The notes under the pieces: generated by a model | Databases searched by the model: none | Told to the model about the DNA's origin: nothing | What the model saw: only the letters and a program-made list of their open reading frames with translations | In this document: positions 1-64,000 of the stretch, piece by piece | Layout: each line of letters starts with the position of its first letter | Position numbering within the stretch: the first letter of the stretch is position 1 | Made by a program: the position numbers and the translations under genes | DNA from: Bacteroidota bacterium | Lineage (GTDB): Bacteria > Spirochaetota > Spirochaetia > JABMQR01 | Assembly: GCA_013202335.1 (NCBI GenBank) | Contig: JABMQR010000278.1 | Location: 1-64,000 of the forward strand | Direction of reading: 5' to 3' | DNA length: 64,000 nucleotides

Positions 1-57
1 CGGTTAGGGTACAACTCCTTAGCAGGGAGCCCGATTCAACCGCTCTCGCACCTCTCC
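1..57 (-). tRNA. tRNA-Ser(GCT), 3' part cut off by window edge
   Basis: Read on the minus strand from 57, the acceptor strand GGAGAGG, a D-arm GAGCGGTTGAATCGG and an anticodon loop CTGCTAA are visible. The anticodon GCT reads serine AGC/AGU codons. The variable arm, T-arm and 3' acceptor strand lie beyond base 1, so only the 5' part is present. Its acceptor and D-arm resemble the neighbouring tRNA-Ser(TGA). Confidence 0.85.
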
Positions 58-173
58 AATAATTCCATTCCGATTCCCGCAGGAAGACACCCAAATAAAT
101 CAAGTGTTCATCCGTTTTGTAAAACGATCCTACTGCAGTGAGTCTTGCAGACAACATTGCAGAACAATCAAAA

Positions 174-258
174 CGGAGAAGGTGGGATTCGAACCCACGG
201 AGCCTCTCGGCTCAACGGTTTTCAAGACCGCCTCCTTCGACCACTCGGACACCTCTCC
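174..258 (-). tRNA. tRNA-Ser(TGA)
   Basis: On the minus strand the 7-bp acceptor stem GGAGAGG/CTTCTCC is closed with one G-U pair. The anticodon loop CTTGAAA carries TGA (reads UCA). There is a long class-II variable arm and a T-loop GGTTCGAATCC. The discriminator base is G and CCA is not encoded. The length of about 85 nt is normal for a class II tRNA. It lies tandem with tRNA-Ser(GCT) in the same orientation, so the two may be cotranscribed. Confidence 0.95.
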
Positions 259-371
259 TAAATCGGCTTTTTACTATATAAATGAACGGACTCTTTGTCA
301 ATATAAGTAGTAGAGTGCTGTATGCATTTTATCGTGGTTTATGTAAACTATTTTTCAGGCAGGAGACAATA

Positions 372-1133
372 ATGAAAAAAATAGCAATTATTCCACCAAT
401 TCCCTTAACCCCTCACGAACATAATCGCCGGCTCAGGCGTTATCAGTCACAGGCAGGGACTGGCTTTATTGTTGATGTCCGTCAATTGAAGGGTGGACCG
501 TTGCTGACGGATAGCGAATACGATCTTTTCTGGGCTTCTGTCTATATGATTTTGGAATCTGAAGCGGCAGAGAGAGAAAATTTCGATGCAGTTATTATCG
601 ACTGTACTGCAGATACTGGAATTGTAGAAATGCGTCAGAGTGTATGTATTCCTGTTGTCGGGGCTTTGGAGGCCGGAATAGAAGAGGCTTATAATGGGAA
701 TCCTGAAGAGAGGATTTCTATACTTGCGCTGGATGACGACTGGAAGAGAATGATAACCAATCAGTTGGCAGCTTATGATCTTTTGGGTTCAATCAGTTCT
801 GTAGAGAGTGTTGGAATGCATGTATATCATCCAGATAAAGAGAAAGGTATGGATCAAACAGATTCTCAAACCTTTTTTAAAAACTTATGTAAAGCAGGAG
901 AGGCGGCTGCGGCTGCCGGGGCAGGAGTTATTGTCTTGGGATCCACAACAGTAATCGCAGAACGGGATGAACTTGAGAAACATCTTGGGATTCGTATAGT
1001 AGACCCAGGAACTGCTGCATTAAGAAAAGCAGAGGTTTTGGTTAATGAAAAGTACTCGAAAGAACGAAATGTACCTAATAAAGAAAAGAAAATACGTTAT
1101 GGGGATGTGATAAGGGAGAAGCTGGGTTTGTAA
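372..1133 (+). CDS. Asp/Glu/hydantoin racemase-superfamily protein
   Basis: A 253-residue protein started at the ATG preceded by AGGAGA; the longer upstream reading frame has no ribosome binding site. The N-terminal strand with PPIPLTP and the block VIIDCTADTG around Cys78 fit the Asp/Glu/hydantoin racemase superfamily, a cytosolic two-lobed fold using two cysteines for proton transfer. The C-lobe segment that normally carries the second cysteine reads VIVLGSTTVIA, so that cysteine is absent. This argues against a standard two-base racemase and for a decarboxylase/isomerase-like or altered member. It stands alone between the tRNAs and a convergent membrane protein gene. The substrate is unknown; a link to the hydantoinase far downstream is only speculative. 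Confidence 0.7.
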   Translation: MKKIAIIPPIPLTPHEHNRRLRRYQSQAGTGFIVDVRQLKGGPLLTDSEYDLFWASVYMILESEAAERENFDAVIIDCTADTGIVEMRQSVCIPVVGALEAGIEEAYNGNPEERISILALDDDWKRMITNQLAAYDLLGSISSVESVGMHVYHPDKEKGMDQTDSQTFFKNLCKAGEAAAAAGAGVIVLGSTTVIAERDELEKHLGIRIVDPGTAALRKAEVLVNEKYSKERNVPNKEKKIRYGDVIREKLGL

Positions 1134-1144
1134 AGAGTCTTGAT

Positions 1145-2059
1145 TTATACGTGAAATTTCTTTTCCAGGAGGTTTCTGAACCGCTCATTTCCTCCGGCAA
1201 CATAAAGAAAGACTGCAACCAGAAGAGCCGCTCCAGATACATAAAACGACCAATCGATAAAGGATCGATTGGTAATATATAAGGTACAAATTATATCAAT
1301 CCCAATAGAGAGCCCCGCAAGTACTACGAAGGCAGATGCAGCTAATGTGTATTTGTGTCCCGGGCGATTCCCCTTTATCAATAGAGTATTAATCCCATTA
1401 ACCAGAAGCGCCAGTCCACCGGTGAGAAGTGTTAAAGGAAGAGCCAGAGTCAGAAACCACTGTCCGCCGGCAAGATATTTCAGGAACCAGAGGAAGAGAG
1501 CTGTTGCTACTGTATACACAATTATTGAGGGGAAAGTGTATCTCTTTCCTATAAATGCGGGTGTTGTAATTATGATAAAAAGGAGGAGAAGGCTCATAAT
1601 TGGATACCAGGCCCAGGAGACCGGAGGGATAAACCCGTCCATTAACAGGAGGAATATCACCGAGGCAACGGTAAAATTAATAAGAAAATTTAACCGTTTT
1701 CCCGTTTTGAACAGGAAAGGAAAAACCAAAGATATCCAAACATATAGTACTGAGAGAATGGGGTAAAAAGACCACGTGACTGCATTATTAGTTAAGACGT
1801 CAATTAAAAGTACCGTTATTACGGGAATCAGCATGGTAATTGAGAAAACTGCAGCAGTTTTGTGAGGAATCCTGTGCATTATTGGCTGAGTAAGTATTTC
1901 TGATATTTCTCTGGAGGTAATCCCGGAAAATGGTAAAGGGTTCTCTTCTTTTATTTGTTTCGGTTTAAGCGTTTCCGGATCAATGGCCGGAATACCGCAC
2001 AGAGGACAGGTTTCAAGTTTATCATCAAGTTCAACACCACATTTAACGCAATACGCCAA
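1145..2059 (-). CDS. Zinc-ribbon membrane protein (DUF6320-like)
   Basis: A 304-residue protein started at a TTG codon, chosen because AGGAGG lies six bases upstream and the next codons give MAYCVKC. Residues 4-21 form a zinc ribbon (Cys4, Cys7, Cys18, Cys21), followed by a proline-rich linker and then about seven to eight hydrophobic segments from residue 70 to 290. Zinc-ribbon-plus-membrane proteins of this type are common in anaerobes and spirochaetes but have no assigned function. It converges on the racemase gene with a gap of only 11 bases. The DUF6320 assignment is by general resemblance. Confidence 0.6.
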   Translation of the reverse strand: MAYCVKCGVELDDKLETCPLCGIPAIDPETLKPKQIKEENPLPFSGITSREISEILTQPIMHRIPHKTAAVFSITMLIPVITVLLIDVLTNNAVTWSFYPILSVLYVWISLVFPFLFKTGKRLNFLINFTVASVIFLLLMDGFIPPVSWAWYPIMSLLLLFIIITTPAFIGKRYTFPSIIVYTVATALFLWFLKYLAGGQWFLTLALPLTLLTGGLALLVNGINTLLIKGNRPGHKYTLAASAFVVLAGLSIGIDIICTLYITNRSFIDWSFYVSGAALLVAVFLYVAGGNERFRNLLEKKFHV

Positions 2060-2204
2060 GACGGCCTCCTAAAGTTGAAAGAACGTTTTGTACACCTTGT
2101 TTCAAAGCAACATCTTTTTTATGGAATAACACAATAATAGTAAATTGTATAACATCTTACTGGAGATCACCAGAGTTGGTTACTGTTTTTGTTTTACCGT
2201 CTAC

Positions 2205-3119
2205 TTATTCTGAACGCTCAAAACTCTCTATGTTCTTGCTGAGCAGGGTCCTGTCGTCAAATATGAATTCACCCGTTATGTTTTTTCCCTTCAGGGTTTC
2301 AGGCAGCCAGTATTGATCATCTTCCCACATTTTATCATAGGGAATTCTGTTTACATTTGCCCAGAATGGGTCAGCCTCATCAGTTTCCTTCATTTCGCCG
2401 GTATGGTCGTAGGCAAAAAATACATATCCCTTTAAGGAGTATCCATCAATAAACTGAAAGTTCAAGACTCCAACCTGAATAGGATCGATAGGGGTAATTC
2501 CTGTCTCTTCCTCAGTTTCACGTACAGCAGCTTCAAGAGCTGTCTCGGTTTCTTCAATTCTTCCGCCGGGAGCATTAATAAGACCATTACCTAATCCCAG
2601 TTTTTTGTGGATAAGCATAACTTCTTCCCCGCGGAATACATAGCAGACTACTGCAGTTTCCCGTGGTTCCCACTCATCCCAGTCAATGTCCTCGACTTTT
2701 CGCGCCTCTGAAGGTTCATCTTCAAATTCAGGCTCTTCAATTTCCGGCTGCTTGTACAGTTCCGGATGAAGGTCCTTATGGCAAACTGCACAGAGGTTGT
2801 CATCATAATACAGGGTCTCATTCAGGGAGAGTTTTACTCCGCATTCAGGACATTTAAACTTAAAGATAAGAATTTTGTCCCTAAATACATATCCAACAGC
2901 AAGAGGAATAATGATTGCCGAAACCCCCAGCCACTGTGGAAGCTGAAACTGAAGAATCAGCACGAAAAGGACATCGAGCAGAAGAACGAGGCTGGCTACA
3001 ATAAGTGTTGCAGTCCGTTTGCGGCGGCTTCGTTTCTGGTATTTTCTTTGGAACAGGTTCAAAGCCAATACAGCAATGATTACCCAATACATTTGGTCGG
3101 TTATTTTTTCTAATATCAT
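2205..3119 (-). CDS. Membrane-anchored zinc-ribbon protein with C-terminal MTH1-like Nudix hydrolase
   Basis: 304 residues with three parts. Residues 10-85 hold about three transmembrane segments. Residues 90-113 hold a zinc ribbon (Cys90, Cys93, Cys110, Cys113), and an acidic linker follows. From about 155 there is a Nudix domain, with the Nudix box at roughly 186-208 (GRIEETETALEAAVRETEEE) matching GX5EX7REUXEEXGU. The C-terminal motif PYDKMWEDDQYWLP resembles the conserved tail of MTH1/NUDT1 enzymes that hydrolyse oxidised purine nucleoside triphosphates. A sanitising Nudix domain tethered to the membrane is an uncommon arrangement. No clear Shine-Dalgarno precedes the chosen ATG, so the start could be a few codons downstream. 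Substrate is inferred from the MTH1-like tail only. Confidence 0.75.
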   Translation of the reverse strand: MILEKITDQMYWVIIAVLALNLFQRKYQKRSRRKRTATLIVASLVLLLDVLFVLILQFQLPQWLGVSAIIIPLAVGYVFRDKILIFKFKCPECGVKLSLNETLYYDDNLCAVCHKDLHPELYKQPEIEEPEFEDEPSEARKVEDIDWDEWEPRETAVVCYVFRGEEVMLIHKKLGLGNGLINAPGGRIEETETALEAAVRETEEETGITPIDPIQVGVLNFQFIDGYSLKGYVFFAYDHTGEMKETDEADPFWANVNRIPYDKMWEDDQYWLPETLKGKNITGEFIFDDRTLLSKNIESFERSE

Positions 3120-3159
3120 AATATCAGGAGCTTATAGGGGGTCGTGAATTTGGTCAATG

Positions 3160-3245
3160 GTTAAGCGCGGCAAGGCCGCGCTTAACTTAGGGGTTTGCTG
3201 GAGGGCGGGATCAGATTGCTGGTCTTGCATTTGTTTCACAAATGC
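3160..3245. repeat. Two tri-loop hairpins in the 3120-3423 intergenic gap
   Basis: The 304-base gap between the Nudix gene and the LacI gene holds no convincing gene. It contains a perfect 12-bp GC-rich hairpin, GTTAAGCGCGGC / GCCGCGCTTAAC with loop AAG (3160-3186), and a perfect 8-bp hairpin GCATTTGT / ACAAATGC with loop TTC (3227-3245). Neither is followed by a T tract, so simple intrinsic terminators are unlikely; they resemble intergenic palindromic repeats. Confidence 0.7.
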
Positions 3246-3423
3246 GGCAGATGGGAGGCTTGAATTGGTATGGGTATGCAGTAAATATTCTCAAGTTAGT
3301 TAAGCGGTGTTATATGGATTCAGAGTTCTGAGTGCAAATATACACGGATCAGGAATTTATGTAACTATTCCGGCGCTAGTACGATCAAGAAAAAGTACCA
3401 TTTAAAGAAATATCTGGTATGTT

Positions 3424-4443
3424 TTACTTTTGTCTTGTAGTTTTTCTTACTATCAACTCCGGTTCCAGGAGTATGGATTCAGGCTGATTTCCGGCTATTA
3501 AACTCTTTAACATTTCGAAAGCCAGAGCTCCGATTTGATCTTTTGGTTGAGCTATCGTAGTCAGTGGGTAGCGAATTTGCAGACTGGCAAAATCAATATC
3601 ATCATAACCCACTACTGAAATATCCTCAGGAACCCGTTTTCCCTCATCCAGGCAGGCTTCAATTACTCCTAATGCTGCCAGGTCAGTTGAGGAAAAGATA
3701 GCAGTAATATCAGGGTTTTTCTGCAGAAGCTTTACAGCCGCATCATACCCCCCTTTGATTGTGAGGTCAGATGGCATTTCAAAACGCTCAAGATCCAGAG
3801 AGATACCGTTTTTCACCAGAGCCCTTCTGAAGCCCTGCCTTCGAAGCTGTATTTCTTTATAATAATCTTCATGAAACGAAACAAAACCAATCTTCTCATG
3901 ACCTAATTTAAGCAAGTGGTTTGTTGCAAGGAACCCACCCTCTTCATCATCCACCAGCAGTGATTTTGCATCAATTCCCTTAATGTGAGTCATTATCTGG
4001 ATAAGCGGGATGCCAGTCTCCAGAAGTTTATTGTAGAATTCGAAATAACGAGGGTCCGGACAGCAGATAATACCATCAACCCGCCTGTTTACCATCCGCT
4101 CAATAGAACCCTTTTCGGATTTAATTGTACTCGAAGAGTTGCCCAATAGAATGTCATATCCATCAGCCAGACATCGTTCCTCAATATCACTAATAATATT
4201 AGTAAAAAAGCTGTTGGTAAGATAAGGGAGGACTACCCCAATCATATAGGTTTTCTGGTTTACCAGGCCCCTGGCTAGAATGTTGGGTTGATAATTCATC
4301 TCTTTAGCAATCTTCAGAATATTTTCTCTGGTGGCACTTGAGAGCCGTCCTTCATTGTTAAGAGCCAGGGATACGGATCTTGGTGACACATTTGCACGTT
4401 TAGCAATATCTTTAATGGTGGTTCGGTTTTGAGTATTCTGCAT
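3424..4443 (-). CDS. LacI-family transcriptional regulator
   Basis: 339 residues. The N-terminal helix-turn-helix and hinge helix (TIKDIAKRANVSPRSVSLAL, then YQPNILARGLV) are classic LacI family, followed by a periplasmic-binding-protein-like sensor domain ending near residue 335. An ATG three codons upstream sits only two bases from GGAGG, so the ATG at 4443 is preferred. The gene is divergent from the sugar ABC transporter at 4663, and LacI-type palindromes flank the shared intergenic region. It probably represses the transporter and itself, with the transported sugar or a derivative as inducer. The ligand cannot be read from sequence. Confidence 0.9.
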   Translation of the reverse strand: MQNTQNRTTIKDIAKRANVSPRSVSLALNNEGRLSSATRENILKIAKEMNYQPNILARGLVNQKTYMIGVVLPYLTNSFFTNIISDIEERCLADGYDILLGNSSSTIKSEKGSIERMVNRRVDGIICCPDPRYFEFYNKLLETGIPLIQIMTHIKGIDAKSLLVDDEEGGFLATNHLLKLGHEKIGFVSFHEDYYKEIQLRRQGFRRALVKNGISLDLERFEMPSDLTIKGGYDAAVKLLQKNPDITAIFSSTDLAALGVIEACLDEGKRVPEDISVVGYDDIDFASLQIRYPLTTIAQPKDQIGALAFEMLKSLIAGNQPESILLEPELIVRKTTRQK

Positions 4444-4471
4444 TATAAGCATGTCCTCCTGGTAGATAAAT

Positions 4472-4486
4472 GGTATAACGTTTACC
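4472..4486. promoter_or_regulatory. Putative LacI-type operator next to the regulator start
   Basis: GGTATAACGTTTACC is a near-perfect 15-base palindrome with the central AACGTT expected of LacI/GalR operators. It sits just upstream of the regulator's start codon and shares its core with the palindrome at 4623-4634, suggesting autoregulation and control of both directions. Confidence 0.55.
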
Positions 4487-4590
4487 TAATTATGTAAAAA
4501 GAGTAACCTATATCAGGATAGCTGTCAACAGTTCGCCTCAGTATATGCAAATGAAGCAACCAGGCTGATAAAAAAATCCTAATAAAAATA

Positions 4591-4634
4591 TTGACAACTG
4601 AAGATTGTGGATGTATAGTTGATTCAACGTTGAA
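4591..4634 (+). promoter_or_regulatory. Sigma-70-type promoter with overlapping LacI-type operator
   Basis: TTGACA (4591-4596), a 17-base spacer and TATAGT (4614-4619) form a strong promoter reading toward the binding-protein gene. The perfect palindrome TTCAACGTTGAA (4623-4634) covers the expected start site, where a bound LacI-family repressor would block transcription. Confidence 0.7.
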
Positions 4635-4662
4635 CCAAAAAACTTTAAAAAGGAGAATGGAT

Positions 4663-5934
4663 ATGAAAAAAATTATTTTTATCCTGATGATGGTCACAGT
4701 ACTTATCGCAGGACTCAGTGCTGCCGGAACTCAGGAACAAAGCGCTGTAGAAAACAAAAATGTTAGTCTCTGGTACCTCTGGGGAGGAACAGAAGGTGAA
4801 AATGTAGAAACAATGATCCAGCAATACAACACTATGCAGGATAACTACATTGTAGAAGGACTTTCAGTTCCCGATCAGCAAAAAATACAGGTTGCAATTG
4901 CAGCAGGTGATGGACCGGATCTTACCGACACCTTCTCCAGTCTGACAAATGCATACGCAGCAAAAGGTATCCTTGAACCGTTGAGCAGCTATATCGAACG
5001 TGACAACTACGACATAGATGATTTTATGCCGTCAGCCATCGCCAGTTCAACAGTTGATGGTGAAATCTATGCCCTTCCGGTATCAGTTAACCTCATGATG
5101 CTCTATTATAACAAAGACCTTCTTGCGAAAGCCGGATACAACAGACCTCCTGAGACAGATGCAGAACTTCTCGAGTATGCTATAGCCACCACAGAGACAG
5201 ATGTTGATGGAACCATCAACGTCCTCGGATTTCCCGATTTTCCCGATATCTACTTTAAAGAACACATGACCTATGCCCTGGGTGGTGATTATGTTGACAT
5301 TAACGGAAAGCTTACTCCTGACAACAGCGGTATTCGAAAAGCAATGAATCTTATTCTTGCATACCGTGAAAAATTCGGTCTCGATAACGTTCTTGCAATA
5401 AACTCCAGCGGTGGGTATATGTCTGCAGCAGATCCCTTCATTTCAGGAAGACAGGCACTAAGAATAGATGGTCCCTGGTTTGGCAGCCACATTAAGAATG
5501 TTCTTAAGCTTGATCTTAATTACGACGTGGCTCCTATTCCCTATCCTGCAGGACAACCAGAACTCGCCAGAGGCGGCCAGGTACAAGCATCAACCTTTTA
5601 TATCGCATCAAATGCAAAAAATAAAGATGGTGCATGGGATTTTATGAGTTGGCTTTTGGATACCAAACAGATGGCAACACTTTCCGCTCAGATGGGATGG
5701 ACTCCAGCTAGAATCTCAGCTCTGGAAGATTCCGCATTAAGCAATGTAACGGACTTTGCCGCATTCACAAAACAGGCGAAAAGCCCAAACCTAACTATTT
5801 TCCCGGCATTCGACGGACAGCAGGAATATCAGAAGATTATTGGTGATGCCTTTGATAAGGTTATTCTTTTCACCGAATCAATTGACGACGCCCTTGCCGC
5901 TGCAGAAAAACAAACGCAGGCACTTGACTACTAA
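4663..5934 (+). CDS. Carbohydrate ABC transporter extracellular binding protein (family 1)
   Basis: 423 residues, started at the second of two close ATGs because AGGAG is seven bases upstream of it. An N-terminal signal peptide (MKKIIFILMMVTVLIAGLSA) is followed by a mature protein beginning near AGTQEQ. There is no lipobox cysteine, so the product is probably released into or held in the periplasm by other means. The body (SLWYLWGGTEGENVETMI, GDGPDLTD, ALPVSVNLMMLYYNKDLL) is typical of family 1 sugar-binding proteins such as MalE/UgpB relatives. It is followed by two MalF/MalG-type permeases. No ATPase gene is nearby, so a shared MsmX-like ATPase is likely. Sugar unknown. Confidence 0.9.
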   Translation: MKKIIFILMMVTVLIAGLSAAGTQEQSAVENKNVSLWYLWGGTEGENVETMIQQYNTMQDNYIVEGLSVPDQQKIQVAIAAGDGPDLTDTFSSLTNAYAAKGILEPLSSYIERDNYDIDDFMPSAIASSTVDGEIYALPVSVNLMMLYYNKDLLAKAGYNRPPETDAELLEYAIATTETDVDGTINVLGFPDFPDIYFKEHMTYALGGDYVDINGKLTPDNSGIRKAMNLILAYREKFGLDNVLAINSSGGYMSAADPFISGRQALRIDGPWFGSHIKNVLKLDLNYDVAPIPYPAGQPELARGGQVQASTFYIASNAKNKDGAWDFMSWLLDTKQMATLSAQMGWTPARISALEDSALSNVTDFAAFTKQAKSPNLTIFPAFDGQQEYQKIIGDAFDKVILFTESIDDALAAAEKQTQALDY

Positions 5935-5953
5935 TAGCAGTATACTATTCAAG

Positions 5954-5971
5954 CCGGGCAGAAATGCCCGG
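5954..5971 (+). terminator. Hairpin after binding-protein gene
   Basis: CCGGGCA-GAAA-TGCCCGG is a perfect 7-bp stem with a GAAA tetraloop directly after the binding-protein gene and before the permeases. There is no T tract. It probably acts as an mRNA-stabilising or processing hairpin that lets the binding protein be made in excess over the permeases. Confidence 0.5.
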
Positions 5972-6000
5972 TTGTATGGTACAATACTGGAACAGCAGTG

Positions 6001-6028
6001 AGAAACCAGAAACCAGAAACCAGAAACC
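6001..6028 (+). repeat. Four tandem copies of the heptamer AGAAACC
   Basis: Four exact 7-base units, followed by a degenerate AGAAGCT, lie between the hairpin and the permease ribosome binding site. The tract is in non-coding leader sequence. Confidence 0.9.
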
Positions 6029-6061
6029 AGAAGCTGGAAGAAGAGATAAGAGCAGGGAATC

Positions 6062-6973
6062 ATGAAAACAAACATCCAACAAAGCATAAATACCAGAAAT
6101 GGCTTACTTTTCTCTCTTCCCTGGATGGTAGGATTCCTCTTATTTATTCTCTATCCACTTTGCGCATCCCTCTATTACAGCTTTACCAATTATAATATGT
6201 TTCAGGCACCTGTGCTGGTGGGGTTTGAAAACTATCGAAATCTTTTTACTGATCATCTGTTCTATAAAAGCCTTTCTAATACATTTTTTATGACCTTTGT
6301 TGGGGGCCCTCTGTATATTGGTATTGGAATTTTGACTGCTGTCATGCTCAATACGAAAATAAAAGGACTCGCGTTTTTTCGTACCATTTTCTATATACCC
6401 TATATCCTCCCTATTGTAGCAACCGCGCTCCTCTGGATATGGGTACTGAACCCGCAGACCGGGCTTATGAATATGGTGCTGGGAAGCATCGGCCTGCATG
6501 GACCGAACTGGCTCGCGGATCCGCGGTATACCAAAATATCACTTATTATTATCGGAGCATGGAGAACCGGACCAATCATGATTCTTTTCCTTGCGGCACT
6601 TCAGGATGTCCCGGTAACCCTCTATGAGGCAGCAACTATTGATGGAGCTGGGGCGATGAGAAGGTTTTTTCGAATCACTCTACCTCTGTTAACCCCGGCA
6701 ATACTTTTTCAGATAATTATGCAGCTTATTATCAACTTTCAGTACTTCACCGAGGCGTACATCATAACTGGTGCAGCAGATAGACTGAACCAGTCGGTAG
6801 GGGGGCCTTTGAATTCACTTCTTTTTTACGCAACCTATCTCTATCAAAATGCATTTAATTATCTGAAAATGGGGAAAGCATCAGCCATGGCCTGGATACT
6901 CTTTATTATCACCGCTGTTATAACTTTGGTAATTTTTAAGACATCAAAAAAGTGGGTATATTATGGCGACTAA
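6062..6973 (+). CDS. Sugar ABC transporter permease (MalF/UgpA type)
   Basis: 303 residues with about six transmembrane helices and the binding-protein-dependent transport loop around residues 195-215 (LYEAATIDGAGAMRRFFRIT, the EAA motif contacting the ATPase). The short periplasmic N-terminus before the first helix (GLLFSLPWMVGFLLFILYP) is typical of the UgpA/LacF group rather than the longer MalF. It overlaps the next permease by 11 bases, indicating translational coupling. Forms the inner-membrane channel with its partner at 6963. Confidence 0.9.
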   Translation: MKTNIQQSINTRNGLLFSLPWMVGFLLFILYPLCASLYYSFTNYNMFQAPVLVGFENYRNLFTDHLFYKSLSNTFFMTFVGGPLYIGIGILTAVMLNTKIKGLAFFRTIFYIPYILPIVATALLWIWVLNPQTGLMNMVLGSIGLHGPNWLADPRYTKISLIIIGAWRTGPIMILFLAALQDVPVTLYEAATIDGAGAMRRFFRITLPLLTPAILFQIIMQLIINFQYFTEAYIITGAADRLNQSVGGPLNSLLFYATYLYQNAFNYLKMGKASAMAWILFIITAVITLVIFKTSKKWVYYGD

Positions 6974-7856
6974 CAGTGCATCACTTGTGAGAAAAAATAC
7001 CACCAACCCCATACGAAAAAGACGGACGTGGGAGAGAAATTGGCCTGTTTACCTCCTGGTCTCGATTGTGAGCCTGGTATTCATCCTGCCGTTTTTCTGG
7101 CTCTTATCAACTTCGTTTAAAAGCCTGAATGAGGCATTCAGTATTCCCCCGACTCTTCTTCCGTCGATATTCCATCCTGAAAATTACGTCGAGGTCTTCA
7201 GGCGGATACCGTTTGCCCGATATACAGTGAACACCTTGATTATAGCCGTTTCCAGTGTTGCCGGAATCCTTTTTTCTACACCACTTGCTGCATATGCCGT
7301 GTCGAAAATCCCATGGAAGGGAAGCAAAATACTTTTCCCCATAATGATTGGAACTATGCTTATCCCTTTTCAGGTGACAATGGTACCGCTCTATTTAGTA
7401 TTTAAACAACTGGGTTGGATCGGCACCTATCTTCCTTTGATAGTTCCCGCCTTTTTTGGCGGAGGGATCGGAGGGGGCTACTATATCTTCCTGCTGCGTC
7501 AGTTTTTTCTCAGTATGCCGAATTCCCTGATAGAGTCAGCTAAACTGGAAGGAGCAAGCGAGTTTCGGATATTTATTTCAATTATATTACCACTCTGCAC
7601 CGCTGCGCTAATAACTGTGGGAATTTTTACTTTCTTGAATACCTGGTCTGACTTTCTGGGACCATTAATCTATTTGACCAGGCAAGAGCTCTATACGCTG
7701 TCGCTCGGGCTGCAGGCATTTCTTGCCTCTCATCATGTTGAGTGGAATTTACTGATGGCGGCGGCTGTACTTTTTAGTATACCCACGCTGCTGATTTTCT
7801 TTGTTGCACAGCGCTATTTTATTGAAGGGGCAAAAACTTCCGGCTTGAAATTCTAG
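6963..7856 (+). CDS. Sugar ABC transporter permease (MalG/UgpE type)
   Basis: 297 residues, six predicted helices, beginning with a basic cytoplasmic tail (RKRRTWERN). The EAA loop near residues 192-212 (LIESAKLEGASEFRIFISII) is clear, and the protein ends with IEGAKTSGLKF, similar to the KG-type C-terminal tail common in MalG relatives. Second half of the heterodimeric channel. The start overlaps the upstream permease. Confidence 0.9.
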   Translation: MATNSASLVRKNTTNPIRKRRTWERNWPVYLLVSIVSLVFILPFFWLLSTSFKSLNEAFSIPPTLLPSIFHPENYVEVFRRIPFARYTVNTLIIAVSSVAGILFSTPLAAYAVSKIPWKGSKILFPIMIGTMLIPFQVTMVPLYLVFKQLGWIGTYLPLIVPAFFGGGIGGGYYIFLLRQFFLSMPNSLIESAKLEGASEFRIFISIILPLCTAALITVGIFTFLNTWSDFLGPLIYLTRQELYTLSLGLQAFLASHHVEWNLLMAAAVLFSIPTLLIFFVAQRYFIEGAKTSGLKF

Positions 7857-8019
7857 GAAGATATCGGTTTAGGATTATCAAAGTGATTAAGAAGTAGTTT
7901 CGGATAAGCTTTTATGTAATTAATGAGCATTTAAACCAGTGCAGCGTGTAAAGAATCATGTGGGGAATTGTATTGAAAAACAGGGAATATGCCAGGATTA
8001 CTAAGGTGAGGACTATGCT

Positions 8020-8973
8020 ATGAAAAATGCTAAAATAACCGGCTCCTTTGTCGATTTTTCTGAGCTTACACATAAAGATCAAATTTTACTGCCATGGACT
8101 GTCGAGGATTGGGTTGAAGAATTTTCTGATATGCTTGAGGCTGGGATTACTACGGCAATTATTGCAAGAACTATGAGATATGGTGCCGTCTATTATCACT
8201 CAGACTACTTTGAGACACACAATGAACACGATTCGCTGAGTCCCTTCATGGAAGCGGCCCGGGAGACCGGCATGCGGGTATTTGTCTCCGGTATGATCAG
8301 TGATCACTTTTTTAATGCCGACAATGAGAAATTTAACCGACTGATGAAACGCGACCTCTATATTTATTCAACTGTTTTATCTGAACTCATTGGAAAATAT
8401 GGATCTCTAGGGATAATTGATGGGATATATATCTCGCATGAGGCTGATAATGAAAATATGGCTCATCCCGATCGTCAGCTGGCAGCACAAAACTTTTTTG
8501 GCAATCTCTACGCTAAATTGAAGGATTTAATCGATCTGCCTATACTTTCGTCACCATTTTTCACCCGTAAAAGTACCCCCGGGCAGCTTGCGAAATTCTG
8601 GGAAACGTTTCTTGACCGACCAATGTTCGATATCCTTGCCATGCAGGACGGAGTGGGGTGTAATCGTGATATTTCCCCTGAGATTATTCCAGCTTATTAT
8701 AAGGCTCTACAGCCGGTTTTTGATTCCAGGAATATAGTGTTTTGGAATAATATAGAGTCATTTTCCTTTAATCCAGGGTATAAAACCTCAGGGTATGATC
8801 GTTCCAAAATATGGTTTAAAACTGCACCCATTGATCGTATCGATCGACAATTTTCTGCCGGAACCCTTTGTGTTGATAAGACTATCATGTGGGAGTATGG
8901 ACACTTTTTTAGCCGCAAGCAGGCTGGTGAGGATCTTTACGATAGCTTCCGCCGATGGAATTTGGGACAGTAA
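8020..8973 (+). CDS. DUF4434-like putative TIM-barrel protein
   Basis: 317 residues without signal peptide or membrane segments. The beginning GSFVDFSEL, the early motif EDWVEEFSDMLEAGITTAII, and IDGIYISHEADNENM around residues 135-150 resemble the DUF4434 group, a glycoside-hydrolase-like TIM barrel of unknown activity. A GAGG sequence lies about nine bases before the ATG. It follows the sugar transporter in the same orientation after 163 bases, so it may act on the imported sugar inside the cell. No catalytic residues can be assigned with confidence. Confidence 0.6.
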   Translation: MKNAKITGSFVDFSELTHKDQILLPWTVEDWVEEFSDMLEAGITTAIIARTMRYGAVYYHSDYFETHNEHDSLSPFMEAARETGMRVFVSGMISDHFFNADNEKFNRLMKRDLYIYSTVLSELIGKYGSLGIIDGIYISHEADNENMAHPDRQLAAQNFFGNLYAKLKDLIDLPILSSPFFTRKSTPGQLAKFWETFLDRPMFDILAMQDGVGCNRDISPEIIPAYYKALQPVFDSRNIVFWNNIESFSFNPGYKTSGYDRSKIWFKTAPIDRIDRQFSAGTLCVDKTIMWEYGHFFSRKQAGEDLYDSFRRWNLGQ

Positions 8974-9148
8974 ACAGGTCAGAAAAACGGAATCAAACAG
9001 CTTTTCCTTTTCTAAATACTCTTTTGCTAACTCAGTTTGTTACAGGAATTTTAATTTCTCCGGTAAAGGTCGTAGTTCTGGAAATAATTTATATACTCTT
9101 TTTTATTTTGTGCTAAAATGTATTAATTCACACAGATTCTGTCAAATA

Positions 9149-9925
9149 TCAGGAAATTTTCAGAGTTATTCCCAGGGATTTAATTATTTCTTTGTATTCT
9201 TCCGGAATCCCTTTGTCTGTTATAATTTCATCAAATTCATTAAGATCGGCAAAATAATCGGATCGAATAAGACCGAATTTTGAAGAATCCACCAGAAGGA
9301 TTTTTTTAAGGGATGACTGCATTAAAGCTTTTTTTGTCGGACGTTCGTAGTAATTGGAACAGGTTGCTCCGAACTTGTGATCAATACCGGAAGCAGTAAC
9401 AAAAGCCTTGTTCGCCCTAAAGTTCTTAATCATTTCAAGACCTTCCGGGCTTTCAAATGAGAGAGTGTTTTTGTGAAAGAGACCCCCGGTAAAAATCAGA
9501 GTACAGTTTTCTCTACTGGCAATATCGGAAACAATATTTAAAGAATAGCTGAGAATTGTAAGGGGGATATCAGTGGGTAGGTTTTTAGCGAAATACTCTG
9601 CTGTTGATCCATAATCAATTATAATAGTATCTCCCGGTTCAACACAAGAAGCCGCCAGAATACCGATTTTTTGTTTTTCTGCTATATGGACCGACTCCTC
9701 TGTAATAATAGAATACGGCCTTTCATTCGGCGTACCGGCCATTACCGGATTAAGAATAACGCTTCCATGAAGAATTTTGACTTTGTCCAGGTCTGCAAGC
9801 TCGTCAAGATCCCGGCGGACGGTCATATGAGAGACGTCCAGATCTTGAGAAAGCTCCTGTACATTAGAAAACGTGTGCAGTTTGAGTAGATTGAGTATGT
9901 ACGAATGCCTTTCTGATTTCTTCAT
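9149..9925 (-). CDS. DeoR-family transcriptional regulator, likely controller of the BMC operon
   Basis: 258 residues. The N-terminal DeoR helix-turn-helix (SNVQELSQDLDVSHMTVRRDL, residues about 19-39) is followed by a sugar-phosphate-sensor domain with IIDYGST and TGGLF motifs. AGGAAGAG precedes the ATG. The gene is divergent from the microcompartment operon across 376 bases that contain repeated TGTT-N8-AACA palindromes. DeoR regulators usually repress and respond to phosphorylated sugars. Deoxyribose-5-phosphate or ribose-5-phosphate is the natural candidate inducer here, which is inference from context. Confidence 0.85.
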   Translation of the reverse strand: MKKSERHSYILNLLKLHTFSNVQELSQDLDVSHMTVRRDLDELADLDKVKILHGSVILNPVMAGTPNERPYSIITEESVHIAEKQKIGILAASCVEPGDTIIIDYGSTAEYFAKNLPTDIPLTILSYSLNIVSDIASRENCTLIFTGGLFHKNTLSFESPEGLEMIKNFRANKAFVTASGIDHKFGATCSNYYERPTKKALMQSSLKKILLVDSSKFGLIRSDYFADLNEFDEIITDKGIPEEYKEIIKSLGITLKIS

Positions 9926-10071
9926 TGTATCTCTTCCTGGTTTATTGTGATGCCTTAAGCTGCTTTTTTTTCCGAAAAGCTCTATTCAGACAAACAGAAA
10001 AATAAGAGCAATCCATAAAAATGTTAAAATATTATAATACATTCTTATAATTCAATCAACCAGAATATATA

Positions 10072-10087
10072 TGTTTGAAAATTAACA
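10072..10087. promoter_or_regulatory. Putative DeoR operator, distal
   Basis: TGTTTGAAAATTAACA is a 16-base TGTT-N8-AACA inverted repeat in the gap between the DeoR gene and the first shell gene. A matching copy lies at 10270-10285; two sites about 200 bases apart would permit DNA looping. Confidence 0.45.
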
Positions 10088-10231
10088 ATATATTAGTTAT
10101 GAAAGTTTGGATATTGATGTAAAGAGAGGGTTTGATTTTTTATAATCAGCAGAAATAGATTGAACTAAGTTGTTTTAAATGCCTTTAATCATATAAATAG
10201 TATTATTTAGAATTGATTGTGAATATTTTTC

Positions 10232-10259
10232 TTGACAAATACAAGTAAGGGAGTATAAT
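10232..10259 (+). promoter_or_regulatory. Sigma-70-type promoter of the BMC operon
   Basis: TTGACA (10232-10237), a 16-base spacer and TATAAT (10254-10259) match both consensus hexamers exactly. It lies 43 bases before the first BMC-H start codon. The rest of the 9926-10301 gap is AT-rich and holds no gene that I can see. Confidence 0.75.
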
Positions 10260-10269
10260 TGATTAGAAA

Positions 10270-10285
10270 TGTTAAAAATATAACA
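10270..10285. promoter_or_regulatory. Putative DeoR operator, proximal
   Basis: TGTTAAAAATATAACA, with TGTTA and TAACA arms, begins 11 bases after the -10 box, where repressor binding would block initiation or early elongation. It has the same spacing as the distal copy. Confidence 0.5.
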
Positions 10286-10301
10286 ATATTATGGAGGAGA
10301 T

Positions 10302-10601
10302 ATGGCAAACAAACAGGGAAATGCATTAGGCATGATAGAAACACGCGGTTTTGCTGCAATGGTTGAGGCTGCAGATGCTATGGCTAAAGCCGCTAAAGTA
10401 GAATTGAAAGGGCACGAGGAGACAGGGGGTGGTTATGTAACAGCCATCATTAGAGGCGATGTTGCAGCTGTGCGTGCCGCTCTTGATGCAGGCAGTAAGG
10501 CTGCGGAAAGAGTTGGTGAAGTTGTTTCGGTACATCTTATTCCCCGTCCCGATATTGCTGTCGATGCGGGATTACCCCTGAATGAATTGGGAGTAGAATA
10601 A
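10302..10601 (+). CDS. BMC-H hexameric shell protein 1
   Basis: 99 residues, a single BMC domain of the PduA/CsoS1 type ([20 protein letters not shown] at the start, RGDVAAVRAALDAG, then IPRP near the end). Six copies form the flat hexagonal tile of the microcompartment shell. The pore loop reads TGGG around residues 41-44, where PduA has KIGSG, so the pore is lined by small residues. GGAGGA precedes the ATG. It is close to the second BMC-H at 11416, from which it differs mainly in that loop. First gene of the operon, so presumably the most abundant tile. Confidence 0.95.
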   Translation: MANKQGNALGMIETRGFAAMVEAADAMAKAAKVELKGHEETGGGYVTAIIRGDVAAVRAALDAGSKAAERVGEVVSVHLIPRPDIAVDAGLPLNELGVE

Positions 10602-11227
10602 TGAATACTGTTGATCTTAGAACATATAATTTTATCGACTCTCTACAGCTGCAGATGGCATCGTTCATGTGCACAATTTCAAAAGGATACTTTCCTGTTG
10701 CGGGACAGGCCTGTGCTATTGTAGAGATAGCCCCAGGTATAGAGATTAATCGTCTTACTGATATTGCCCTGAAATCGACCGGGGTTGTTCCCGGTATTCA
10801 GATAGTAGAAAGATCTTTTGGCCTGCTGGAAGTACATTCTGACAGCCAGGGCGATACAAGACAGGCCGGGGAGGCAATTCTCAAAGAATTGGATCTTAAA
10901 AAAGAAGACCGGATGAAACCGCGGATTATGACAAGCCAGCTGATTAAAAATATCAGTGACCATCACGCTCAGCTTATCAATAAGGTTAGGTATGGGAATA
11001 TGGTTCTCCGGGGTGACACGCTGTTTGTTCTGGAAATAGAGCCGGCAGGTTATGCATTCTATGCTGCTAATGAGGCAGAAAAAGCTTCCAATATAAATAT
11101 AATAAATGTGACCGGATATGGAAAGTACGGAAGGATATATATTGCAGGAAAGGAATCGGAAGTTCTGGTCAGTAAAGAAACGGTAGAATCAAGGCTGGCT
11201 GATATAAGCGGACGGGGAATGAGGTAA
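10601..11227 (+). CDS. BMC-T tandem-domain shell protein, double-stacked (dp) type
   Basis: 208 residues with two fused BMC domains. The block VEIAPGIEINRLTDIALKST, followed by IQIVERSFGLLEVHSD, then PAGYAFYAANEAEKA near residue 160, is characteristic of the BMC-T subgroup exemplified by Haliangium HO_3341, whose trimers stack face to face and form a large gated pore. Such tiles are thought to pass bulky cofactors such as NAD or CoA. Its ATG overlaps the stop of BMC-H 1 by one base. A hairpin-rich repeat begins at its stop codon. Confidence 0.85.
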   Translation: MNTVDLRTYNFIDSLQLQMASFMCTISKGYFPVAGQACAIVEIAPGIEINRLTDIALKSTGVVPGIQIVERSFGLLEVHSDSQGDTRQAGEAILKELDLKKEDRMKPRIMTSQLIKNISDHHAQLINKVRYGNMVLRGDTLFVLEIEPAGYAFYAANEAEKASNINIINVTGYGKYGRIYIAGKESEVLVSKETVESRLADISGRGMR

Positions 11228-11393
11228 TTTCAAAATTCATAAAACCAAATAGAAGATTTGGTTCATTTTAAGGAAATTACCTTTTGAAGTTTTTTGATGA
11301 ATACCTTAATTGTATATGACAAATATAATTATATGACTTCAAAAAACTTCACGAGTAGGTAGCTCTTTCAAAAATCGGTATTTTTGAAAGAGC
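11223..11393. repeat. Hairpin-rich intergenic repeat inside the BMC operon
   Basis: Three nested structures fill the 188-base gap. GGTAATTTC/GAAATTACC encloses AACCAAAT-AGAAG-ATTTGGTT (11223-11281). TGAAGTTTTTTGA (11285-11297) pairs with TCAAAAAACTTCA (11339-11351). A perfect 14-bp hairpin GCTCTTTCAAAAAT / ATTTTTGAAAGAGC with loop CGGT occupies 11362-11393. The middle module and its flank recur at 62893-62996 and 56706-56770, and the last module at 56586. No gene fits here. Confidence 0.85.
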
Positions 11394-11415
11394 CTCAATT
11401 ATAAAGGAGAAAGAG

Positions 11416-11715
11416 ATGGCAATAACAGATAACGCCCTTGGATTAATAGAAACAAAGGGGTTCGCAGCAATGGTAGAGGCTTCCGATGCAATGGCAAAGG
11501 CAGCAAATATAGATTTTATAGGATCAAAGAAAATAGGCGGCGGGTATATAACAGCTATCGTAAGAGGAGATGTTGCAGCAGTAAAGGCAGCACTTGATGC
11601 TGGAAAAAGAGCAGCGGAAAGAGTGGGCGAAGTAATATCGGTTCATATTATTCCCCGTCCTCATGAAAGTGTGGATGCAGTTCTCCCTTTGGGAAGAAAC
11701 AAGGGTAAAAAATAG
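11416..11715 (+). CDS. BMC-H hexameric shell protein 2
   Basis: 99 residues, PduA-type single BMC domain ([45 protein letters not shown]). The pore loop is IGGG around residues 40-43, closer to the canonical KIGSG than paralogue 1, which suggests a slightly different pore. AAAGGAGAAAGAG precedes the ATG. It restarts the operon after the intergenic repeat and runs directly (no gap) into the first BMC-P gene. Confidence 0.95.
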
Positions 11716-12021
11716 ATGGTACTTGCAAGAGTTGTGGGCTCAGTTGTTTCGACTATAAAAGAGATCCGACTTGAGGGCATTAAGTTTCTTCTTCTGGAGA
11801 AGATAGATGTAAATACCCTTGAAGGGAAGAACGATTTTGTTGTGGCTATGGATGCAGTCGGAGCAGGGGAAGGGGAGATTGTTTTCTTTGTAGGAGGAAG
11901 CAGCAGCAGGCAGACAGAAATAACTGCCGGGAAACCCAGTGATGCTACAATTATCGCTATAGTGGACAGTTTCGACATCCAGGGCAAGTCTGTCTATTCT
12001 AAAAGCGGGATAGATAAATGA
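11716..12021 (+). CDS. BMC-P pentameric vertex protein 1 (EutN/CcmL family)
   Basis: 101 residues. The N-terminal beta strand MVLARVVGSVVSTIKEIRLE and the block AMDAVGAGEGEIVFFVGGSS mark the EutN/CcmL family, whose pentamers cap the vertices of the shell. The GSSSRQTE segment is typical of the family. The ATG directly follows the upstream stop and the stop overlaps the next BMC-P by four bases. One of four BMC-P paralogues in this operon. Confidence 0.92.
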   Translation: MVLARVVGSVVSTIKEIRLEGIKFLLLEKIDVNTLEGKNDFVVAMDAVGAGEGEIVFFVGGSSSRQTEITAGKPSDATIIAIVDSFDIQGKSVYSKSGIDK

Positions 12022-12311
12022 TACTGGCCAGAGTAGCAGGTGCCGTTGTTACCGCAGTAAAATCTGATGGAATTGAAGGTTCCAGATACCTGCTCGTAGA
12101 GCCGTGCAGTCCTTCCGGAAAAACCGGGGCATCAAACATTACTACAGGTATCGTAGCTCTTGATCTTATTGGATCTGCTCCCGGCGAGTTTGTTCTTGTC
12201 TCTCAGGGTAGTTCGACCAGACAGACTGAAGTTACAAAAGATAAACCTATTGATGCGGTAATCATAGGAATAGTGGACAGAGTAGAAGAGGATGGGAAGG
12301 TAGTGTTTTAA
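12018..12311 (+). CDS. BMC-P pentameric vertex protein 2 (EutN/CcmL family)
   Basis: 97 residues. MILARVAGAVVTAVKSDGIE, then VALDLIGSAPGEFVLVSQGSS and TRQTEVTKDKPIDAVIIGIVD, give a complete EutN/CcmL domain. It is most like BMC-P 1, consistent with tandem duplication. ATGA start/stop overlap with the upstream gene indicates translational coupling. Confidence 0.92.
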   Translation: MILARVAGAVVTAVKSDGIEGSRYLLVEPCSPSGKTGASNITTGIVALDLIGSAPGEFVLVSQGSSTRQTEVTKDKPIDAVIIGIVDRVEEDGKVVF

Positions 12312-12312
12312 C

Positions 12313-12870
12313 ATGAATGTTGATGTAATTGGGGTTCTCGAATTATCGAGTATCGCAAACGGGTTCAAAACCCTGGACTCAGTAGTAAAAGAATCTCCTG
12401 TAACTATCCTCAAGGCAGAGGTGCTCAATCCCGGAAAGTATCTGATTATTATAACAGGGGATGTGGCTTCTGTGGAATCTGCTATGGATGCCGGTATTGA
12501 AGTTGCGGGGGGTAGTCTTATTGATCATATTCTCCTTACAAACATGGATGAACAGGTTATTCCTTCGATAAACAGCTGTCATTCCCCAGTGGAATGGGAT
12601 GCTGTAGGTTTTCTGGAAACCTATTCTGTGGCAGCTGCTGTAGAAGCTGCAGACAGGTCTGTCAAAGAAGCAAATGTTCATATAGTAGAGATTGTTACCG
12701 GAAATGAATCCGGAGGAAAAGCGATGTTGAAAATAAGCGGAACCATTGGAAATGTTGATGCTGCTATGAGTTCGGCAGTAACTCTGGTGAGAGATAAGGG
12801 ACAGTTGTGCAGCAATGTGATTATTCCCAGACCGCACGGTGATGTTAAGGGGTTTATTTGTGGAAATTGA
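12313..12870 (+). CDS. BMC-T tandem-domain shell protein, single-layer type
   Basis: 185 residues with two BMC domains: domain 1 (IGVLELSSIANGFKTLDSVV ... GDVASVESAMDAG) at about 4-95 and domain 2 (AVGFLETYSVAAAVEAADRS ... NVDAAMSSAV) at about 96-180. It resembles the single-layer BMC-T trimers of the HO_5812/PduT-like group. No cysteine is present in the pore loops, so a PduT-type Fe-S cluster at the pore is unlikely. It overlaps the aldehyde dehydrogenase start by 11 bases. Confidence 0.88.
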   Translation: MNVDVIGVLELSSIANGFKTLDSVVKESPVTILKAEVLNPGKYLIIITGDVASVESAMDAGIEVAGGSLIDHILLTNMDEQVIPSINSCHSPVEWDAVGFLETYSVAAAVEAADRSVKEANVHIVEIVTGNESGGKAMLKISGTIGNVDAAMSSAVTLVRDKGQLCSNVIIPRPHGDVKGFICGN

Positions 12871-14281
12871 AGAAAATACTATTAGAAACATAGTAACAAA
12901 TATCCTTAAGGAGTATTCAGATAGTGATTCGGAGGGATCCGATAGTGTGAGGAATACTCCCGGTGTCTTTGATGATATACATATTGCTATCAATGAGGCC
13001 GGCAAAGCGCATAAGATTTTTATGGAAACCTCTCTGGAAACCAGAAGAGCTATGATAAAGGCCATGCGCCGGATTGCAGAGGATAATGTTGAACAGTTTG
13101 CACGGCTTGCAGTTGAAGAGACCGGCATGGGACGATATGAGGATAAGATTAAAAAAAATATGCTGGCTATAAAAATGACTCCTGGAGTTGAAGATCTCCA
13201 GCCGGTTACTTTTTCTGATGATCACGGTTTGACGTTGACGGAACGAGCTCCATATGGAGTTATTGGTGCCATAGCCCCGAGTACAAATCCTACCGAGACA
13301 ATCCTGAACAACTCCATTAGTATGGTTTCAGCGGGGAATACTGTTGTTTTCAATGCTCATCCCGGAGCTAAAAGAGTCTCTGTATTAGCAGTTGGTCTGT
13401 TAAATGAAGCGATACTTAAAGCCGGGGGGCCGAAGAATATAATAGTTACCATTTATGAGCCGACAATTGAATCTGCGAAAGAGCTTATGACACATCCAAT
13501 GATTGATCTTCTTACGGTCACCGGTGGCCCCGGTGTAGTCAACCAGGCCATGCAGTCTACTAAGAAGGTAATTGCCGCCGGTCCTGGAAATCCTCCAACA
13601 GTAGTCGATGAAACTGCAGATATCGGGAAAGCTGCCAAAGACATTGTTGCCGGTTCAAGTTTTGATAACAATATTGTATGTATCTGTGAAAAAGAAATTA
13701 TCGTGGTAAGATCTGTAGCAGACAGGCTTAAAATGGAGATGCATAAACTCGGAGCATATGAGCTAAATAGAGAGCAGATAAAGAAGATCTCCACTCTTGT
13801 AATTGACAGGCCCGGAAGAAAAGGGGATGAAGGGGCGATAAATAAGAAGTATGTTGGAAAAGATGCAAGTGTAATTGCAGCGGCAGCCGGAATTAATGTT
13901 CCGGAGGATACAAAAATACTTCTCTGTGAGGTGGATAAATCCCATCCCCTTGTATGGACGGAACAGTTAATGCCTGTAATCCCCCTGGTCAGGGTTGATG
14001 ATGTTGATGAAGCTATAGATTTTGCTGTTGATTGTGAACATGGATTTCGTCACTCTGCATCTATGCACTCATTAAACATAGCAAAACTTTCTAAAATGGC
14101 GAAGGTTATAAATTGTTCTCTTTTTGTTAAAAATGGATCTAATTTCAACGGTATGGGTTTCGGAGGTGCAGGATACACATCATTTACAATTGCCAGCCCT
14201 ACGGGAGAAGGGTTTACCAGAGCCAGAACGTTTACGAGAGAACGACGATGTGCATTGATCGATTATTTTAGAATAGTGTAA
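12860..14281 (+). CDS. Encapsulated CoA-acylating aldehyde dehydrogenase (PduP/EutE-like)
   Basis: 473 residues from a GTG start with AAGGGG seven bases upstream; an ATG seven codons earlier lies inside the BMC-T gene and lacks a binding site. The first 20 residues (IEENTIRNIVTNILKEYS) form an amphipathic helix like the encapsulation peptides that target cargo to shells, followed by a Ser/Asp-rich linker. The catalytic domain has APSTNPTET, TGGPGVV, and the active cysteine Cys274 in FDNNIVCICEKE, matching PduP/EutE. It would oxidise acetaldehyde released by DeoC to acetyl-CoA with NAD and CoA inside the shell. Confidence 0.9.
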   Translation: MEIEENTIRNIVTNILKEYSDSDSEGSDSVRNTPGVFDDIHIAINEAGKAHKIFMETSLETRRAMIKAMRRIAEDNVEQFARLAVEETGMGRYEDKIKKNMLAIKMTPGVEDLQPVTFSDDHGLTLTERAPYGVIGAIAPSTNPTETILNNSISMVSAGNTVVFNAHPGAKRVSVLAVGLLNEAILKAGGPKNIIVTIYEPTIESAKELMTHPMIDLLTVTGGPGVVNQAMQSTKKVIAAGPGNPPTVVDETADIGKAAKDIVAGSSFDNNIVCICEKEIIVVRSVADRLKMEMHKLGAYELNREQIKKISTLVIDRPGRKGDEGAINKKYVGKDASVIAAAAGINVPEDTKILLCEVDKSHPLVWTEQLMPVIPLVRVDDVDEAIDFAVDCEHGFRHSASMHSLNIAKLSKMAKVINCSLFVKNGSNFNGMGFGGAGYTSFTIASPTGEGFTRARTFTRERRCALIDYFRIV

Positions 14282-14294
14282 AAAGGATTTTGAT

Positions 14295-14567
14295 GTGAAA
14301 ATAGGTAGGGTTACAGGTACGGTTGTAAGTACCAGGAAACTGGAATCTTTGGAAGGAATAAAGCTTCTGCTTGTACAACCTCTTGATGATAGTATGCAGA
14401 ATAGCGGGAATCCTATAGTTGCCTGCGATACAGTCCAGGCAGGAAAAGGAGATCTTGTAATATACGAAGGGGGCAGAGAAGCAGCTCTTGCTCTGGATAA
14501 CTGGTTCAATCCTTCAGATGCTGCGGTTATAGGAATAATTGATCAGATAAATCAGGAGGGGAGATGA
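14295..14567 (+). CDS. BMC-P pentameric vertex protein 3 (EutN/CcmL family)
   Basis: 90 residues from a GTG; the nearby ATG two bases earlier runs into TGA at once, and AAGGA precedes at good spacing. IGRVTGTVVSTRKLESLEGI and ACDTVQAGKGDLVIYEGGRE mark the EutN/CcmL family. It overlaps BMC-P 4 by four bases. More like BMC-P 4 than the pair upstream of the dehydrogenase. Confidence 0.9.
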   Translation: MKIGRVTGTVVSTRKLESLEGIKLLLVQPLDDSMQNSGNPIVACDTVQAGKGDLVIYEGGREAALALDNWFNPSDAAVIGIIDQINQEGR

Positions 14568-14854
14568 CATACGCCCGAGTAACCGGAACGGTAGTAGCGA
14601 CTGCTAAAATTGAACAGCTTAAAGGATTAAAATTGATGATTGTTCATCCTATTAATCCAGATGGGGAGTTTACAGGAAAACAGATTGTTGCAGTAGATAC
14701 GGTACAAGCCGGTATGGGGGACGAAGTTCTCATTATTGATGAAGGCGGTTCTGCCGGGATAATGCTGGGAATACCGGGACAACCGATACGAACAGTAATA
14801 GCTGCAATTGTGGACAGAGTGGATATGTCGAAAGAGGAAAAAAATGTACAGTGA
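14564..14854 (+). CDS. BMC-P pentameric vertex protein 4 (EutN/CcmL family)
   Basis: 96 residues. YARVTGTVVATAKIEQLKGL and AVDTVQAGMGDEVLIIDEGG give a complete EutN/CcmL domain. A short charged tail (MSKEEKNVQ) overlaps the start of the RpiB-like gene by 11 bases. Having four vertex-protein genes in one operon suggests mixed or specialised vertices. Confidence 0.9.
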   Translation: MTYARVTGTVVATAKIEQLKGLKLMIVHPINPDGEFTGKQIVAVDTVQAGMGDEVLIIDEGGSAGIMLGIPGQPIRTVIAAIVDRVDMSKEEKNVQ

Positions 14855-15332
14855 AGAAAGCTTCAATGAAAACAATCAGACTGACAATGTTCTAAGAGTT
14901 GCTATAGGATCAGATCATGGAGGATATGTCTCAAAAGAGATACTGAAAAAATATCTATCGGTTCTTAACTACAAGGTTTTTGATCTTGGAACCTATTCAA
15001 ATGAAAGTGTTGATTATCCTGACTTTGCAGTTAAGGTTGCACAAAGTGTTGCTGGTGGAGAAACGGATCGCGGAATAATGATTGATGGTGCGGGGATTGG
15101 ATCTTCGATGGTCTGCAACAAGGTACGGGGTATCCGAGCTGCACTATGTTATGATATAAAAACAATCGAAAACAGTAGACTTCATAATAATGCAAATGTG
15201 TTAACTCTCGGAGGCCCCCTGCACACCCCGGATGAACTATGTGAAATGGTTAAAGTTTGGTTGTTAACCAGATTTGAGGGCGGCAGGCACTGGGCCAGAA
15301 TAAACAAGATAATGGCTGTAGAGAGAAGGTAA
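14844..15332 (+). CDS. RpiB/LacA-family sugar-phosphate isomerase with altered active site
   Basis: 162 residues, started at the ATG preceded by AGAGG. An N-terminal extension of about 17 residues precedes the RpiB core [10 protein letters not shown]; the rest ([27 protein letters not shown]) is clearly RpiB/LacA family. In E. coli RpiB the catalytic cysteine lies in the segment ICGTGIG; here that segment is IDGAGIG, so Asp81 replaces the cysteine. The protein may isomerise ribose-5-phosphate by a different base, act on another sugar phosphate, or play a binding role. RpiB-like proteins are a hallmark of SPU-class microcompartments. Placed directly before deoC. Confidence 0.85.
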
Positions 15333-15342
15333 GGAAATAAAT

Positions 15343-16143
15343 ATGGATGAAAAAGAATTAATCGAAAGAATTACAAAAGAGATAGTAGAAAAGCTGAAAG
15401 AACAGAATATGATAAATAGTGTAGCTGTGCCGGTAAATGCTGAAATGGTTGAGAATAGTAATTCTGTTCTTATTCCCTCAGATGTAGCTAAATACATCGA
15501 CCATACATTACTAAAACCCGAGGCGTCTGCTTCGGAGATAGATAATCTCTGCTCTGAGGCAGCAGATAATAAATTTTACTCAGTTTGTGTTAACACTACC
15601 TGGGTTGAAAGATGTGCAAAAAACCTGCGGGGCAGCGGGGTAAAGGTTTGTGCAGTTGTTGGGTTCCCACTTGGAGCAATGAGCAGTCGAGCCAAAGGCT
15701 TTGAAACCCGGCATGCCATAGAAGAAGGTGCTTCAGAAATAGATATGGTAATGAATATTGGTGCTCTTAAATCCAGAGATCTTAAACTGGTGGAAGATGA
15801 TATCCGTACGGTGAGAAGAGCCTGCGGCCAGCGTATAATTTTAAAAGTTATCATTGAGACAGCCCTCCTTACCGATGAAGAGATTGTGCTTGCATCAGAA
15901 ATTGTGAAAAAGGCTGAAGCCGATTTTGTAAAAACCTCCACAGGCTTTTCAACACATGGTGCAACCGTTCAGCATATCGCCTTGATGAGAAGAACTGTTG
16001 GCCCGAAGATGGGTGTAAAGGCAGCCGGCGGTGTAAGAACCTTTGATGATGCGGTAGCCATGATTAATGCCGGTGCAACCAGACTCGGTACAAGCGGCGG
16101 TATAAAAATAATTAAAGGTCAGACAATCGAATCAGGTTATTAG
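15343..16143 (+). CDS. deoC: Deoxyribose-phosphate aldolase, shell-targeted
   Basis: 266 residues. A 45-residue N-terminal extension begins with an amphipathic helix ([18 protein letters not shown]), the usual form of an encapsulation peptide, then the DeoC barrel from [10 protein letters not shown]. Schiff-base Lys197 is in DFVKTSTGF and the second active lysine Lys226 in GVKAAGG, so the active site is intact. It cleaves 2-deoxyribose-5-phosphate to glyceraldehyde-3-phosphate and acetaldehyde; sequestering acetaldehyde is a good reason for a shell. Ends the shell part of the operon; nucleoside genes follow after 94 bases. Confidence 0.95.
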
Positions 16144-16237
16144 GTGTTTAATTAGTATAAATTGCTTGTTTCAAGGGGTTATGTTGTATTAGTTTGTAGT
16201 GACAATTTAGTAGTTATTTCCTCTGAAATGGGATACT

Positions 16238-17398
16238 ATGATTGTTATGGCACATATTGAGACAAGCACCCACACAGAGAGTTTTTTGAAGAGTCTTGGA
16301 TTTCCCACAGTCCAGGTACACGAAGCTTTTACACATTTTGATTTCACAAAACCATCACGGAGGGTTCTGGTTATTGGCCCAATGGGGTCAGGGAAAACTG
16401 AGTTTTCAGCCAGAGTCTGGCGTGATGCAGAGGTTGCACTATCTAAAAGTGATGCAATAAAAGAAATTACTGCTCAAAATGGTGTAGACCGAAGGAAAGT
16501 TTTTTTTCTCAGGACGCTTTTAGATGATGCCAGATTTCCCGATTATCCCGATGATGCCCTTGCCTACAGGGGTGGATATGTTCAGTGTGGAGAAAATATT
16601 GCCAGGATAAAGGACTCATTTGCACTTGAAAAAGCCCTGAAAGAGTATCCGGATGTCGGTACCTGGATAATTGATGAAGCCTCTTTCTATGACGAACGTC
16701 TGGCCTATGTGGTAAGAAATGATAGTCTTGAACGGGGTACCCTGTACATTTTCCCAACGCTTATTCTCAACTTCAGAAAAGATATCTTTAATTCTACAGC
16801 ACGCCTCATGTTGGATATCGCAACCGATGTGATACCGTTAACTGCATATTGTGAACATCCGGATTGTCTCGAAAACTCATTCTATACCTACCGGTACTAT
16901 ACCATAGGTGGAAAAGAGTGCCCGGCCCTTTTCTTTGATCCCCTGATCATTATTGGCGGAGATCAGAAAAAAGAGGATCCGCTTCAGCCGAACTACTGTT
17001 CACGCTGTGACAGCCATCACTATCTTCCGGGAAAAGAGTATACCTACTTTACCCTGAAACCGCTTGGGGAAGCTGCTGCTGCTGGTGATTTTAATCCACT
17101 AAAGGAAGAGCTTGAACGTTTGAAGAACGGGATGGAAAAATCACTGCTGTATAAACACATGAAGAAAAGGTACGAAAAAGATAAGGACAGCAACGTGTTT
17201 ATGAACGCCCTTCTTCCTGCATGTATTGCAGAGAAAGCGTTGATCTATTTATTTGCCGAACAGAACCTTATTCCAGAGGAACTTCTTCTGAAACTTGTGA
17301 ACGAACTTGGTCTGGACAGAGAGTACATGCGGAAGACGCTGGCTGATAACCGAAGACCGGTGAATCTGGATCAGCCGTTTCTTGAAGGTCTCTACTAA
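16238..17398 (+). CDS. Thymidine-kinase-like P-loop protein with C-terminal extension
   Basis: 386 residues. The Walker A loop GPMGSGKTEFSARV (about residues 47-60), the Walker B-like WIIDEASFYDE, and a cysteine pair in YCEHPDC with a later CSRCDSHH resemble type II thymidine kinases, which have a zinc-bound lid. Classical thymidine kinases are about 200 residues; this protein has an insert and an extra helical C-terminus of some 120 residues (ERLKNGMEKSLLYKHMKK and on). Lying between deoC and deoB, it may salvage thymidine. Function is inferred from fold motifs and position. Confidence 0.65.
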   Translation: MIVMAHIETSTHTESFLKSLGFPTVQVHEAFTHFDFTKPSRRVLVIGPMGSGKTEFSARVWRDAEVALSKSDAIKEITAQNGVDRRKVFFLRTLLDDARFPDYPDDALAYRGGYVQCGENIARIKDSFALEKALKEYPDVGTWIIDEASFYDERLAYVVRNDSLERGTLYIFPTLILNFRKDIFNSTARLMLDIATDVIPLTAYCEHPDCLENSFYTYRYYTIGGKECPALFFDPLIIIGGDQKKEDPLQPNYCSRCDSHHYLPGKEYTYFTLKPLGEAAAAGDFNPLKEELERLKNGMEKSLLYKHMKKRYEKDKDSNVFMNALLPACIAEKALIYLFAEQNLIPEELLLKLVNELGLDREYMRKTLADNRRPVNLDQPFLEGLY

Positions 17399-17417
17399 AT
17401 TAGCGGGAGATACCGTT

Positions 17418-18578
17418 ATGAAAAAGAGAGTTATAATCATTGTTATTGATAGTTTTGGTATCGGAGCACTCCCTGATGCCGAAAGATATGGAGATGAAGG
17501 GGCAAATACTGCTCTTCACATATGTGAACAGATACCGGGGAACAAGTGGGAGACGCTGCGGGGAATGGGGCTTGGGAACGCGTGTGCCAACCTTGGGTAT
17601 ACCCTTTCTGGTTGTGAACCTGTAGATAATCCAAGAGCGGATTATGGTGTTATGGCGGCAAAATCGCCTGGTAAGGATACTACAACAGGCCATTGGGAAC
17701 TGGCAGGTATCGTTCTCGATACACCCTTTGCAAAATTCCCCGAACAGTACCCGTCTTTTCCAAAAACGCTGATCGATGATTTCACCAGACAAACAGGCCT
17801 GGAGGTTTTGGGGAACAAAGCTGCCAGTGGAACCGAGATCATCAAAGAATACGGTGAAGAGCACGAGAGAACCGGGAAGCCCATATGTTACACATCTGCA
17901 GATTCTGTATTCCAGATTGCAGCGAATGAAGCGGTTATTTCCATTGAGCGGCTTTATGAAATATGCCAAATTTCCCGTGAAATCTGTGATGCTTACCATG
18001 TGGGAAGGGTGATCGCAAGACCTTTTATCACAACTGCTGATAATGAGTATGTGAGAACTTCCCGGAGAAAAGATTACAGTATAGCTCTGACAGGTCCTAC
18101 AATGCTTGACAGACTGCAGGCGAAAGGGATTGGTACGGTGGGAGTCGGCAAGATTGGCGACATCTTCAATGAGCAGGGGCTGAACAGAAGTTATCATGAC
18201 AAAGGTAATACAGCCTGCCTTGAGAGAGTGAAAATATTACTTCAGGAGGCGCCAGCCAATGATGAACTGATTTTTGTGAACCTGGTTGATACCGATATGC
18301 TTTATGGGCACCGAAGGGATGTTGAAGGATACTATCGTTGTGTGGATACTGTCGATAGGACTCTTTCTGTAATTCAGAGCCTGATGGGAGCACATGATGT
18401 TCTAATAATAACTGCTGATCATGGATGCGACCCATGTTTCAAGGGAACAGATCATACCCGGGAGTATGCCCCGTTATTGGCATATCAGAAGGATCGTTTC
18501 GGAAAAAATCTGGGAATATTTGATTCTTACAGCCATGTGTCGGATTTAGTGTTGAAAAGTTTCTTAATAAGAGAATAA
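17418..18578 (+). CDS. deoB: Phosphopentomutase
   Basis: 386 residues, started at the ATG after CGGGAG. The N-terminal IVIDSFGIGALPDAE carries metal-binding Asp and the later blocks GKDTTTGHWEL, ASGTEII and ITADHGCDP with GTDHTREY are all typical of DeoB, a binuclear-manganese alkaline-phosphatase-superfamily mutase. It converts (deoxy)ribose-1-phosphate to the 5-phosphate, supplying DeoC and the RpiB-like protein. Family length is normal. Cotranscribed with the phosphorylase 15 bases downstream. Confidence 0.96.
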   Translation: MKKRVIIIVIDSFGIGALPDAERYGDEGANTALHICEQIPGNKWETLRGMGLGNACANLGYTLSGCEPVDNPRADYGVMAAKSPGKDTTTGHWELAGIVLDTPFAKFPEQYPSFPKTLIDDFTRQTGLEVLGNKAASGTEIIKEYGEEHERTGKPICYTSADSVFQIAANEAVISIERLYEICQISREICDAYHVGRVIARPFITTADNEYVRTSRRKDYSIALTGPTMLDRLQAKGIGTVGVGKIGDIFNEQGLNRSYHDKGNTACLERVKILLQEAPANDELIFVNLVDTDMLYGHRRDVEGYYRCVDTVDRTLSVIQSLMGAHDVLIITADHGCDPCFKGTDHTREYAPLLAYQKDRFGKNLGIFDSYSHVSDLVLKSFLIRE

Positions 18579-18593
18579 CAATAGGGGGAAATT

Positions 18594-19898
18594 ATGAGGA
18601 TTCCGGATATTATTCGAAATAAACAACTTAACAATAAACTTACAAAAGAAGAGATAGATTATTTTGTAAAGGGATATACCTCTGGTGAGGTCGGTGATGA
18701 TCAGGCTGCAGCACTTTGTATGGCTATATGGTTTAACAGTATGGACAGCAGGGAAACGGCTGATCTTACCATAGCAATGGCACATTCCGGGGATCAGGTG
18801 GATCTTTCAGCAATCAAGGGTATAAAGGTTGATAAGCACAGCTCCGGCGGTGTTGCCGATACCACTACTATTGCGGTCGCTCCCATAGTAGCTGCATGCG
18901 GCGGTCTGCTGGCTAAGATGTCAGGGCGCGGTCTTGGGCACAGCGGCGGGACGCTGGATAAACTGGAGTCGATACCGGGATATAATGTATATCAGGAAAT
19001 GACTGATTTCATCAGAATTGTAAACACCTGCGGGGCTTCGGTGATTGGGCAGACTGCATCACTGGCTCCGGCAGATAAAAAGCTCTATTCACTTCGTGAT
19101 GTCACCTCCACGGTGGATACCATGCCCCTGATTGCCTCCAGTATTATGAGTAAAAAACTTGCTGCCGGCAGCGACCGGATACTCCTGGATGTCAAATGGG
19201 GGAATGGTGCATTTATGCCGACGGTTGCTGAAGCAGTGAAACTGGCGCAAATAATGGTTGATATCGGTATGCATGCCGGTAAACCGACCCGTGCGATGGT
19301 TACCGATATGAATCAACCGCTCGGGAATGCAGTTGGTAATGCGCTTGAGGTAATTGAAGCAATCGAGATACTTCGGGGAGACTCTGAAGGAGATCTGAAA
19401 GATCTTATCATAGCACTATCAGTTGAGATTCTCGTAATGGGTGAAATATTCAGTAGTCGTCCTGATGCTGAGCGAGCCGTTTTGAATTCGATTTCCAGCG
19501 GGTCAGCGATACAGAAGCTTCAGGAGATGATAGAGCTGCACGGTGGAGATTCCCGGGTGTGTGAAAATCTGGATCTCCTGCCAAAAGCAATCAGAATTCT
19601 ACCGGTTTACGCTAATTCGTCCGGATATATAACAGGCATGGAAACTGATTCGATTGGAATATCCACAGTAATGCTGGGTGCGGGCAGAGAGAGAAAAGAT
19701 GACCCTATTGATCACGCTGTAGGGTTATGGCTGAAAAAACGTCTCGGTGATCGTGTGGAGAAGGGTGATCCCTTAGCAGAATTCCATATAAATGACATGA
19801 AAAATGAGCAGGAAGCCATGGACCTGTTTTTACGCTCTATCCATATTGGGGTGGAACAACCGGAAAGCCTGCCTCTTGTGGCAGAAATTATCGGATAA
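18594..19898 (+). CDS. pdp: Pyrimidine-nucleoside phosphorylase
   Basis: 434 residues with the family signature KMSGRGLGHSGGTLDKLESI, the phosphate-binding KHSSGGVADTT and the SKKLAAGSD block. The length equals that of Bacillus Pdp/E. coli DeoA. It splits uridine, thymidine or deoxyuridine with phosphate into base plus (deoxy)ribose-1-phosphate, the substrate of DeoB. GGGGG precedes the ATG. Last gene of the BMC-nucleoside operon; a 14-bp AT palindrome follows the stop. Confidence 0.94.
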   Translation: MRIPDIIRNKQLNNKLTKEEIDYFVKGYTSGEVGDDQAAALCMAIWFNSMDSRETADLTIAMAHSGDQVDLSAIKGIKVDKHSSGGVADTTTIAVAPIVAACGGLLAKMSGRGLGHSGGTLDKLESIPGYNVYQEMTDFIRIVNTCGASVIGQTASLAPADKKLYSLRDVTSTVDTMPLIASSIMSKKLAAGSDRILLDVKWGNGAFMPTVAEAVKLAQIMVDIGMHAGKPTRAMVTDMNQPLGNAVGNALEVIEAIEILRGDSEGDLKDLIIALSVEILVMGEIFSSRPDAERAVLNSISSGSAIQKLQEMIELHGGDSRVCENLDLLPKAIRILPVYANSSGYITGMETDSIGISTVMLGAGRERKDDPIDHAVGLWLKKRLGDRVEKGDPLAEFHINDMKNEQEAMDLFLRSIHIGVEQPESLPLVAEIIG

Positions 19899-19916
19899 CC
19901 AGTCGGATAAATTTGC

Positions 19917-19953
19917 ATAATGATAATTATTTAACGTTGATAATTATCATTAT
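19917..19953. terminator. AT-rich perfect inverted repeat after the nucleoside operon
   Basis: ATAATGATAATTAT and ATAATTATCATTAT are exact 14-base inverted arms around a 9-base loop, followed by GATAATTATTTTTG. It may be the operon's terminator, but the repeated TGATAAT/ATTATCA units also look like Fur-family binding boxes, so an operator role is possible. Confidence 0.45.
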
Positions 19954-20065
19954 GATAATTATTTTTGTTTGCGATAAAACAACTATGCTTACCCTTTAAC
20001 AATGAGCCCTGAATCAGCGGGTAAAAACTCACCACAGCCCCACCTAATCAACAATTACCTACTTA

Positions 20066-20079
20066 CTGATGAAAATCAG
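20066..20079. promoter_or_regulatory. Possible enhancer site for the sigma-54 activator
   Basis: CTGAT-GAAA-ATCAG is a small inverted repeat about 40 bases before the sigma-54 promoter. Position and symmetry would suit an activator-binding site, but 5-bp arms are weak evidence. Confidence 0.3.
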
Positions 20080-20105
20080 CTTATAAATCACCTCAGGTAG
20101 TAATT

Positions 20106-20121
20106 TGGCATAGAACTTGCT
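20106..20121 (+). promoter_or_regulatory. Sigma-54 promoter of the heterocycle-catabolic operon
   Basis: TGGCATAGAACTTGCT matches the -24/-12 consensus TGGCAC-N5-TTGC with the invariant GG and GC exactly ten bases apart. It lies 33 bases before the first aminohydrolase start, giving a short leader with its AAAAGGGG ribosome site. A sigma-54-dependent activator gene closes the same operon. Confidence 0.75.
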
Positions 20122-20153
20122 TTGTTTTATACAAACAGCAAAAGGGGATACTC

Positions 20154-21557
20154 ATGCTCGATATTTGTATTAAAAATGGGATGCTTGTGACTCTTGATTC
20201 TGAGCGTCGAATTTTACAGGGAAATATATCAATACAAAACGGGCGTATTGTAGGGATAGGAGATGCTCTGCCTGAGGCAGCAAAGGTTATAGATGCAAAA
20301 GGCTGCGTGGTTATTCCGGGACTGGTGAATTGCCATACCCACCTCTATCAGGCTTTAATTGAAGGTATTGGCTATGATATGCATTTTGAACCCTGGAATT
20401 GGCGTTTCCTGTTTCCCATTGTATCCCGGATGTCTTCTCAGCACTCCTACCGCAGCACACGACTTGCCGCCCTGGAAATGATCAAAACTGGTACCACAAC
20501 TGTTTGTGATCACTGGTATATGCACACAGATTTTAAGAATATACGAGAAGCCTCAAGAGCTCTAAACGAAGCAGGATTACGAGGGAAGATGGTCTATGGG
20601 CTGCTGGATGAAAGCTTTGCCGGAGAATCATTAAGTGAAGACCAAATGACTATGCTTCATTCCCGAAAAGAACTTCTCGAAGATTTTCACAAATATCATA
20701 ATGAATGGCACAATAAAGGTACTCTTACAGCTGCTATAGGAGCCGGCTCCACCCAGGATGCTTCCGAGGAACTGCTCATTGAATCCAAACAGGTTGCTGA
20801 CCGCTTAGGTATTCCAATGTGTACACATGTAGCTGGATGGCAGGATATTCTGGCCTCTTCCTATAGTAAATACGGTATGCGGGATGTTGAATTTACCCGT
20901 TCAAGAGGACTCACCGGAAAGAACTCAATCTTTATTCATACCGTCTGGTTGAATCCAGGGGAAATTAACGATTTGGCTGAGACAAAAACCGGGGTTGTTC
21001 ACTGCCCGGCGGCCAATTCACAGCTTGGTTACGGTATTGCTCCGGTTGCAGAGATGCTGCAGGCCGGTGTTAAAGTAGGATTGGGAACTGACGGTGCGGG
21101 AAGTTATACGTATGACATGTTTGAGATGATGCGTCTTGCAGCTTATTTGCAGAAACAAAAGCATCATAGTGCAGATTTCTTTACTGCTGAGCAGGCTCTT
21201 GAACTTGCTACAATAAAGGGTGCCGAAGTCTTAGGTATGCAGGATGAAATTGGCTCGATTGAGGTGGGAAAGAGGGCTGATATTACGATTATTGATTTTA
21301 CACAACCCCATCTCATACTAAAAAACAGAGTTGTTCCAAAAATTGTGTACAGTGCAAACGGCAGTGACGTCAGGGATGTTGTTATCGATGGGAAAATTGT
21401 AATGGAACAGAAAGTTGTCACAACTATGAATGAATCTGAAGAACTGATGCTGGCTTCTGAGGCTATGGATGAACTTATGGAATCTGCCGGTTCTGAAACA
21501 GAGAGACTTCTGAATGCTCCCTGGAATTCAAAAAGACCTTACTGGATGGAAAAATAG
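20154..21557 (+). CDS. Amidohydrolase, TRZ/ATZ (chlorohydrolase-type) aminohydrolase
   Basis: 467 residues. Metal-ligand motif NCHTHLYQ after the beta-sandwich, later histidines in CTHVAGWQ and FIHTVW, and the terminal metal Asp in GTDGAGS mark the TRZ/ATZ deaminase group, which includes guanine, 8-oxoguanine, cytosine and adenosine-type deaminases. It ends with the usual KRADITIIDF return strand. First gene after the sigma-54 promoter. It probably deaminates an amino-substituted purine or pyrimidine. The exact base cannot be read from sequence. Confidence 0.88.
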   Translation: MLDICIKNGMLVTLDSERRILQGNISIQNGRIVGIGDALPEAAKVIDAKGCVVIPGLVNCHTHLYQALIEGIGYDMHFEPWNWRFLFPIVSRMSSQHSYRSTRLAALEMIKTGTTTVCDHWYMHTDFKNIREASRALNEAGLRGKMVYGLLDESFAGESLSEDQMTMLHSRKELLEDFHKYHNEWHNKGTLTAAIGAGSTQDASEELLIESKQVADRLGIPMCTHVAGWQDILASSYSKYGMRDVEFTRSRGLTGKNSIFIHTVWLNPGEINDLAETKTGVVHCPAANSQLGYGIAPVAEMLQAGVKVGLGTDGAGSYTYDMFEMMRLAAYLQKQKHHSADFFTAEQALELATIKGAEVLGMQDEIGSIEVGKRADITIIDFTQPHLILKNRVVPKIVYSANGSDVRDVVIDGKIVMEQKVVTTMNESEELMLASEAMDELMESAGSETERLLNAPWNSKRPYWMEK

Positions 21558-21602
21558 AATCTGAATAAACAACCTGTAGTTGTAGTAAATAAGGAGAATT
21601 AT

Positions 21603-23435
21603 ATGCCCTGGGCTGGAACACTTATGCGTGCTGACTTGACCTCACAAACATACCGGACAGAAGAAATCCCAAAAGATGTATTGAGAAAATATATTGGGGG
21701 AAAGGGTTTGGCAACCTGGTATTTCACCAATGAAGTTAGTCCGGATACTGAACCGTTAGGTCCTGATAATGTAATCTATATGGCTCCAGGAGCGTTTTCC
21801 GGAACAACAGTTCCTGCTTCTTCAAGATTTCACCTTGTAACGAAGTCACCGTTAACGGGTATTTACCTTGATTGCAGTTCCGGCGGCCACTTTGGTCCTG
21901 AAATGCGGTCCTGCGGTATTGATTTGCTGATACTGGAGGGGAAATCTACCGAACTTACGGGAATATATCTAAATAATCATACCGTTAAGTTTATTAATGC
22001 AAAAGAATTTTCCGGATTAGGAATATACGATACTGAAAAACGTGCTGCAGACCTCATTGGAGATAAACGAATCCATACCGCATCTATCGGTGGTGCAGGT
22101 GAACGGATGGTACATTACGCCTGTATAGGAAATGATTTTTCCCGGAACATCGGACGAGGCGGAGCCGGAGCGGTTTTTGGTTCAAAGAATTTGAAATTTG
22201 TTTCTGTTAAAGGTTCTACTCCGGTAATTCCTGCAAACCCGGAGCTCTATCCCGGTAAGGTTAAAGCTGTTTCTCAATGGATAGCAACGAACCCCTGGGT
22301 GCCGGGAACACGAGAGAAGGGAACGGCAGGCAATGTGGATAGTATGAGCAGTCTGGGTGTCTGGCCTGTTTGGAATTTTAGCGGAAAAGAGTTTCCCGGG
22401 GCAGAAAAAATTAACTTTGCGGCTTTGGATAAAAAACTGGTAAGACGACTCTCCTGTGCCAATTGTTCAGTATCCTGTTCAAAGGGATATCGTGATGATG
22501 TATATACCGGTGGTGAGATTGAAGGACCTGAGTATGAGACACTGTGCCTGTTGGGTCCCAATATCGGATTGGATGATCCTGATGGAATAGCGGCTTTAAA
22601 CTATATGTGCAATCAGCACGGGATAGACACAATATCAGCCGGCGCTGTGGCAGGTCTGGTTTTTGATGCAGTTAAAAGAGGTCTTGTTGAAGCCGCAGTA
22701 TTTGGTTTTACTTCGGAAATGCCCTTAATAAAGCAAGCTATGCATCTGTTGGAACTGATTTGCCGGAGAGAGGGAGTTGGTGAAATTCTCGCAAACGGAT
22801 CCCGTGCTACAGCTGAATTTCTTCATATGGAAGGGGAAGCACCGGAAGTTAAAGGACTTGATATAGCTGGTTACGACCCCCGGGCAACAACCGGGATGAG
22901 TCTTGCCTATCAAACCTCTGACAGAGGTGCCTGTCATCTTCGGAGTTTTCCACTGGGAAGAGAGTTTTCAGGTGTCCTGGAACCCGGGGACAGCATGGTC
23001 GGTAAAGCAAAGTTTGTTTCAGAACAGCAAAATGCAAAAGCGGCGCAGGAATGCCTCGGTATTTGCCAGTTTCCCTATGGAATCGGCATTAATCATGAAT
23101 GTATTGCTGAAATGCTTACGGTGTGTGTGGGTCACGATTATTCGGTAGAGGATATTGTTACCATTGGAGAGAGGATATGGAATCTGAGCAGATTGTTTAA
23201 TGCGGCTGCCGGGATTTCACGAAAGGATGATTATCTTCCGAAAAAGATTAGTGAAGAACCCCTGCAGTATGGGCCTACAAAAGGACGCAGGATGACCAGA
23301 GAGATGCAGGACACCATGCTGGATGAGTACTATCAGCTTAGAGGATGGGAAAGCAACGGAATTCCAACTCCTGAACGGATTGAAAAACTGGGATTGGACG
23401 AAGCCGCAGTAAAAATACAGGGGGCAGGAAAATGA
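21603..23435 (+). CDS. Tungsten-type aldehyde:ferredoxin oxidoreductase family protein
   Basis: 610 residues, the normal length of the AOR family. The N-terminal LRKYIGGKGLATWYF and ASSRFHLVTKSPLTG blocks bind the pterin, and CANCSVSC plus the later CLGICQFP supply the four cysteines for the [4Fe-4S] cluster. Family enzymes reduce acids or oxidise aldehydes; some (benzoyl-CoA-reductase BamB type) reduce aromatic rings. AAGGAG precedes the ATG and its stop overlaps the ferredoxin gene by four bases. In this operon it may perform a low-potential reduction of a heterocycle or oxidise an aldehyde product. Confidence 0.9.
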   Translation: MPWAGTLMRADLTSQTYRTEEIPKDVLRKYIGGKGLATWYFTNEVSPDTEPLGPDNVIYMAPGAFSGTTVPASSRFHLVTKSPLTGIYLDCSSGGHFGPEMRSCGIDLLILEGKSTELTGIYLNNHTVKFINAKEFSGLGIYDTEKRAADLIGDKRIHTASIGGAGERMVHYACIGNDFSRNIGRGGAGAVFGSKNLKFVSVKGSTPVIPANPELYPGKVKAVSQWIATNPWVPGTREKGTAGNVDSMSSLGVWPVWNFSGKEFPGAEKINFAALDKKLVRRLSCANCSVSCSKGYRDDVYTGGEIEGPEYETLCLLGPNIGLDDPDGIAALNYMCNQHGIDTISAGAVAGLVFDAVKRGLVEAAVFGFTSEMPLIKQAMHLLELICRREGVGEILANGSRATAEFLHMEGEAPEVKGLDIAGYDPRATTGMSLAYQTSDRGACHLRSFPLGREFSGVLEPGDSMVGKAKFVSEQQNAKAAQECLGICQFPYGIGINHECIAEMLTVCVGHDYSVEDIVTIGERIWNLSRLFNAAAGISRKDDYLPKKISEEPLQYGPTKGRRMTREMQDTMLDEYYQLRGWESNGIPTPERIEKLGLDEAAVKIQGAGK

Positions 23436-23830
23436 GAAGATATCTTTCTGTTGACCGGTCTACCTGTACAGGCTGCAGATCCTGTGAGTATGTCTGCTCC
23501 TTACATCATACAGGAGCTTTTAATCCTGCACAGTCACGGATACGGGTATATCGAAGCGGTTGTCTTGATCTTGCAACATTGGTCTGCAAACATTGCCCGA
23601 ATCCAATATGTATGAAGGTCTGTCCAGAGGCGGCAATAACCCGGATTGATGGACTTGTCCAGGTGGATCCGTTGCTCTGCACAGGTTGTGGGATCTGTGT
23701 TGATACCTGCAGAATGATGTTTATGGACGAAACAGAAAATAAAGCCGTGACATGTGATTTGTGCGGTGCATGTATAGATGAGTGTCCGGAAGAGGCGCTG
23801 AAAATTGAAATCTTGGGAGAGAGCAGATGA
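23432..23830 (+). CDS. Multi-cluster ferredoxin, partner of the AOR protein
   Basis: 132 residues with several CxxCxxC-type motifs: CTGCRSCEYVC, CKHCPNPICMKVC, CTGCGICVDTC and CDLCGACIDEC, enough for four [4Fe-4S] clusters as in HycB/AOR electron-transfer subunits. ATGA overlaps on both sides couple it to the AOR and the next aminohydrolase. It probably carries electrons to or from the tungsten enzyme. Confidence 0.92.
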   Translation: MRRYLSVDRSTCTGCRSCEYVCSLHHTGAFNPAQSRIRVYRSGCLDLATLVCKHCPNPICMKVCPEAAITRIDGLVQVDPLLCTGCGICVDTCRMMFMDETENKAVTCDLCGACIDECPEEALKIEILGESR

Positions 23831-25182
23831 AAAGAGTTATTACCAATACCATGGTTGTTACACCGCAGGTTGAGCAGGATTTGATCCGAAACGGATTTAT
23901 TGAGATTACAGACGACAGAATCAGTGCCATAGGTGCCATGGATCAGCTGTCCGAATATGAATATAAAGGAGATGTAGAGATCTTCAACGCCGATGGGAAA
24001 ATTGCAATTCCGGGTTTTGTCTGTGCACATAATCATATGTACAGCGCAGTGGTCAGGAGTATCCCTTATTCTGGGTTTGCAGAAGAGGATTTTTCCTTTG
24101 CTTCCTGGATGGAGCGATTCTGGTTTCAGAAACTGGAAAACAAAGTAAATAATACCGATGTTCTACAGGGAACACTGATAAATGCTATTGAGCATGTGAA
24201 ACACGGGTTTACGACCACTACAGATACCGTAGAAGGTCCGAACGCTCTTCCCGGTCCATTGTTTGCAGCAGGTGAAGCCGCAGAAAAGAGTGGAATCAGA
24301 GCAGTTCTCTCTTTTGAATCCACCGGCAGGCTTAGTCATGAGAATTTTGAATTGGGACTTGCAGAGAACCTCAATTTCTTCAAAGCAATGAAGGAAAAAG
24401 GGGGACGGGTTGAGGGTCGAATAGGGATTCATACGACCTACACAGTTACTCCGGAACAAGTGCAAATGGTCAGAAAAGCTGCTGATACACACGGTTGTGG
24501 AATTATGATGCATTTAAGCGACTCAAGATATCATACAACTGATTCAACACTTAAGTACGGCAAACGACCTGTGAAATGGCTGGAGGATCTTGGGTTCCTT
24601 GGACCGGATGTTCTCTTTTTTCATGCATCTTACATGGACATTCTTAGAGATCCGGAAATTCTTGCTAAATACGGGTGCAAAATTTCACATCAACCGGTAA
24701 GTAATGCAATGTTCGGGTTCTGGCCGAATATGGTACCTCTGCTTGCAGCGGGAATTCCTGTTGCGCTTGGGACTGATGGAATGACACAGTCGATGTTTGA
24801 AATTATGCGTACCTGTCAGATGATTCATCGGCTAAGGTATGAAGAGCTGGAATTACTTCCGGACAAAGATGTATTCAAGATGGCCACCATAAATGGCGCA
24901 AAGGCTATCGGTAAAGAGGACGATCTGGGTACTCTTGAAGTCGGTAAAAAAGCCGACATTGTTCTGATTGAAAACAGCAGTCCCGTGAAAGTGTTTGAAG
25001 CAAATATCTGGAACTATCTGGTTAGTGTTGCAGATAGTGCACATGTAAAGAGTGTTTTCGTTGATGGAGATTTAATAGTGAAAGATGGAGTTCACCAACT
25101 ACTTGATGAGAAGGCAGTTCGTGAACAGTGTCAGGATCAGGCAACCGATTTCTGGAAGCGTAACGGGTGGACTACTGCATGA
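23827..25182 (+). CDS. ssnA: SsnA-like putative aminohydrolase
   Basis: 451 residues, TRZ/ATZ amidohydrolase. CAHNHMYSAVVR carries the first metal histidines, MMHLSDS and FFHASY the later ones, and GTDGMTQS the catalytic Asp. The insert SIPYSGFAEEDFSFASWMER and overall length resemble E. coli SsnA (about 442 residues), an aminohydrolase of the anaerobic purine-degradation cluster. The gene is embedded between ferredoxin and M20 hydrolase genes with four-base overlaps. Second deaminase/cyclic amidine hydrolase of this operon. The gene symbol is assigned by resemblance only. Confidence 0.75.
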   Translation: MKRVITNTMVVTPQVEQDLIRNGFIEITDDRISAIGAMDQLSEYEYKGDVEIFNADGKIAIPGFVCAHNHMYSAVVRSIPYSGFAEEDFSFASWMERFWFQKLENKVNNTDVLQGTLINAIEHVKHGFTTTTDTVEGPNALPGPLFAAGEAAEKSGIRAVLSFESTGRLSHENFELGLAENLNFFKAMKEKGGRVEGRIGIHTTYTVTPEQVQMVRKAADTHGCGIMMHLSDSRYHTTDSTLKYGKRPVKWLEDLGFLGPDVLFFHASYMDILRDPEILAKYGCKISHQPVSNAMFGFWPNMVPLLAAGIPVALGTDGMTQSMFEIMRTCQMIHRLRYEELELLPDKDVFKMATINGAKAIGKEDDLGTLEVGKKADIVLIENSSPVKVFEANIWNYLVSVADSAHVKSVFVDGDLIVKDGVHQLLDEKAVREQCQDQATDFWKRNGWTTA

Positions 25183-26372
25183 GTAATACACTGCCGGATG
25201 TTGTCCTGCTAACCGAAAAGTTGGTAAGTATTGAAAGTGTCACCGGTAACGAGGCTGCAGTTGGTGATTATTTGGTAGAATACTGCAGGGAACGTGGGCT
25301 TAACGCTGAAAAGCAGTATTGTACTGATACCCGGTTCAATGTTCTTATCTCATACGGGGATCTTCCCGCAGAGGGAGGAGCCTATGGACTGTTACTCCAT
25401 GGTCATATGGATACTGTTCCATCGTTGGATATGGAAAAGGCCTTTATACCTAAAACAGACGACGATTATATATATGGGCGCGGAACAGTAGACCAAAAAG
25501 GTGGGCTTGCCGCGGCAGTAACCGCTTTGGTTTTTCTACAGAGTAGAGGAATACAATTGGAAAAACCGGTGTGTGTAGCAGCTGTCATTGATGAGGAATC
25601 TGAACATAGAGGAACAATGAAGTTAGTGGAATCCGGAATTCGGGCAGATGCGGCAGTTATTACCGAACCTTCCAATCTTCGGGCTGTTGTAGGCTGCAAA
25701 GGTACCCTCCCGCTTAAACTTACCGTAAAAGGGAAAGCTGCTCATGGGTGTCGGCCCTGGCTGGGAGTAAATGCAGTTCAGAAAGCACTTCCTTTACTGC
25801 AGGAATTGTTCGACATTGAGTTTCCTTCTCATTCCTATGATGACGTACCAGGTTCATTAATGAACTCCGTGAATGTAGGAATCGTTCAGGCAGGAACAGC
25901 CTATAACAATGTTCCTGACTCTTGTGAAATTTCACTTGATTGCAGGATCTCTCCGGGAGAGACGGTTGAGGGGATGAGAGAACGAATAGATCAGGTTATA
26001 AGTTCGGTAATGAAAAAAGATCCAACACTGCAGATACAGGTTTCAATCGATCGTCCTGACTGGAATTGGGAACCAATTAGAGAACGTGGTCTGAAACCTG
26101 CAAGAATTAGTGCAAGTGACCCTTTTATTCGGCTGGTTGAAAATATCCATAACGAAATAGTGGGAAATGATGTTGAATTCTATATCACTGATGGATATGC
26201 AGAAATTGATTTCATATTGAATGATCTTCATATTCCCTGCGTGTTGTATGGACCGGGAGAGCCTCATCTTTGCCATACATCTGATGAGTGCATCTCTTTG
26301 AATCAGCTTCGGAAATCAGTTGAGGTGTATGAACGCCTTATAGAGCGTCAGTGCGGTGTAGTTAAGGAGTAA
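25179..26372 (+). CDS. M20-family metallo-hydrolase (ArgE/DapE type)
   Basis: 397 residues, started at the ATG overlapping the upstream stop. LLLHGHMDTVPS and GRGTVDQKGGLAAAVTAL bind the two zinc ions, DEESEHRG carries the catalytic Glu pair, and TEPSN follows. The family removes N-acyl or N-carbamoyl groups from amino-acid-like molecules. In a base-degradation operon it could hydrolyse a ureido or formyl-amino acid after ring opening. One of two M20 genes here (the other is at 37466), which differ in substrate loops. Confidence 0.88.
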   Translation: MSNTLPDVVLLTEKLVSIESVTGNEAAVGDYLVEYCRERGLNAEKQYCTDTRFNVLISYGDLPAEGGAYGLLLHGHMDTVPSLDMEKAFIPKTDDDYIYGRGTVDQKGGLAAAVTALVFLQSRGIQLEKPVCVAAVIDEESEHRGTMKLVESGIRADAAVITEPSNLRAVVGCKGTLPLKLTVKGKAAHGCRPWLGVNAVQKALPLLQELFDIEFPSHSYDDVPGSLMNSVNVGIVQAGTAYNNVPDSCEISLDCRISPGETVEGMRERIDQVISSVMKKDPTLQIQVSIDRPDWNWEPIRERGLKPARISASDPFIRLVENIHNEIVGNDVEFYITDGYAEIDFILNDLHIPCVLYGPGEPHLCHTSDECISLNQLRKSVEVYERLIERQCGVVKE

Positions 26373-26376
26373 CGGG

Positions 26377-27273
26377 ATGGAAAAGTGTGCAGTTAAAGGA
26401 ATTATTACCGCAATGGTCACCCCTTTTCATGATGACGGACTGGTGGATTATGATACTGCAGTACAAATTGCCGATTGGCACTGTGGAAAGTCAGATGCCC
26501 TGTTTGTGTTAGGGACATCCGGTGAGGGAATGCTCCTTACGTACGAAGAACGGTCTCTTGTTGTAAAGCGTGTAGCAGAGGCTGTTGATGGACGTATTCC
26601 CCTTATTGCCCATACGGGAGCAATAACTACTGCAGAGAGTATTAAACTGACAGAATATGCGGTTAAAGCAGGAGTTGTGGCGGTATCGGCAATTACTCCC
26701 TATTATTTCCGGCTGGGAGAGAAGGAAATAACCAAACACCTTCTTACCGTAGCCAGGGCTGCCGGAGAAACACCCTTTTTCCTTTATAACAATCCGGCTA
26801 CAGCAGGAAATATCATTACTCCGGAGATTGTGAGAACACTTAGAGACAGTGCTCCGAACTTCAGTGGTATAAAAGACAGCAGTAAGAGTATCGAAAATTT
26901 AATTGGCTATAAAAAGCTGATCGGTCAGGGAGATTCTCTTTTTGTCGGTGGTGACAGAATTTTTCAAAAAGCGATGTCCTCAGGTGTCGATGGTGCGGTA
27001 AGTACCGTATCAAATCTCTATCCGGAATTATTTAGACAGATATACGATTGCTGCATTGCCGGAGACGAAAAGGGAGCCTCCGAAGCACAGAATGCTGTTA
27101 ACCGGGTGCTTGATATCTTAACCTCATATCCCTATTTTGCTGCGGTTAAATATATGCTGAAAACAAGAAATCTTCCGGAAAGCAACATACGGCCTCCTGT
27201 TGGAGCCCTTAGTAAACAAGATAAATATCAGTTGGAATCCCGGCTGGAGTATATGGAGACTTCGAATGAGTAA
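26377..27273 (+). CDS. DapA/NanA-family pyruvate-type aldolase or lyase
   Basis: 298 residues. [20 protein letters not shown] at the start, [10 protein letters not shown] for the carboxylate site, [11 protein letters not shown] with the conserved Tyr, and the Schiff-base lysine in SGIKDSS are complete. DapA-family enzymes form or cleave C-C bonds next to pyruvate. AAGGAG precedes the ATG. The position next to an IlvD-like dehydratase resembles sugar-acid catabolic pairs, so it may cleave a 2-keto acid produced by that dehydratase. Lysine biosynthesis is less likely in this context. Confidence 0.88.
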
Positions 27274-28972
27274 TGAGAATTCACGAAGCAGAAAAGCTGT
27301 TGGGGGCGATCATCGAATACCATGGGCTGTCAATCTGAAAGCTTGTGGATATACGGATGAAGAACTTGAGCGGCCGTTAATTGCGGTAGGTAACAGCTGG
27401 AGTGAAATGGTTCCCGGGCACATGCATCTTAAGGAGCTGTCGCAGGCGGTAAAAGATGGAATCAGAATGGCCGGTGGTACCCCGTTTGAGTTTAATACCC
27501 TTGCGCTTTGCGATGCACTTGCTCAAGGGCATGAAGGTATGCACTACATACTTCCGAGCAGAGAGCTCATTACCGGCAGCATAGAGATGAATGTTCAGTC
27601 AAATCAATTTGACGGGGTTGTTCTCATAGGTTCATGTGACAAGATTATTCCCGCTCAGCTCATGGCGCTGGCGCGGCTCAACATACCGGGAATTATACTG
27701 ACAGGCGGGCCAATGATTCAGGGAACCTACAAAGGGAAAAAAGTTACACCGACTGATGTTCTGGAGACCCTTGTTGCTCTTAAACAGGGGAAGGTGAGTG
27801 CTTCGGAACTAAGTGATATAGCTGATGCCTCATTTCCCTGTGCCGGATCCTGTGTTGGTATCTGGACAGCAAATTCTATGGCTTGCATCACTGAGGCTAT
27901 GGGGATGTCACTTCCTGGCTCGGGTACCATTCCTGCGGTCTACGCAGAACGAAAACGACTGGCTAAACAGACAGGCTTAAAGATAATGGAGCTGCTGCGC
28001 CGTAATATCAAGCCGCGGGATATACTCACAGAGGGGGCTTTTTTGAATGGTATCAAGATGGCTATGGCCCTTGGTGCTTCAACAAACGTCTTTCTTCATC
28101 TTCCGGCAATTGCAGCTGAAGCAGGTTTTGATCTTCCTCTGGATATTTTTGATCGGCTCAGTCGGGAAACCCCAAAACTCTGTGCACTGAGCCCCGGAGG
28201 ATCGTATGTGATTGAAGATTTGTATCATGCCGGAGGAGTCCCTGCAGTAATGAAATCCCTTGCAGACCTGCTGGATACAGAATGTATGACTGTTACCGGG
28301 AAATCTTTAAAATATACAATTAATAATGTGGACTATATAGACAGAAACGTTATACGGACAGCAGAGGATCCGATTTCTCAGGAAGGGGGACTAGCGGTGC
28401 TCAAAGGGTCTTTGGCTCCGGAAGGTGCTGTTGTAAGGACAGCGACACTGCCTGAGGGTATGGATAACTTTTCCGGTATCGCAAAAGTATTTAACTGTGA
28501 AGAAGATGCAACTGCTGCGGTTATCCGGGGTGATATCGTTGCCGGAGATATCCTGGTAATTCGCTATGAAGGTCCAAAAGGCGGTCCGGGAATGCGGGAA
28601 ATGCTCACTGCTACGGCAACGTTAAAAGGAGCAGGACTTGGTGCGAAAGTTGCCTTAATTACCGATGGAAGATTTTCAGGCGCTACCCGGGGACCTTGTA
28701 TAGGTCATCTGTCGCCTGAAGCCGCGGACGGAGGACCTATCGCCTTGTTGCAATCCGGGGATAAAATCTCTTTCTCTATCACGAATAGAAAAATAGACCA
28801 CCATTTAACTGATAAAGAGTTGGAATTACGGATTAAGCTCCTTAAACATCCTGAACCAAAAATCAATTCAGGGTATTTGGCAATATATCGGGAAATTGTT
28901 TCCTCGGCTGGAGAGGGGGCAATCCTCTCGCCACCATCCGGAAGGCAGAAAGGAAAGGAAATCAAAATATGA
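27266..28972 (+). CDS. IlvD/Edd-family Fe-S dehydratase
   Basis: 568 residues from an ATG overlapping the upstream gene; a longer frame starts inside that gene without a binding site. Cluster cysteines lie in [10 protein letters not shown] and FPCAGSCVG, with [13 protein letters not shown] and PGSG as in dihydroxy-acid and sugar-acid dehydratases. It removes water from a 2,3-dihydroxy acid to give a 2-keto acid. The setting beside a DapA-type aldolase, not other branched-chain amino-acid genes, favours a catabolic hydroxy- or sugar-acid substrate. Assignment to IlvD proper is not supported. Confidence 0.88.
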
Positions 28973-30045
28973 GCAGCAGCGTTGATCTAAGTATCCGTAT
29001 AGGGGATATAGCATTCAGGAATCCTCTGTTTTTATCCGAAGGTCCGCTTTCAGGTAGTGCTGAATTGATTAAAAGAGCAGCAGCGCATCAGGTTGGAGGA
29101 GTAGTTACAAAAAGCATCAGAAATGAACCTGCTAAATCACCCTCATGGTATATGGTTAAATCAGGCAAAGGTTTGATTAATGCTGACTGGTCCGATCTGG
29201 GTTTTGAGCAATGGTTGAAAGAGCTCGATTCTATAGAGATTGAAGTTCCCTTGATTGTAAATGTAGCGACAAATCATGTTACTCCGGAAAGGGCAGCGGA
29301 ATATGCGGCAATTCTTCAGCATCACGGTGCGGATATGGTGACTTTTTCTGATTATGAACCGGAAAATTTAATTGATGCCGTCAGGATAGCCCGAAAAAAT
29401 GTGGATGTACCGATTATGGTTAAACTTCCACCCTTTAGAAAAGATATTGGAGAGCTTTGCCGGAAACTGGAAGATGCAGGAGTAAACTGCATAGCGGCAA
29501 TGGATGCTGTAGGACCGGCAATGGATATAGATATCCTAACGGGCAAACCCCTTCTGGGAAACCGTGAAGGGTTCGGTTATCTCTCCTCTGCACCTATATT
29601 TCCCCTGACCCTCGCATATATTTCAGAAATTTGTAAAAACGTTTCTGTTCCGGTAATCGGTGTTGGTGGAGTTACCAGTTATAGGGATGTAATTAAACTT
29701 ATAATGGCCGGGGCAACCGGTGTAGGCATCGTTGGCGGTGCAATACTCCATGGTCTCGGAATTTTTGACAAAATAGCAAACGACCTCACCAGGTGGTTGT
29801 CAGAACAGGGATATACTTCCCTCGATCAGATCAGGGGACTCAGCCAGGGTCTGGAGATTGAAGAGTTGTATGATCTTGTTCCAAAAATCAATGGTGAGAC
29901 GTGCAATGGCTGCAGGGTATGTGTAACAGCATGTTTTACCGGAGCTATTGAAATTAAAGAACGGATCGCGGTGATCGATTCGGATACATGTGCAAGTTGC
30001 GGGGTGTGTCTCACTACATGCCCTAATACATCAATATTTTTATAA
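28969..30045 (+). CDS. PreA-like dihydropyrimidine/dihydroorotate dehydrogenase with C-terminal ferredoxin domain
   Basis: 358 residues. An FMN TIM barrel of the dihydroorotate dehydrogenase family ([42 protein letters not shown]) fills about 1-300. Two [4Fe-4S] motifs follow ([11 protein letters not shown] and [11 protein letters not shown]). This layout matches PreA, the catalytic subunit of NAD-dependent dihydropyrimidine dehydrogenase, but no PreT partner is adjacent. It could reduce or oxidise the pyrimidine or imidazole C=C bond using ferredoxin electrons. ATGA overlap with the dehydratase gene. Confidence 0.85.
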
Positions 30046-30062
30046 CTTTATGGAGGACGGAA

Positions 30063-31094
30063 ATGAAGAAAAGAACTCGAACATGGATGATGATTTTCGG
30101 ATTACTGCTTACTGCCGGATTGTTGTTTGCAGGTGGAGCCGAAGAGGCTCAGGATGAGGCTGCAGACACATTCAAAATGGTAATGGTAACGAATGTTTCA
30201 GGTATCGGTGATGAAGGATTCAACGATGCTGCATGGATGGGATTTGAACGGGCGAAAGCTGAACTTGGGGCTGAGATCGCCGTAATTGAATCAGGTGAAC
30301 AGTCACAGTATGTGCCAAACCTTCAGGCTGCTGCGGAACAGGGTTATGACCTGATAGTAGCGGTAGGATTCCTTTTGGTTGACTCTGTAAAAGAGGCAGC
30401 AAAACAGTATCCGGAGAGTAACTTTGTAATGATTGACGGTGTAGTTGACGCTCCGAACGTTCTCTCTGTTTTATTTAAAGAGAACGAAGCAGCATACCTT
30501 TCCGGTATTATTGCAGCGCTGACAACTCAGACTGGTAAAGTTGGTTTTATCGGCGGAATGGAGACACCTCCGGTAATCAGATTTGAATCAGGCTGGAAAG
30601 CCGGAGTTGCTTCTGTAGATCCTTCTATAGAGAATGTTATCAGTTTTGTAGGCAGCTTTGGTAACCCCGGCGCGGGCAAAGAACAAGCAAAAATAATGTA
30701 CCAGCAAGGTGTTGATATTATCCAGGGTGTTGCAGGTTTAACCGAAGTTGGCATTATTGAAGCAGCAAAAGAGATGGGTAAATGGGTTATTCCTTGTGAT
30801 AAAGACAAAACCGAAATGTGTGAAGGCGCACAGCTTACTTCATCAATAAAGAAAATTGATGCTGCTGTAATGGAAGCCGCTACAAAAGCACAGGTTGGTG
30901 AGTTTAGTGGTGGAATTCTGTCACTTGGCTTAAAAGAAGGAACAGTTGGTTTTCCTGATGCTGCAAGAGATGTGGTAGATCCTGAGATCATGAAAATTGT
31001 TGATCAGGTTATTGAGAAAGTTATAAGTGGTGAAATAGTTGTACCCTCAACACGCGATGAATATGAAGCATTTACTCCGCCAACTATTCTTTAG
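30063..31094 (+). CDS. BMP-family nucleoside-type binding protein 1
   Basis: 343 residues. The signal peptide WMMIFGLLLTAGLLFAGGAE has no lipobox cysteine. The mature protein begins FKMVMVTNVSGIGDEGFNDAAWMG, a BMP/Med family signature, and VGFIGGMETPPV is shared with PnrA. BMP proteins bind purine nucleosides or bases. GGAGGA precedes the ATG. Encoded with its own ATPase and two permeases inside the heterocycle operon, so it likely imports the operon's substrate. It lacks the DDKSFNQ form of PnrA, which hints at another ligand. Confidence 0.9.
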   Translation: MKKRTRTWMMIFGLLLTAGLLFAGGAEEAQDEAADTFKMVMVTNVSGIGDEGFNDAAWMGFERAKAELGAEIAVIESGEQSQYVPNLQAAAEQGYDLIVAVGFLLVDSVKEAAKQYPESNFVMIDGVVDAPNVLSVLFKENEAAYLSGIIAALTTQTGKVGFIGGMETPPVIRFESGWKAGVASVDPSIENVISFVGSFGNPGAGKEQAKIMYQQGVDIIQGVAGLTEVGIIEAAKEMGKWVIPCDKDKTEMCEGAQLTSSIKKIDAAVMEAATKAQVGEFSGGILSLGLKEGTVGFPDAARDVVDPEIMKIVDQVIEKVISGEIVVPSTRDEYEAFTPPTIL

Positions 31095-31117
31095 CAGTTA
31101 AATTGGAGATGGGGATT

Positions 31118-32644
31118 ATGAGTGAAACAATAGTACAAATGCAGCACATAGTGAAACGGTTCCCCGGTGTACTGGCGAATGATGATGTGTCACTGGAGGT
31201 GAGGAAAGAAGAAATCCACGCGCTTCTCGGTGAAAATGGTGCAGGGAAAAGCACATTGATGAATGTGCTGTATGGTCTCTGCGCCATGGAAGCAGGGGAA
31301 ATTATTTTTGATGGCAGGAAAGTGGAGATTGCATCCCCAAAAGACGCTATCCAGCTTGGAATCGGTATGGTTCACCAGCATTTTATGCTGGTGGAGCATC
31401 TTACTGTAGCAGAAAACCTTGTACTTGGTGCCGAGCCTACAAAAAGAGGATTTCTGAATTACAAAAGAGCTGTGGCTATTGTAAAAGAGTGTGCTGAAAA
31501 GTATGGTCTTTCGATACAGCCTAATGCACTTGTAGCGGATATTTCAGTCGGAGAGCAGCAGCGTTTGGAAATTTTAAAAGTCCTTTACCGGGGTGCTAAA
31601 GTGTTGATTCTTGATGAACCAACAGCTGTGCTGACCCCCCAGGAAGTGCAGGAGCTGTATAAGGTTCTGCGCAATCTGAAAGAGAATGGACACTCAATCA
31701 TCATTATCACTCATAAACTACATGAAATTAAGGAAATTAGCGACCGGGTCTCAGTAATGAGGTCCGGTCGTATTATTGGAACTCATGAAACTTCGAGTGT
31801 CACAAAGGAGCAGCTTGCCGAAATGATGGTTGGCCGGCCAGTGATATTTGATATCAAGAAAGAAGAATGTACCCCTGGGAAAGTTGTATTTGAAGTAAAT
31901 GATCTTAAAGTTAAGGACTATCGGGGACTTCCAGCATTAAAAGGTGTCTCCTTCAGTGTGCAGGAAGGAGAGATCGTAGGTATAGCCGGTATTGATGGGA
32001 ATGGACAGAGTGAGCTTCTCCAGGTCCTTTCCGGCTTAATTTCGAAAACAGAAGGGCGAATTTCGGTTGAGGGAAAGGATGTTCCTGCAAAATTTACCCA
32101 AAGGGATATGTTCAATCTTGGGGTAGCTCATATCTCAGAGGATCGCCAGAAATGGGGATTGGTGCTTGATTATTCACTTGAAGACAACCTTCTTCTTGGT
32201 TTGGAAGGTGATAAGCAATTTAATAATGGGCCTTTTCTGAAAAGAGATGCTATATCAGCACGTGCTAAAAAATTGATTGATCGGTTTGATATACGTACTC
32301 CTTCTCATGAAATCCTGGCAAAGCAGCTTTCCGGCGGTAATCAGCAAAAAGTGGTATTGGCCAGAGAAATTTCAAAAGATCCAACGGTATTAATTGCTGC
32401 TCAACCGACACGAGGACTTGATGTTGGTGCTATTGAGTTTGTGTACAATCAGCTCCTGAAACAGCGTGCAAATGGGAAAGGTATTTTACTAATATCATTT
32501 GAGCTTGATGAAATATTTACACTAAGCGACAAAATTCTGGTGTTATACGGAGGAGAAATTATCGCAGAGTTTAAACGGGATGAAGCAACAGTGGATGCGG
32601 TAGGACTCTGCATGGGTGGAGTTAGGAGAGACCGGAATGAGTAA
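31118..32644 (+). CDS. Nucleoside-type ABC transporter, duplicated ATPase subunit 1
   Basis: 508 residues, started at the ATG after GGGG; an upstream TTG is disfavoured. Two ABC domains: the first has GENGAGKSTL, VGEQQRLEI and LDEPTAVLTP, the second GIDGNGQSE and LSGGNQQKVVLAR with a divergent Walker B. This double layout is typical of sugar/nucleoside importers such as YufO/NupO-like and RbsA. It couples ATP hydrolysis to the permeases at 32637 and 33758. Closely related to the paralogue at 43150. Confidence 0.94.
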   Translation: MSETIVQMQHIVKRFPGVLANDDVSLEVRKEEIHALLGENGAGKSTLMNVLYGLCAMEAGEIIFDGRKVEIASPKDAIQLGIGMVHQHFMLVEHLTVAENLVLGAEPTKRGFLNYKRAVAIVKECAEKYGLSIQPNALVADISVGEQQRLEILKVLYRGAKVLILDEPTAVLTPQEVQELYKVLRNLKENGHSIIIITHKLHEIKEISDRVSVMRSGRIIGTHETSSVTKEQLAEMMVGRPVIFDIKKEECTPGKVVFEVNDLKVKDYRGLPALKGVSFSVQEGEIVGIAGIDGNGQSELLQVLSGLISKTEGRISVEGKDVPAKFTQRDMFNLGVAHISEDRQKWGLVLDYSLEDNLLLGLEGDKQFNNGPFLKRDAISARAKKLIDRFDIRTPSHEILAKQLSGGNQQKVVLAREISKDPTVLIAAQPTRGLDVGAIEFVYNQLLKQRANGKGILLISFELDEIFTLSDKILVLYGGEIIAEFKRDEATVDAVGLCMGGVRRDRNE

Positions 32645-33761
32645 AAACAAGAACCTTCGTAAAAAAGCATATAATGTATTGGGGGACCTTCTTGATCCGG
32701 TAACCGCCATTATAATTGCCCTGACTTTTGGAGGAATCATTATTGCCCTGTTAGGTGATGATGTTTCTATAGCACTTTCCGCTCTATTCAAGGGGTCTGT
32801 TGGTAATGTAAGAAATATTGGACAGTCACTACTATCAGCAACACCGCTTCTGTTTACCGGGCTCTCATTTTCTGTGGCCTATCGTAGTGGATTGTTTAAT
32901 ATTGGAGCCGAGGGGCAGTTATATATGGGCGCCATAATGGGGGCAATAACAGGTACTCTTTTTAGCGGGCTTCCAGGATTTATCTATATTCCTCTGGTTC
33001 TTCTGGCAGGTGCTGCAGCAGGTGCTTTGTGGGCATTTCTTCCTGCATTTCTCAAGGTTCGCCTGGGAGTACATGAAGTAATCAATGTAATTATGCTTAA
33101 CAAGATAGCGCTATATCTTACAAATTGGCTTGTCTCGGGAAAAGGTCCGTTTAGACTTGGCAGCGTTCAGCCTGCAACCCCTTTTGTAGATGACGCTGTA
33201 CGGTTAAAGGCGCTTTTCCCCGGAACTCCTATGAATATTGGATACTTAATCGGGATATTTATTGCATTTAACGTATTTATGCTTATGTGGAAAACCAGGA
33301 GCGGGTACAGAATGAGGGCAGTCGGTCTTAACAGGAATGCTGCCCAATTTGCTGGAATCAATGTGGGTAAATCGGTATTGACCGCATTTATGCTCTCCGG
33401 AGCTTTAGCTGGAATTGGCGGAGCATTGGAAATTTGCAGTGTATATGGCCGATTTTATGCAGGGTTTTCTCCCGGTTATGGGTTTGAAGGAATAGCGGTA
33501 TCGCTTCTGGGTAATAATCATCCAATAGGAATTGTTATTTCATCGTTCTTATTCGGAGCGCTGAAAACTGGTGCTATGAAGATGCAGATTATTGCTGGAA
33601 CTAATGTGAATTTAGTGAAAGTTCTGCAGGCATTAATAATCTTTTTTGTAGCCGGAAGGTGGAGTGTTCTCTCATTTATACAAACACAGGTGGATAGATT
33701 TCGATCATTCCGAAAGAAAACTAAGACACAGACACCGGCTGGAGAGGAGAATAACTTATGA
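32637..33761 (+). CDS. Nucleoside-type ABC transporter permease 1A
   Basis: 374 residues with about ten hydrophobic segments and the BPD-transp-2 signature (FSVAYRSGLFNIGAEGQLYMGA). KVRLGVHEVINVIMLN, then NRNAAQFAGINV near residue 240, are typical of YufP-like permeases. A basic tail (RFRSFRKKTKTQ) is cytoplasmic. The ATG overlaps the ATPase stop by eight bases and its own stop overlaps permease 1B. Confidence 0.92.
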   Translation: MSKNKNLRKKAYNVLGDLLDPVTAIIIALTFGGIIIALLGDDVSIALSALFKGSVGNVRNIGQSLLSATPLLFTGLSFSVAYRSGLFNIGAEGQLYMGAIMGAITGTLFSGLPGFIYIPLVLLAGAAAGALWAFLPAFLKVRLGVHEVINVIMLNKIALYLTNWLVSGKGPFRLGSVQPATPFVDDAVRLKALFPGTPMNIGYLIGIFIAFNVFMLMWKTRSGYRMRAVGLNRNAAQFAGINVGKSVLTAFMLSGALAGIGGALEICSVYGRFYAGFSPGYGFEGIAVSLLGNNHPIGIVISSFLFGALKTGAMKMQIIAGTNVNLVKVLQALIIFFVAGRWSVLSFIQTQVDRFRSFRKKTKTQTPAGEENNL

Positions 33762-34690
33762 GTATGCTTTTGAATATTTTCACACCCACCCTTGCTGCAG
33801 CAACACTCGGTATGGCAACACCTCTGATATTTGGCTCAATAAGCGGAACTTTTTCAGAACGGACAGGAGTTATAAATCTGGGAATTGAAGGCATGATGCT
33901 CATGGGTGCTTTTGGAGCTGGTATGGCAACTCTTATTACTGGTAATCCCTGGATAGGAGTGTTGTTTGGGGGCCTGCTTGGTGCAGTGATGGGATTAATA
34001 CATGCTGTTATGTGTATTCGGTTTCGTGCGAATCAATCAGTTGTTGGAGTTGGTATCAACATAATGGCTGCTGGTATTCCGGCGATCATTCTTCAGTTCT
34101 ACTGGGGTAATCCAGGGAGGACGCCATTACTGGAGTCGATAGAGAACATTTCAATTCCCCTGATCAGCCGTGTTCCTGTACTTGGTGAAATGATTGGAAA
34201 ACTGAATCCGCTAACCTACCTTGCTCTTCTGCTTGTTCTTGTTTCGCATATTATTATTTTCAAAACGCCCTTCGGTCTTCGCATGAGAGCAGTTGGGCAT
34301 CATCCAAAGGCTGTTGATACAGTTGGAGTAAATGTATTCAGGATTCGGTATATCTGTGTCGTGACCAGCGGGTTTCTTGCAGGTATAGGAGGTTCATATC
34401 TTGCTGTAGCGCAGTTATCTATGTTTGTAAATGGAATGACGGCAGGACGCGGATTTGTTGCTTTGGCAGCAATGATATTCGGAAAATGGACTCCGCTTGG
34501 ATGTCTTGGTGCAGCGCTGCTTTTTGGATTTTCTGATGCGCTGCAGATGACGCTTCAGGCACAAGGAGTACCGATACCCAGTGACTTCCTCCTGATGGTT
34601 CCTTATATCCTGACAATGATAGCATTGGCCGGTTTTGTGGGTAAAGCTGTAGCTCCTGCTTCAAATGGAAAACCTTACATTAAAAATTGA
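33758..34690 (+). CDS. Nucleoside-type ABC transporter permease 1B
   Basis: 310 residues, about eight helices. FGSISGTFSERTGVINLGIE and GMMLMGAFGA are the YufQ-like signature, and HHPKAVDTVGVNVFRIRY follows near residue 185. Pairs with permease 1A. Four-base overlap upstream; the Mo-hydroxylase gene starts ten bases downstream, so transport and catabolism are one transcription unit. Confidence 0.92.
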   Translation: MSMLLNIFTPTLAAATLGMATPLIFGSISGTFSERTGVINLGIEGMMLMGAFGAGMATLITGNPWIGVLFGGLLGAVMGLIHAVMCIRFRANQSVVGVGINIMAAGIPAIILQFYWGNPGRTPLLESIENISIPLISRVPVLGEMIGKLNPLTYLALLLVLVSHIIIFKTPFGLRMRAVGHHPKAVDTVGVNVFRIRYICVVTSGFLAGIGGSYLAVAQLSMFVNGMTAGRGFVALAAMIFGKWTPLGCLGAALLFGFSDALQMTLQAQGVPIPSDFLLMVPYILTMIALAGFVGKAVAPASNGKPYIKN

Positions 34691-34699
34691 GAGAAATAG

Positions 34700-37465
34700 A
34701 TGGAAATAATTCAACTAACAGTAAATGACATACAAAGAGTCTATGAAGGACCTAAAGATACGGTACTGCTTACATACCTAAGGGAGCATCTGGGATTGAT
34801 GGGTTCCAAAAACGGGTGTGGTGCAGGACATTGCGGAGCATGCATGATAATAGTTGATGGGAAAGCCAAACGTGCATGTCTTGTCAGGATGAAACAACTT
34901 CAGGGATCAGATGTTGAGACTATAGAAAATCTTTCAAAACAAGGAACTCTTCACCCTCTTCAGGCAGCTTTTGTTAACCACGGAGCTGTTCAGTGCGGGT
35001 TTTGCACACCAGGTATGATCATGTCGGCAAAGGCTTTACTGGATAATAACTTAAACCCGGGTGATGATGACATCCGCAAGGCCTTAAAGTTCAATATTTG
35101 CAGGTGCACAGGGTATGTAACCATAGCTGCTGCCATTAGAGATGCGGCCAAAGTTCTCAGAGAGGGTAAGACGCTCAAAATTCAGAATGAATGGAATGGA
35201 ATCGGGACACCCACAATTCGGCAGGAAGCTATAGATAAAGTAAAGGGAAAGCCTCTTTATACAGAGGATTTTCCGGTGAAGGGAGCGCTTCATGGAGAGC
35301 TTCTTCTTAGCCGTTTTGCACACGCTGAAGTAGTCTCAATAAAAACTGATAAAGCAGTGGCGCTTTCAGGAGTTGCGGCAGTGTTAACTGCTAAAGATAT
35401 ACCCGGCTCAAATGCTGTTGGTATTATCACAAAAAAGCAACCGGTACTTGCCCAGGAAAAAGTACGGTATCTGGGAGATGCTGTTGCACTGGTAATTGCA
35501 GAAACACCGGATATTGCACAAGAGGCCCTGAATTATATTGAGGTAACCTACCGGGAGCTTCCTGTGGTTATGAATATGCTTACAGCTGCAGAAGATGCTG
35601 TACATATTCACCAGGAAGGGAATGTTCTTTCTAAACTGCATATTCAACGCGGTGATATTAATGAAGGGTTTAGGCTGAGTGATGTAATAGTTGAAGAAGA
35701 AATTACCGTTCCTATGATCGAACACTCATATTTGGAACCCGATGCGGTATATGCAGTTCCGGAAGAAGATGATGTAATCACTGTTTATACTCAATCACAA
35801 AGTTCATTCAGTTACCGGGAAGAGATAGCGGAAAATCTCTCTCTTCCATTGGATCGGATTAGAGTAGTAACCCGTACCACAGGCGGCGCTTTTGGTGGAC
35901 GGGAAGAACCGACAATTCAGGTGCATGCAGCTCTGGGAGCATTGGTTACCGGGAAACCAGTTCATATGGTCATGACCAGAAAAGATGTACTTCTACGGAC
36001 AAGTAAACGGCATGGGGAAATATTACAGTATAAAATCGGAGCATCCAGCGATGGTAGGATACAGGCATTTCAGGCAAATATCATTGCAGATACAGGTGCT
36101 TACCCTTCTGCAGGAGAAGCGGTAATTCTTCGTTCGGTTTTATTTGCTCCCGGTCCCTATAAGATTCCAAATGCAGACATTCAGGGGATTGCGGTCTATA
36201 CCAACAGAACCCCGGCAGGTGCAATGCGTGGATTCGGAAGTAACCAGCCGGCAGTTGCCTCAGAAATAATGATGGATATGCTGGCCGAAAAACTCAACAT
36301 GGATCCTATTGAATTGAGGATGATAAATGGCCTTGAACCCGGGGCACACACTGTCGGAGGGCAGGTTCTTGATTCAAGTGTCGGTTTGAAAGAGTCTCTT
36401 GAAGCAGTAAGAGAGAAATTGGCAGACGAACTAATTCCCTCTTCATCCGGCAGCAGGCGTATTGGAATAGGTATCGCAAGTGCCATGAAAAATGTTGGGC
36501 TGGGTTCGGGTATGGATGACAGTGCCGGTGCAATCGCGGAACTTACTCATGAGGGTATTGTAATTAAGGTATCCAGTGTTGATAGCGGACAGGGATCTGA
36601 TACCGTAGTCAGGAGTATCGCCGCAGAAGTTCTTAATATTCATCCAGGCAGCATAAAGCTTATTACAAACGATACAGCACTTACCCTGGACTGCGGGGTG
36701 ACCACTGCATCACGACAAACATTTGTTACCGGAAATGCAGTAAAATATGCTGCAGCAGGATTAAAAAACCAAATTCTGGGGATTGCGGCAAAAGAACATG
36801 GAACACCTGTAGAAAAACTCGAAATACGCGAAAGCAATATCCTCGAATCTCAAACAGGTACGGTACTCAATACCCTTCATGAAATATTTATGAAGAGTGG
36901 GGTACTTTCTGAAACCAACACTTACACTGCACCGGTAACCGTTCCCGTCTCTGAAATTACTGACAATATCAATCGTGATGATGAATCCTTCAGACTTCAT
37001 TTCTCTTATTGCTACGGAACTCAGGCTGCAATTGTTGCTGTTGATACTGATAGCGGAAAGGTAGAGGTTTTGAAGGTTATTGCTGCGCATGATGCGGGTA
37101 AAGCAGTAAATCCAGCTGGTGCACGGGGGCAGATAGAGGGTGGAATTATGATGGGAATAGGATATGCCCTAACTGAGGAGTTCCTGATGGATGAAACTGC
37201 CCTAATTACTAATACTTTTAAGAAAACAGGTGTCCCTGGTATAGATATGATGCCGGAGATAGATTCTCTTCTTATTGAGAACCAACATCCTCTGGGTCCT
37301 TTTGGGGCAAAGGGAATGGGGGAACTTCCTATGCTCCCGACTACTCCCGCAGTGATTAATGCAATTTATCATGCGATTGGAGTTAGAGTAACGCACCTCC
37401 CGGCAAAGCCGGACACTTTAACAGCACTGCTGAAACAGCAGAAAAATGAAGCAGGAGGTAGATAG
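34700..37465 (+). CDS. Fused xanthine dehydrogenase/Mop-type molybdenum hydroxylase
   Basis: 921 residues with two N-terminal [2Fe-2S] domains (Cys40, Cys45, Cys48, Cys60; then Cys99, Cys102, Cys134, Cys136) joined directly to a Mo-cofactor domain. That domain shows TGGAFGGREE, MRGFGSNQPA and the catalytic-Glu motif GAKGMGELPM near the C-terminus. There is no FAD domain and no FAD-subunit gene nearby, so the layout is that of Desulfovibrio Mop (907 residues) and some selenium-linked xanthine dehydrogenases. Electrons probably leave to ferredoxin rather than NAD. Likely hydroxylates a purine or similar heterocycle. Confidence 0.88.
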   Translation: MEIIQLTVNDIQRVYEGPKDTVLLTYLREHLGLMGSKNGCGAGHCGACMIIVDGKAKRACLVRMKQLQGSDVETIENLSKQGTLHPLQAAFVNHGAVQCGFCTPGMIMSAKALLDNNLNPGDDDIRKALKFNICRCTGYVTIAAAIRDAAKVLREGKTLKIQNEWNGIGTPTIRQEAIDKVKGKPLYTEDFPVKGALHGELLLSRFAHAEVVSIKTDKAVALSGVAAVLTAKDIPGSNAVGIITKKQPVLAQEKVRYLGDAVALVIAETPDIAQEALNYIEVTYRELPVVMNMLTAAEDAVHIHQEGNVLSKLHIQRGDINEGFRLSDVIVEEEITVPMIEHSYLEPDAVYAVPEEDDVITVYTQSQSSFSYREEIAENLSLPLDRIRVVTRTTGGAFGGREEPTIQVHAALGALVTGKPVHMVMTRKDVLLRTSKRHGEILQYKIGASSDGRIQAFQANIIADTGAYPSAGEAVILRSVLFAPGPYKIPNADIQGIAVYTNRTPAGAMRGFGSNQPAVASEIMMDMLAEKLNMDPIELRMINGLEPGAHTVGGQVLDSSVGLKESLEAVREKLADELIPSSSGSRRIGIGIASAMKNVGLGSGMDDSAGAIAELTHEGIVIKVSSVDSGQGSDTVVRSIAAEVLNIHPGSIKLITNDTALTLDCGVTTASRQTFVTGNAVKYAAAGLKNQILGIAAKEHGTPVEKLEIRESNILESQTGTVLNTLHEIFMKSGVLSETNTYTAPVTVPVSEITDNINRDDESFRLHFSYCYGTQAAIVAVDTDSGKVEVLKVIAAHDAGKAVNPAGARGQIEGGIMMGIGYALTEEFLMDETALITNTFKKTGVPGIDMMPEIDSLLIENQHPLGPFGAKGMGELPMLPTTPAVINAIYHAIGVRVTHLPAKPDTLTALLKQQKNEAGGR

Positions 37466-38647
37466 ATGAATCAGGAAAGAAAAAATCAGCTTATAAATCT
37501 TTGTAGAAAAATGATTCAGACTCCCAGTGTTACCGGGAATGAAGAACGGCTGGTAAACCTTCTAAAGATGGAAATGCATGACCGCGGGTATGATGAAGTT
37601 AAAGTGGATTGTTTGGGGAATATTATTGGCAAGATTAATGGTAGTGGAAACGGAAAGACGCTTCTTTTCGATGGACACCTTGATACAGTGGCGATAACAA
37701 AAAGAAGCTCCTGGAGAAAAGAACCTTTTGGGGCAGAGCTGGAGAGTGGGAGAATTTACGGAAGGGGAGCTTCGGATATGAAGGGCGCTCTGGCAGCAAT
37801 GATTCAAGCCGGGGCTGATGCAAAACAGGATGGGCAGATTACCGGCGATATTTATGTTTCCGGAACTGTCTGTGAAGAGGTTGCTGAAGGGTATTCTCTC
37901 AACTCCGTAATCGATGCAACTGTACCTGATATTGTGGTTATAGGAGAAGCAACCAGTCTTAATTTAAATATCGGTCAACGCGGACGTGCTGAGATAGAGG
38001 TTAAGACCAAAGGAGTTCCAGCGCACTCCTCACACCCGGAAATTGGGGTTAATGCAGTGTATCACATGATGAACTTCATTAATCGAATAAGAGATCTTTC
38101 TGAAATCACTTGTGAGATACTGGGGAAAGGTAATATGGTTCTGACGGATATAATATCTTCTCCTTATCCTGGGGCTTCGGTTATACCAGAGTTGTGTATC
38201 GCTACATTTGATCGCCGCCTGCTTACAGGAGAGACTGAGGAGAGTGTTTTGGCCCCCTTAAGAAAGTGTATTACTGAAATGGCAAATGAAGATTCTGATT
38301 TCAAGGCTGAAGTATCAATCGCGGAGACAAAAATAAAGACCTATACCCGGTACGAGGGGATGCATCGAAAAATTGCTCCAGCCTGGCTGATGGAACAAGA
38401 TCACCCGGTTGTTCAGGATTCTCTACAGGCACTGAAAGATTTTGGGTTTACCGATATAGGAATCGGGACATACTCTTTTTGTACCAACGGCAGCTGTTCA
38501 GCCGGAATGCGGAATATTCCTACAATAGGATTTGGACCAGGCAAAGAGGAACAGGCACATGTAAACGATGAATTTATTGAGGTTCAGGAGCTGGAAGGAG
38601 CTTATAAAGGATATTATGCCCTAATGAAGGCATTTGCCGGAGAATAG
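37466..38647 (+). CDS. ygeY: YgeY-like M20 hydrolase
   Basis: 393 residues. LLFDGHLDTVAI and GRGASDMKGALAAMIQ bind zinc, TVCEEVAEG carries the catalytic Glu, and GQRGRAEIEVKTKG with the later FCTNGSCSAGM and GFGPGKEEQAH closely resemble E. coli YgeY of the anaerobic purine-degradation cluster. It immediately follows the Mo-hydroxylase gene. It may open or de-carbamoylate a ring-cleavage intermediate. The symbol is by resemblance; activity is inferred. Confidence 0.8.
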   Translation: MNQERKNQLINLCRKMIQTPSVTGNEERLVNLLKMEMHDRGYDEVKVDCLGNIIGKINGSGNGKTLLFDGHLDTVAITKRSSWRKEPFGAELESGRIYGRGASDMKGALAAMIQAGADAKQDGQITGDIYVSGTVCEEVAEGYSLNSVIDATVPDIVVIGEATSLNLNIGQRGRAEIEVKTKGVPAHSSHPEIGVNAVYHMMNFINRIRDLSEITCEILGKGNMVLTDIISSPYPGASVIPELCIATFDRRLLTGETEESVLAPLRKCITEMANEDSDFKAEVSIAETKIKTYTRYEGMHRKIAPAWLMEQDHPVVQDSLQALKDFGFTDIGIGTYSFCTNGSCSAGMRNIPTIGFGPGKEEQAHVNDEFIEVQELEGAYKGYYALMKAFAGE

Positions 38648-38695
38648 TATGTGACTTTTCCATTATTGATAGAGTGAGAGAGGTAGTTGATACAA

Positions 38696-40087
38696 ATGAG
38701 CTTGATTATACGAAACGGATATATTGTGGGTGAAACCCATATCACAAAGGCAGATATCTCTATTGAAAATGGTAAAATCCAGAAAATTTCTGATCCTCAT
38801 CTTCCCATTGCCATAAAGGATTCAGAGGAAGCAGAAGAGATTGATGCTGCAGGTTCCTATATATTCCCCGGGTTTATCGATGCTCATACTCATTACGGAT
38901 TGGCTGGAGATCAGTCGACTGCTGACGATTTTTTTTAGGGATCACAATGCGCGGCATTTGGCGGAGTGACAACATACATTGATTTTGCTGATCAGGAAAA
39001 TGATCAAACTTTCAGAGAAAGTGCAGGATCACGTATCAAAGCTGCAAAAGATTCCGTTATAGATTTTACTCTTCATCAAGGTGTCTATAAAATGCATGCA
39101 GGAATAGCGGAAGAGTTGTCTGATCTCCGAAATATGGGAATCAGGGCGCTAAAACTATTTACCACGTATAAAAACTTTGGTGTCTGTCTTGATGAATCTT
39201 CCTGGGAAGAGCTGTTTTCCCTTTGTAAAGACCTGGAAATGCTCGTTACTGTACATGCTGAAGATGATGAAGAAATAGACAAAGCCAGCCAAAGCTTGCA
39301 GTATGAAATTCCAGGCCCGGAATTTCATACTCTGTTTCGCCCGGCGACCGCTGAATATGTTGCAGTCATGAAAGCAGGGCTTTTGGCAATTAAACATCAA
39401 ATCCCCCTATATATTGTGCATCTTTCATCAGCTGAAGGACTCCGGGCGGTGAGAGAATTACGAGAGAGTGGAGCAGGAATTGTTGTAGAGACAACACCAC
39501 ACTATCTTTTTCTTAATAGAAATTATTTAGAAGGGAAGAACGGTTCTCTTTTTCTCATGACCCCTCCTTTAAGAGAGTCAATTGATAATGAGGTATTACT
39601 ACAGGCTCTTACTAATGGTGAGATTGATATTATTGCAACAGATCACTGTGCCTTCACCAGAGAGCAGAAGTTTGAAAAGCTTGATTGCAGGGAAATTCCC
39701 TACGGTATTCCGGGGAGTGAAGAACTTTCAAGGGTTGTATATTCAAGAGGTGTTGAAACCGGCAAAATTGATCTTGTGCGCATGATGCATTTGCTTTCAG
39801 CAACCCCAGCTAAAGTATTCGGCATTTATCCGGAAAAAGGTAGTCTGCTTCCGGGTACAGATGCGGATATTACAATATTTACCCCGGAAATTCCAAATGA
39901 ACTTACTTTCAGCACTCTTCACAGCAGGTCCGGATATTCTGTTTATGATGGGTTTACTGTCTTAGGGAAACCTTCTGTTACTATTCTTCGGGGAAAGGTG
40001 ATTGTAAGAGATGGCAACTTCACCGGGGTCAAAGGAGGTGGGGAATTCGTTCCCGGCAATACTCCTGCTCCATATATGGATATCTAA
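38696..40087 (+). pseudogene. Dihydropyrimidinase/hydantoinase interrupted by an in-frame TAG
   Basis: Both parts lie in one frame and are split only by TAG at 38936-38938 (codon 81 of about 464), between TADDFF and GSQCAAFGGVTTY. All expected motifs remain: metal histidines in DAHTHYG, the carbamylated lysine in IRALKLFTTYK, TVHAEDD, YIVHLSSAEG and the Asp in ATDHCAFT. The expected residue could be Gln (CAG to TAG). AGAGGT precedes the ATG. The intact downstream part implies a recent mutation, a sequencing error or readthrough. The enzyme would hydrolyse a cyclic ureide ring made by the PreA-like or Mo enzyme. Confidence 0.85.
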
Positions 40088-40100
40088 ACCGTCAGCGTTC

Positions 40101-41567
40101 TTATTTGTCGAAACTTAAACACATCTGGTGTTTTTTCATTTTTCTGTAGAGGGTTGTAAGGCTGATACCAAGGCAGTCAGCTGTCGCCTGCTTTCCCTCA
40201 GTAGTGCTGCCATAGTACTCCAATGCCTGTTCTATAGCCTTTTTTTCCATGATTTCAATTGGTACAATATCTGACGCTGAAAACGAATAGGGATTTAAGT
40301 TTGGACTTGAGTCAAATATATATACTGGTAGAGAATTAAACGAAACATGCCCCTGTTCATCCATCATGTTAAGCATATGAATAATTACATTTTCCAGCTC
40401 TCTGATATTCCCAGGCCAATTGTAACGTTTAAAAAATTCAAAAATATCTTTTGGTACATTAAAATCCTGTACATGTCTTTTTGTGATAAAAAGTGAGTGT
40501 TTTGTCATGAAATAGTTCATGAGAGGTACGATATCATCCTGTCGTTCCCGTAAAGGAGGGAGTTCCAGGGGGATTACATTAAGCCGATAATAGAGATCTT
40601 CCCGGAACAGTCCTTCGTTGATAAGACTATGTATATCCTTATTGGTAGCAGCAATGACCCGTACATCAATATCAATAGAGTTATTACTCCCAAGACGTTC
40701 TAATTGCTGTTCCTGCAGAATTCTTAATAGATTTGTCTGGAGGCTGATCGGCATTTCTGTTATCTCATCCAAAAAAACTGTACCATTATTAGCCAGTTCA
40801 AATTTACCTTTTCTTCCCTTTTTACTCGCTCCGGTGAAGGCTCCGTCCACGTACCCAAATAATTCAGATTCCATCAGGTTTTCCGGTATAGCCCCGCAGT
40901 TAATTGCAACAAAAGGGTAAGCTCGTCTGGGACTGGCGTTGTGAATTGCATTTGCCAGCATCTCCTTACCGGTACCGCTTTCTCCCATAATCATAACGGC
41001 AACATCATTTGGGGATACAAGTTTTGCTTTTTGGATTACTTCTAAAAATTGGGGTGCATTGCCGATTAAATGAGAAAATGTTACCGATTTCCGCTTCTCC
41101 TTTTTCGGTTTTATTTCAGTGATTGATTTATTTCTGGAAAGGAAACTCTCGATAACCCCGGTGAAGTTTTCAGACAGCTCCATGAAGAGTGAAATATTTT
41201 TAAGAACCTTTGAACGGTTTTTCTGTGTGAATGTAATCATGCTTATTGAACCTATTGTCATGTCGTCAATATTGATCGGCAGACTGATTTCAAGAGTCTC
41301 TTTACAAAATTGTTTTTGCTCACAGTTACTGCATGCTTCATCACGCGTTGGATTCTCAATAAGTATAGATTTTCTCTGTTCAATTACTTGTTTCTGGATA
41401 AGACCGTTTATATTAAGAAACTGATTTATACTGCACCTTCCTGTAGATGCAATCCTTATTAGAGACTTGTCTACAACCGCAACAGCTATCCCAACGGTTT
41501 GGGTAAAATTATTACAGAGTTCCTGAATTGCAGATTTATACATATATAATAGACGGTAGTCTTCCAT
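40101..41567 (-). CDS. Sigma-54-dependent transcriptional activator (YgeV-like)
   Basis: 488 residues from an internal ATG; the longer frame starts with TTG. Residues 1-150 form a GAF-like sensor containing Cys45 and a cluster Cys79-x2-Cys82-x5-Cys88, possibly metal or Fe-S binding. The AAA+ domain (GESGTGKE, GAFTGA at the sigma-54 contact loop) spans about 170-405, and a Fis-type helix-turn-helix (ADCLGISLTTLYRKMKKHQ) ends the protein. It is convergent with the operon end. It most likely activates the sigma-54 promoter at 20106. E. coli carries a similar regulator, YgeV, in its purine-degradation cluster. Confidence 0.88.
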   Translation of the reverse strand: MEDYRLLYMYKSAIQELCNNFTQTVGIAVAVVDKSLIRIASTGRCSINQFLNINGLIQKQVIEQRKSILIENPTRDEACSNCEQKQFCKETLEISLPINIDDMTIGSISMITFTQKNRSKVLKNISLFMELSENFTGVIESFLSRNKSITEIKPKKEKRKSVTFSHLIGNAPQFLEVIQKAKLVSPNDVAVMIMGESGTGKEMLANAIHNASPRRAYPFVAINCGAIPENLMESELFGYVDGAFTGASKKGRKGKFELANNGTVFLDEITEMPISLQTNLLRILQEQQLERLGSNNSIDIDVRVIAATNKDIHSLINEGLFREDLYYRLNVIPLELPPLRERQDDIVPLMNYFMTKHSLFITKRHVQDFNVPKDIFEFFKRYNWPGNIRELENVIIHMLNMMDEQGHVSFNSLPVYIFDSSPNLNPYSFSASDIVPIEIMEKKAIEQALEYYGSTTEGKQATADCLGISLTTLYRKMKKHQMCLSFDK

Positions 41568-41820
41568 GTTTTTACCATTCCTAAGCTTCAACCATATAAT
41601 TAATCACACTCTATCTGGAAAGTCTTTATAATAACAGAATTAGTGAGTATGTCAAATATTTGTAAAGATGTTTTTTGTTTCTCTTGAGTATAAATAAGGG
41701 CAAATTACAGATAATAATGAACCAATCTGTTTGAACCGGCTCAATACTCTACAGACCTGCTGTTTGCAGTAGAAATATCGGGTAATATGTTGGATTATGG
41801 ATATGAACGAGTGAATTGAT

Positions 41821-41849
41821 TTGACATGCCACACCCATGAAGTTACAAT
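41821..41849 (+). promoter_or_regulatory. Sigma-70-type promoter of the second nucleoside transporter
   Basis: TTGACA (41821-41826), 17-base spacer, TACAAT (41844-41849), then a leader with AAAAGGAGG before the binding-protein start at 41886. The rest of the 41568-41820 gap shows no gene. Confidence 0.7.
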
Positions 41850-41853
41850 AGAG

Positions 41854-41865
41854 TTTGATATCAAA
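41854..41865. promoter_or_regulatory. Candidate operator palindrome at the transcription start
   Basis: TTTGATATCAAA is a perfect 12-base palindrome placed at about +1 to +12 of the promoter at 41821, a typical repressor position. The cognate regulator is unknown. Confidence 0.4.
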
Positions 41866-41885
41866 TCCAAAAAGGAGGGAAGAGA

Positions 41886-42956
41886 ATGAAAAAAATTATT
41901 ACTCTTCTATGCGTTTTACTTCTTGCAGCTGGTATGTTATTTGCTGCTGCAGAGGCTGAGACATCAGCAAAAATGAAAGTCGGTATGGTAACTGATGCAG
42001 GTACTATAGATGATAAATCTTTTAATCAGGGGACATGGGAAGGCGTCCTGATGGCAGCAGATGATTTTGATCTTGATACAAAATATCTAAAACCTATTGG
42101 AACAACTGAAGCTGATTATCTGAAAGAGATCAGTAACCTGTATGATGCAGGGTATAAATTTATGGTAACACCTGGATTTAAGTTTGAAACAACAATCTTT
42201 CAAGCTCAGACAAAATATCCTGATGCAAAATTTGTATTAATTGACGGAATTCCACATCCTGGAAATTATGCTTCAGAAGTTAAAGAGAATACCGTTTCGA
42301 TTTTCTTCGCAGAACACGAATCTGGATTCATGGCAGGATATGCCACAGCTCTACAGCTGAAATCCGGTGCAGTTGGTTTTATCGGTGGAATGGAAATTCC
42401 TCCAGTACAGAAATTTAACTGGGGCTTTCAGCAGGGTGTTGCCTATGCAAATGCCAATAACGGAACAAACGTTACTATGAATCCTGACAACTTCATTTAT
42501 CAGGGAACATTCAGCGAAGTTGCAGCTGGACAGCAGCTCGCAGCCTCAATGTATGACCGTGGTGTTACAGCTGTTTTCGCTGCAGCCGGCGGCGTTGGTG
42601 TTGGTGCAATAAACGAAGCAAAAGCCAGAGCATCTGGCGGAAAAGAAGTTTGGATCATCGGTGTAGACGTTAATCAGTATGCTGACGGAATCTACAGCGG
42701 AGACAATTCAATTATTCTTACTTCAGCAATGAAGAGAATAGATCAGGCAGCTTATGACATGATTAAAGCTGATCTGGCTGGTGAATTTCCAGGCGGCCAG
42801 GTGCTGATGTTCAACGCAGTAAACAATGGTGTTGGAATCCCAGCGGAAAATCCAAATCTGAGTGCAGATGTTGAAGCAGCAGCAGTAAAAGTGTTTGCTA
42901 TGCTTCAGGCTGGCAGCATTACAGTATCTGATGTTCAGGGTGATCTTATCAAATAA
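41886..42956 (+). CDS. pnrA: Purine-nucleoside-receptor binding protein (PnrA-like)
   Basis: 356 residues. Cleavable signal peptide (ITLLCVLLLAAGMLFAAAEA) without a lipobox cysteine at the cleavage site. The mature protein has VGMVTDAGTIDDKSFNQGTWEG, GFIGGMEIPPVQKF, VWIIGVDVNQYADGIYSG and GIPAENPNLS, nearly the same blocks as Treponema pallidum PnrA (TmpC), which binds purine nucleosides. A strong AAGGAGG site precedes the ATG. A terminator-like hairpin separates it from the ATPase gene, as expected for excess binding protein. Confidence 0.9.
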   Translation: MKKIITLLCVLLLAAGMLFAAAEAETSAKMKVGMVTDAGTIDDKSFNQGTWEGVLMAADDFDLDTKYLKPIGTTEADYLKEISNLYDAGYKFMVTPGFKFETTIFQAQTKYPDAKFVLIDGIPHPGNYASEVKENTVSIFFAEHESGFMAGYATALQLKSGAVGFIGGMEIPPVQKFNWGFQQGVAYANANNGTNVTMNPDNFIYQGTFSEVAAGQQLAASMYDRGVTAVFAAAGGVGVGAINEAKARASGGKEVWIIGVDVNQYADGIYSGDNSIILTSAMKRIDQAAYDMIKADLAGEFPGGQVLMFNAVNNGVGIPAENPNLSADVEAAAVKVFAMLQAGSITVSDVQGDLIK

Positions 42957-42983
42957 GATACAAAATCCTGTATTGAATTTTAC

Positions 42984-43020
42984 ACTGCCCCTTATATTAA
43001 ATAAGGGGCAGTTTGTTATT
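42984..43020 (+). terminator. Partial terminator after the PnrA-like gene
   Basis: ACTGCCCCTTAT and ATAAGGGGCAGT are exact 12-base arms around ATTAA, followed by TTGTTATTT. It probably stops part of the transcription, leaving more binding protein than membrane subunits. Confidence 0.8.
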
Positions 43021-43055
43021 TAGCACCATTTAATAATTATAAAAGACATAAAATT

Positions 43056-43085
43056 TTGCTTTTTCCGCTTGTAGTGGTATATAAT
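43056..43085 (+). promoter_or_regulatory. Possible separate promoter for the ATPase and permeases
   Basis: TTGCTT (43056-43061) and TATAAT (43080-43085) are 18 bases apart, with an extended TGGTA before the -10. It lies between the hairpin at 42984 and the ATPase start. The -35 match is weak. Confidence 0.45.
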
Positions 43086-43149
43086 TGATTGGTAAATGCA
43101 ATAAAATTGTTCACTGGTTCGACCTTTGAACTTAGGAGGTTCTCAGCAT

Positions 43150-44667
43150 ATGGAATATGTCGTAGAGATGCTTGGTATCAGGAAAGAGTTTCCTGGTGTA
43201 GTTGCTAACGATAACGTGACACTGCAGGTAAAACCACAGGAGATACATGCACTGCTCGGTGAAAACGGAGCAGGAAAGTCTACACTGATGAGTATACTTT
43301 TTGGGTTGTATCACGCAGATAAAGGAACAGTCAAAGTTAAGGGGAAAGAGGTCAATATATCAGACCCGAATATTGCCAATGAGCTGGGAATTGGGATGGT
43401 TCACCAGCATTTTCAGCTTGTACACAATTTTACTGTTACCGAGAATATTATCATGGGTAATGAAGGCGGCTTTGTTCTGAATGTAAAGAGCGCCTCAAAG
43501 AAAATAAAGGAGCTCTCTGAACGATATCGGCTGAGTATAGACCCGAATGCTAAAATTGAAGATATAAGTGTTGGGATGCAGCAAAGGGTTGAAATTCTGA
43601 AAATGCTCTATCGTGATGCTGATGTTTTAATTTTTGATGAACCTACTGCGGTTCTGACTCCTCAGGAAATTCATGAGCTGATGGGCATTATGAAGAATTT
43701 GGTGAAAGAGGGGAAATCAATTATCCTTATTACTCACAAGCTGAAGGAAATTAAGGAAATTGCTGAGAGATGCACGGTTATCCGGCGTGGAAAGTATATA
43801 GGGACGGTTGATGTTGCAAATACAACACAACAGGAAATGGCTTCCATGATGGTCGGTCGGGAAGTCTCTTTCAAGGTTGATAAAGAACCTGGTAAACCAG
43901 GAGAACTTGTTCTTGATATTAAGGATCTAACGGTACTTAACGCGAGAAAGTATGAGGCTTTAAAGAAATTTTCTATTAATGTACGAAGGGGAGAAATTGT
44001 TGGCCTTGCGGGAGTTGAAGGTAACGGGCAGACAGAATTAGTTGAGGCGGTTACCGGTCTGCGGGACATTGTATCCGGCACTATAACTCTTCATGGTGAT
44101 AATATAACACATCTCTCACGGCGAAAACGGAATGAGCTTGGTATTGCACACATTCCGGAAGACAGGCAAAAACATGGGTTAGTTCTTGAGTTTACGGTGG
44201 GTGAGAATCTTATTCTGAAGTCCTACTATCAGGAGCCGTACTCAAAACATGGATTCCTGAATCAGGATGAAATCAAGGAGCATACAGAGAGAGTTGTTGA
44301 GATTTTCGACGTTCGTTCCGGTCAGGGAATATACTCACCTGCCGGTGTGCTTTCCGGGGGAAACCAGCAGAAGGCGATTGTGGGAAGAGAAATTGATATG
44401 GATCCTGATCTGCTCATAGCTGTACAACCAACCCGTGGTCTTGATGTCGGGGCAATAGAATATATTCACAAACGGCTTGTGGAACAGCGCGATAACGGTA
44501 AAGCGGTCCTTTTAGTCTCGCTTGAGCTGGATGAGATTTTCAACCTTTCTGACAGGATTGTGGTAATCAACAGTGGAGAGATGATTGATGTGGTCAAGAC
44601 CGAAGACACTAATGAGGATGAGGTTGGCCTCATGATGGCTGGGATAAAGAGAGGTGAAGGTCGATGA
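43150..44667 (+). CDS. Nucleoside ABC transporter, duplicated ATPase subunit 2
   Basis: 505 residues, started at the ATG ten bases after AGGAGG; the longer TTG frame begins before that site. Two ABC domains as in the paralogue at 31118: GENGAGKSTL, VGMQQRVEI, FDEPTAVLTP, then VEGNGQTE and LSGGNQQKAIVGR. Energises import of nucleosides captured by the PnrA-like protein. Overlaps permease 2A by four bases. Confidence 0.94.
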   Translation: MEYVVEMLGIRKEFPGVVANDNVTLQVKPQEIHALLGENGAGKSTLMSILFGLYHADKGTVKVKGKEVNISDPNIANELGIGMVHQHFQLVHNFTVTENIIMGNEGGFVLNVKSASKKIKELSERYRLSIDPNAKIEDISVGMQQRVEILKMLYRDADVLIFDEPTAVLTPQEIHELMGIMKNLVKEGKSIILITHKLKEIKEIAERCTVIRRGKYIGTVDVANTTQQEMASMMVGREVSFKVDKEPGKPGELVLDIKDLTVLNARKYEALKKFSINVRRGEIVGLAGVEGNGQTELVEAVTGLRDIVSGTITLHGDNITHLSRRKRNELGIAHIPEDRQKHGLVLEFTVGENLILKSYYQEPYSKHGFLNQDEIKEHTERVVEIFDVRSGQGIYSPAGVLSGGNQQKAIVGREIDMDPDLLIAVQPTRGLDVGAIEYIHKRLVEQRDNGKAVLLVSLELDEIFNLSDRIVVINSGEMIDVVKTEDTNEDEVGLMMAGIKRGEGR

Positions 44668-45767
44668 AACAAAAGAATAATGCACTGGTGATAGCAGTAT
44701 CGGCTGTAGTCCTTGGGTTAATAGCCGGAGCAATTCTTATGGCGGCAATTGGCAGCAACCCATTTGAAGGATATCTCTATCTTTTCAAGGGTGGGTTAAT
44801 GAGTGTTGAACGGATTGGTAATACCATCGCAACCGCTATTACACTGATATTAACCGGTCTTTCAGTTGCCTTTGCCTTTAAAACAGGACTCTTTAATATT
44901 GGAGCCGCCGGGCAAATGCTGATGGGCGGACTTTGTGCTACTATGGTAGCATTGTCTGTTACCGCTTCAAGACCAATATTGCTGCTTTTAATACTGCTTG
45001 CCGGGTTTGCCGGCGGGGCTGTATGGGGTGCTGTTCCCGGATTCCTGAAAGCGAAATTTAATGTTCATGAAGTTGTGGCAACTATAATGATGAACTGGAT
45101 TGCGTATTGGATTGTCTATTATGTTGTTCCAGCCTATTTCAAGGGTGCCTATCTCGAGACTGAATCACGATTAATTCCGGTAGAGGCTTCTTTGAAGACA
45201 TCATGGCTGGATTCAGTATTTAATGGTTCTTATATCAATATAGGTATCTTTGTCGCAATTCTGGCTGTTGTTGTTATACAAATAATCCTGAAAAAGACAA
45301 CACTCGGATTTGAGCTAAAAGCAGTTGGGTATAACCGAGATGCGGCAGAATATGCCGGGATAAAGGTAAATAGAAATGTAATTCTCTCAATGGTTATAGC
45401 TGGAAGTCTTGCAGGATTGGCGGGAGCCACATTTTATACTGGTTATGCATCAAATATCCAAATTGGGGTTCTTCCAAACCAGGGGTTTGACGGTATCGCG
45501 GTAGCGCTGCTGGGGGCAACGGAACCCTGGGGTGTTTTTGTATCAGCGCTCTTCTTTGGTCTGCTGCATTCTGGAAAGGGATTTATGAATGCTATGACTA
45601 AGATCCCGCCGGAAATCTCTGATACCATCATTGCTACCATAATTTATTTCACTGCAACAAGTGTATTAATCGGTCGTGTTTGGTCCTTCCTGGCAAAAAA
45701 ACGGAGAAGAAAAATGGAAATCAGCGTTCAGACACAAACCGAGGGATCGGCAGAGGAGGATAAGTAA
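44664..45767 (+). CDS. Nucleoside ABC transporter permease 2A
   Basis: 367 residues, about ten helices. The YufP-like signature FAFKTGLFNIGAAGQMLMGG and KFNVHEVVATIMMNWIAYW are clear, with NRDAAEYAGIKVNRN near residue 230 and a basic tail (KKRRRKMEI). Inner-membrane half-channel partner of 2B. The stop is two bases before the next ATG. Confidence 0.92.
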   Translation: MKQKNNALVIAVSAVVLGLIAGAILMAAIGSNPFEGYLYLFKGGLMSVERIGNTIATAITLILTGLSVAFAFKTGLFNIGAAGQMLMGGLCATMVALSVTASRPILLLLILLAGFAGGAVWGAVPGFLKAKFNVHEVVATIMMNWIAYWIVYYVVPAYFKGAYLETESRLIPVEASLKTSWLDSVFNGSYINIGIFVAILAVVVIQIILKKTTLGFELKAVGYNRDAAEYAGIKVNRNVILSMVIAGSLAGLAGATFYTGYASNIQIGVLPNQGFDGIAVALLGATEPWGVFVSALFFGLLHSGKGFMNAMTKIPPEISDTIIATIIYFTATSVLIGRVWSFLAKKRRRKMEISVQTQTEGSAEEDK

Positions 45768-45768
45768 T

Positions 45769-46722
45769 ATGAATATATGGCAAATTGTTTCACAGATATT
45801 TCCTTATGCAATAATTCTTACCATGCCGCTGTTAATCACCGCTCTGGGCGGACTTTTCAGTGAACGAAGCGGGGTAGTCAATATTGGGTTGGAAGGGTTA
45901 ATGGTTGTTGGTTTTTTTGCCAGCGCAATTGTGGTAAAGGGTCTTGAAAACACCTTTCCTACCGCCGCAATTCCTATTGGGCTTCTTGCGGGGGTTGTTG
46001 CCGGGGCATTATTTTCTTTGCTGCATGCATTTGCATCAATTAACCTTAACGCAAACCAGGTTATTAGTGGAACAGCAATTAATATGATGGCTGGTGCACT
46101 TACTGTATATCTGGCACGTACAATTACCGGAAGTGGTAATATAGCTATACGAATTGGGGTAATAAGGCATGACATCCCGGTATTATCAGAAATCCCGATT
46201 ATTGGGCCGCTCTTTTTTACACAGACCTACTGGACTACCTGGATAATCCTCTCAATTGTGGCAATTTCCTGGTTCATGCTGTATAAAACCTCTTTTGGGT
46301 TGCGGCTTCGCGCATGTGGAGAGCATCCATCATCGGCGGCATCTGCCGGTGTTAATGTATATAAAATACGCTATATCGGCGTTATGATTTCAGGTGCTTT
46401 TGCCGGGTTGGGAGGAGCAATTATCCTGGTAACCTACTCGGGTGAGTTTAATGGAACAGTAGCTGGATTAGGATTCCTTTCACTGGCTGCTTTGATATTC
46501 GGCCAATGGAAACCTTTAGGAGTACTTGGGGCAACGTTCTTTTTTGGTTTTGCCATGACGGTGGCAAATGTATCACAAGTAGTGCCTGAACTGGCGGTTA
46601 TTCCACCGCTTATTCTGAAGGTGTTCCCGTATGTTGTCACCTTACTTGCTCTTGTTTTGTTTTCAAAATCTTCACAGGCTCCAAAGGCAGTTGGGCAGCC
46701 GTATTTTCCTGGCCAGGGGTAG
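45769..46722 (+). CDS. Nucleoside ABC transporter permease 2B
   Basis: 317 residues, started at the ATG after AGGAGGA; the longer frame overlaps permease 2A without a binding site. GGLFSERSGVVNIGLEGLMV is the YufQ-like signature; ACGEHPSSAASAGVNVYKIR follows around residue 185. About eight helices. The phosphorylase gene follows after 31 bases, linking import to phosphorolysis. Confidence 0.92.
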   Translation: MNIWQIVSQIFPYAIILTMPLLITALGGLFSERSGVVNIGLEGLMVVGFFASAIVVKGLENTFPTAAIPIGLLAGVVAGALFSLLHAFASINLNANQVISGTAINMMAGALTVYLARTITGSGNIAIRIGVIRHDIPVLSEIPIIGPLFFTQTYWTTWIILSIVAISWFMLYKTSFGLRLRACGEHPSSAASAGVNVYKIRYIGVMISGAFAGLGGAIILVTYSGEFNGTVAGLGFLSLAALIFGQWKPLGVLGATFFFGFAMTVANVSQVVPELAVIPPLILKVFPYVVTLLALVLFSKSSQAPKAVGQPYFPGQG

Positions 46723-46753
46723 TATGGATAATTTTAAAAAGAGGTTTTATAGT

Positions 46754-47581
46754 ATGAATTATACATTGGAAATGATGAAAGAAGCTGCAGATTACATTAA
46801 ATCACAGATTGCTATCCAACCGGAAGTTGGACTGATTCTTGGATCAGGACTTGGTGTACTGGGTGATGATGTGGAAAATGCAGTTCGTATACCCTATAAA
46901 GACATTCCCCACTTTCCGCTCTCAACCGTTGTAGGTCATGCAGGGCAGCTGGTTATCGGAACCTTGAAAGATCGTCCGGTTTTGGTCATGCAGGGAAGGT
47001 TTCATTATTATGAAGGATATTCGATGCAGGTAATTGGGTTTCCTGTACGGGTTATGAAACTGCTGGGTATTGAGAGCATGATAGTAACCAATGCTGCCGG
47101 TGGTTGTAATCCTGGATTCAACCCTGGGGATCTTATGATTATTACAGATCATATTAAATTTTTTGATGAAAGCCCGCTTCGCGGCCCTAATATTGATGAG
47201 TTTGGCCCACGGTTTAATGATATGTCTGAACCGTATACGAGGAAATTCGGGGCTCTTGCGGAAGAAGTTGCCGGGAAACTTGGTTTTTCTTTGAGAAGGG
47301 GTGTTTATGCGCATATGGCTGGGCCCAGCTTTGAGACGCCTGCAGAAATTCGTATGCTGCAGGTTCTGGGTGCTGATGCCGTGGGAATGTCTACCGTTCC
47401 TGAGGTTACAGCAGCCATTCACAGCGGTATGAAAGTTCTGGGCATTTCCTGTATTACAAACATGGCAGCTGGTATTCTCGACCAGCCTCTGAATCATGAG
47501 GAAGTACTGGAGACCGGTGCCATGGTACGTGACACATTCGCATCATTGATCAAGGGAGTGCTGGCTGAGTGGAAAATCTAA
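46754..47581 (+). CDS. punA: Purine-nucleoside phosphorylase, trimeric type
   Basis: 275 residues from the ATG after AGAGG; an ATG ten codons upstream is possible. GLILGSGLG binds phosphate, STVVGHAGQL and GRFHYYEGYS follow, and VTNAAGG and AGPSFETPAEIRML with the GMSTVPE block are typical of trimeric PNP acting on inosine and guanosine and their deoxy forms. Products are a purine base and (deoxy)ribose-1-phosphate, feeding DeoB and the microcompartment. Last 13 bases overlap the cupin gene. Confidence 0.93.
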   Translation: MNYTLEMMKEAADYIKSQIAIQPEVGLILGSGLGVLGDDVENAVRIPYKDIPHFPLSTVVGHAGQLVIGTLKDRPVLVMQGRFHYYEGYSMQVIGFPVRVMKLLGIESMIVTNAAGGCNPGFNPGDLMIITDHIKFFDESPLRGPNIDEFGPRFNDMSEPYTRKFGALAEEVAGKLGFSLRRGVYAHMAGPSFETPAEIRMLQVLGADAVGMSTVPEVTAAIHSGMKVLGISCITNMAAGILDQPLNHEEVLETGAMVRDTFASLIKGVLAEWKI

Positions 47582-48090
47582 TCCCATTAAAGGAACTTAT
47601 TGATATTTTGGAACTGGAGCCACTTCCCTGGGAAGGGGGATACTTCAAACAGCATTATGCTTCAGCAGATAAAATTGATTCTGCAGCTCTCTCTTCCCGG
47701 TACGAGAATGAAGGAGTCAGGGCTGTATCAGGAGCAATATACTATCTGATTACACCTGATAATTTTTCTACCATGCACAAATTGAGAACCGATGAATTAT
47801 GGCACTTTTATTATGGTGACTCTGCAGAACAGCTTTGCTTATATCCTGACGGTCGAGCTGATCTGGTTAAAATTGGTGTGAATTTTGCTGCTGGAGAACG
47901 ACCTGTTCATAACACCCCTGCAGGAGTTTGGCAGGGAACCAGATTAGCGGCGGGTGGGCGTTATGCACTTTTCGGAACTACCATGGCTCCCATTTACGAT
48001 GATTCAGATTTCATTATTGGGAATGTAGATGAGATTTCAAATCTTTATCCAGAGGCTTCTGAGCTGATTAAAGGATTTTTCAATGAATGA
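47569..48090 (+). CDS. Cupin-family protein (DUF985/cupin_5)
   Basis: 173 residues from a GTG overlapping the phosphorylase. EGGYFKQHYAS, SGAIYYLIT, DELWHFYYGDS, and the C-terminal FGTTMAPIYDDSDFIIG are hallmarks of the DUF985 cupin_5 group, whose function is poorly known. Translationally coupled to punA and the downstream dehydrogenase, so it may act on a carbohydrate-related intermediate. No activity is claimed. Confidence 0.75.
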   Translation: MENLIPLKELIDILELEPLPWEGGYFKQHYASADKIDSAALSSRYENEGVRAVSGAIYYLITPDNFSTMHKLRTDELWHFYYGDSAEQLCLYPDGRADLVKIGVNFAAGERPVHNTPAGVWQGTRLAAGGRYALFGTTMAPIYDDSDFIIGNVDEISNLYPEASELIKGFFNE

Positions 48091-48850
48091 CCCCTTCAGC
48101 CTGATGGGGAAGAGAGCTTTAGTGACTGGTGGCTCCGGGAATCTGGGAAGCGGGATATCTCATGCCCTTGCCCGTGCGGGAGCTACTGTTGCAATCAGTT
48201 ATATTGGAAGCAGTGATCGGGCTGAGCAGACTGCTAATGAGTTGAGACAATACTGTGGTGGTGCGAGGGCTGCAGTATTTCAGGCTGATCTTAGAAAAGA
48301 GGAAGATGTTCAGAAACTCCTGCATCAGGTAGTTGGACAGTTTGGCGGACTCGACATTCTGGTGAATAATTCCGGCGTTTTCTCTCAGTCACTGCAGGAG
48401 GAGCTTTCCCTTGACAGTTGGAGAGAAATTTTCGATCTTAATGTGCAGGGACTGTTTTTATGCAGTCGTGAAGCTATTCCTTATTTACGTAAGGCAGAAG
48501 ACGGAGTAATTATTAATATTGCAAGTATTAATGCACTTCACCCGGGATTTGGGGAAACGGCACATTATGATGCCAGTAAAGGTGCTGTTTCTGCATATAC
48601 TAAATCTTTGGCAGCGGAGACAGCGAAAGATGGTATTCGGGTAAATGCTGTGGCACCGGGACTTATCGATTCTGTTGATCTTCGTGCGACAGCCAAAGAT
48701 CTGGTGGAAATGTATGAAAAAAGGGCTCCGCTGGGACGCCTTGTCAAAATAGAGGATGTTGGGAATACGGTAGTTTTTCTCAGCTCTGATGCCGCTTCTG
48801 CTATAACCGGTGAAATTCTCACAGTTGATTGCGGTTACCTGCTTTCATAA
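48083..48850 (+). CDS. Short-chain dehydrogenase/reductase
   Basis: 255 residues. TGGSGNLGSGI binds NAD(P), NNSGVF follows, the catalytic Ser is in IASINALHPG, and YDASKGA carries the Tyr-x3-Lys pair. The end (SSDAASAITGEILTVDCGY) is typical of classical SDRs related to 3-oxoacyl-ACP reductase and sugar dehydrogenases. Eight-base overlap with the cupin gene. Substrate unknown; context suggests a sugar or nucleoside derivative. Confidence 0.88.
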   Translation: MNDPFSLMGKRALVTGGSGNLGSGISHALARAGATVAISYIGSSDRAEQTANELRQYCGGARAAVFQADLRKEEDVQKLLHQVVGQFGGLDILVNNSGVFSQSLQEELSLDSWREIFDLNVQGLFLCSREAIPYLRKAEDGVIINIASINALHPGFGETAHYDASKGAVSAYTKSLAAETAKDGIRVNAVAPGLIDSVDLRATAKDLVEMYEKRAPLGRLVKIEDVGNTVVFLSSDAASAITGEILTVDCGYLLS

Positions 48851-48909
48851 CAGCTTCATAAGCGAATATTTTTCAAAATTAGCAAATTTTGGAAACCATA
48901 TTAATAGAA

Positions 48910-49003
48910 GTTTCCGATTAACATATATCTTTATTTTGTATATATACATTCATTCGGAAACATCAAAAGCAAATTTCAAATATCATTGATTTTTGAAATT
49001 TGC
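48910..49003. repeat. Hairpin-rich intergenic repeat, looser family member
   Basis: GTTTCCGA (48910-48917, inside GAAGTTTCCGAT) pairs with TCGGAAAC (48954-48961), and GCAAATTTCAAA (48969-48980) with TTTGAAATTTGC (48992-49003). The arrangement resembles the GAAGTTTT-core elements at 11285, 56706 and 62932, but the arm sequence has drifted. No gene in the 48851-49022 gap. Confidence 0.55.
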
Positions 49004-49022
49004 TCGATCACGGAGATTTCTG

Positions 49023-49454
49023 ATGAGTTTGTACACAATAAAACCTTTCACCATTGACCGCTATGATGATATGCTCAAGGCATGGAAAGCGACGCCGGGG
49101 CTTGGATTGAGCCTTAGTGGTGCAGATGACAGAGAAAATATTTCCCGTTATCTTGATCGAAATCCTGGTGGAAGTTATATAGCAGAGAAAACCGGGGGAA
49201 GAGTTGTCGGTGGTATTCTTGCCGGGCATGACGGAAGAAGGGGATATCTTCATCATCTTTTTGTCCTGCCCGAACAGAGAAATCAAAGAATTGGTAAAAA
49301 TTTGGTTGATGCTTCTATTAAACACCTCTCAGCAGAGGGAATAGATAAGAGTCATATTTTCGTATTTAATGCAAATGAATCCGGGAAATCTTTCTGGGAT
49401 CATATTGAATGGCAGGAACGGAATGATATTACGATATTTTCAAAGTATCACTAA
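49023..49454 (+). CDS. GNAT-family acetyltransferase
   Basis: 143 residues from the ATG at 49023. VVGGILAGHDGRRGYLHHLF and VLPEQRNQRIGKNLVD give motif A with the acetyl-CoA pyrophosphate loop (Q-x-x-x-I-G-x-x-L), and VFNANESGKSFWDHIEWQER is the usual C-terminal GNAT end. It acetylates an amine of unknown identity. Followed 19 bases later by the metallophosphoesterase gene. Confidence 0.85.
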   Translation: MSLYTIKPFTIDRYDDMLKAWKATPGLGLSLSGADDRENISRYLDRNPGGSYIAEKTGGRVVGGILAGHDGRRGYLHHLFVLPEQRNQRIGKNLVDASIKHLSAEGIDKSHIFVFNANESGKSFWDHIEWQERNDITIFSKYH

Positions 49455-49473
49455 ATTGGTAGGTGAAAAATTG

Positions 49474-50151
49474 ATGATTAAGATTCTGTGCGTAGCAGAT
49501 AGTGTAGATTTAGTAGTATATTCCCAGAATATAAAAGAGCGTTTTAAAGATGTCTCTTTTGTTATTGGTGCAGGCGATTTAAAGATGCGTTATTATGGGT
49601 TTATTGTCAGCATGCTGAATAAGCCGCTTTACTTCATCTTTGGAAACCACGATTTAAAGTTTCTCAAAAGATTCAAGAAAAAAGATACGGTTGATTATGA
49701 GCAACCGAATGAAACACATTATTATAAAAACTACTTTGGTTCGACCTATATTAGTGATAAGGTTGTCAGAGATAAAAAGACAGGACTTATTCTTGCCGGA
49801 CTTGGCGGATCAATGAAGTATAACAGGGGTGAGAATCAGTATTCCAATAGTCAAATGTATGCAAAGATTTTCAGATTGTTTCCGAAACTTCTGTTTAATA
49901 GAATCTTTCATGGGCGCTGGGTGGATATCCTTGTAACTCATGCTCCGCCATTCGGTATTCATGATGGAGAAGATGCTTGTCATACAGGGTTTAAGGCATT
50001 TTTATGGTTTATGCGAAAATTTCAACCTGAATATTTACTTCACGGACATGTACATTTACTTGATATAAACCAAAAGCGGGAATCTGTGTACGAAAATACA
50101 CAAGTAATAAACGTCTACAGCAGGTATATCCTGGAATTTGAGACAAAATAA
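49474..50151 (+). CDS. Calcineurin-like metallophosphoesterase
   Basis: 225 residues. VADSVD for the first metal ligand, GAGDLK, FGNHDL, THAPPFG and HGHVH follow in the order typical of the family (two-metal phosphoesterase). AGGTGA precedes the ATG; the longer frame starts inside the acetyltransferase gene. One-base overlap with the ParB-like gene suggests a functional pair. Substrate unknown. Confidence 0.85.
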   Translation: MIKILCVADSVDLVVYSQNIKERFKDVSFVIGAGDLKMRYYGFIVSMLNKPLYFIFGNHDLKFLKRFKKKDTVDYEQPNETHYYKNYFGSTYISDKVVRDKKTGLILAGLGGSMKYNRGENQYSNSQMYAKIFRLFPKLLFNRIFHGRWVDILVTHAPPFGIHDGEDACHTGFKAFLWFMRKFQPEYLLHGHVHLLDINQKRESVYENTQVINVYSRYILEFETK

Positions 50152-51059
50152 TGGGAAATTTAGAATTTCAGGCAAACGAATATTTTATGCGTGCACTCAA
50201 AAAAGCAAAACTGCAAACGTTTCTATCTAGATTACAGATGGAACGGACTGAACTCCTCTCCTTTTATGATGTAAAGGAGTTGGTTAAGCCTAAAAGGCAG
50301 ACCTACCGGGGTATGAAGGCAATTCGGGTAGATAGAATTATTGGGAGTGAGGGGCGTTATAAAGATTTCAACAAGGCTTTTTTTCCAAAAAAAGCCTTGT
50401 TGAAAGGGCGTTGGGAAAGTATAAGTAAAGCTCATCTGCAAATGATCGATTTGCCTGCTATCAGTGTTTATAAAATTGGGGATGCGTATTTTGTTCGGGA
50501 TGGGAATCACCGGGTCTCTGTTGCAAAAACATTAAAAGTTGAGTTTATTGATGCAGATATCGTTGAATTGGATGCAGAGATTAATCTTGAGCCGGGAATG
50601 ACCGACCGGCAGCTGCGAGAAAAGGTTGTTGCGTATGAGAGAAAACGGGTTATAAAATCGACTACTATTGAAAGTATACTGGATATGGATTCTATCTCTT
50701 TTACTGCACCCGGGCGGTATACCGAAATGCTTCATCACATTAATGTGCATAAATATTATATAAATTTGGGGAAAATGAAAGAAATCACCTTTGAGGAAGC
50801 AGCACAATCCTGGTATAAAAATGTCTATTATCCCATTGTAGAGGCTGTTAAAACGCAGAAACTGCTTTCAAAATTTCCTGGTCGAACCAACGGTGATTTA
50901 TATATGTGGATTGTAAAGCATTGGAACCGGTTGAAAGGACAGACCGGGCAGGAAGTTCATCCTGCTGATGCATCAAAAGATTTTGCTGAACAATATGGAT
51001 TACCGCTGTTCAGACGATTCCTGGGCTGGGTAAAAAATATATTCAACCGAACAGTGTAA
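50151..51059 (+). CDS. ParB/sulfiredoxin-fold domain protein of unknown function
   Basis: 302 residues. VRDGNHRVSVAKTL near residue 125 contains the GNHR motif of the ParB/sulfiredoxin nucleotide-binding fold; upstream DLPAISVYKIGDAYF fits its beta strands. No ParB DNA-binding helix-turn-helix is visible after it, and the helical C-terminus ends in a tryptophan-rich patch. Proteins of this layout are found in several anaerobes, usually annotated only as ParB-like. Probably a nucleotide-binding partner of the phosphoesterase. Confidence 0.6.
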   Translation: MGNLEFQANEYFMRALKKAKLQTFLSRLQMERTELLSFYDVKELVKPKRQTYRGMKAIRVDRIIGSEGRYKDFNKAFFPKKALLKGRWESISKAHLQMIDLPAISVYKIGDAYFVRDGNHRVSVAKTLKVEFIDADIVELDAEINLEPGMTDRQLREKVVAYERKRVIKSTTIESILDMDSISFTAPGRYTEMLHHINVHKYYINLGKMKEITFEEAAQSWYKNVYYPIVEAVKTQKLLSKFPGRTNGDLYMWIVKHWNRLKGQTGQEVHPADASKDFAEQYGLPLFRRFLGWVKNIFNRTV

Positions 51060-51102
51060 TTCGTGAGATCTGTAAATACCAATTTTATAAAACAATTCAT
51101 CA

Positions 51103-51140
51103 GGAGTTTTCAAACTTTATCACTAAAGTTTAAAAACTCC
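51103..51140. terminator. Hairpin between convergent genes
   Basis: GGAGTTTTCAAACTTTA and TAAAGTTTAAAAACTCC are 17-base arms with one mismatch and a TCAC loop. It sits between convergent genes and can serve both as a terminator; its GGAGTTTT arm loosely recalls the dispersed repeat core. Confidence 0.6.
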
Positions 51141-51163
51141 AAATCAATGTACTCATTGAACAG

Positions 51164-51754
51164 CTACCGTAAAACATATTTTTGAAGCAGTTGGGCATAA
51201 AAATTTATTGCTTCACCCAGTTGGGTGGAGGGTCTGATAGAACTCTTGGGTCCGGAATGATGCATTATTCCACATGCCGGCTGGTATGGTTCAATATGCT
51301 GGACCTGCATTCCAAGTGGAATATGAATCATCCCCATTCGTTGTGCATAGTGCACCATGGACTGAAGACATAATTCTCCACCACCTTCAATTTGGGAACA
51401 ACTGGTGAAACACCCAAAAAACTTTCCTGAAAGGCTGCTGTCATGGAAATAAATCGACGATTCATCCATAAAACGTTTCATTTCAGCAGATACATTTCCG
51501 AAATAAGTTGGGCTTCCCAAAATAATAAGATCACTTTTTAGCAGAGTTTCATAATTCGCTGTTGGGAGTTCTTTGACCTCTTCATAGAAATCATTAGCTG
51601 CTTCAAGATCGTTCGACCAGATATGAAGATCTTCGTCCTTCACATTGTACAGTCGGGTGTCAAACCCTTTTTCGTCTAAAGCATCTTTGAATGCTGATGC
51701 CAGAATATAATTATTACCGCAAACACTATGGAAAATAATGGAACATCGTTTCAT
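51164..51754 (-). CDS. Flavodoxin/NADPH-dependent FMN-reductase-like protein
   Basis: 196 residues, started at the ATG after AGGAGG; a longer frame lacks a site. IIFHSVCGNNYILASAF is the FMN phosphate-binding loop of flavodoxin-fold proteins, LILGSPTYFGNVSAEMKRF binds the flavin ring, and a later FTSCSQIEGGGE fits WrbA/flavodoxin-2-like reductases. Probably cytosolic electron carrier or quinone reductase. Stands alone. Confidence 0.82.
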   Translation of the reverse strand: MKRCSIIFHSVCGNNYILASAFKDALDEKGFDTRLYNVKDEDLHIWSNDLEAANDFYEEVKELPTANYETLLKSDLIILGSPTYFGNVSAEMKRFMDESSIYFHDSSLSGKFFGCFTSCSQIEGGGELCLQSMVHYAQRMGMIHIPLGMQVQHIEPYQPACGIMHHSGPKSSIRPSTQLGEAINFYAQLLQKYVLR

Positions 51755-51877
51755 GGGAAACCTCCTGTTGAGTAATAATAACGATGAACAGAAAGAACTA
51801 TACATAAAAGTATACCATACAGAAATGGTAGGGTTACAAAAAAGAAATATTTTTCTTTGCTTATGAGATATATGGTG

Positions 51878-51883
51878 TATAAT
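51878..51883 (+). promoter_or_regulatory. -10 box of the amidase leader transcript
   Basis: TATAAT with a preceding TGG, and a weak TTTGCT (51856-51861) 16 bases upstream. Transcription would start near 51890. Confidence 0.5.
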
Positions 51884-51889
51884 GACTTA

Positions 51890-52041
51890 GCGACCGGATA
51901 GTTCACAAGAGCATGTTCGATCGTTTTTTTTGACAGTCGTAATTGCAGAGGCCGGAATTGCGATGTTTTGTTCCCTGTGGGTGGAAATCCCAGGAAGCAA
52001 AAGGGGGTTACCGCTTCTCCATTAGGAGAGCGGTTTTTTTT
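51890..52041 (+). ncRNA. Riboswitch-like structured leader ending in an intrinsic terminator
   Basis: About 150 bases between a -10 box and the amidase gene. A stable hairpin pairs TTCC-TG with CAGGAA and encloses GGG/CCC (51966-52002). A terminator ACCGCTTCTCC / GGAGAGCGGT with one bulge and eight T residues (52010-52041) ends it, 30 bases before the ATG. A terminator after a structured 5' leader is the usual form of a transcriptional riboswitch or attenuator. I could not match it to a known class. Confidence 0.5.
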
Positions 52042-52071
52042 CGTTTTTTTTTAAAAGAATGGGGTGTTTCT

Positions 52072-53558
52072 ATGAACGGATTATCGGTTATAGATTTACA
52101 GGAGATGATGGGAAACGGTGCATTCTCATCCAAAGAACTTTGTCAGGAGACGTTGGGCAGGATGGCCAGGTTGAATGAACAGGGTCCGGAACTTCATGCA
52201 ATTATTGAAGAAAATCCTGACACCCTCCATATAGCTGCCCAACTTGATATAGAAAGGGAAGAGAAGGGTCCCCGAAGCCTGCTGCATGGAATTCCTGTTG
52301 TGTTAAAAGATAACATAAATACCGCTGATGCTATGCAGACTACTGCTGGTTCTCTGGCTCTGTTTGGAAAACCTGCGGCGCACGATGCTCATATTGTGAA
52401 AAGACTGCGGGTGCTGTACTAGTTGCAAAGGCGAATCTTAGTGAGTGGGCAAACTTCCGATCAACTAAATCCTCCAGCGGGTGGAGCAGTCGAGGCAGAC
52501 AATGCCGAAATCCTTATGATCCAACCAGAAGCCCCTGTGGTTCCAGTTCTGGTTCAGCTGTTTCTGTTGCAGCCGGGATGGTTCCTCTTGCAGTGGGGAC
52601 TGAGACTGACGGTTCAATTATTTGCCCCGCTTCTATGAATTCAATTGTCGGAATTAAGCCGACTATGGGACGGGTGAGCAGATCAGGAATAATTCCAATT
52701 GCTTTTTCGCAGGATACTGCCGGTCCTATGGCCATACATGTTGCGGATGCGGCAATTTTATTGGATGTATTATCCGGTTATGATTCACAAGATAGTATGA
52801 CCGATCGGTTTATTAAAGTCGCGAATGGTGGGAAGATACTACAGGAGTCGTTAACTCGTGATCTTAAGGTTACAGGGCTGCAAGGCAGAAGAATCGGGGT
52901 TCCCAGACATCTTTGCGGCTTTGACCCGCGCGTTGATATTGTGTTTGAGCAACATATCAGGATGATGGAAAAAGCAGGAGCCGAAATTGTTGAAAATAGT
53001 ACAATCCCGGAAGTTGATTCGTATGATTCAGCTGAACTGATAGTTCTTCTCTATGAATTTAAACACTACCTGAACAGTTACTTAAAAGAGCGTGGAGATA
53101 CAATCAACATTCACTCACTGGAAGAATTAATCTCTTTTAACAGTGAACATTCTGAAAAAGTAATGCCGCATTTTGGACAGGAACTATTAGTACAAGCACA
53201 GGAGAAGGGTACGTTACAAGAAGAAGAGTATCTTTCAGCTATACAAACTTGTCGAATGAAAGCCGGTGAGCAGGGGCTGCAGGAAGTGTTCAATGAACAT
53301 GATTTGGATGCACTTGTGGTGCCGTCAAATGGACCCGCCTGGAAAATTGATCATGTGAATGGTGATCGGTATACCGGAGGGAATTCCAGTCCAGCTGCAG
53401 TTTCCGGGTATCCATCGGTTACAATCCCGGCAGGATATGTACAGGGACTTCCCGTAGGGACAACATTTATTGGGAAACCATTCTCGGAAAGGAAGCTGCT
53501 GGCGTGTGCGTATGCACTGGAGCAGATCTATCCGATAAGGGAAGAACCGGTTTTGTAA
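52072..53558 (+). pseudogene. Amidase-signature hydrolase broken by a frameshift
   Basis: The protein starts MNGLSVIDLQEMM and carries the catalytic lysine in GIPVVLKDNI. At about 52402-52410 the frame is lost (KRLRVLY, then stop at 52420-52422). The correct protein continues one frame over with GAVLVAKANLSEWANFRS, the cis-Ser loop CGSSSGSAVS, nucleophile region GTETDGSIICPAS and an intact end. Reassembled length is about 497, normal for amidases. The junction fits a 7-base deletion between two GCGGG repeats, or a sequencing error. Regulated by the structured leader upstream. Downstream frame has no ribosome site of its own. Confidence 0.85.
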
Positions 53559-53566
53559 TATGATGA

Positions 53567-54337
53567 TTACTGAAGACGGGAAAAGGGACCACGTTTTTGC
53601 CGGTACTCTCCCGGTGTCATTCCCGTATGTTGTTTAAAAGATCTGGAAAAACTCTCCGGGCTGCCGAAACCGCAGGTGAACCCAATAGCTTTAACCAGCT
53701 TTCCGGTAGAAGCCAGCAGTAACTTAGCTTTCTGCATCTTTAAATCCAGTACATGCTGATAGGGTGGAATTCCCATATGTTTCATAAAAAGCTGATGCAG
53801 ATACGGGACACTTATTTCTGCATTTTCAGCCAATGTCTCCACAGTTACTTCTGCAAGTTCAGCCCGTTCCAGATAAGCCCGAACACTTTTAAGTTGGGCT
53901 GGTATTTGCAAATCCCTAACCTGCGGCTGGTATAAATAAGCTTTCCATCGAAGGTAAGAGTGGCAGTAGTCGCCAAGCCATTCCAGCGAAATACCATCTG
54001 TATTATACAGCCTGAGGCAGTCCCGGCAGAAGTGGACAACTTCGGAAGGTTCATCCCAGAAGGTGAAGTGCGGGACTGGTCTGGAATCAGCATTTTCTGT
54101 TTGAAAGAGGAAGGTGATACAACTGTACGTATTTTCAATGTTGTTTCGAAAAACTGTCTTTTCTCCGGGAATGTGCCAAAAAACAGAACCGCATGGCCGG
54201 TATAGGTCAACTCCTTCAGCCTCGAACCTTACCTCGCCGCCGATAATCACTTCAACAAGTTGGTGTCCATCCGGAATAATACGTGGGGTGACTTTCTGCG
54301 GAGGTGCCTGATACCAGCTGATATGCTCAAGTTTCAC
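53567..54337 (-). CDS. AraC-family transcriptional regulator
   Basis: 256 residues. An N-terminal cupin-like sensor (HQLVEVIIGGEVRFEAEG, then GSVFWHIPGEKTVFR) is followed by two helix-turn-helix motifs: TVETLAENAEISVPYLHQLF near residue 160 and IGFTCGFGSPESFSRSFKQH near 215, then TPGEYRQ. Divergent from the isomerase and dehydrogenase genes, which it probably activates in response to a sugar. Converges closely on the amidase remnant. Confidence 0.9.
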   Translation of the reverse strand: MKLEHISWYQAPPQKVTPRIIPDGHQLVEVIIGGEVRFEAEGVDLYRPCGSVFWHIPGEKTVFRNNIENTYSCITFLFQTENADSRPVPHFTFWDEPSEVVHFCRDCLRLYNTDGISLEWLGDYCHSYLRWKAYLYQPQVRDLQIPAQLKSVRAYLERAELAEVTVETLAENAEISVPYLHQLFMKHMGIPPYQHVLDLKMQKAKLLLASTGKLVKAIGFTCGFGSPESFSRSFKQHTGMTPGEYRQKRGPFSRLQ

Positions 54338-54407
54338 CTTTTCCTCACTGTATATAAATAATCAGCAGAATAGAGAAAATATCAATCAATAATAAAAAAA
54401 GTACTGT

Positions 54408-54413
54408 TATAAT
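54408..54413 (+). promoter_or_regulatory. -10 box for the isomerase-dehydrogenase pair
   Basis: TATAAT 35 bases before the start codon, with no clear -35 box. That is the usual picture for a promoter needing an AraC-type activator, here the divergent regulator. Confidence 0.45.
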
Positions 54414-54447
54414 CGAATATAACATAGAATAAGTCAAGGAGTTACTT

Positions 54448-55203
54448 ATGAAACCAATATCACTACAATTATACACGCTTCGCGAGGATTCACAAAAGGA
54501 TTTTAGAAAAGTTCTGGAACAGGTTGCTGGCATAGGATTTAAAGGGGTGGAGCCGGCAGGTTTGTACGGTATGACTCCGCGGGAATTTCGTGCATTGGTA
54601 AACGATCTTGGCATGACTGTATCCTCAAGTCATGGACCATGGGCTTCACCGGATAATCTGCAGGAAGTAATAGATACTGCGGGAGATCTTGGAACTAACC
54701 TGGTATCCAGCGGTTTTGGCCCTGAGGCCTTTTCAACTATGGGTGCAATACAAAAAACGGCCGATATGGTAAACAGTATGTATGAAACATTGTCTGGTGC
54801 AGGCCTTACACTGTTTTTACACAATCATTGGTGGGAGTTTGAGGAAATTGAAAGGGATCTTGCATTTCGTCATCTGGCTAATCTTTGTTCAGGGGTTCAA
54901 TTTGAGATTGATACCTATTGGGCTGCGAATTTCGGTAAAGTGGATCCGGTTGCGATTGTCAAAGAGTATGCCGACAGAGCTCCGCTTCTCCATATAAAAG
55001 ATGGACCTTTGGTGAAAGAGGAACTGCAGCTTCCTCTTGGGCGTGGCAAAATGGATGTGCCTGCTGTTATTGCCGCTGCGAACTCTGCAGTACTTCAGTG
55101 GCTTGTGGTAGAATTAGATAATTATAATGGTGAAATGGTATCTGCTGTGGAAGAAAGTTATACATATTTGATTGAGAACAGGCTCGGAATGGGGAGAAAA
55201 TGA
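54448..55203 (+). CDS. Sugar phosphate isomerase/epimerase-type TIM-barrel protein
   Basis: 251 residues. ISLQLYTLREDSQKDFRKVL, GFKGVEPAG, FLHNHWWEFEE with conserved metal ligands, FEIDTYWAA, and HIKDGP are typical of the xylose-isomerase-like TIM-barrel group. AAGGAG precedes the ATG. Coupled by a four-base overlap to a Gfo/Idh dehydrogenase, a common pair in catabolism of rare sugars or inositol. Substrate unknown. Confidence 0.85.
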   Translation: MKPISLQLYTLREDSQKDFRKVLEQVAGIGFKGVEPAGLYGMTPREFRALVNDLGMTVSSSHGPWASPDNLQEVIDTAGDLGTNLVSSGFGPEAFSTMGAIQKTADMVNSMYETLSGAGLTLFLHNHWWEFEEIERDLAFRHLANLCSGVQFEIDTYWAANFGKVDPVAIVKEYADRAPLLHIKDGPLVKEELQLPLGRGKMDVPAVIAAANSAVLQWLVVELDNYNGEMVSAVEESYTYLIENRLGMGRK

Positions 55204-56291
55204 TGAAAGTTGGAATTATTGGATGCGGTAATATCAGCCAGGCATATTTTAACGGAATAAAACGGTTCAGGAATCTAGAACTTGCAGGCTGCGCAGATAT
55301 TAATATGTCTGCTGCTGAATTGAAGGCTGAGGAGAATGATACTCAGGCAATGTCTGTTGAAGAACTTCTGGCCAAACCGGATGTTGATATTGTAGTTAAC
55401 CTGACTGTGCCGGCGGTACACGCAGAAGTCTCTTTGCAGATTCTGGCGGCCGGAAAACATGTGCATTCGGAAAAGCCGCTTGCAGTAGTACTGGAAGACG
55501 GCGAGAAAATCCTGCAGGCAGCAGAAGAGCAGGGGCTTAGAGTAAGTTGTGCTCCTGATACCTTTTTGGGTGCGGGATTGCAGACCTGCCGCAAACTGAT
55601 TGATGATAACTGGATTGGGAACCCGATTAGCGGGACAGCGTTTATGATGAGTAAGGGGCCGGAAAGCTGGCATCCAAATCCATTTTTCTTCTATCAGAAG
55701 GGAGCCGGCCCAATGTTTGATGTGGGACCCTATTATATCACCGCACTGGTGTATCTTCTGGGACCGGTAAGACGAATTGCAGGCATTACTACGACAGGTT
55801 TTTCTGAAAGGATTGCAGGTGATGAAGGTATTCGGGGGACACGTATACCGGTAGAAACACCGACACATGTATCCGGGGTTCTTGAGTTTCATAGCGGAAC
55901 TTCTGTAACAGTGGTTATGAGTTTTGATGTCTGTGCGCACGGGCATAGTCCAATTGAGCTGTATGGTACGCTTGGGAGCCTGAAAGTACCGGATCCAAAT
56001 ACTTTTGGCGGGACACCTCAATTATTTACTCCAAATTCAGGAGAATGGAATAATATCAGCCTGACACATAATTACAGCGATAATTCCCGCGGAATTTCGG
56101 TATCGGATTTAGCTGCTTCCATCGAGCAGGACCGGGAGCATAGATGCAGCGGAAAACTTGCGTACCATGTACTGGAAGTAATGCATGCCTTTGAAAAATC
56201 TTCGATAAGCGGTAAGCATGTAGAACTTGAAAGCACTTGTGAAAGACCTTCGCCGCTACCGCAGGGTTTACTTGATGGGTTTGTTGACTGA
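55200..56291 (+). CDS. Gfo/Idh/MocA-family oxidoreductase
   Basis: 363 residues (or one less if the second ATG is used). GIIGCGNISQAYF binds NAD(P), EKPLAV carries the conserved lysine near residue 95, and DVGPYYITALVYLLG has the catalytic-region Asp and following Tyr. Family members oxidise or reduce sugar hydroxyls. Works with the isomerase upstream under the AraC-type regulator. Confidence 0.88.
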   Translation: MMKVGIIGCGNISQAYFNGIKRFRNLELAGCADINMSAAELKAEENDTQAMSVEELLAKPDVDIVVNLTVPAVHAEVSLQILAAGKHVHSEKPLAVVLEDGEKILQAAEEQGLRVSCAPDTFLGAGLQTCRKLIDDNWIGNPISGTAFMMSKGPESWHPNPFFFYQKGAGPMFDVGPYYITALVYLLGPVRRIAGITTTGFSERIAGDEGIRGTRIPVETPTHVSGVLEFHSGTSVTVVMSFDVCAHGHSPIELYGTLGSLKVPDPNTFGGTPQLFTPNSGEWNNISLTHNYSDNSRGISVSDLAASIEQDREHRCSGKLAYHVLEVMHAFEKSSISGKHVELESTCERPSPLPQGLLDGFVD

Positions 56292-56543
56292 GATTTTCTT
56301 TCTTAGATTATTTTGCTATACCTATAAATCAGTATGAAAAAATACCTAATAGTAGGAATTTCGAATAATTGGATTGCAGGTTACTATAAGTTCAGGTGAA
56401 AGGATAATCTAATAATTTAGCTATTAATAAAGATGAGTTTTAACATATAGTTCCCGGAAACGGGAATACGTAAGTTTTTACAAATTGTTAGTTTTGATCA
56501 TTGAGTTACCCTTAAGATTCTGATCTTTTTGCCTTGATGTTTT

Positions 56544-56572
56544 CAGCCCGGGACCCATCCCGGGCTGTTTAA
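56544..56572 (+). terminator. Intrinsic terminator of the AraC-controlled pair
   Basis: CAGCCCGGGA and TCCCGGGCTG are exact 10-base arms with loop CCCA, followed by TTTAATT. It stands about 250 bases after the dehydrogenase stop. The 56292-56543 stretch in front of it is AT-rich and I see nothing else in it. Confidence 0.7.
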
Positions 56573-56585
56573 TTATCACAAGGAT

Positions 56586-56914
56586 GAGGCGCTTTCAAAA
56601 ATACCTATTTTTGATAAATCCAAATCTTTGATTTGGATCAGCTACCTCGGAATAAGATGCAAAGCATCTTATTCTTAAAAGTATGCATAGCATACTTCGA
56701 TTTGTGAAGTTTTCTGAAGTTATGTAATTACATTATACATAACAAGTTAAATCATTCATCAGAAAACTTCATATGCAAATCTAAGATTTGAATCAGGCTA
56801 CTTTCCTTTAAAACGAAGTTTCGTTAATAACGAAACTTTTAAGAATAAAATGTGTAACATTTTATTCCATGATCCAAATCTTTGATTTGGTTTTTTGATT
56901 TTTGAAATTGCCTC
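56586..56914. repeat. 329-base nested palindrome built of tri-loop hairpins
   Basis: Ends are inverted: GAGGC..TTTCAAAAAT at the left, its complement ATTTTTGAAA..GCCTC at the right. Mirror-placed hairpins follow: ATCCAAATC-TTT-GATTTGG (56618 and 56872), GAATAAGATGC-AAA-GCATCTTATTC (56650) opposite GAATAAAATGT-GTA-ACATTTTATTC (56843), and AAGTATGC-ATA-GCATACTT (56679). The centre is GAAGTTTTCTGA (56706) with TCAGAAAACTTC (56759). No open frame of note. The element ends four bases before the stop of the downstream minus-strand gene. Confidence 0.9.
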
Positions 56915-56917
56915 GGA

Positions 56918-58111
56918 TTACTGCAATTTTTTAATTTCTTTAATTAATACATTATCTGCCGGATCTTCGGGGTTTAGTTTACATATATTCAGCAGTACCC
57001 ATTCCCGTCCCTTTTCGGCCACGGCTTCAAGCAGCCGCTCATCTTCAGGAAATAATAATCCCGACTCGTCTTTTGCCTGGAAGCGCAGTCCTGCATGGAA
57101 CACATCAATAATTGCATCATAAGGGAGTTCGTGTCTTATGCATAGTTTAGCTGCACCCAATACGCGATCGTCTCTATAGAGCTTTCTAGGGAGATCCCGA
57201 CCCACCCTGAATATCGTGTCACCAAGAGCTTTGTTCATAAATCGTTCTAAAAGATCCTCTATGTGCTCCTGTAATGAAGCATTTGTGAAGACTCCGGGGT
57301 ACTCTTTCAATAGAGTTGCAGCTGACTGCATCATTGCTGCCTGAACGTGATTAAAGATTTTCTTATCTGCCAGCACCTCATATAGATAGACTGCATTCGG
57401 CATTGCTTCATTCCCGAAGTATGATACGGCAGCATGACCCAGGTTGTGGATGCAGAGCTTTCTGTCTACATACGCTGCGATAGAATCTACTGCTTTTATC
57501 TCTGGAATGTCCGGAATATCTCCGATGAATGCTTTTTTATCCAAAATTAAGTTATTATACTCTTCTGAATAGACAATAGTAGGATTTTCTTTAACAACTT
57601 CCAGCGGCATTATCGGTACCATTTTCCCGATACTCGTCTCAATAACTCCGACATATGTTTCCAGTGGAAAATCTCCCGGTAGATGCGGGTTTAAAGCGTT
57701 TTTAAAAAACTCAGCACCGTTATGCAGGTTTTCAGCAAGTATAATATTAATCGGTTTTCCGGGATATGCTTTCAATCGCTCTATTAAACCGGCTGCTATG
57801 GTGGATGCAATAATAGGGAGAACATTTTTACCTACAGAAGTAGCTATTATATCAGCCTTTTTAACCAAATTTATTACTTCTTCAAGATTTTGACTGTGAA
57901 CACCCCTGGCGTTGGGCACTTCAATAAGCCTATCCGGAACACTATTTTTTTTAATTACTACGGTATATTTTCCCTCTTTGTTAAGCGTATCAATGACGGC
58001 ATTGTTGATATCAACAAATACGGCTTCATAACCATTTGTGCCGAATACACGCCCGATGAAGGATCTTCCAATATTACCGGCACCAAACTGAACAAGTATC
58101 TTTTTTTTCAT
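56918..58111 (-). CDS. Mannitol-1-phosphate 5-dehydrogenase-like protein
   Basis: 397 residues. VQFGAGNIGRSFIGRVF binds NAD at the N-terminus, AENLHNGAEFFKNAL and the later RKLCIHNLGHAAVSYFG with the active-site lysine-histidine region mark the long-chain mannitol dehydrogenase family (MtlD type, about 380-400 residues). AAGGGG precedes the ATG. No PTS mannitol genes are near. It is divergent from the DeoR regulator, which probably controls it. Substrate may be another polyol phosphate. Confidence 0.85.
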   Translation of the reverse strand: MKKKILVQFGAGNIGRSFIGRVFGTNGYEAVFVDINNAVIDTLNKEGKYTVVIKKNSVPDRLIEVPNARGVHSQNLEEVINLVKKADIIATSVGKNVLPIIASTIAAGLIERLKAYPGKPINIILAENLHNGAEFFKNALNPHLPGDFPLETYVGVIETSIGKMVPIMPLEVVKENPTIVYSEEYNNLILDKKAFIGDIPDIPEIKAVDSIAAYVDRKLCIHNLGHAAVSYFGNEAMPNAVYLYEVLADKKIFNHVQAAMMQSAATLLKEYPGVFTNASLQEHIEDLLERFMNKALGDTIFRVGRDLPRKLYRDDRVLGAAKLCIRHELPYDAIIDVFHAGLRFQAKDESGLLFPEDERLLEAVAEKGREWVLLNICKLNPEDPADNVLIKEIKKLQ

Positions 58112-58134
58112 ATAAACCCCTTGCTAAATCACAA

Positions 58135-58151
58135 ATGTTAGTTTATGTTAG
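58135..58151. promoter_or_regulatory. Direct repeats ATGTTAG, candidate DeoR operator
   Basis: Two exact ATGTTAG units with a 10-base period, followed by GTTTAACA, lie in the divergent space before the DeoR gene. The TGTTA core recalls the sites near the BMC operon. Confidence 0.4.
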
Positions 58152-58225
58152 GTTTAACAAAGAAACAACATCCTTGGAGCAATTTTCTATTATCTTATCA
58201 TAATACTGTATACAGGTTGAGGAAA

Positions 58226-58987
58226 ATGGATCAGGAATTCAGAAAAAAACATATTCTCGAAGAACTTGAGCGAACAGGCAGGGTAAACCTTCAGGAGCTG
58301 GTGAAGTTGTTTCAAACTTCAGAAATGACGGTACGACGTGATTTGACAGAGTTGGAGCGGCAGGGATTTCTTATTCGGAAATATGGCGGAGCAGTAAAAA
58401 CCGAAGCGGTAGATACCCTTTTCAGCTTTAATCGACGGGTTGAGCGAAACAGTGACCAGAAAGAGGCAATCTGCAGGACAGCATCACAGTTTATCGACGA
58501 TGGGGATATTATATTTATAGATTGCGGAACAACTCTGTTTAGACTGGCTCATTTTATTAAAAACAAACGGATTCGTGTTATTACAAACTCCTTACCGGTA
58601 GTCTCTGAACTGCTTAACGATCCTCAGATACGGTTAAGTTTTGTCGGCGGAGATATCGACAGCGATCGACAGGCTTCTTACGGGCGTATAGCAGAGAAAA
58701 TAATTTCAGAATTCAGGGCTGATAAAGCCTTTATAGGTATGGACGGGGTCTCCCTGTCAAACGGCCTCAGCTCATTTGATGAGAAAGAGGGAATGGTTAC
58801 AAAAACGATGGCTGAGAATGCGGAAAAGGTGTATCTATTGTGCGATTCTTCAAAGATAGAGAAAGATTCCTATTTTCGTTTTGCTCCCATCTCACTTATT
58901 AATACCCTGATAACTGACTCAAAAGTAAATAGTCAGCTTATTGGGCTGTATAAAGAAAAAGGTGTGGAAATAATTTCACATGCATAA
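58226..58987 (+). CDS. DeoR-family transcriptional regulator
   Basis: 253 residues from the ATG after GAGGA; the longer frame has no site. The helix-turn-helix (VNLQELVKLFQTSEMTVRRD) and the C-terminal sensor (IFIDCGTTLFRLA, VGGDID, DKAFIGMDG) are typical. Divergent from the mannitol-dehydrogenase-like gene and first in a run of carbohydrate genes that continues to the window end. Probably a repressor sensing a sugar phosphate. Confidence 0.9.
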   Translation: MDQEFRKKHILEELERTGRVNLQELVKLFQTSEMTVRRDLTELERQGFLIRKYGGAVKTEAVDTLFSFNRRVERNSDQKEAICRTASQFIDDGDIIFIDCGTTLFRLAHFIKNKRIRVITNSLPVVSELLNDPQIRLSFVGGDIDSDRQASYGRIAEKIISEFRADKAFIGMDGVSLSNGLSSFDEKEGMVTKTMAENAEKVYLLCDSSKIEKDSYFRFAPISLINTLITDSKVNSQLIGLYKEKGVEIISHA

Positions 58988-59005
58988 CATTATGGAGGAA
59001 CTAGT

Positions 59006-60373
59006 ATGGGTAAAGATTGGTGGAAAGAGAACGCGGAAGGTATTCCGCATTTAGTAACGAATTTACCGGGACCGAAATCAAAGGCAATGCACGAAAGAAC
59101 ATCGAAATACATGCATGGTCTCAGCGGCCAGGTAAAATTATTTCCGGTCTGTTTTGATGAAGGCTATGGAATTACACTGACTGATGTTGACGGGAACAAG
59201 TATCTCGATTTCTCATCAGGTATTTATGTAACTTCTCTTGGTCACTGTCATCCGAAAATTTCCGATGCAATAGCTTATTGGGCTAAAAGATTGATGAATG
59301 CACACGATTTTACCACACCGGTAAAAGAGAAATTAATGGAAAAAATGGCAGATGTTCTTCCTGCAAAGCTTAATGCCATTCAGCTCTATAGTGACGGAAC
59401 CGCTGCAGTTGAAGCTGGTCTAAGAGCAGCCCGTGCAATATCAGGTAAACATGAATTTATCTCCTGCTTTCGTGATTTCCACGGAAAAACAATGGGTGCA
59501 GTCAGCTGTGCGCAGATGGTACGGGGTGATGTGCTGAGTTATGGTCCCACAAGGGCTCCCGGATTCTATATGGTTCCCAGACCAAATCCATATAGACCTA
59601 CTTTTTCAAAACCGGACGGAACTATCGACACTGATCGTTATATTGAGTTTTATGAAGAATTTATCCAGGAAGCGACAGTTGGAAATATTGCGGCATTTGT
59701 TCTTGAACCTGTTCAGGGATGGGGCGGATCAATCTTTCCACCCGATGACTTTTTCCCGAAATTACGGGTACTTTGTGACAAACATGAAATTCTCCTGATG
59801 GATGATGAAGTGCTTGCTGGAATGGGACGTACCGGAGAATGGCTGACTATGAACCATTGGGACGTTGTACCTGATATCGTAACCTTTGGTAAATCATTTG
59901 GAAACGGATTTCCCGTAACGGCAATGGTAGTAAGTGAAGAGAATGCCGGTGCTCTTGATAAAATTTCAGCTTCTTCCAGCTACGGTGGAAACCCGATGGC
60001 TTGTGCTGCTGCGTTAGCTTCGATTGAAGTTATTGAAGAAGAAGATCTCCTTAACAATGCAACCCGTGTTGGTAACTATTTCATGAAACGAATGAATGAA
60101 ATGAAAGAAAATCACCCAATTATCGGTGATGTTAAGGGTAAGGGAATGCTTCTTGGAATCGAGTTAGTAAAAGACAAAGCTACAAAAGAACCCTTTGAAG
60201 AGGCTGGTAAACTGGTATACCAGAAAGCCTTCCAGAAAGGCCTGGCGTGGATTCCTGCCGGACATATTCTCCGCATGTCTCCTCCTATTATTATGGATGA
60301 AAAGTATGCCGAGATGGGTCTGCAGATGATTGAAGAGTCTATTACTGAAGTTGAGAAGGAATTCGGGTATTAA
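59006..60373 (+). CDS. Class-III PLP-dependent aminotransferase
   Basis: 455 residues. LDFSSGIYVTSLGHCHPKI near residue 70, the Asp in LLMDDEVLAGMGRTGEW, and the PLP lysine in FGKSFGNGFP, then SSYGGNPMACAAALA, are complete. The family includes 4-aminobutyrate, acetylornithine and amino-sugar aminotransferases. GGAGG precedes the ATG. Three bases upstream of a Gfo/Idh dehydrogenase gene, so together they could swap an amino group for a hydroxyl on a sugar or cyclitol. Substrate unknown. Confidence 0.9.
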   Translation: MGKDWWKENAEGIPHLVTNLPGPKSKAMHERTSKYMHGLSGQVKLFPVCFDEGYGITLTDVDGNKYLDFSSGIYVTSLGHCHPKISDAIAYWAKRLMNAHDFTTPVKEKLMEKMADVLPAKLNAIQLYSDGTAAVEAGLRAARAISGKHEFISCFRDFHGKTMGAVSCAQMVRGDVLSYGPTRAPGFYMVPRPNPYRPTFSKPDGTIDTDRYIEFYEEFIQEATVGNIAAFVLEPVQGWGGSIFPPDDFFPKLRVLCDKHEILLMDDEVLAGMGRTGEWLTMNHWDVVPDIVTFGKSFGNGFPVTAMVVSEENAGALDKISASSSYGGNPMACAAALASIEVIEEEDLLNNATRVGNYFMKRMNEMKENHPIIGDVKGKGMLLGIELVKDKATKEPFEEAGKLVYQKAFQKGLAWIPAGHILRMSPPIIMDEKYAEMGLQMIEESITEVEKEFGY

Positions 60374-60375
60374 TT

Positions 60376-61527
60376 ATGAGAACGATTAAATTTGGAATAA
60401 TTGGTATTGGATTGATGGGTAGAGAATTTGCCAGCGCGGCAATGCGTTGGCCCCATCTTGCTGATATGGATGTAAAACCGGAAATTGTTGCAATATGCGG
60501 CACCCCTATAACTCCTGAAGAAGAGGCCTGGTATAAAGACGGCTTAGGTACAGTAACACAGGTTACCGAAGATTATAAAGAACTTCTGGCTAATCCTGAG
60601 GTTGAAGCTGTCTATTGTGCTGTTCCTCACTTTTTGCACGAACGTTTCTATATTGATATAATTGAAGCAGGTAAGCACTTTCTCGGTGAGAAGCCGTTTG
60701 GTATTGATTTAGCAGCAAATACGGCAATAAATGAAGCTATTAAACAGAATCCGGATGTGTTTGTACGTTGTTCTTCTGAATTTCCCTTTGCTCCTGCCAT
60801 GCAGCGGCTTTGTGATATGATTGAAGCTGATGAGTTTGGACGTATAATTGAAGTTGAGGCGGGATTTCTGCACTCAAGTGATATGGATGTCAATAAAAAC
60901 ATTAACTGGAAACGTATTATAAAAGCTAACGGTGAGTATGGCTGTATGGGAGATCTTGGGATTCACGTATGCCATGTTCCTTTTAGAGCAGGCTGGATGC
61001 CCAAGAGTGTCAGAGCGGTATTAAGCAATCTTGTTCCTGAACGGCCTAACGGAAAAGGCGGAATGGCCGTATGTGAAACATGGGATAATGCAGTGCTTCT
61101 TTGTGAGTCTGAAGATGCAGCCGGAAATTCGTTTCCGCTTACCTTAAAAACACAAAGAATGGCACCTGGAGAGAAAAACACCTGGTATATAACGATTAAA
61201 GGTATGAAAGGGTCTGCAAAATTTACCACAAAAAACATCAATTCACTTGAATTTATGCGTTATAATGGTGGTGAACAGGCTTGGTGCCGGGAAGACATGG
61301 GGCACGAAACAGCTTTTAAATCCATAACCGGTGGTATATTCGAGACCGGGTTTTCCGATACTATTTTACAGATGTGGGCTGCATTTATGTATGAAATGGT
61401 TCATGGCGAACCAAAGAAAAAATTTGCCGGGTGTGTTACACCTGAAGAGGCCGGAAACAGTCATGCACTGTTCACCGCAGCACTGAATTCCTATAAAAAG
61501 GGTTCAGTGGAAGAAATTTTAGTTTAA
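60376..61527 (+). CDS. Gfo/Idh/MocA-family oxidoreductase
   Basis: 383 residues. IIGIGLMGREF binds NAD(P), GEKPFGID carries the conserved Lys, and GDLGIHVCHVPFRAGW has the catalytic Asp-x3-His. A relatively long C-terminal beta domain (GMKGSAKFTTKN) is typical. Acts with the aminotransferase upstream. An intrinsic terminator follows before the next gene. Confidence 0.88.
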   Translation: MRTIKFGIIGIGLMGREFASAAMRWPHLADMDVKPEIVAICGTPITPEEEAWYKDGLGTVTQVTEDYKELLANPEVEAVYCAVPHFLHERFYIDIIEAGKHFLGEKPFGIDLAANTAINEAIKQNPDVFVRCSSEFPFAPAMQRLCDMIEADEFGRIIEVEAGFLHSSDMDVNKNINWKRIIKANGEYGCMGDLGIHVCHVPFRAGWMPKSVRAVLSNLVPERPNGKGGMAVCETWDNAVLLCESEDAAGNSFPLTLKTQRMAPGEKNTWYITIKGMKGSAKFTTKNINSLEFMRYNGGEQAWCREDMGHETAFKSITGGIFETGFSDTILQMWAAFMYEMVHGEPKKKFAGCVTPEEAGNSHALFTAALNSYKKGSVEEILV

Positions 61528-61539
61528 TAAATTATATAG

Positions 61540-61577
61540 GGATGATTTGGGATACATTCCCGGATCATCCTTTTTTT
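61540..61577 (+). terminator. Intrinsic terminator within the carbohydrate operon
   Basis: GGATGAT..GGGA and TCCC..ATCATCC form a hairpin followed by seven T residues. The T tract ends just before AGAGGA of the ceramidase-like gene, so this is a terminator or attenuator between the genes. Confidence 0.75.
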
Positions 61578-61591
61578 AAAAGAGGATAGTT

Positions 61592-62905
61592 ATGATTAAA
61601 GCAGGCGCAAGTGAGATAGTAGTAACTCCGGAGACAAGTCAGTTTCTTTTTGGATACCCGCATGTTGAGCGTTATAGTACCGGAGTGTATGATGAACTCT
61701 ACTCAGCAGCACTCTATTTGGATGATGGAAACACACAGATCATGTTCATCTCCAATGACCTGATATTTGTTGATAAACAGATGTCTGCGGAAATCCGCAA
61801 TGAAATTTCACAAAAAACCGGAATTCCTAAAAGAAATATCATGGTTACTGCAACGCATACTCACTCAGGACCGATTATGACAAATTATGCCAGCAGTCTT
61901 AACGATCCAATCGTTCCAAAAGCTGATGTCGATTACCTTGCTTTTTCAAAAGAGAAAATTATTTCAGTTGCCGTATCTGCATACAATAATGCTGATGAGG
62001 CAGTATTGGGAATGACTAAAGCCGACAGCACAGGAATCGGGACAAACAGACGTGATCCTGCGGGTCCCTCTGATCATGAAGTACCGGTTCTTGCGGTAAT
62101 GGATAAAGATAGAAGCAAATACATCGCCTGTATGATGGTTGGAACAATGCATCCGACCGTTCTGCATGAAGACTCTACCTTATTAAGCGGTGATTTTCCC
62201 GGATTGGCAAAACAATACCTGAAAAAGAATGTTATGGGTGAAGATTGTGTAATGCTCTATCATAGCGGTCCCTGCGGTAATCAGAGCCCCAGGCATGTCG
62301 TTACGGCGACTACCTTTGCTGAAGCAGAAAGGTTGGGTGCTATTTTGGGCAAAGCGGTTGAAAAAGCTGCAGCATCAGTAGTCTTTCCCGAGAATCCAAC
62401 ATTTGCTGCGGAAAATTTGTTTGTTCCTGATTTGGAAAGAAAGACATTCCCTACAGCCGAAGAGGCTGAGAAAAAATTGAATAAGCTTCTGGTAAAGATG
62501 GATCAGATGGTTGAAGCAAATGCTCCGCATCCTGAAATTCGTACACTTGAGTGTGATATTTTTGGAGCTGAGGAGACAGTGACTCTCTCTGAATTATCAG
62601 AGAATGGTGAACTTGATAAATATTATGACTTGTCTCTTCCTGCAGAGATTCAGCTGCTGGTTGTTGGCCCCTGGAAATTTATCGGTTGGTCCGGTGAGAT
62701 TTTTGTTGAGTATGGACTTGCGATTAAGAAGCAGTTTGAGAATACTTTTGTGATTACAATGGCCAATGGTGAGTTTCAGGGATATATCGTAACTCCTGAG
62801 GCTGCTGAAGAGGGTGGTTATGAGGCCTCTAACTCTTTGTTTACTCCAGAGGCTGGAAATATGCTTGTTAGAGGAACAGAAAAGGTACTTGAGTCAATTT
62901 CATAA
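61592..62905 (+). CDS. Neutral/alkaline ceramidase-like hydrolase
   Basis: 437 residues with no signal peptide, so cytosolic. IKAGASEIVVTPE at the start, the metal-site block VTATHTHSGPIM near residue 85, TMHPTVLHEDSTLLSGDFPG near residue 185 and HSGPCGNQSP resemble the neutral/alkaline ceramidase N-terminal (zinc amidase) family. Many bacterial relatives are in carbohydrate operons and have no known link to lipid. An amidase acting on an N-acyl amino sugar would suit the aminotransferase and dehydrogenase neighbours. A repeat hairpin covers its stop codon. Confidence 0.75.
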   Translation: MIKAGASEIVVTPETSQFLFGYPHVERYSTGVYDELYSAALYLDDGNTQIMFISNDLIFVDKQMSAEIRNEISQKTGIPKRNIMVTATHTHSGPIMTNYASSLNDPIVPKADVDYLAFSKEKIISVAVSAYNNADEAVLGMTKADSTGIGTNRRDPAGPSDHEVPVLAVMDKDRSKYIACMMVGTMHPTVLHEDSTLLSGDFPGLAKQYLKKNVMGEDCVMLYHSGPCGNQSPRHVVTATTFAEAERLGAILGKAVEKAAASVVFPENPTFAAENLFVPDLERKTFPTAEEAEKKLNKLLVKMDQMVEANAPHPEIRTLECDIFGAEETVTLSELSENGELDKYYDLSLPAEIQLLVVGPWKFIGWSGEIFVEYGLAIKKQFENTFVITMANGEFQGYIVTPEAAEEGGYEASNSLFTPEAGNMLVRGTEKVLESIS

Positions 62906-62996
62906 TTAGAAGAATTATGAAATTGACTTTTGAAGTTTTTGATTACATATGTTTAATTCTCTATTAGATAAAGATATAGATGATATCAAAAACTTC
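62893..62996. repeat. Hairpin-rich intergenic repeat
   Basis: A perfect 15-bp hairpin, GTCAATTTCATAATT / AATTATGAAATTGAC with loop AGAAG (62893-62927), spans the upstream stop codon. GAAGTTTTTGAT (62932-62943) then pairs with ATCAAAAACTTC (62985-62996). The same AGAAG loop and the CTTTTGAAGTTTTT junction occur at 11243-11297. Confidence 0.85.
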
Positions 62997-63032
62997 TCAC
63001 TTATAACTAACAATTTCAGCAAGGAGTCTTCT

Positions 63033-64000
63033 GTGAAATATGTTCTTGGTTATGATCTTGGAACCAGTTATTTTAAAGCAGCAGTTGTAGATGAAACAGG
63101 AAAAGTTCTCGGACTTGGTCGTGTACGGACTCCAAAGAGAGTTGATGGCACGATCGTTACCATTACGCCTGCAGATTTCTGGGATGCGCTGAAAGAGTGC
63201 ACCAGTATAGCTCTTGGTAATGCAAGTATAGCCTCTTCTGAAATATGCGGAATTTCATATGGCTCCCAAGCCAACTCATTCATTCTTCTTGATGAGAGTA
63301 AGCAGCCGCTGAACGATATAGTGGTTTGGCCCACTGAATATACTGATGCTATCGATCCGAAAATGGCAGCCTACTGGAATAATCAGGAGTATCTCAGGAT
63401 TACTGGTCAGGGTTACACCGGAAACGGTTTTGCTCTGGCTAAACTCCTTTGGCTGCAGAAACAGCAGCCTGAAATGTGGGAAAAGGTCCATCATTTTTTG
63501 ACAATATCAGACTATTTTATCTATGGTTTAACAGGTGCCCGCGTCACCGATACTGGTACCTCTGCTCTACTTGGCTGTCTGGATGTTTTAAAAGGCTGCT
63601 TCTGGAAAGAGGGTTTAGTATCTCTGGGTCTGAATCCGGAAATATTTGCTGAAGTTCTCTCCATGGGCGAATTTTGCGGATCAACTATTTCAGGTGGTTC
63701 GCAAAGATTAGGATTGGACGTAGGAATCCCGGTTTTTGCCGGAGGGCTCGATCATGTGGTGGCCGCAATTGGTGCCGGGTTAGGAACAGTTGCGGAGGTT
63801 AGTGAATCTACCGGTACAGTATTGGCATGTATTGCTTTTCAGCCGGGTTATTCTCCTCAACCAGCGGTATCAATAGGTTCCCCGATACGAAAGGGCGAGT
63901 ACTCCTATCTCTCTTTCCATGACCCTGGGGCGGAGGTAATTGAAGATTACCACGAAAGATATTTTCCCAAACTCTCAATTGATGAAATGCTGGCTCTGGT
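63033..64000 (+). CDS. FGGY-family carbohydrate kinase, cut off by window end
   Basis: Starts at GTG with AAGGAG six bases upstream and stays open to base 64000, giving 322 codons of an expected 490-520. YVLGYDLGTSYFKAAVVDE is the N-terminal phosphate loop and GISYGSQANSFILLDE, then VFAGGLDHVVAAIGAG, follow as in xylulokinase-like FGGY enzymes. It phosphorylates a sugar or polyol and probably supplies the operon. The precise sugar is unknown. Confidence 0.88.
   Translation, partial: MKYVLGYDLGTSYFKAAVVDETGKVLGLGRVRTPKRVDGTIVTITPADFWDALKECTSIALGNASIASSEICGISYGSQANSFILLDESKQPLNDIVVWPTEYTDAIDPKMAAYWNNQEYLRITGQGYTGNGFALAKLLWLQKQQPEMWEKVHHFLTISDYFIYGLTGARVTDTGTSALLGCLDVLKGCFWKEGLVSLGLNPEIFAEVLSMGEFCGSTISGGSQRLGLDVGIPVFAGGLDHVVAAIGAGLGTVAEVSESTGTVLACIAFQPGYSPQPAVSIGSPIRKGEYSYLSFHDPGAEVIEDYHERYFPKLSIDEMLAL

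What the first reader, a model, noticed from the sequence alone, without database searches (positions are those of the whole stretch)
20154..40087. Undescribed-looking anaerobic N-heterocycle degradation operon
Two TRZ/ATZ aminohydrolases, AOR with ferredoxin, PreA-like flavoprotein, fused Mo hydroxylase, two M20 hydrolases and a dihydropyrimidinase lie in one coupled series with a nucleoside-type transporter. SsnA-, YgeY- and hydantoinase-like members recall the E. coli anaerobic purine cluster, but no YgeW, YgeX or YgfK equivalent was seen, and a tungsten enzyme plus PreA-like protein are present instead. Four-base overlaps imply one pathway. The substrate, probably a purine or pyrimidine, is inference.
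Basis: partly seen in the sequence, partly recalled or inferred. Interest (0 to 1): 0.82.

Follow-up and report, generated by a model that had tools for sequence, protein, structure and literature searches.

The report
Tungsten-linked variant anaerobic purine-degradation operon
A set of fifteen neighbouring genes in an oxygen-avoiding bacterium looks like a divergent version of the recently solved route by which gut bacteria break down uric acid, with a tungsten enzyme built in that may supply its electrons.

Summary
The genes are real and tightly coupled: 15 plus-strand genes (20154-40087), largest gap 48 bp, a sigma54-like promoter before the first and a sigma54 activator after the last. Two corrections. 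The dihydropyrimidinase starts at 38696 and is interrupted by an in-frame TAG (38936-38938); relatives carry it intact. And a YgfK counterpart is present: the "PreA-like" protein is a UacX-type reductase, which replaces YgfK in Clostridioides difficile (PMC12507026); like UacX it lacks the NxSCP loop of E. coli PreA. The SsnA-like protein is sister to true SsnA (100/99). XdhD-, HyuA-, YgeY- and YgeV-like genes are there; YgeW/UacY and YgeX were not found in the window. Much of the series recurs in a Dethiobacter MAG and a Moorellia genome (probably Neomoorella glycerini). The operon's AOR belongs to a clade (100/100) that excludes 20 other AORs of three genomes examined, so it looks pathway-specific. 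Best reading: a ferredoxin- and tungsten-linked variant of the reductive uric-acid pathway, AOR plus ferredoxin feeding UacX and the Mo enzyme. What AOR, DapA and IlvD act on is unresolved. Novelty: new variant of a known kind.

The parts
19940..19962 (.). 10-bp perfect inverted repeat with 3-bp spacer (ATAATTATCA-TTA-TGATAATTAT), possible activator site; also Fur-box-like (Fur box recalled)
   Evidence: read directly; exact match once in the window; function inferred
20106..20121 (+). sigma54-like -24/-12 promoter TGGCAT-N5-TTGCT, 32 bases before the TRZ1 ATG
   Evidence: one of two sites with at most 1 mismatch in the 64 kb, both strands; with up to 2 mismatches the window holds fewer sites (16) than shuffles (mean 31)
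20154..21557 (+). TRZ1, TRZ/ATZ amidohydrolase (467 aa); probably an aminopurine deaminase (inferred)
   Evidence: Pfam PF01979; second-best solved structure is named 8-oxoguanine deaminase; 57-61% to relatives in L001, L002, L022
21603..23435 (+). AOR1, tungsten aldehyde:ferredoxin oxidoreductase family (610 aa)
   Evidence: PF01314, PF02730; nearest 1AOR, 387 bits, with CxxCxxxC, a later Cys, EGPEYE and CH positions aligned; operon-linked clade
23432..23830 (+). ferredoxin-like electron carrier, 17 Cys, room for four [4Fe-4S]
   Evidence: Cys positions
23827..25182 (+). SsnA-like amidohydrolase (451 aa)
   Evidence: best NCBIfam model SsnA, 261 bits, under the 444 cut-off; sister to canonical SsnA, 100/99
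25167..26372 (+). M20a, ArgE/DapE-type M20 hydrolase (alternative ATG start 25179)
   Evidence: TIGR01910 230.7 over cut-off 217.6; 40-51% in relatives
26377..27273 (+). DapA-superfamily class I aldolase/lyase; keeps Tyr133 and Lys161, lacks Arg138 of E. coli DapA
   Evidence: PF00701; below the dapA cut-off; residue check
27266..28972 (+). IlvD-type dehydratase
   Evidence: TIGR00110 704.7 over cut-off 618; pairs with the G1411 operon copy, 100/100
28969..30045 (+). UacX-type FMN reductase with C-terminal 2[4Fe-4S] (the 'PreA-like' protein)
   Evidence: tree; no NxSCP loop
30063..34690 (+). BMP/PnrA-type ABC importer: 30063-31094 binding protein, 31103-32644 ATPase, 32616-33761 and 33758-34690 permeases
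34700..37465 (+). fused [2Fe-2S] + Mo-cofactor hydroxylase, XdhD/Se-XDH type, no FAD domain
   Evidence: TIGR03311 764 bits, under the 830 cut-off; 39% to the Xdh of canonical cluster L014; 28% to E. coli XdhD
37466..38647 (+). YgeY, M20 hydrolase
   Evidence: NF009555 426 over cut-off 321
38696..40087 (+). HyuA/dihydropyrimidinase gene interrupted by in-frame TAG at 38936-38938
   Evidence: intact relatives P0123 (81%), P0125 (78%)
40101..41591 (-). sigma54-dependent activator, YgeV-like
   Evidence: PF00158; 45% over 316 aa to E. coli YgeV; 55% over 484 aa to the Dethiobacter regulator in L017
41886..47581 (+). second BMP-type ABC importer and purine nucleoside phosphorylase (46631-47581); probable feeder of nucleosides
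   Evidence: role inferred

Best explanation
A divergent, ferredoxin- and tungsten-linked variant of the reductive uric-acid (purine) degradation pathway, in this window under sigma54/YgeV-type control. Proposed working: the ABC importer brings in a purine or nucleoside; TRZ1 deaminates an aminopurine; the FAD-less Mo enzyme (XdhD type) reduces uric acid to yanthine; UacX reduces the ring with ferredoxin; SsnA and HyuA open the two rings; YgeY and M20a remove the two ureido groups, M20a standing in for YgeW/UacY. AOR1 with its four-cluster ferredoxin oxidises an aldehyde and delivers the low-potential electrons that UacX and the Mo enzyme need. Shown: gene content, recurring order, family placement, conserved AOR residues, promoter-like site. 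Inferred: all substrates, M20a as the YgeW/UacY substitute, AOR as electron source, the aldehyde, the control, and the end of the pathway (IlvD/DapA).
For: Li et al. 2025 (PMC12507026; outline, passages and sections 5 and 13 read): UacX replaces YgfK in C. difficile, reduced ferredoxin is suggested as its donor, and C. difficile XdhD lacks the FAD subunit, as here (no YgfM hit). SsnA sister to canonical SsnA 100/99. UacX-type by tree and by missing NxSCP loop. YgeY over its curated cut-off. HyuA and YgeV homologues. The series recurs in Dethiobacter, where YgeX and the regulator sit at its head (L001, L016, L017), and without HyuA and regulator in G1411. Two clusters in the class of G1411 with UacX and YgeY (one also YgeW) carry the same importer type, and one an AOR-ferredoxin pair. 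AOR1 proteins of five loci form a clade, 100/100, against 20 other AORs of G001, G004 and G005. TRZ-AOR-Fd is duplicated in G1411.
Against: YgeW/UacY and YgeX are not in the window, so the known end of the pathway is not carried there. G1411 has no HyuA and no YgeV-type regulator in the 38 kb fetched; its best hydantoinase (475 bits, over cut-off) lies 1.9 Mb away. UacX is only 30-35% and SsnA 26-28% identical to canonical ones, so the ring substrate could differ. G002 has seven of the enzymes but no AOR match in its genome (a MAG, completeness not given), so AOR is not indispensable. The pathway steps described in PMC12507026 and PMC12990295 make no aldehyde. HyuA is interrupted in this sequence. 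L003, L004 and the part of the L005 contig examined (L015) carry AOR/Fd/UacX parts of the set without close SsnA, HyuA or YgeY; L003 and L004 are short contigs.
Confidence: 0.6

Rival explanations
1. Same core enzymes but another heterocycle (another purine, a purine glycoside, a pterin or a pyrimidine); products are processed as C3 hydroxy/keto acids by IlvD, DapA, 2-hydroxyacid dehydrogenase and, in G1411, ketol-acid reductoisomerase.
For: Low identity of UacX and SsnA to canonical ones (30-35%; 26-28%); extra enzymes in relatives: 2-hydroxyacid dehydrogenase (L001, L003, L004, G1411), KARI and SDR (G1411), GH1 glycosidase (L002); no YgeX over cut-off in G1411 and G002.
Against: SsnA is sister to true SsnA; HyuA plus YgeY suggest two rings and ureido groups; Dethiobacter keeps YgeX at the head of the same series.
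Confidence: 0.25
2. Two functions share one transcript: a purine route plus an oxidative sugar-acid route (IlvD, DapA, AOR: pentonate to pyruvate plus glycolaldehyde to glycolate) for the nucleoside sugar.
For: Nucleoside phosphorylases, deoB, deoC and BMC genes flank the operon; DapA lacks Arg138 and could be a 2-keto-3-deoxy-acid aldolase.
Against: IlvD scores far better against dihydroxy-acid dehydratases than against named sugar-acid dehydratases (470 against 326 bits); TRZ1-AOR-Fd is found without IlvD/DapA in L003 and L004 (short contigs); no sugar dehydrogenase in the operon itself.
Confidence: 0.12
3. Reductive pyrimidine (uracil) degradation with PreA, dihydropyrimidinase and a ureidopropionase.
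For: PreA-like, dihydropyrimidinase-like and M20 names; pyrimidine-nucleoside phosphorylase just upstream.
Against: UacX lacks the NxSCP loop that E. coli PreA has; SsnA, YgeY, Mo hydroxylase and YgeV-type regulator have no known place in the Pyd pathway.
Confidence: 0.06

Closest known systems
C. difficile uric-acid (UacX/UacY) gene cluster, Li et al. 2025, PMC12507026
   Same: FAD-less XdhD, UacX instead of YgfK, SsnA, HyuA, YgeY
   Different: No UacY and no YgeX in the window; adds AOR, ferredoxin, second M20, DapA, IlvD and a BMP ABC importer. C. difficile sequences themselves were not compared; UacX is 30-35% and SsnA 26-28% identical to those of the canonical-type clusters examined here
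E. coli yge/ygf/xdhD cluster (NC_000913, L020)
   Same: YgeV-type sigma54 regulator, YgeY, HyuA, SsnA, XdhD relatives; sigma54-like site before ygeW
   Different: No YgfK, YgfM, YgeW, YgeX, YqeA hit in the window
Cetobacterium somerae plasmid cluster (NZ_CP143320.1, L029)
   Same: sigma54 regulator, YgeY, SsnA, UacX-type 4Fe-4S protein, Mo enzyme, dihydropyrimidinase
   Different: Has dpaL (YgeX), D-aminoacylase, GuaD, FAD subunit and NCS2 permeases; no AOR in the 19-kb stretch shown
PydAc of Clostridium chromiireducens (PMC7332683, passages read)
   Same: FMN domain without FAD domain, ferredoxin-dependent
   Different: Uracil reductase; PydAc sequence itself not compared
AOR of Pyrococcus furiosus (1AOR) and Aromatoleum (8C0Z) (organism names recalled)
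   Same: Fe-S ligands and Glu/His positions aligned with 1AOR
   Different: Substrate unknown; own operon-linked clade among the AORs compared (1AOR and 8C0Z not in that tree)

Membership tests
Reductive uric-acid degradation cluster | XdhD-type Mo reductase | tested here: met
   39% to the Xdh of canonical cluster L014, 28% to E. coli XdhD; activity not tested
Reductive uric-acid degradation cluster | YgfK or UacX reductase | tested here: met
   UacX homologue 30-35% to six canonical-type ones; tree puts window-type in a sister-level clade, not nested among them
Reductive uric-acid degradation cluster | SsnA | tested here: met
   sister to four canonical SsnA, 100/99; NCBIfam cut-off not reached
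Reductive uric-acid degradation cluster | HyuA | tested here: inconclusive
   gene present, interrupted by TAG; intact in relatives
Reductive uric-acid degradation cluster | YgeY | tested here: met
   NF009555 426 bits, cut-off 321
Reductive uric-acid degradation cluster | YgeW or UacY | tested here: not met
   YgeW: no hit in the window; UacY: only hits of 73 and 66 aa to amidohydrolase N-termini
Reductive uric-acid degradation cluster | YgeX | tested here: not met
   no hit in the 64 kb; rest of the genome not held. Over cut-off in 3 of 11 related genomes (G001, G741, G560), not in G1411, G002-G005, nor in G375, G1242, G1428, which have canonical-type UacX
Reductive uric-acid degradation cluster | conversion of uric acid to pyruvate via yanthine | not testable with these tools
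   needs enzyme assays
PreA/PydA dihydropyrimidine dehydrogenase | NxSCP active-site loop as in E. coli PreA | tested here: not met
   absent in the 12 window-type, AOR-type and canonical-type UacX rows, present in PreA; that its Cys is catalytic is recalled
Tungsten AOR family | [4Fe-4S] Cys ligands, EGPEYE Glu and CH His | tested here: met
   residue roles recalled
DHDPS (DapA proper) | Arg138 | tested here: not met
   Thr in the window, L001 and G1411; residue role recalled
Sugar-acid dehydratase/aldolase route | IlvD nearer sugar-acid dehydratases | tested here: not met
   DHAD 470 bits against L-arabinonate/galactonate dehydratases 326 and 279
Xanthinase pathway (Rabinowitz) | xanthinase and decarboxylase | not tested
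   no reference sequence at hand

The most novel reading that the evidence does not exclude
AOR1 is not a side supply but a tungsten enzyme acting directly on a purine or on a pathway intermediate made by its partner amidohydrolase (TRZ-AOR-Fd being a unit, duplicated in the Moorellia genome), and the pathway ends without PLP: the C3 unit leaves as tartronate semialdehyde/hydroxypyruvate, is reduced to glycerate (2-hydroxyacid dehydrogenase or KARI) and dehydrated by the IlvD paralogue to pyruvate in place of YgeX. (Lowered from 0.17 to 0.14 on re-check: in G1411, G1242 and G1428 a hydantoinase sits within 500 bp of a distant PALP-type relative of YgeX, which could do that step.)
Probability: 0.14. 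Interest if true: 0.85.

Novelty: new variant of a known kind. Interest (0 to 1): 0.6.

Why it matters
A 2025 commentary (PMC12990295, part 1 of 2 read) lists the physiological electron donor of XdhAC, the Mo enzyme that starts reductive uric-acid breakdown in Clostridium sporogenes, as still undiscovered. An AOR-ferredoxin pair found beside UacX and the Mo enzyme in several phyla is a concrete candidate for organisms that have it, testable with a probable cultured species (Neomoorella glycerini). It would give tungsten AORs a defined role in purine breakdown and show how the pathway can run without YgeW/UacY and perhaps without YgeX.

Tried and rejected
Rejected: 'no YgfK equivalent' (UacX is one); uracil pathway (loop missing); DapA as a true DHDPS (below cut-off, no Arg138); IlvD as the ordinary biosynthetic copy (G1411 has a separate better-scoring IlvD and KARI elsewhere; the window's own genome could not be checked). 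Against my own reading: the IlvD at the contig end of Dethiobacter does not group with the window/G1411 pair (89/77 with a copy from G1428), so IlvD may have been recruited twice; DapA occurs together with YgeX in Dethiobacter, so it is not simply a YgeX replacement; YgeX over cut-off is also missing from three genomes with canonical-type UacX (G375, G1242, G1428), so its absence is not special to the window type; in G1411, G1242 and G1428 a hydantoinase lies within 500 bp of a weak PALP match (33-37 bits to the YgeX model), a possible other source of both steps; G1411 has neither HyuA nor a YgeV-type regulator in the 38 kb fetched; the two AOR2-type proteins do not form one clean clade.

Led nowhere: whole genome of the window not held; viral-contig scan found no relative. 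The plasmid search gave 16 records, the ten listed at 25-31% identity; the Cetobacterium ones served as canonical reference. Paper searches found no AOR in a purine-degradation context: 66 papers with at least 4 of 5 terms, 20 listed, none of the 20 holds the AOR term, 28 papers with at least 3 of 5, 15 listed, one holds the AOR term, a review of Mo enzyme maturation, not opened, 3 papers with all five terms, not opened, 73 papers, 20 listed, one with the AOR term, on organic-acid reduction, not opened; 'aldehyde' does not occur in the main text of PMC12507026. led only to PMC12507026, PMC12990295 or nothing used. PMC11448449: passages only, not relied on.

Not used: structure prediction, fold search.

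On re-check I added, lowered the best explanation from 0.62 to 0.60 (HyuA and regulator missing beside the G1411 series) and the novel case from 0.17 to 0.14.
Full report
WHAT IS THERE. Between 20154 and 40087 fifteen plus-strand genes follow one another with gaps of at most 48 bp and five 4-base overlaps: TRZ1 amidohydrolase, AOR, ferredoxin, SsnA-like amidohydrolase, M20a, DapA-like, IlvD-like, UacX-like ('PreA-like'), BMP-type ABC importer (4 genes), fused Mo hydroxylase, YgeY, HyuA. The HyuA gene starts at ATG 38696, not 38966, and carries an in-frame TAG at 38936-38938; E. coli HyuA aligns over 38696-40051 in one frame. Relatives have it whole: P0123 (81%, 463 aa, on a contig of the same length, 67127, as the contig of UacX relative P0002) and P0125 (78%, named Spirochaetes bacterium). 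The truncated form itself (P0121) is counted in two contigs, so the stop may not be a single read error.

CONTROL REGION. TGGCAT-N5-TTGCT at 20106-20121 ends 32 bases before the first ATG. It is one of only two sites with at most one mismatch to the sigma54 -24/-12 consensus (consensus recalled) in the 64 kb, both strands. At up to two mismatches the window is poorer in sites than shuffles (16 against a mean of 31). Of 15 related loci scanned, five (L013, L014, L016, L017, L020) hold a site with at most one mismatch. One is before ygeW in E. coli (L020), one before the YgeX gene of Dethiobacter (L017), one before the YgeX gene of L013, and one of four in L014 is before YgeY; the one in L016 lies inside the IlvD frame. 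The other ten loci hold none, the two G1411 stretches among them. A YgeV-like sigma54 activator (45% to E. coli YgeV) follows the operon on the other strand.

WHAT IT IS. Li et al. (PMC12507026; outline, passages, sections 5 and 13 read) show that E. coli reduces uric acid to yanthine (XdhD), then dearomatises it (YgfK) and opens the rings (SsnA, HyuA). The ureido groups are cleaved by YgeW or UacY and by YgeY, and diaminopropionate goes to pyruvate (YgeX). In C. difficile UacX replaces YgfK and UacY replaces YgeW; XdhD lacks its FAD subunit, and ferredoxin is the suggested donor. The window matches the C. difficile form in three ways: no FAD subunit is encoded (no YgfM hit), the reductase is UacX-like, and a ferredoxin is encoded. 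The reductase shares 30-35% identity with six canonical-type UacX and 27% with E. coli PreA, and like UacX it lacks the NxSCP loop that PreA has. In a 41-row tree the window-type sequences lie in a 34-row clade (100/99) next to, not inside, the canonical-type UacX groups. The SsnA-like protein groups with four canonical SsnA (100/99), apart from TRZ1 and GuaD.

CONSERVATION. One genome-contig scan with the UacX alignment gave five loci. Dethiobacter (G001): YgeX, sigma54 regulator, HyuA, TRZ1, AOR, Fd, SsnA, M20a, DapA, UacX, importer, 2-hydroxyacid dehydrogenase, Mo enzyme, YgeY, IlvD cut by the contig end. G1411 has a UacX identical to P0049 of Neomoorella glycerini and a contig of 3,509,388 bases against 3,509,488, hence probably that species. 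Its series is TRZ1, AOR, Fd, SsnA, M20a, TRZ2, AOR2, Fd2, DapA, IlvD, KARI, UacX, importer, TRZ3, SDR, 2-hydroxyacid dehydrogenase, Mo enzyme, YgeY. No HyuA and no YgeV-type regulator lie in the 38 kb fetched; its best hydantoinase is at 580 kb of the contig, against 2.52 Mb for UacX. G002, a Clostridia MAG: SsnA, M20a, UacX, TRZ1, a GH1 glycosidase, Mo enzyme, YgeY, HyuA, but no AOR match in the genome. L003 and L004: TRZ1 (cut), AOR, Fd, UacX (42-43%), transketolase and 2-hydroxyacid dehydrogenase; in L004 also M20a and Mo enzyme. L005: Fd, UacX, M20a, Mo enzyme, the contig ending beside Fd. Two further clusters in the class of G1411 with UacX and YgeY (one also YgeW) carry the same importer type, one with an AOR-ferredoxin pair. 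UacX relatives are rare: 2 of 392 genomes (phylum of G005, E 1e-70), 1 of 97 (class of G001, 1e-70), 3 of 291 (class of G002, 1e-70), 1 of 295 (order of G002, 1e-100), 2 of 398 (phylum of G001, 1e-100), 3 of 22 (class of G1411, 1e-70). The sets overlap, each count includes its centre, and in all but the last only the first few candidates per genome (5 to 21) were scored.

THE AOR LOOKS SPECIFIC. Its Fe-S cysteines and the EGPEYE and CH positions align with 1AOR (residue roles recalled). In a tree of 27 AORs the five operon AOR1 proteins (window, G001, G1411, L003, L004) form one clade (100/100) that excludes the 20 other AORs sampled from G001, G004 and G005 (these 20 were taken from the 35 matches, fragments included; other AORs of G1411 were not sampled). 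So this is probably not a general aldehyde-detoxifying AOR caught by chance. The AOR2-type copies of G1411 and G1428 lie outside that clade.

HOW IT PROBABLY WORKS. The best-supported scheme is in the best explanation. M20a most simply replaces YgeW/UacY, by analogy with YgeY, itself an M20 enzyme. AOR plus ferredoxin would generate reduced ferredoxin for UacX and the Mo enzyme; the donor of XdhAC is listed as unknown in PMC12990295. The aldehyde is unknown. YgeX (TIGR03528 over cut-off) is present in 3 of 11 genomes examined, including Dethiobacter, and not in G1411 or G002, nor in three genomes with canonical-type UacX. G1411 has a second, divergent IlvD (683 against 815 bits) and a second KARI (222 against 262 bits) in the operon, which would fit hydroxypyruvate or tartronate semialdehyde to glycerate to pyruvate. 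This is speculation: the Dethiobacter IlvD is of another lineage, DapA and YgeX coexist there, and G1411, G1242 and G1428 each have a hydantoinase within 500 bp of a weak PALP match that could be another route to the same end.

SETTING. Upstream lies a bacterial-microcompartment gene group with an aldehyde dehydrogenase, deoC, deoB and a pyrimidine-nucleoside phosphorylase (11.7-19.9 kb). Downstream lie a second BMP importer and a purine nucleoside phosphorylase. The region thus reads as a nucleoside-use island: sugar to the compartment, base to this operon (inference).

VERDICT. Real, recurrent and worth following. Not outside known biology: a new variant of the reductive purine pathway with an apparently pathway-specific tungsten AOR. 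It fails two defining features of the known cluster inside the window (YgeW/UacY and YgeX), so it is filed as working like it, not as a plain member.

Noticed in passing
window 11716-15332: Bacterial microcompartment genes (two EutN/CcmL, a BMC-domain protein with two matched stretches) with a PduP/EutE-like aldehyde dehydrogenase, followed by deoC, deoB and pyrimidine-nucleoside phosphorylase: looks like a deoxyribonucleoside compartment.
   Followed up: partly
window 19940-19962: Perfect AT-rich inverted repeat before the sigma54-like promoter; resembles both an activator site and a Fur box.
   Followed up: partly
window 51943-53558: The amidase at 52578-53558 matches only profile positions 202-518, so its N-terminal part is missing in that frame; an upstream 159-aa frame may hold part of it. 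Possibly another interrupted gene.
   Followed up: no
window 16238-17398: 386-aa protein with only a weak thymidine-kinase match (38 bits, cut-off 183) between deoC and deoB.
   Followed up: no
L022 11424-15150: Second TRZ-AOR-ferredoxin triple inside the same operon in the probable Neomoorella glycerini genome, suggesting the three act as a unit.
   Followed up: partly
G1411:C1:580277-582773, G1242:C1:631350-633553, G1428:C1:2952732-2954940: Hydantoinase over cut-off within 500 bp of a weak PALP (distant YgeX-model) match in three genomes of one class: a separate locus that may supply HyuA- and YgeX-like steps.
   Followed up: no
L002 12525-13886: GH1 glycosidase between TRZ1 and the Mo enzyme in the Clostridia MAG: a hint that a heterocycle glycoside may be a substrate there.
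   Followed up: no
L003, L004: A transketolase and a 2-hydroxyacid dehydrogenase (with a GntR/FCD regulator in L004) follow TRZ1-AOR-Fd-UacX in these two contigs.
   Followed up: no
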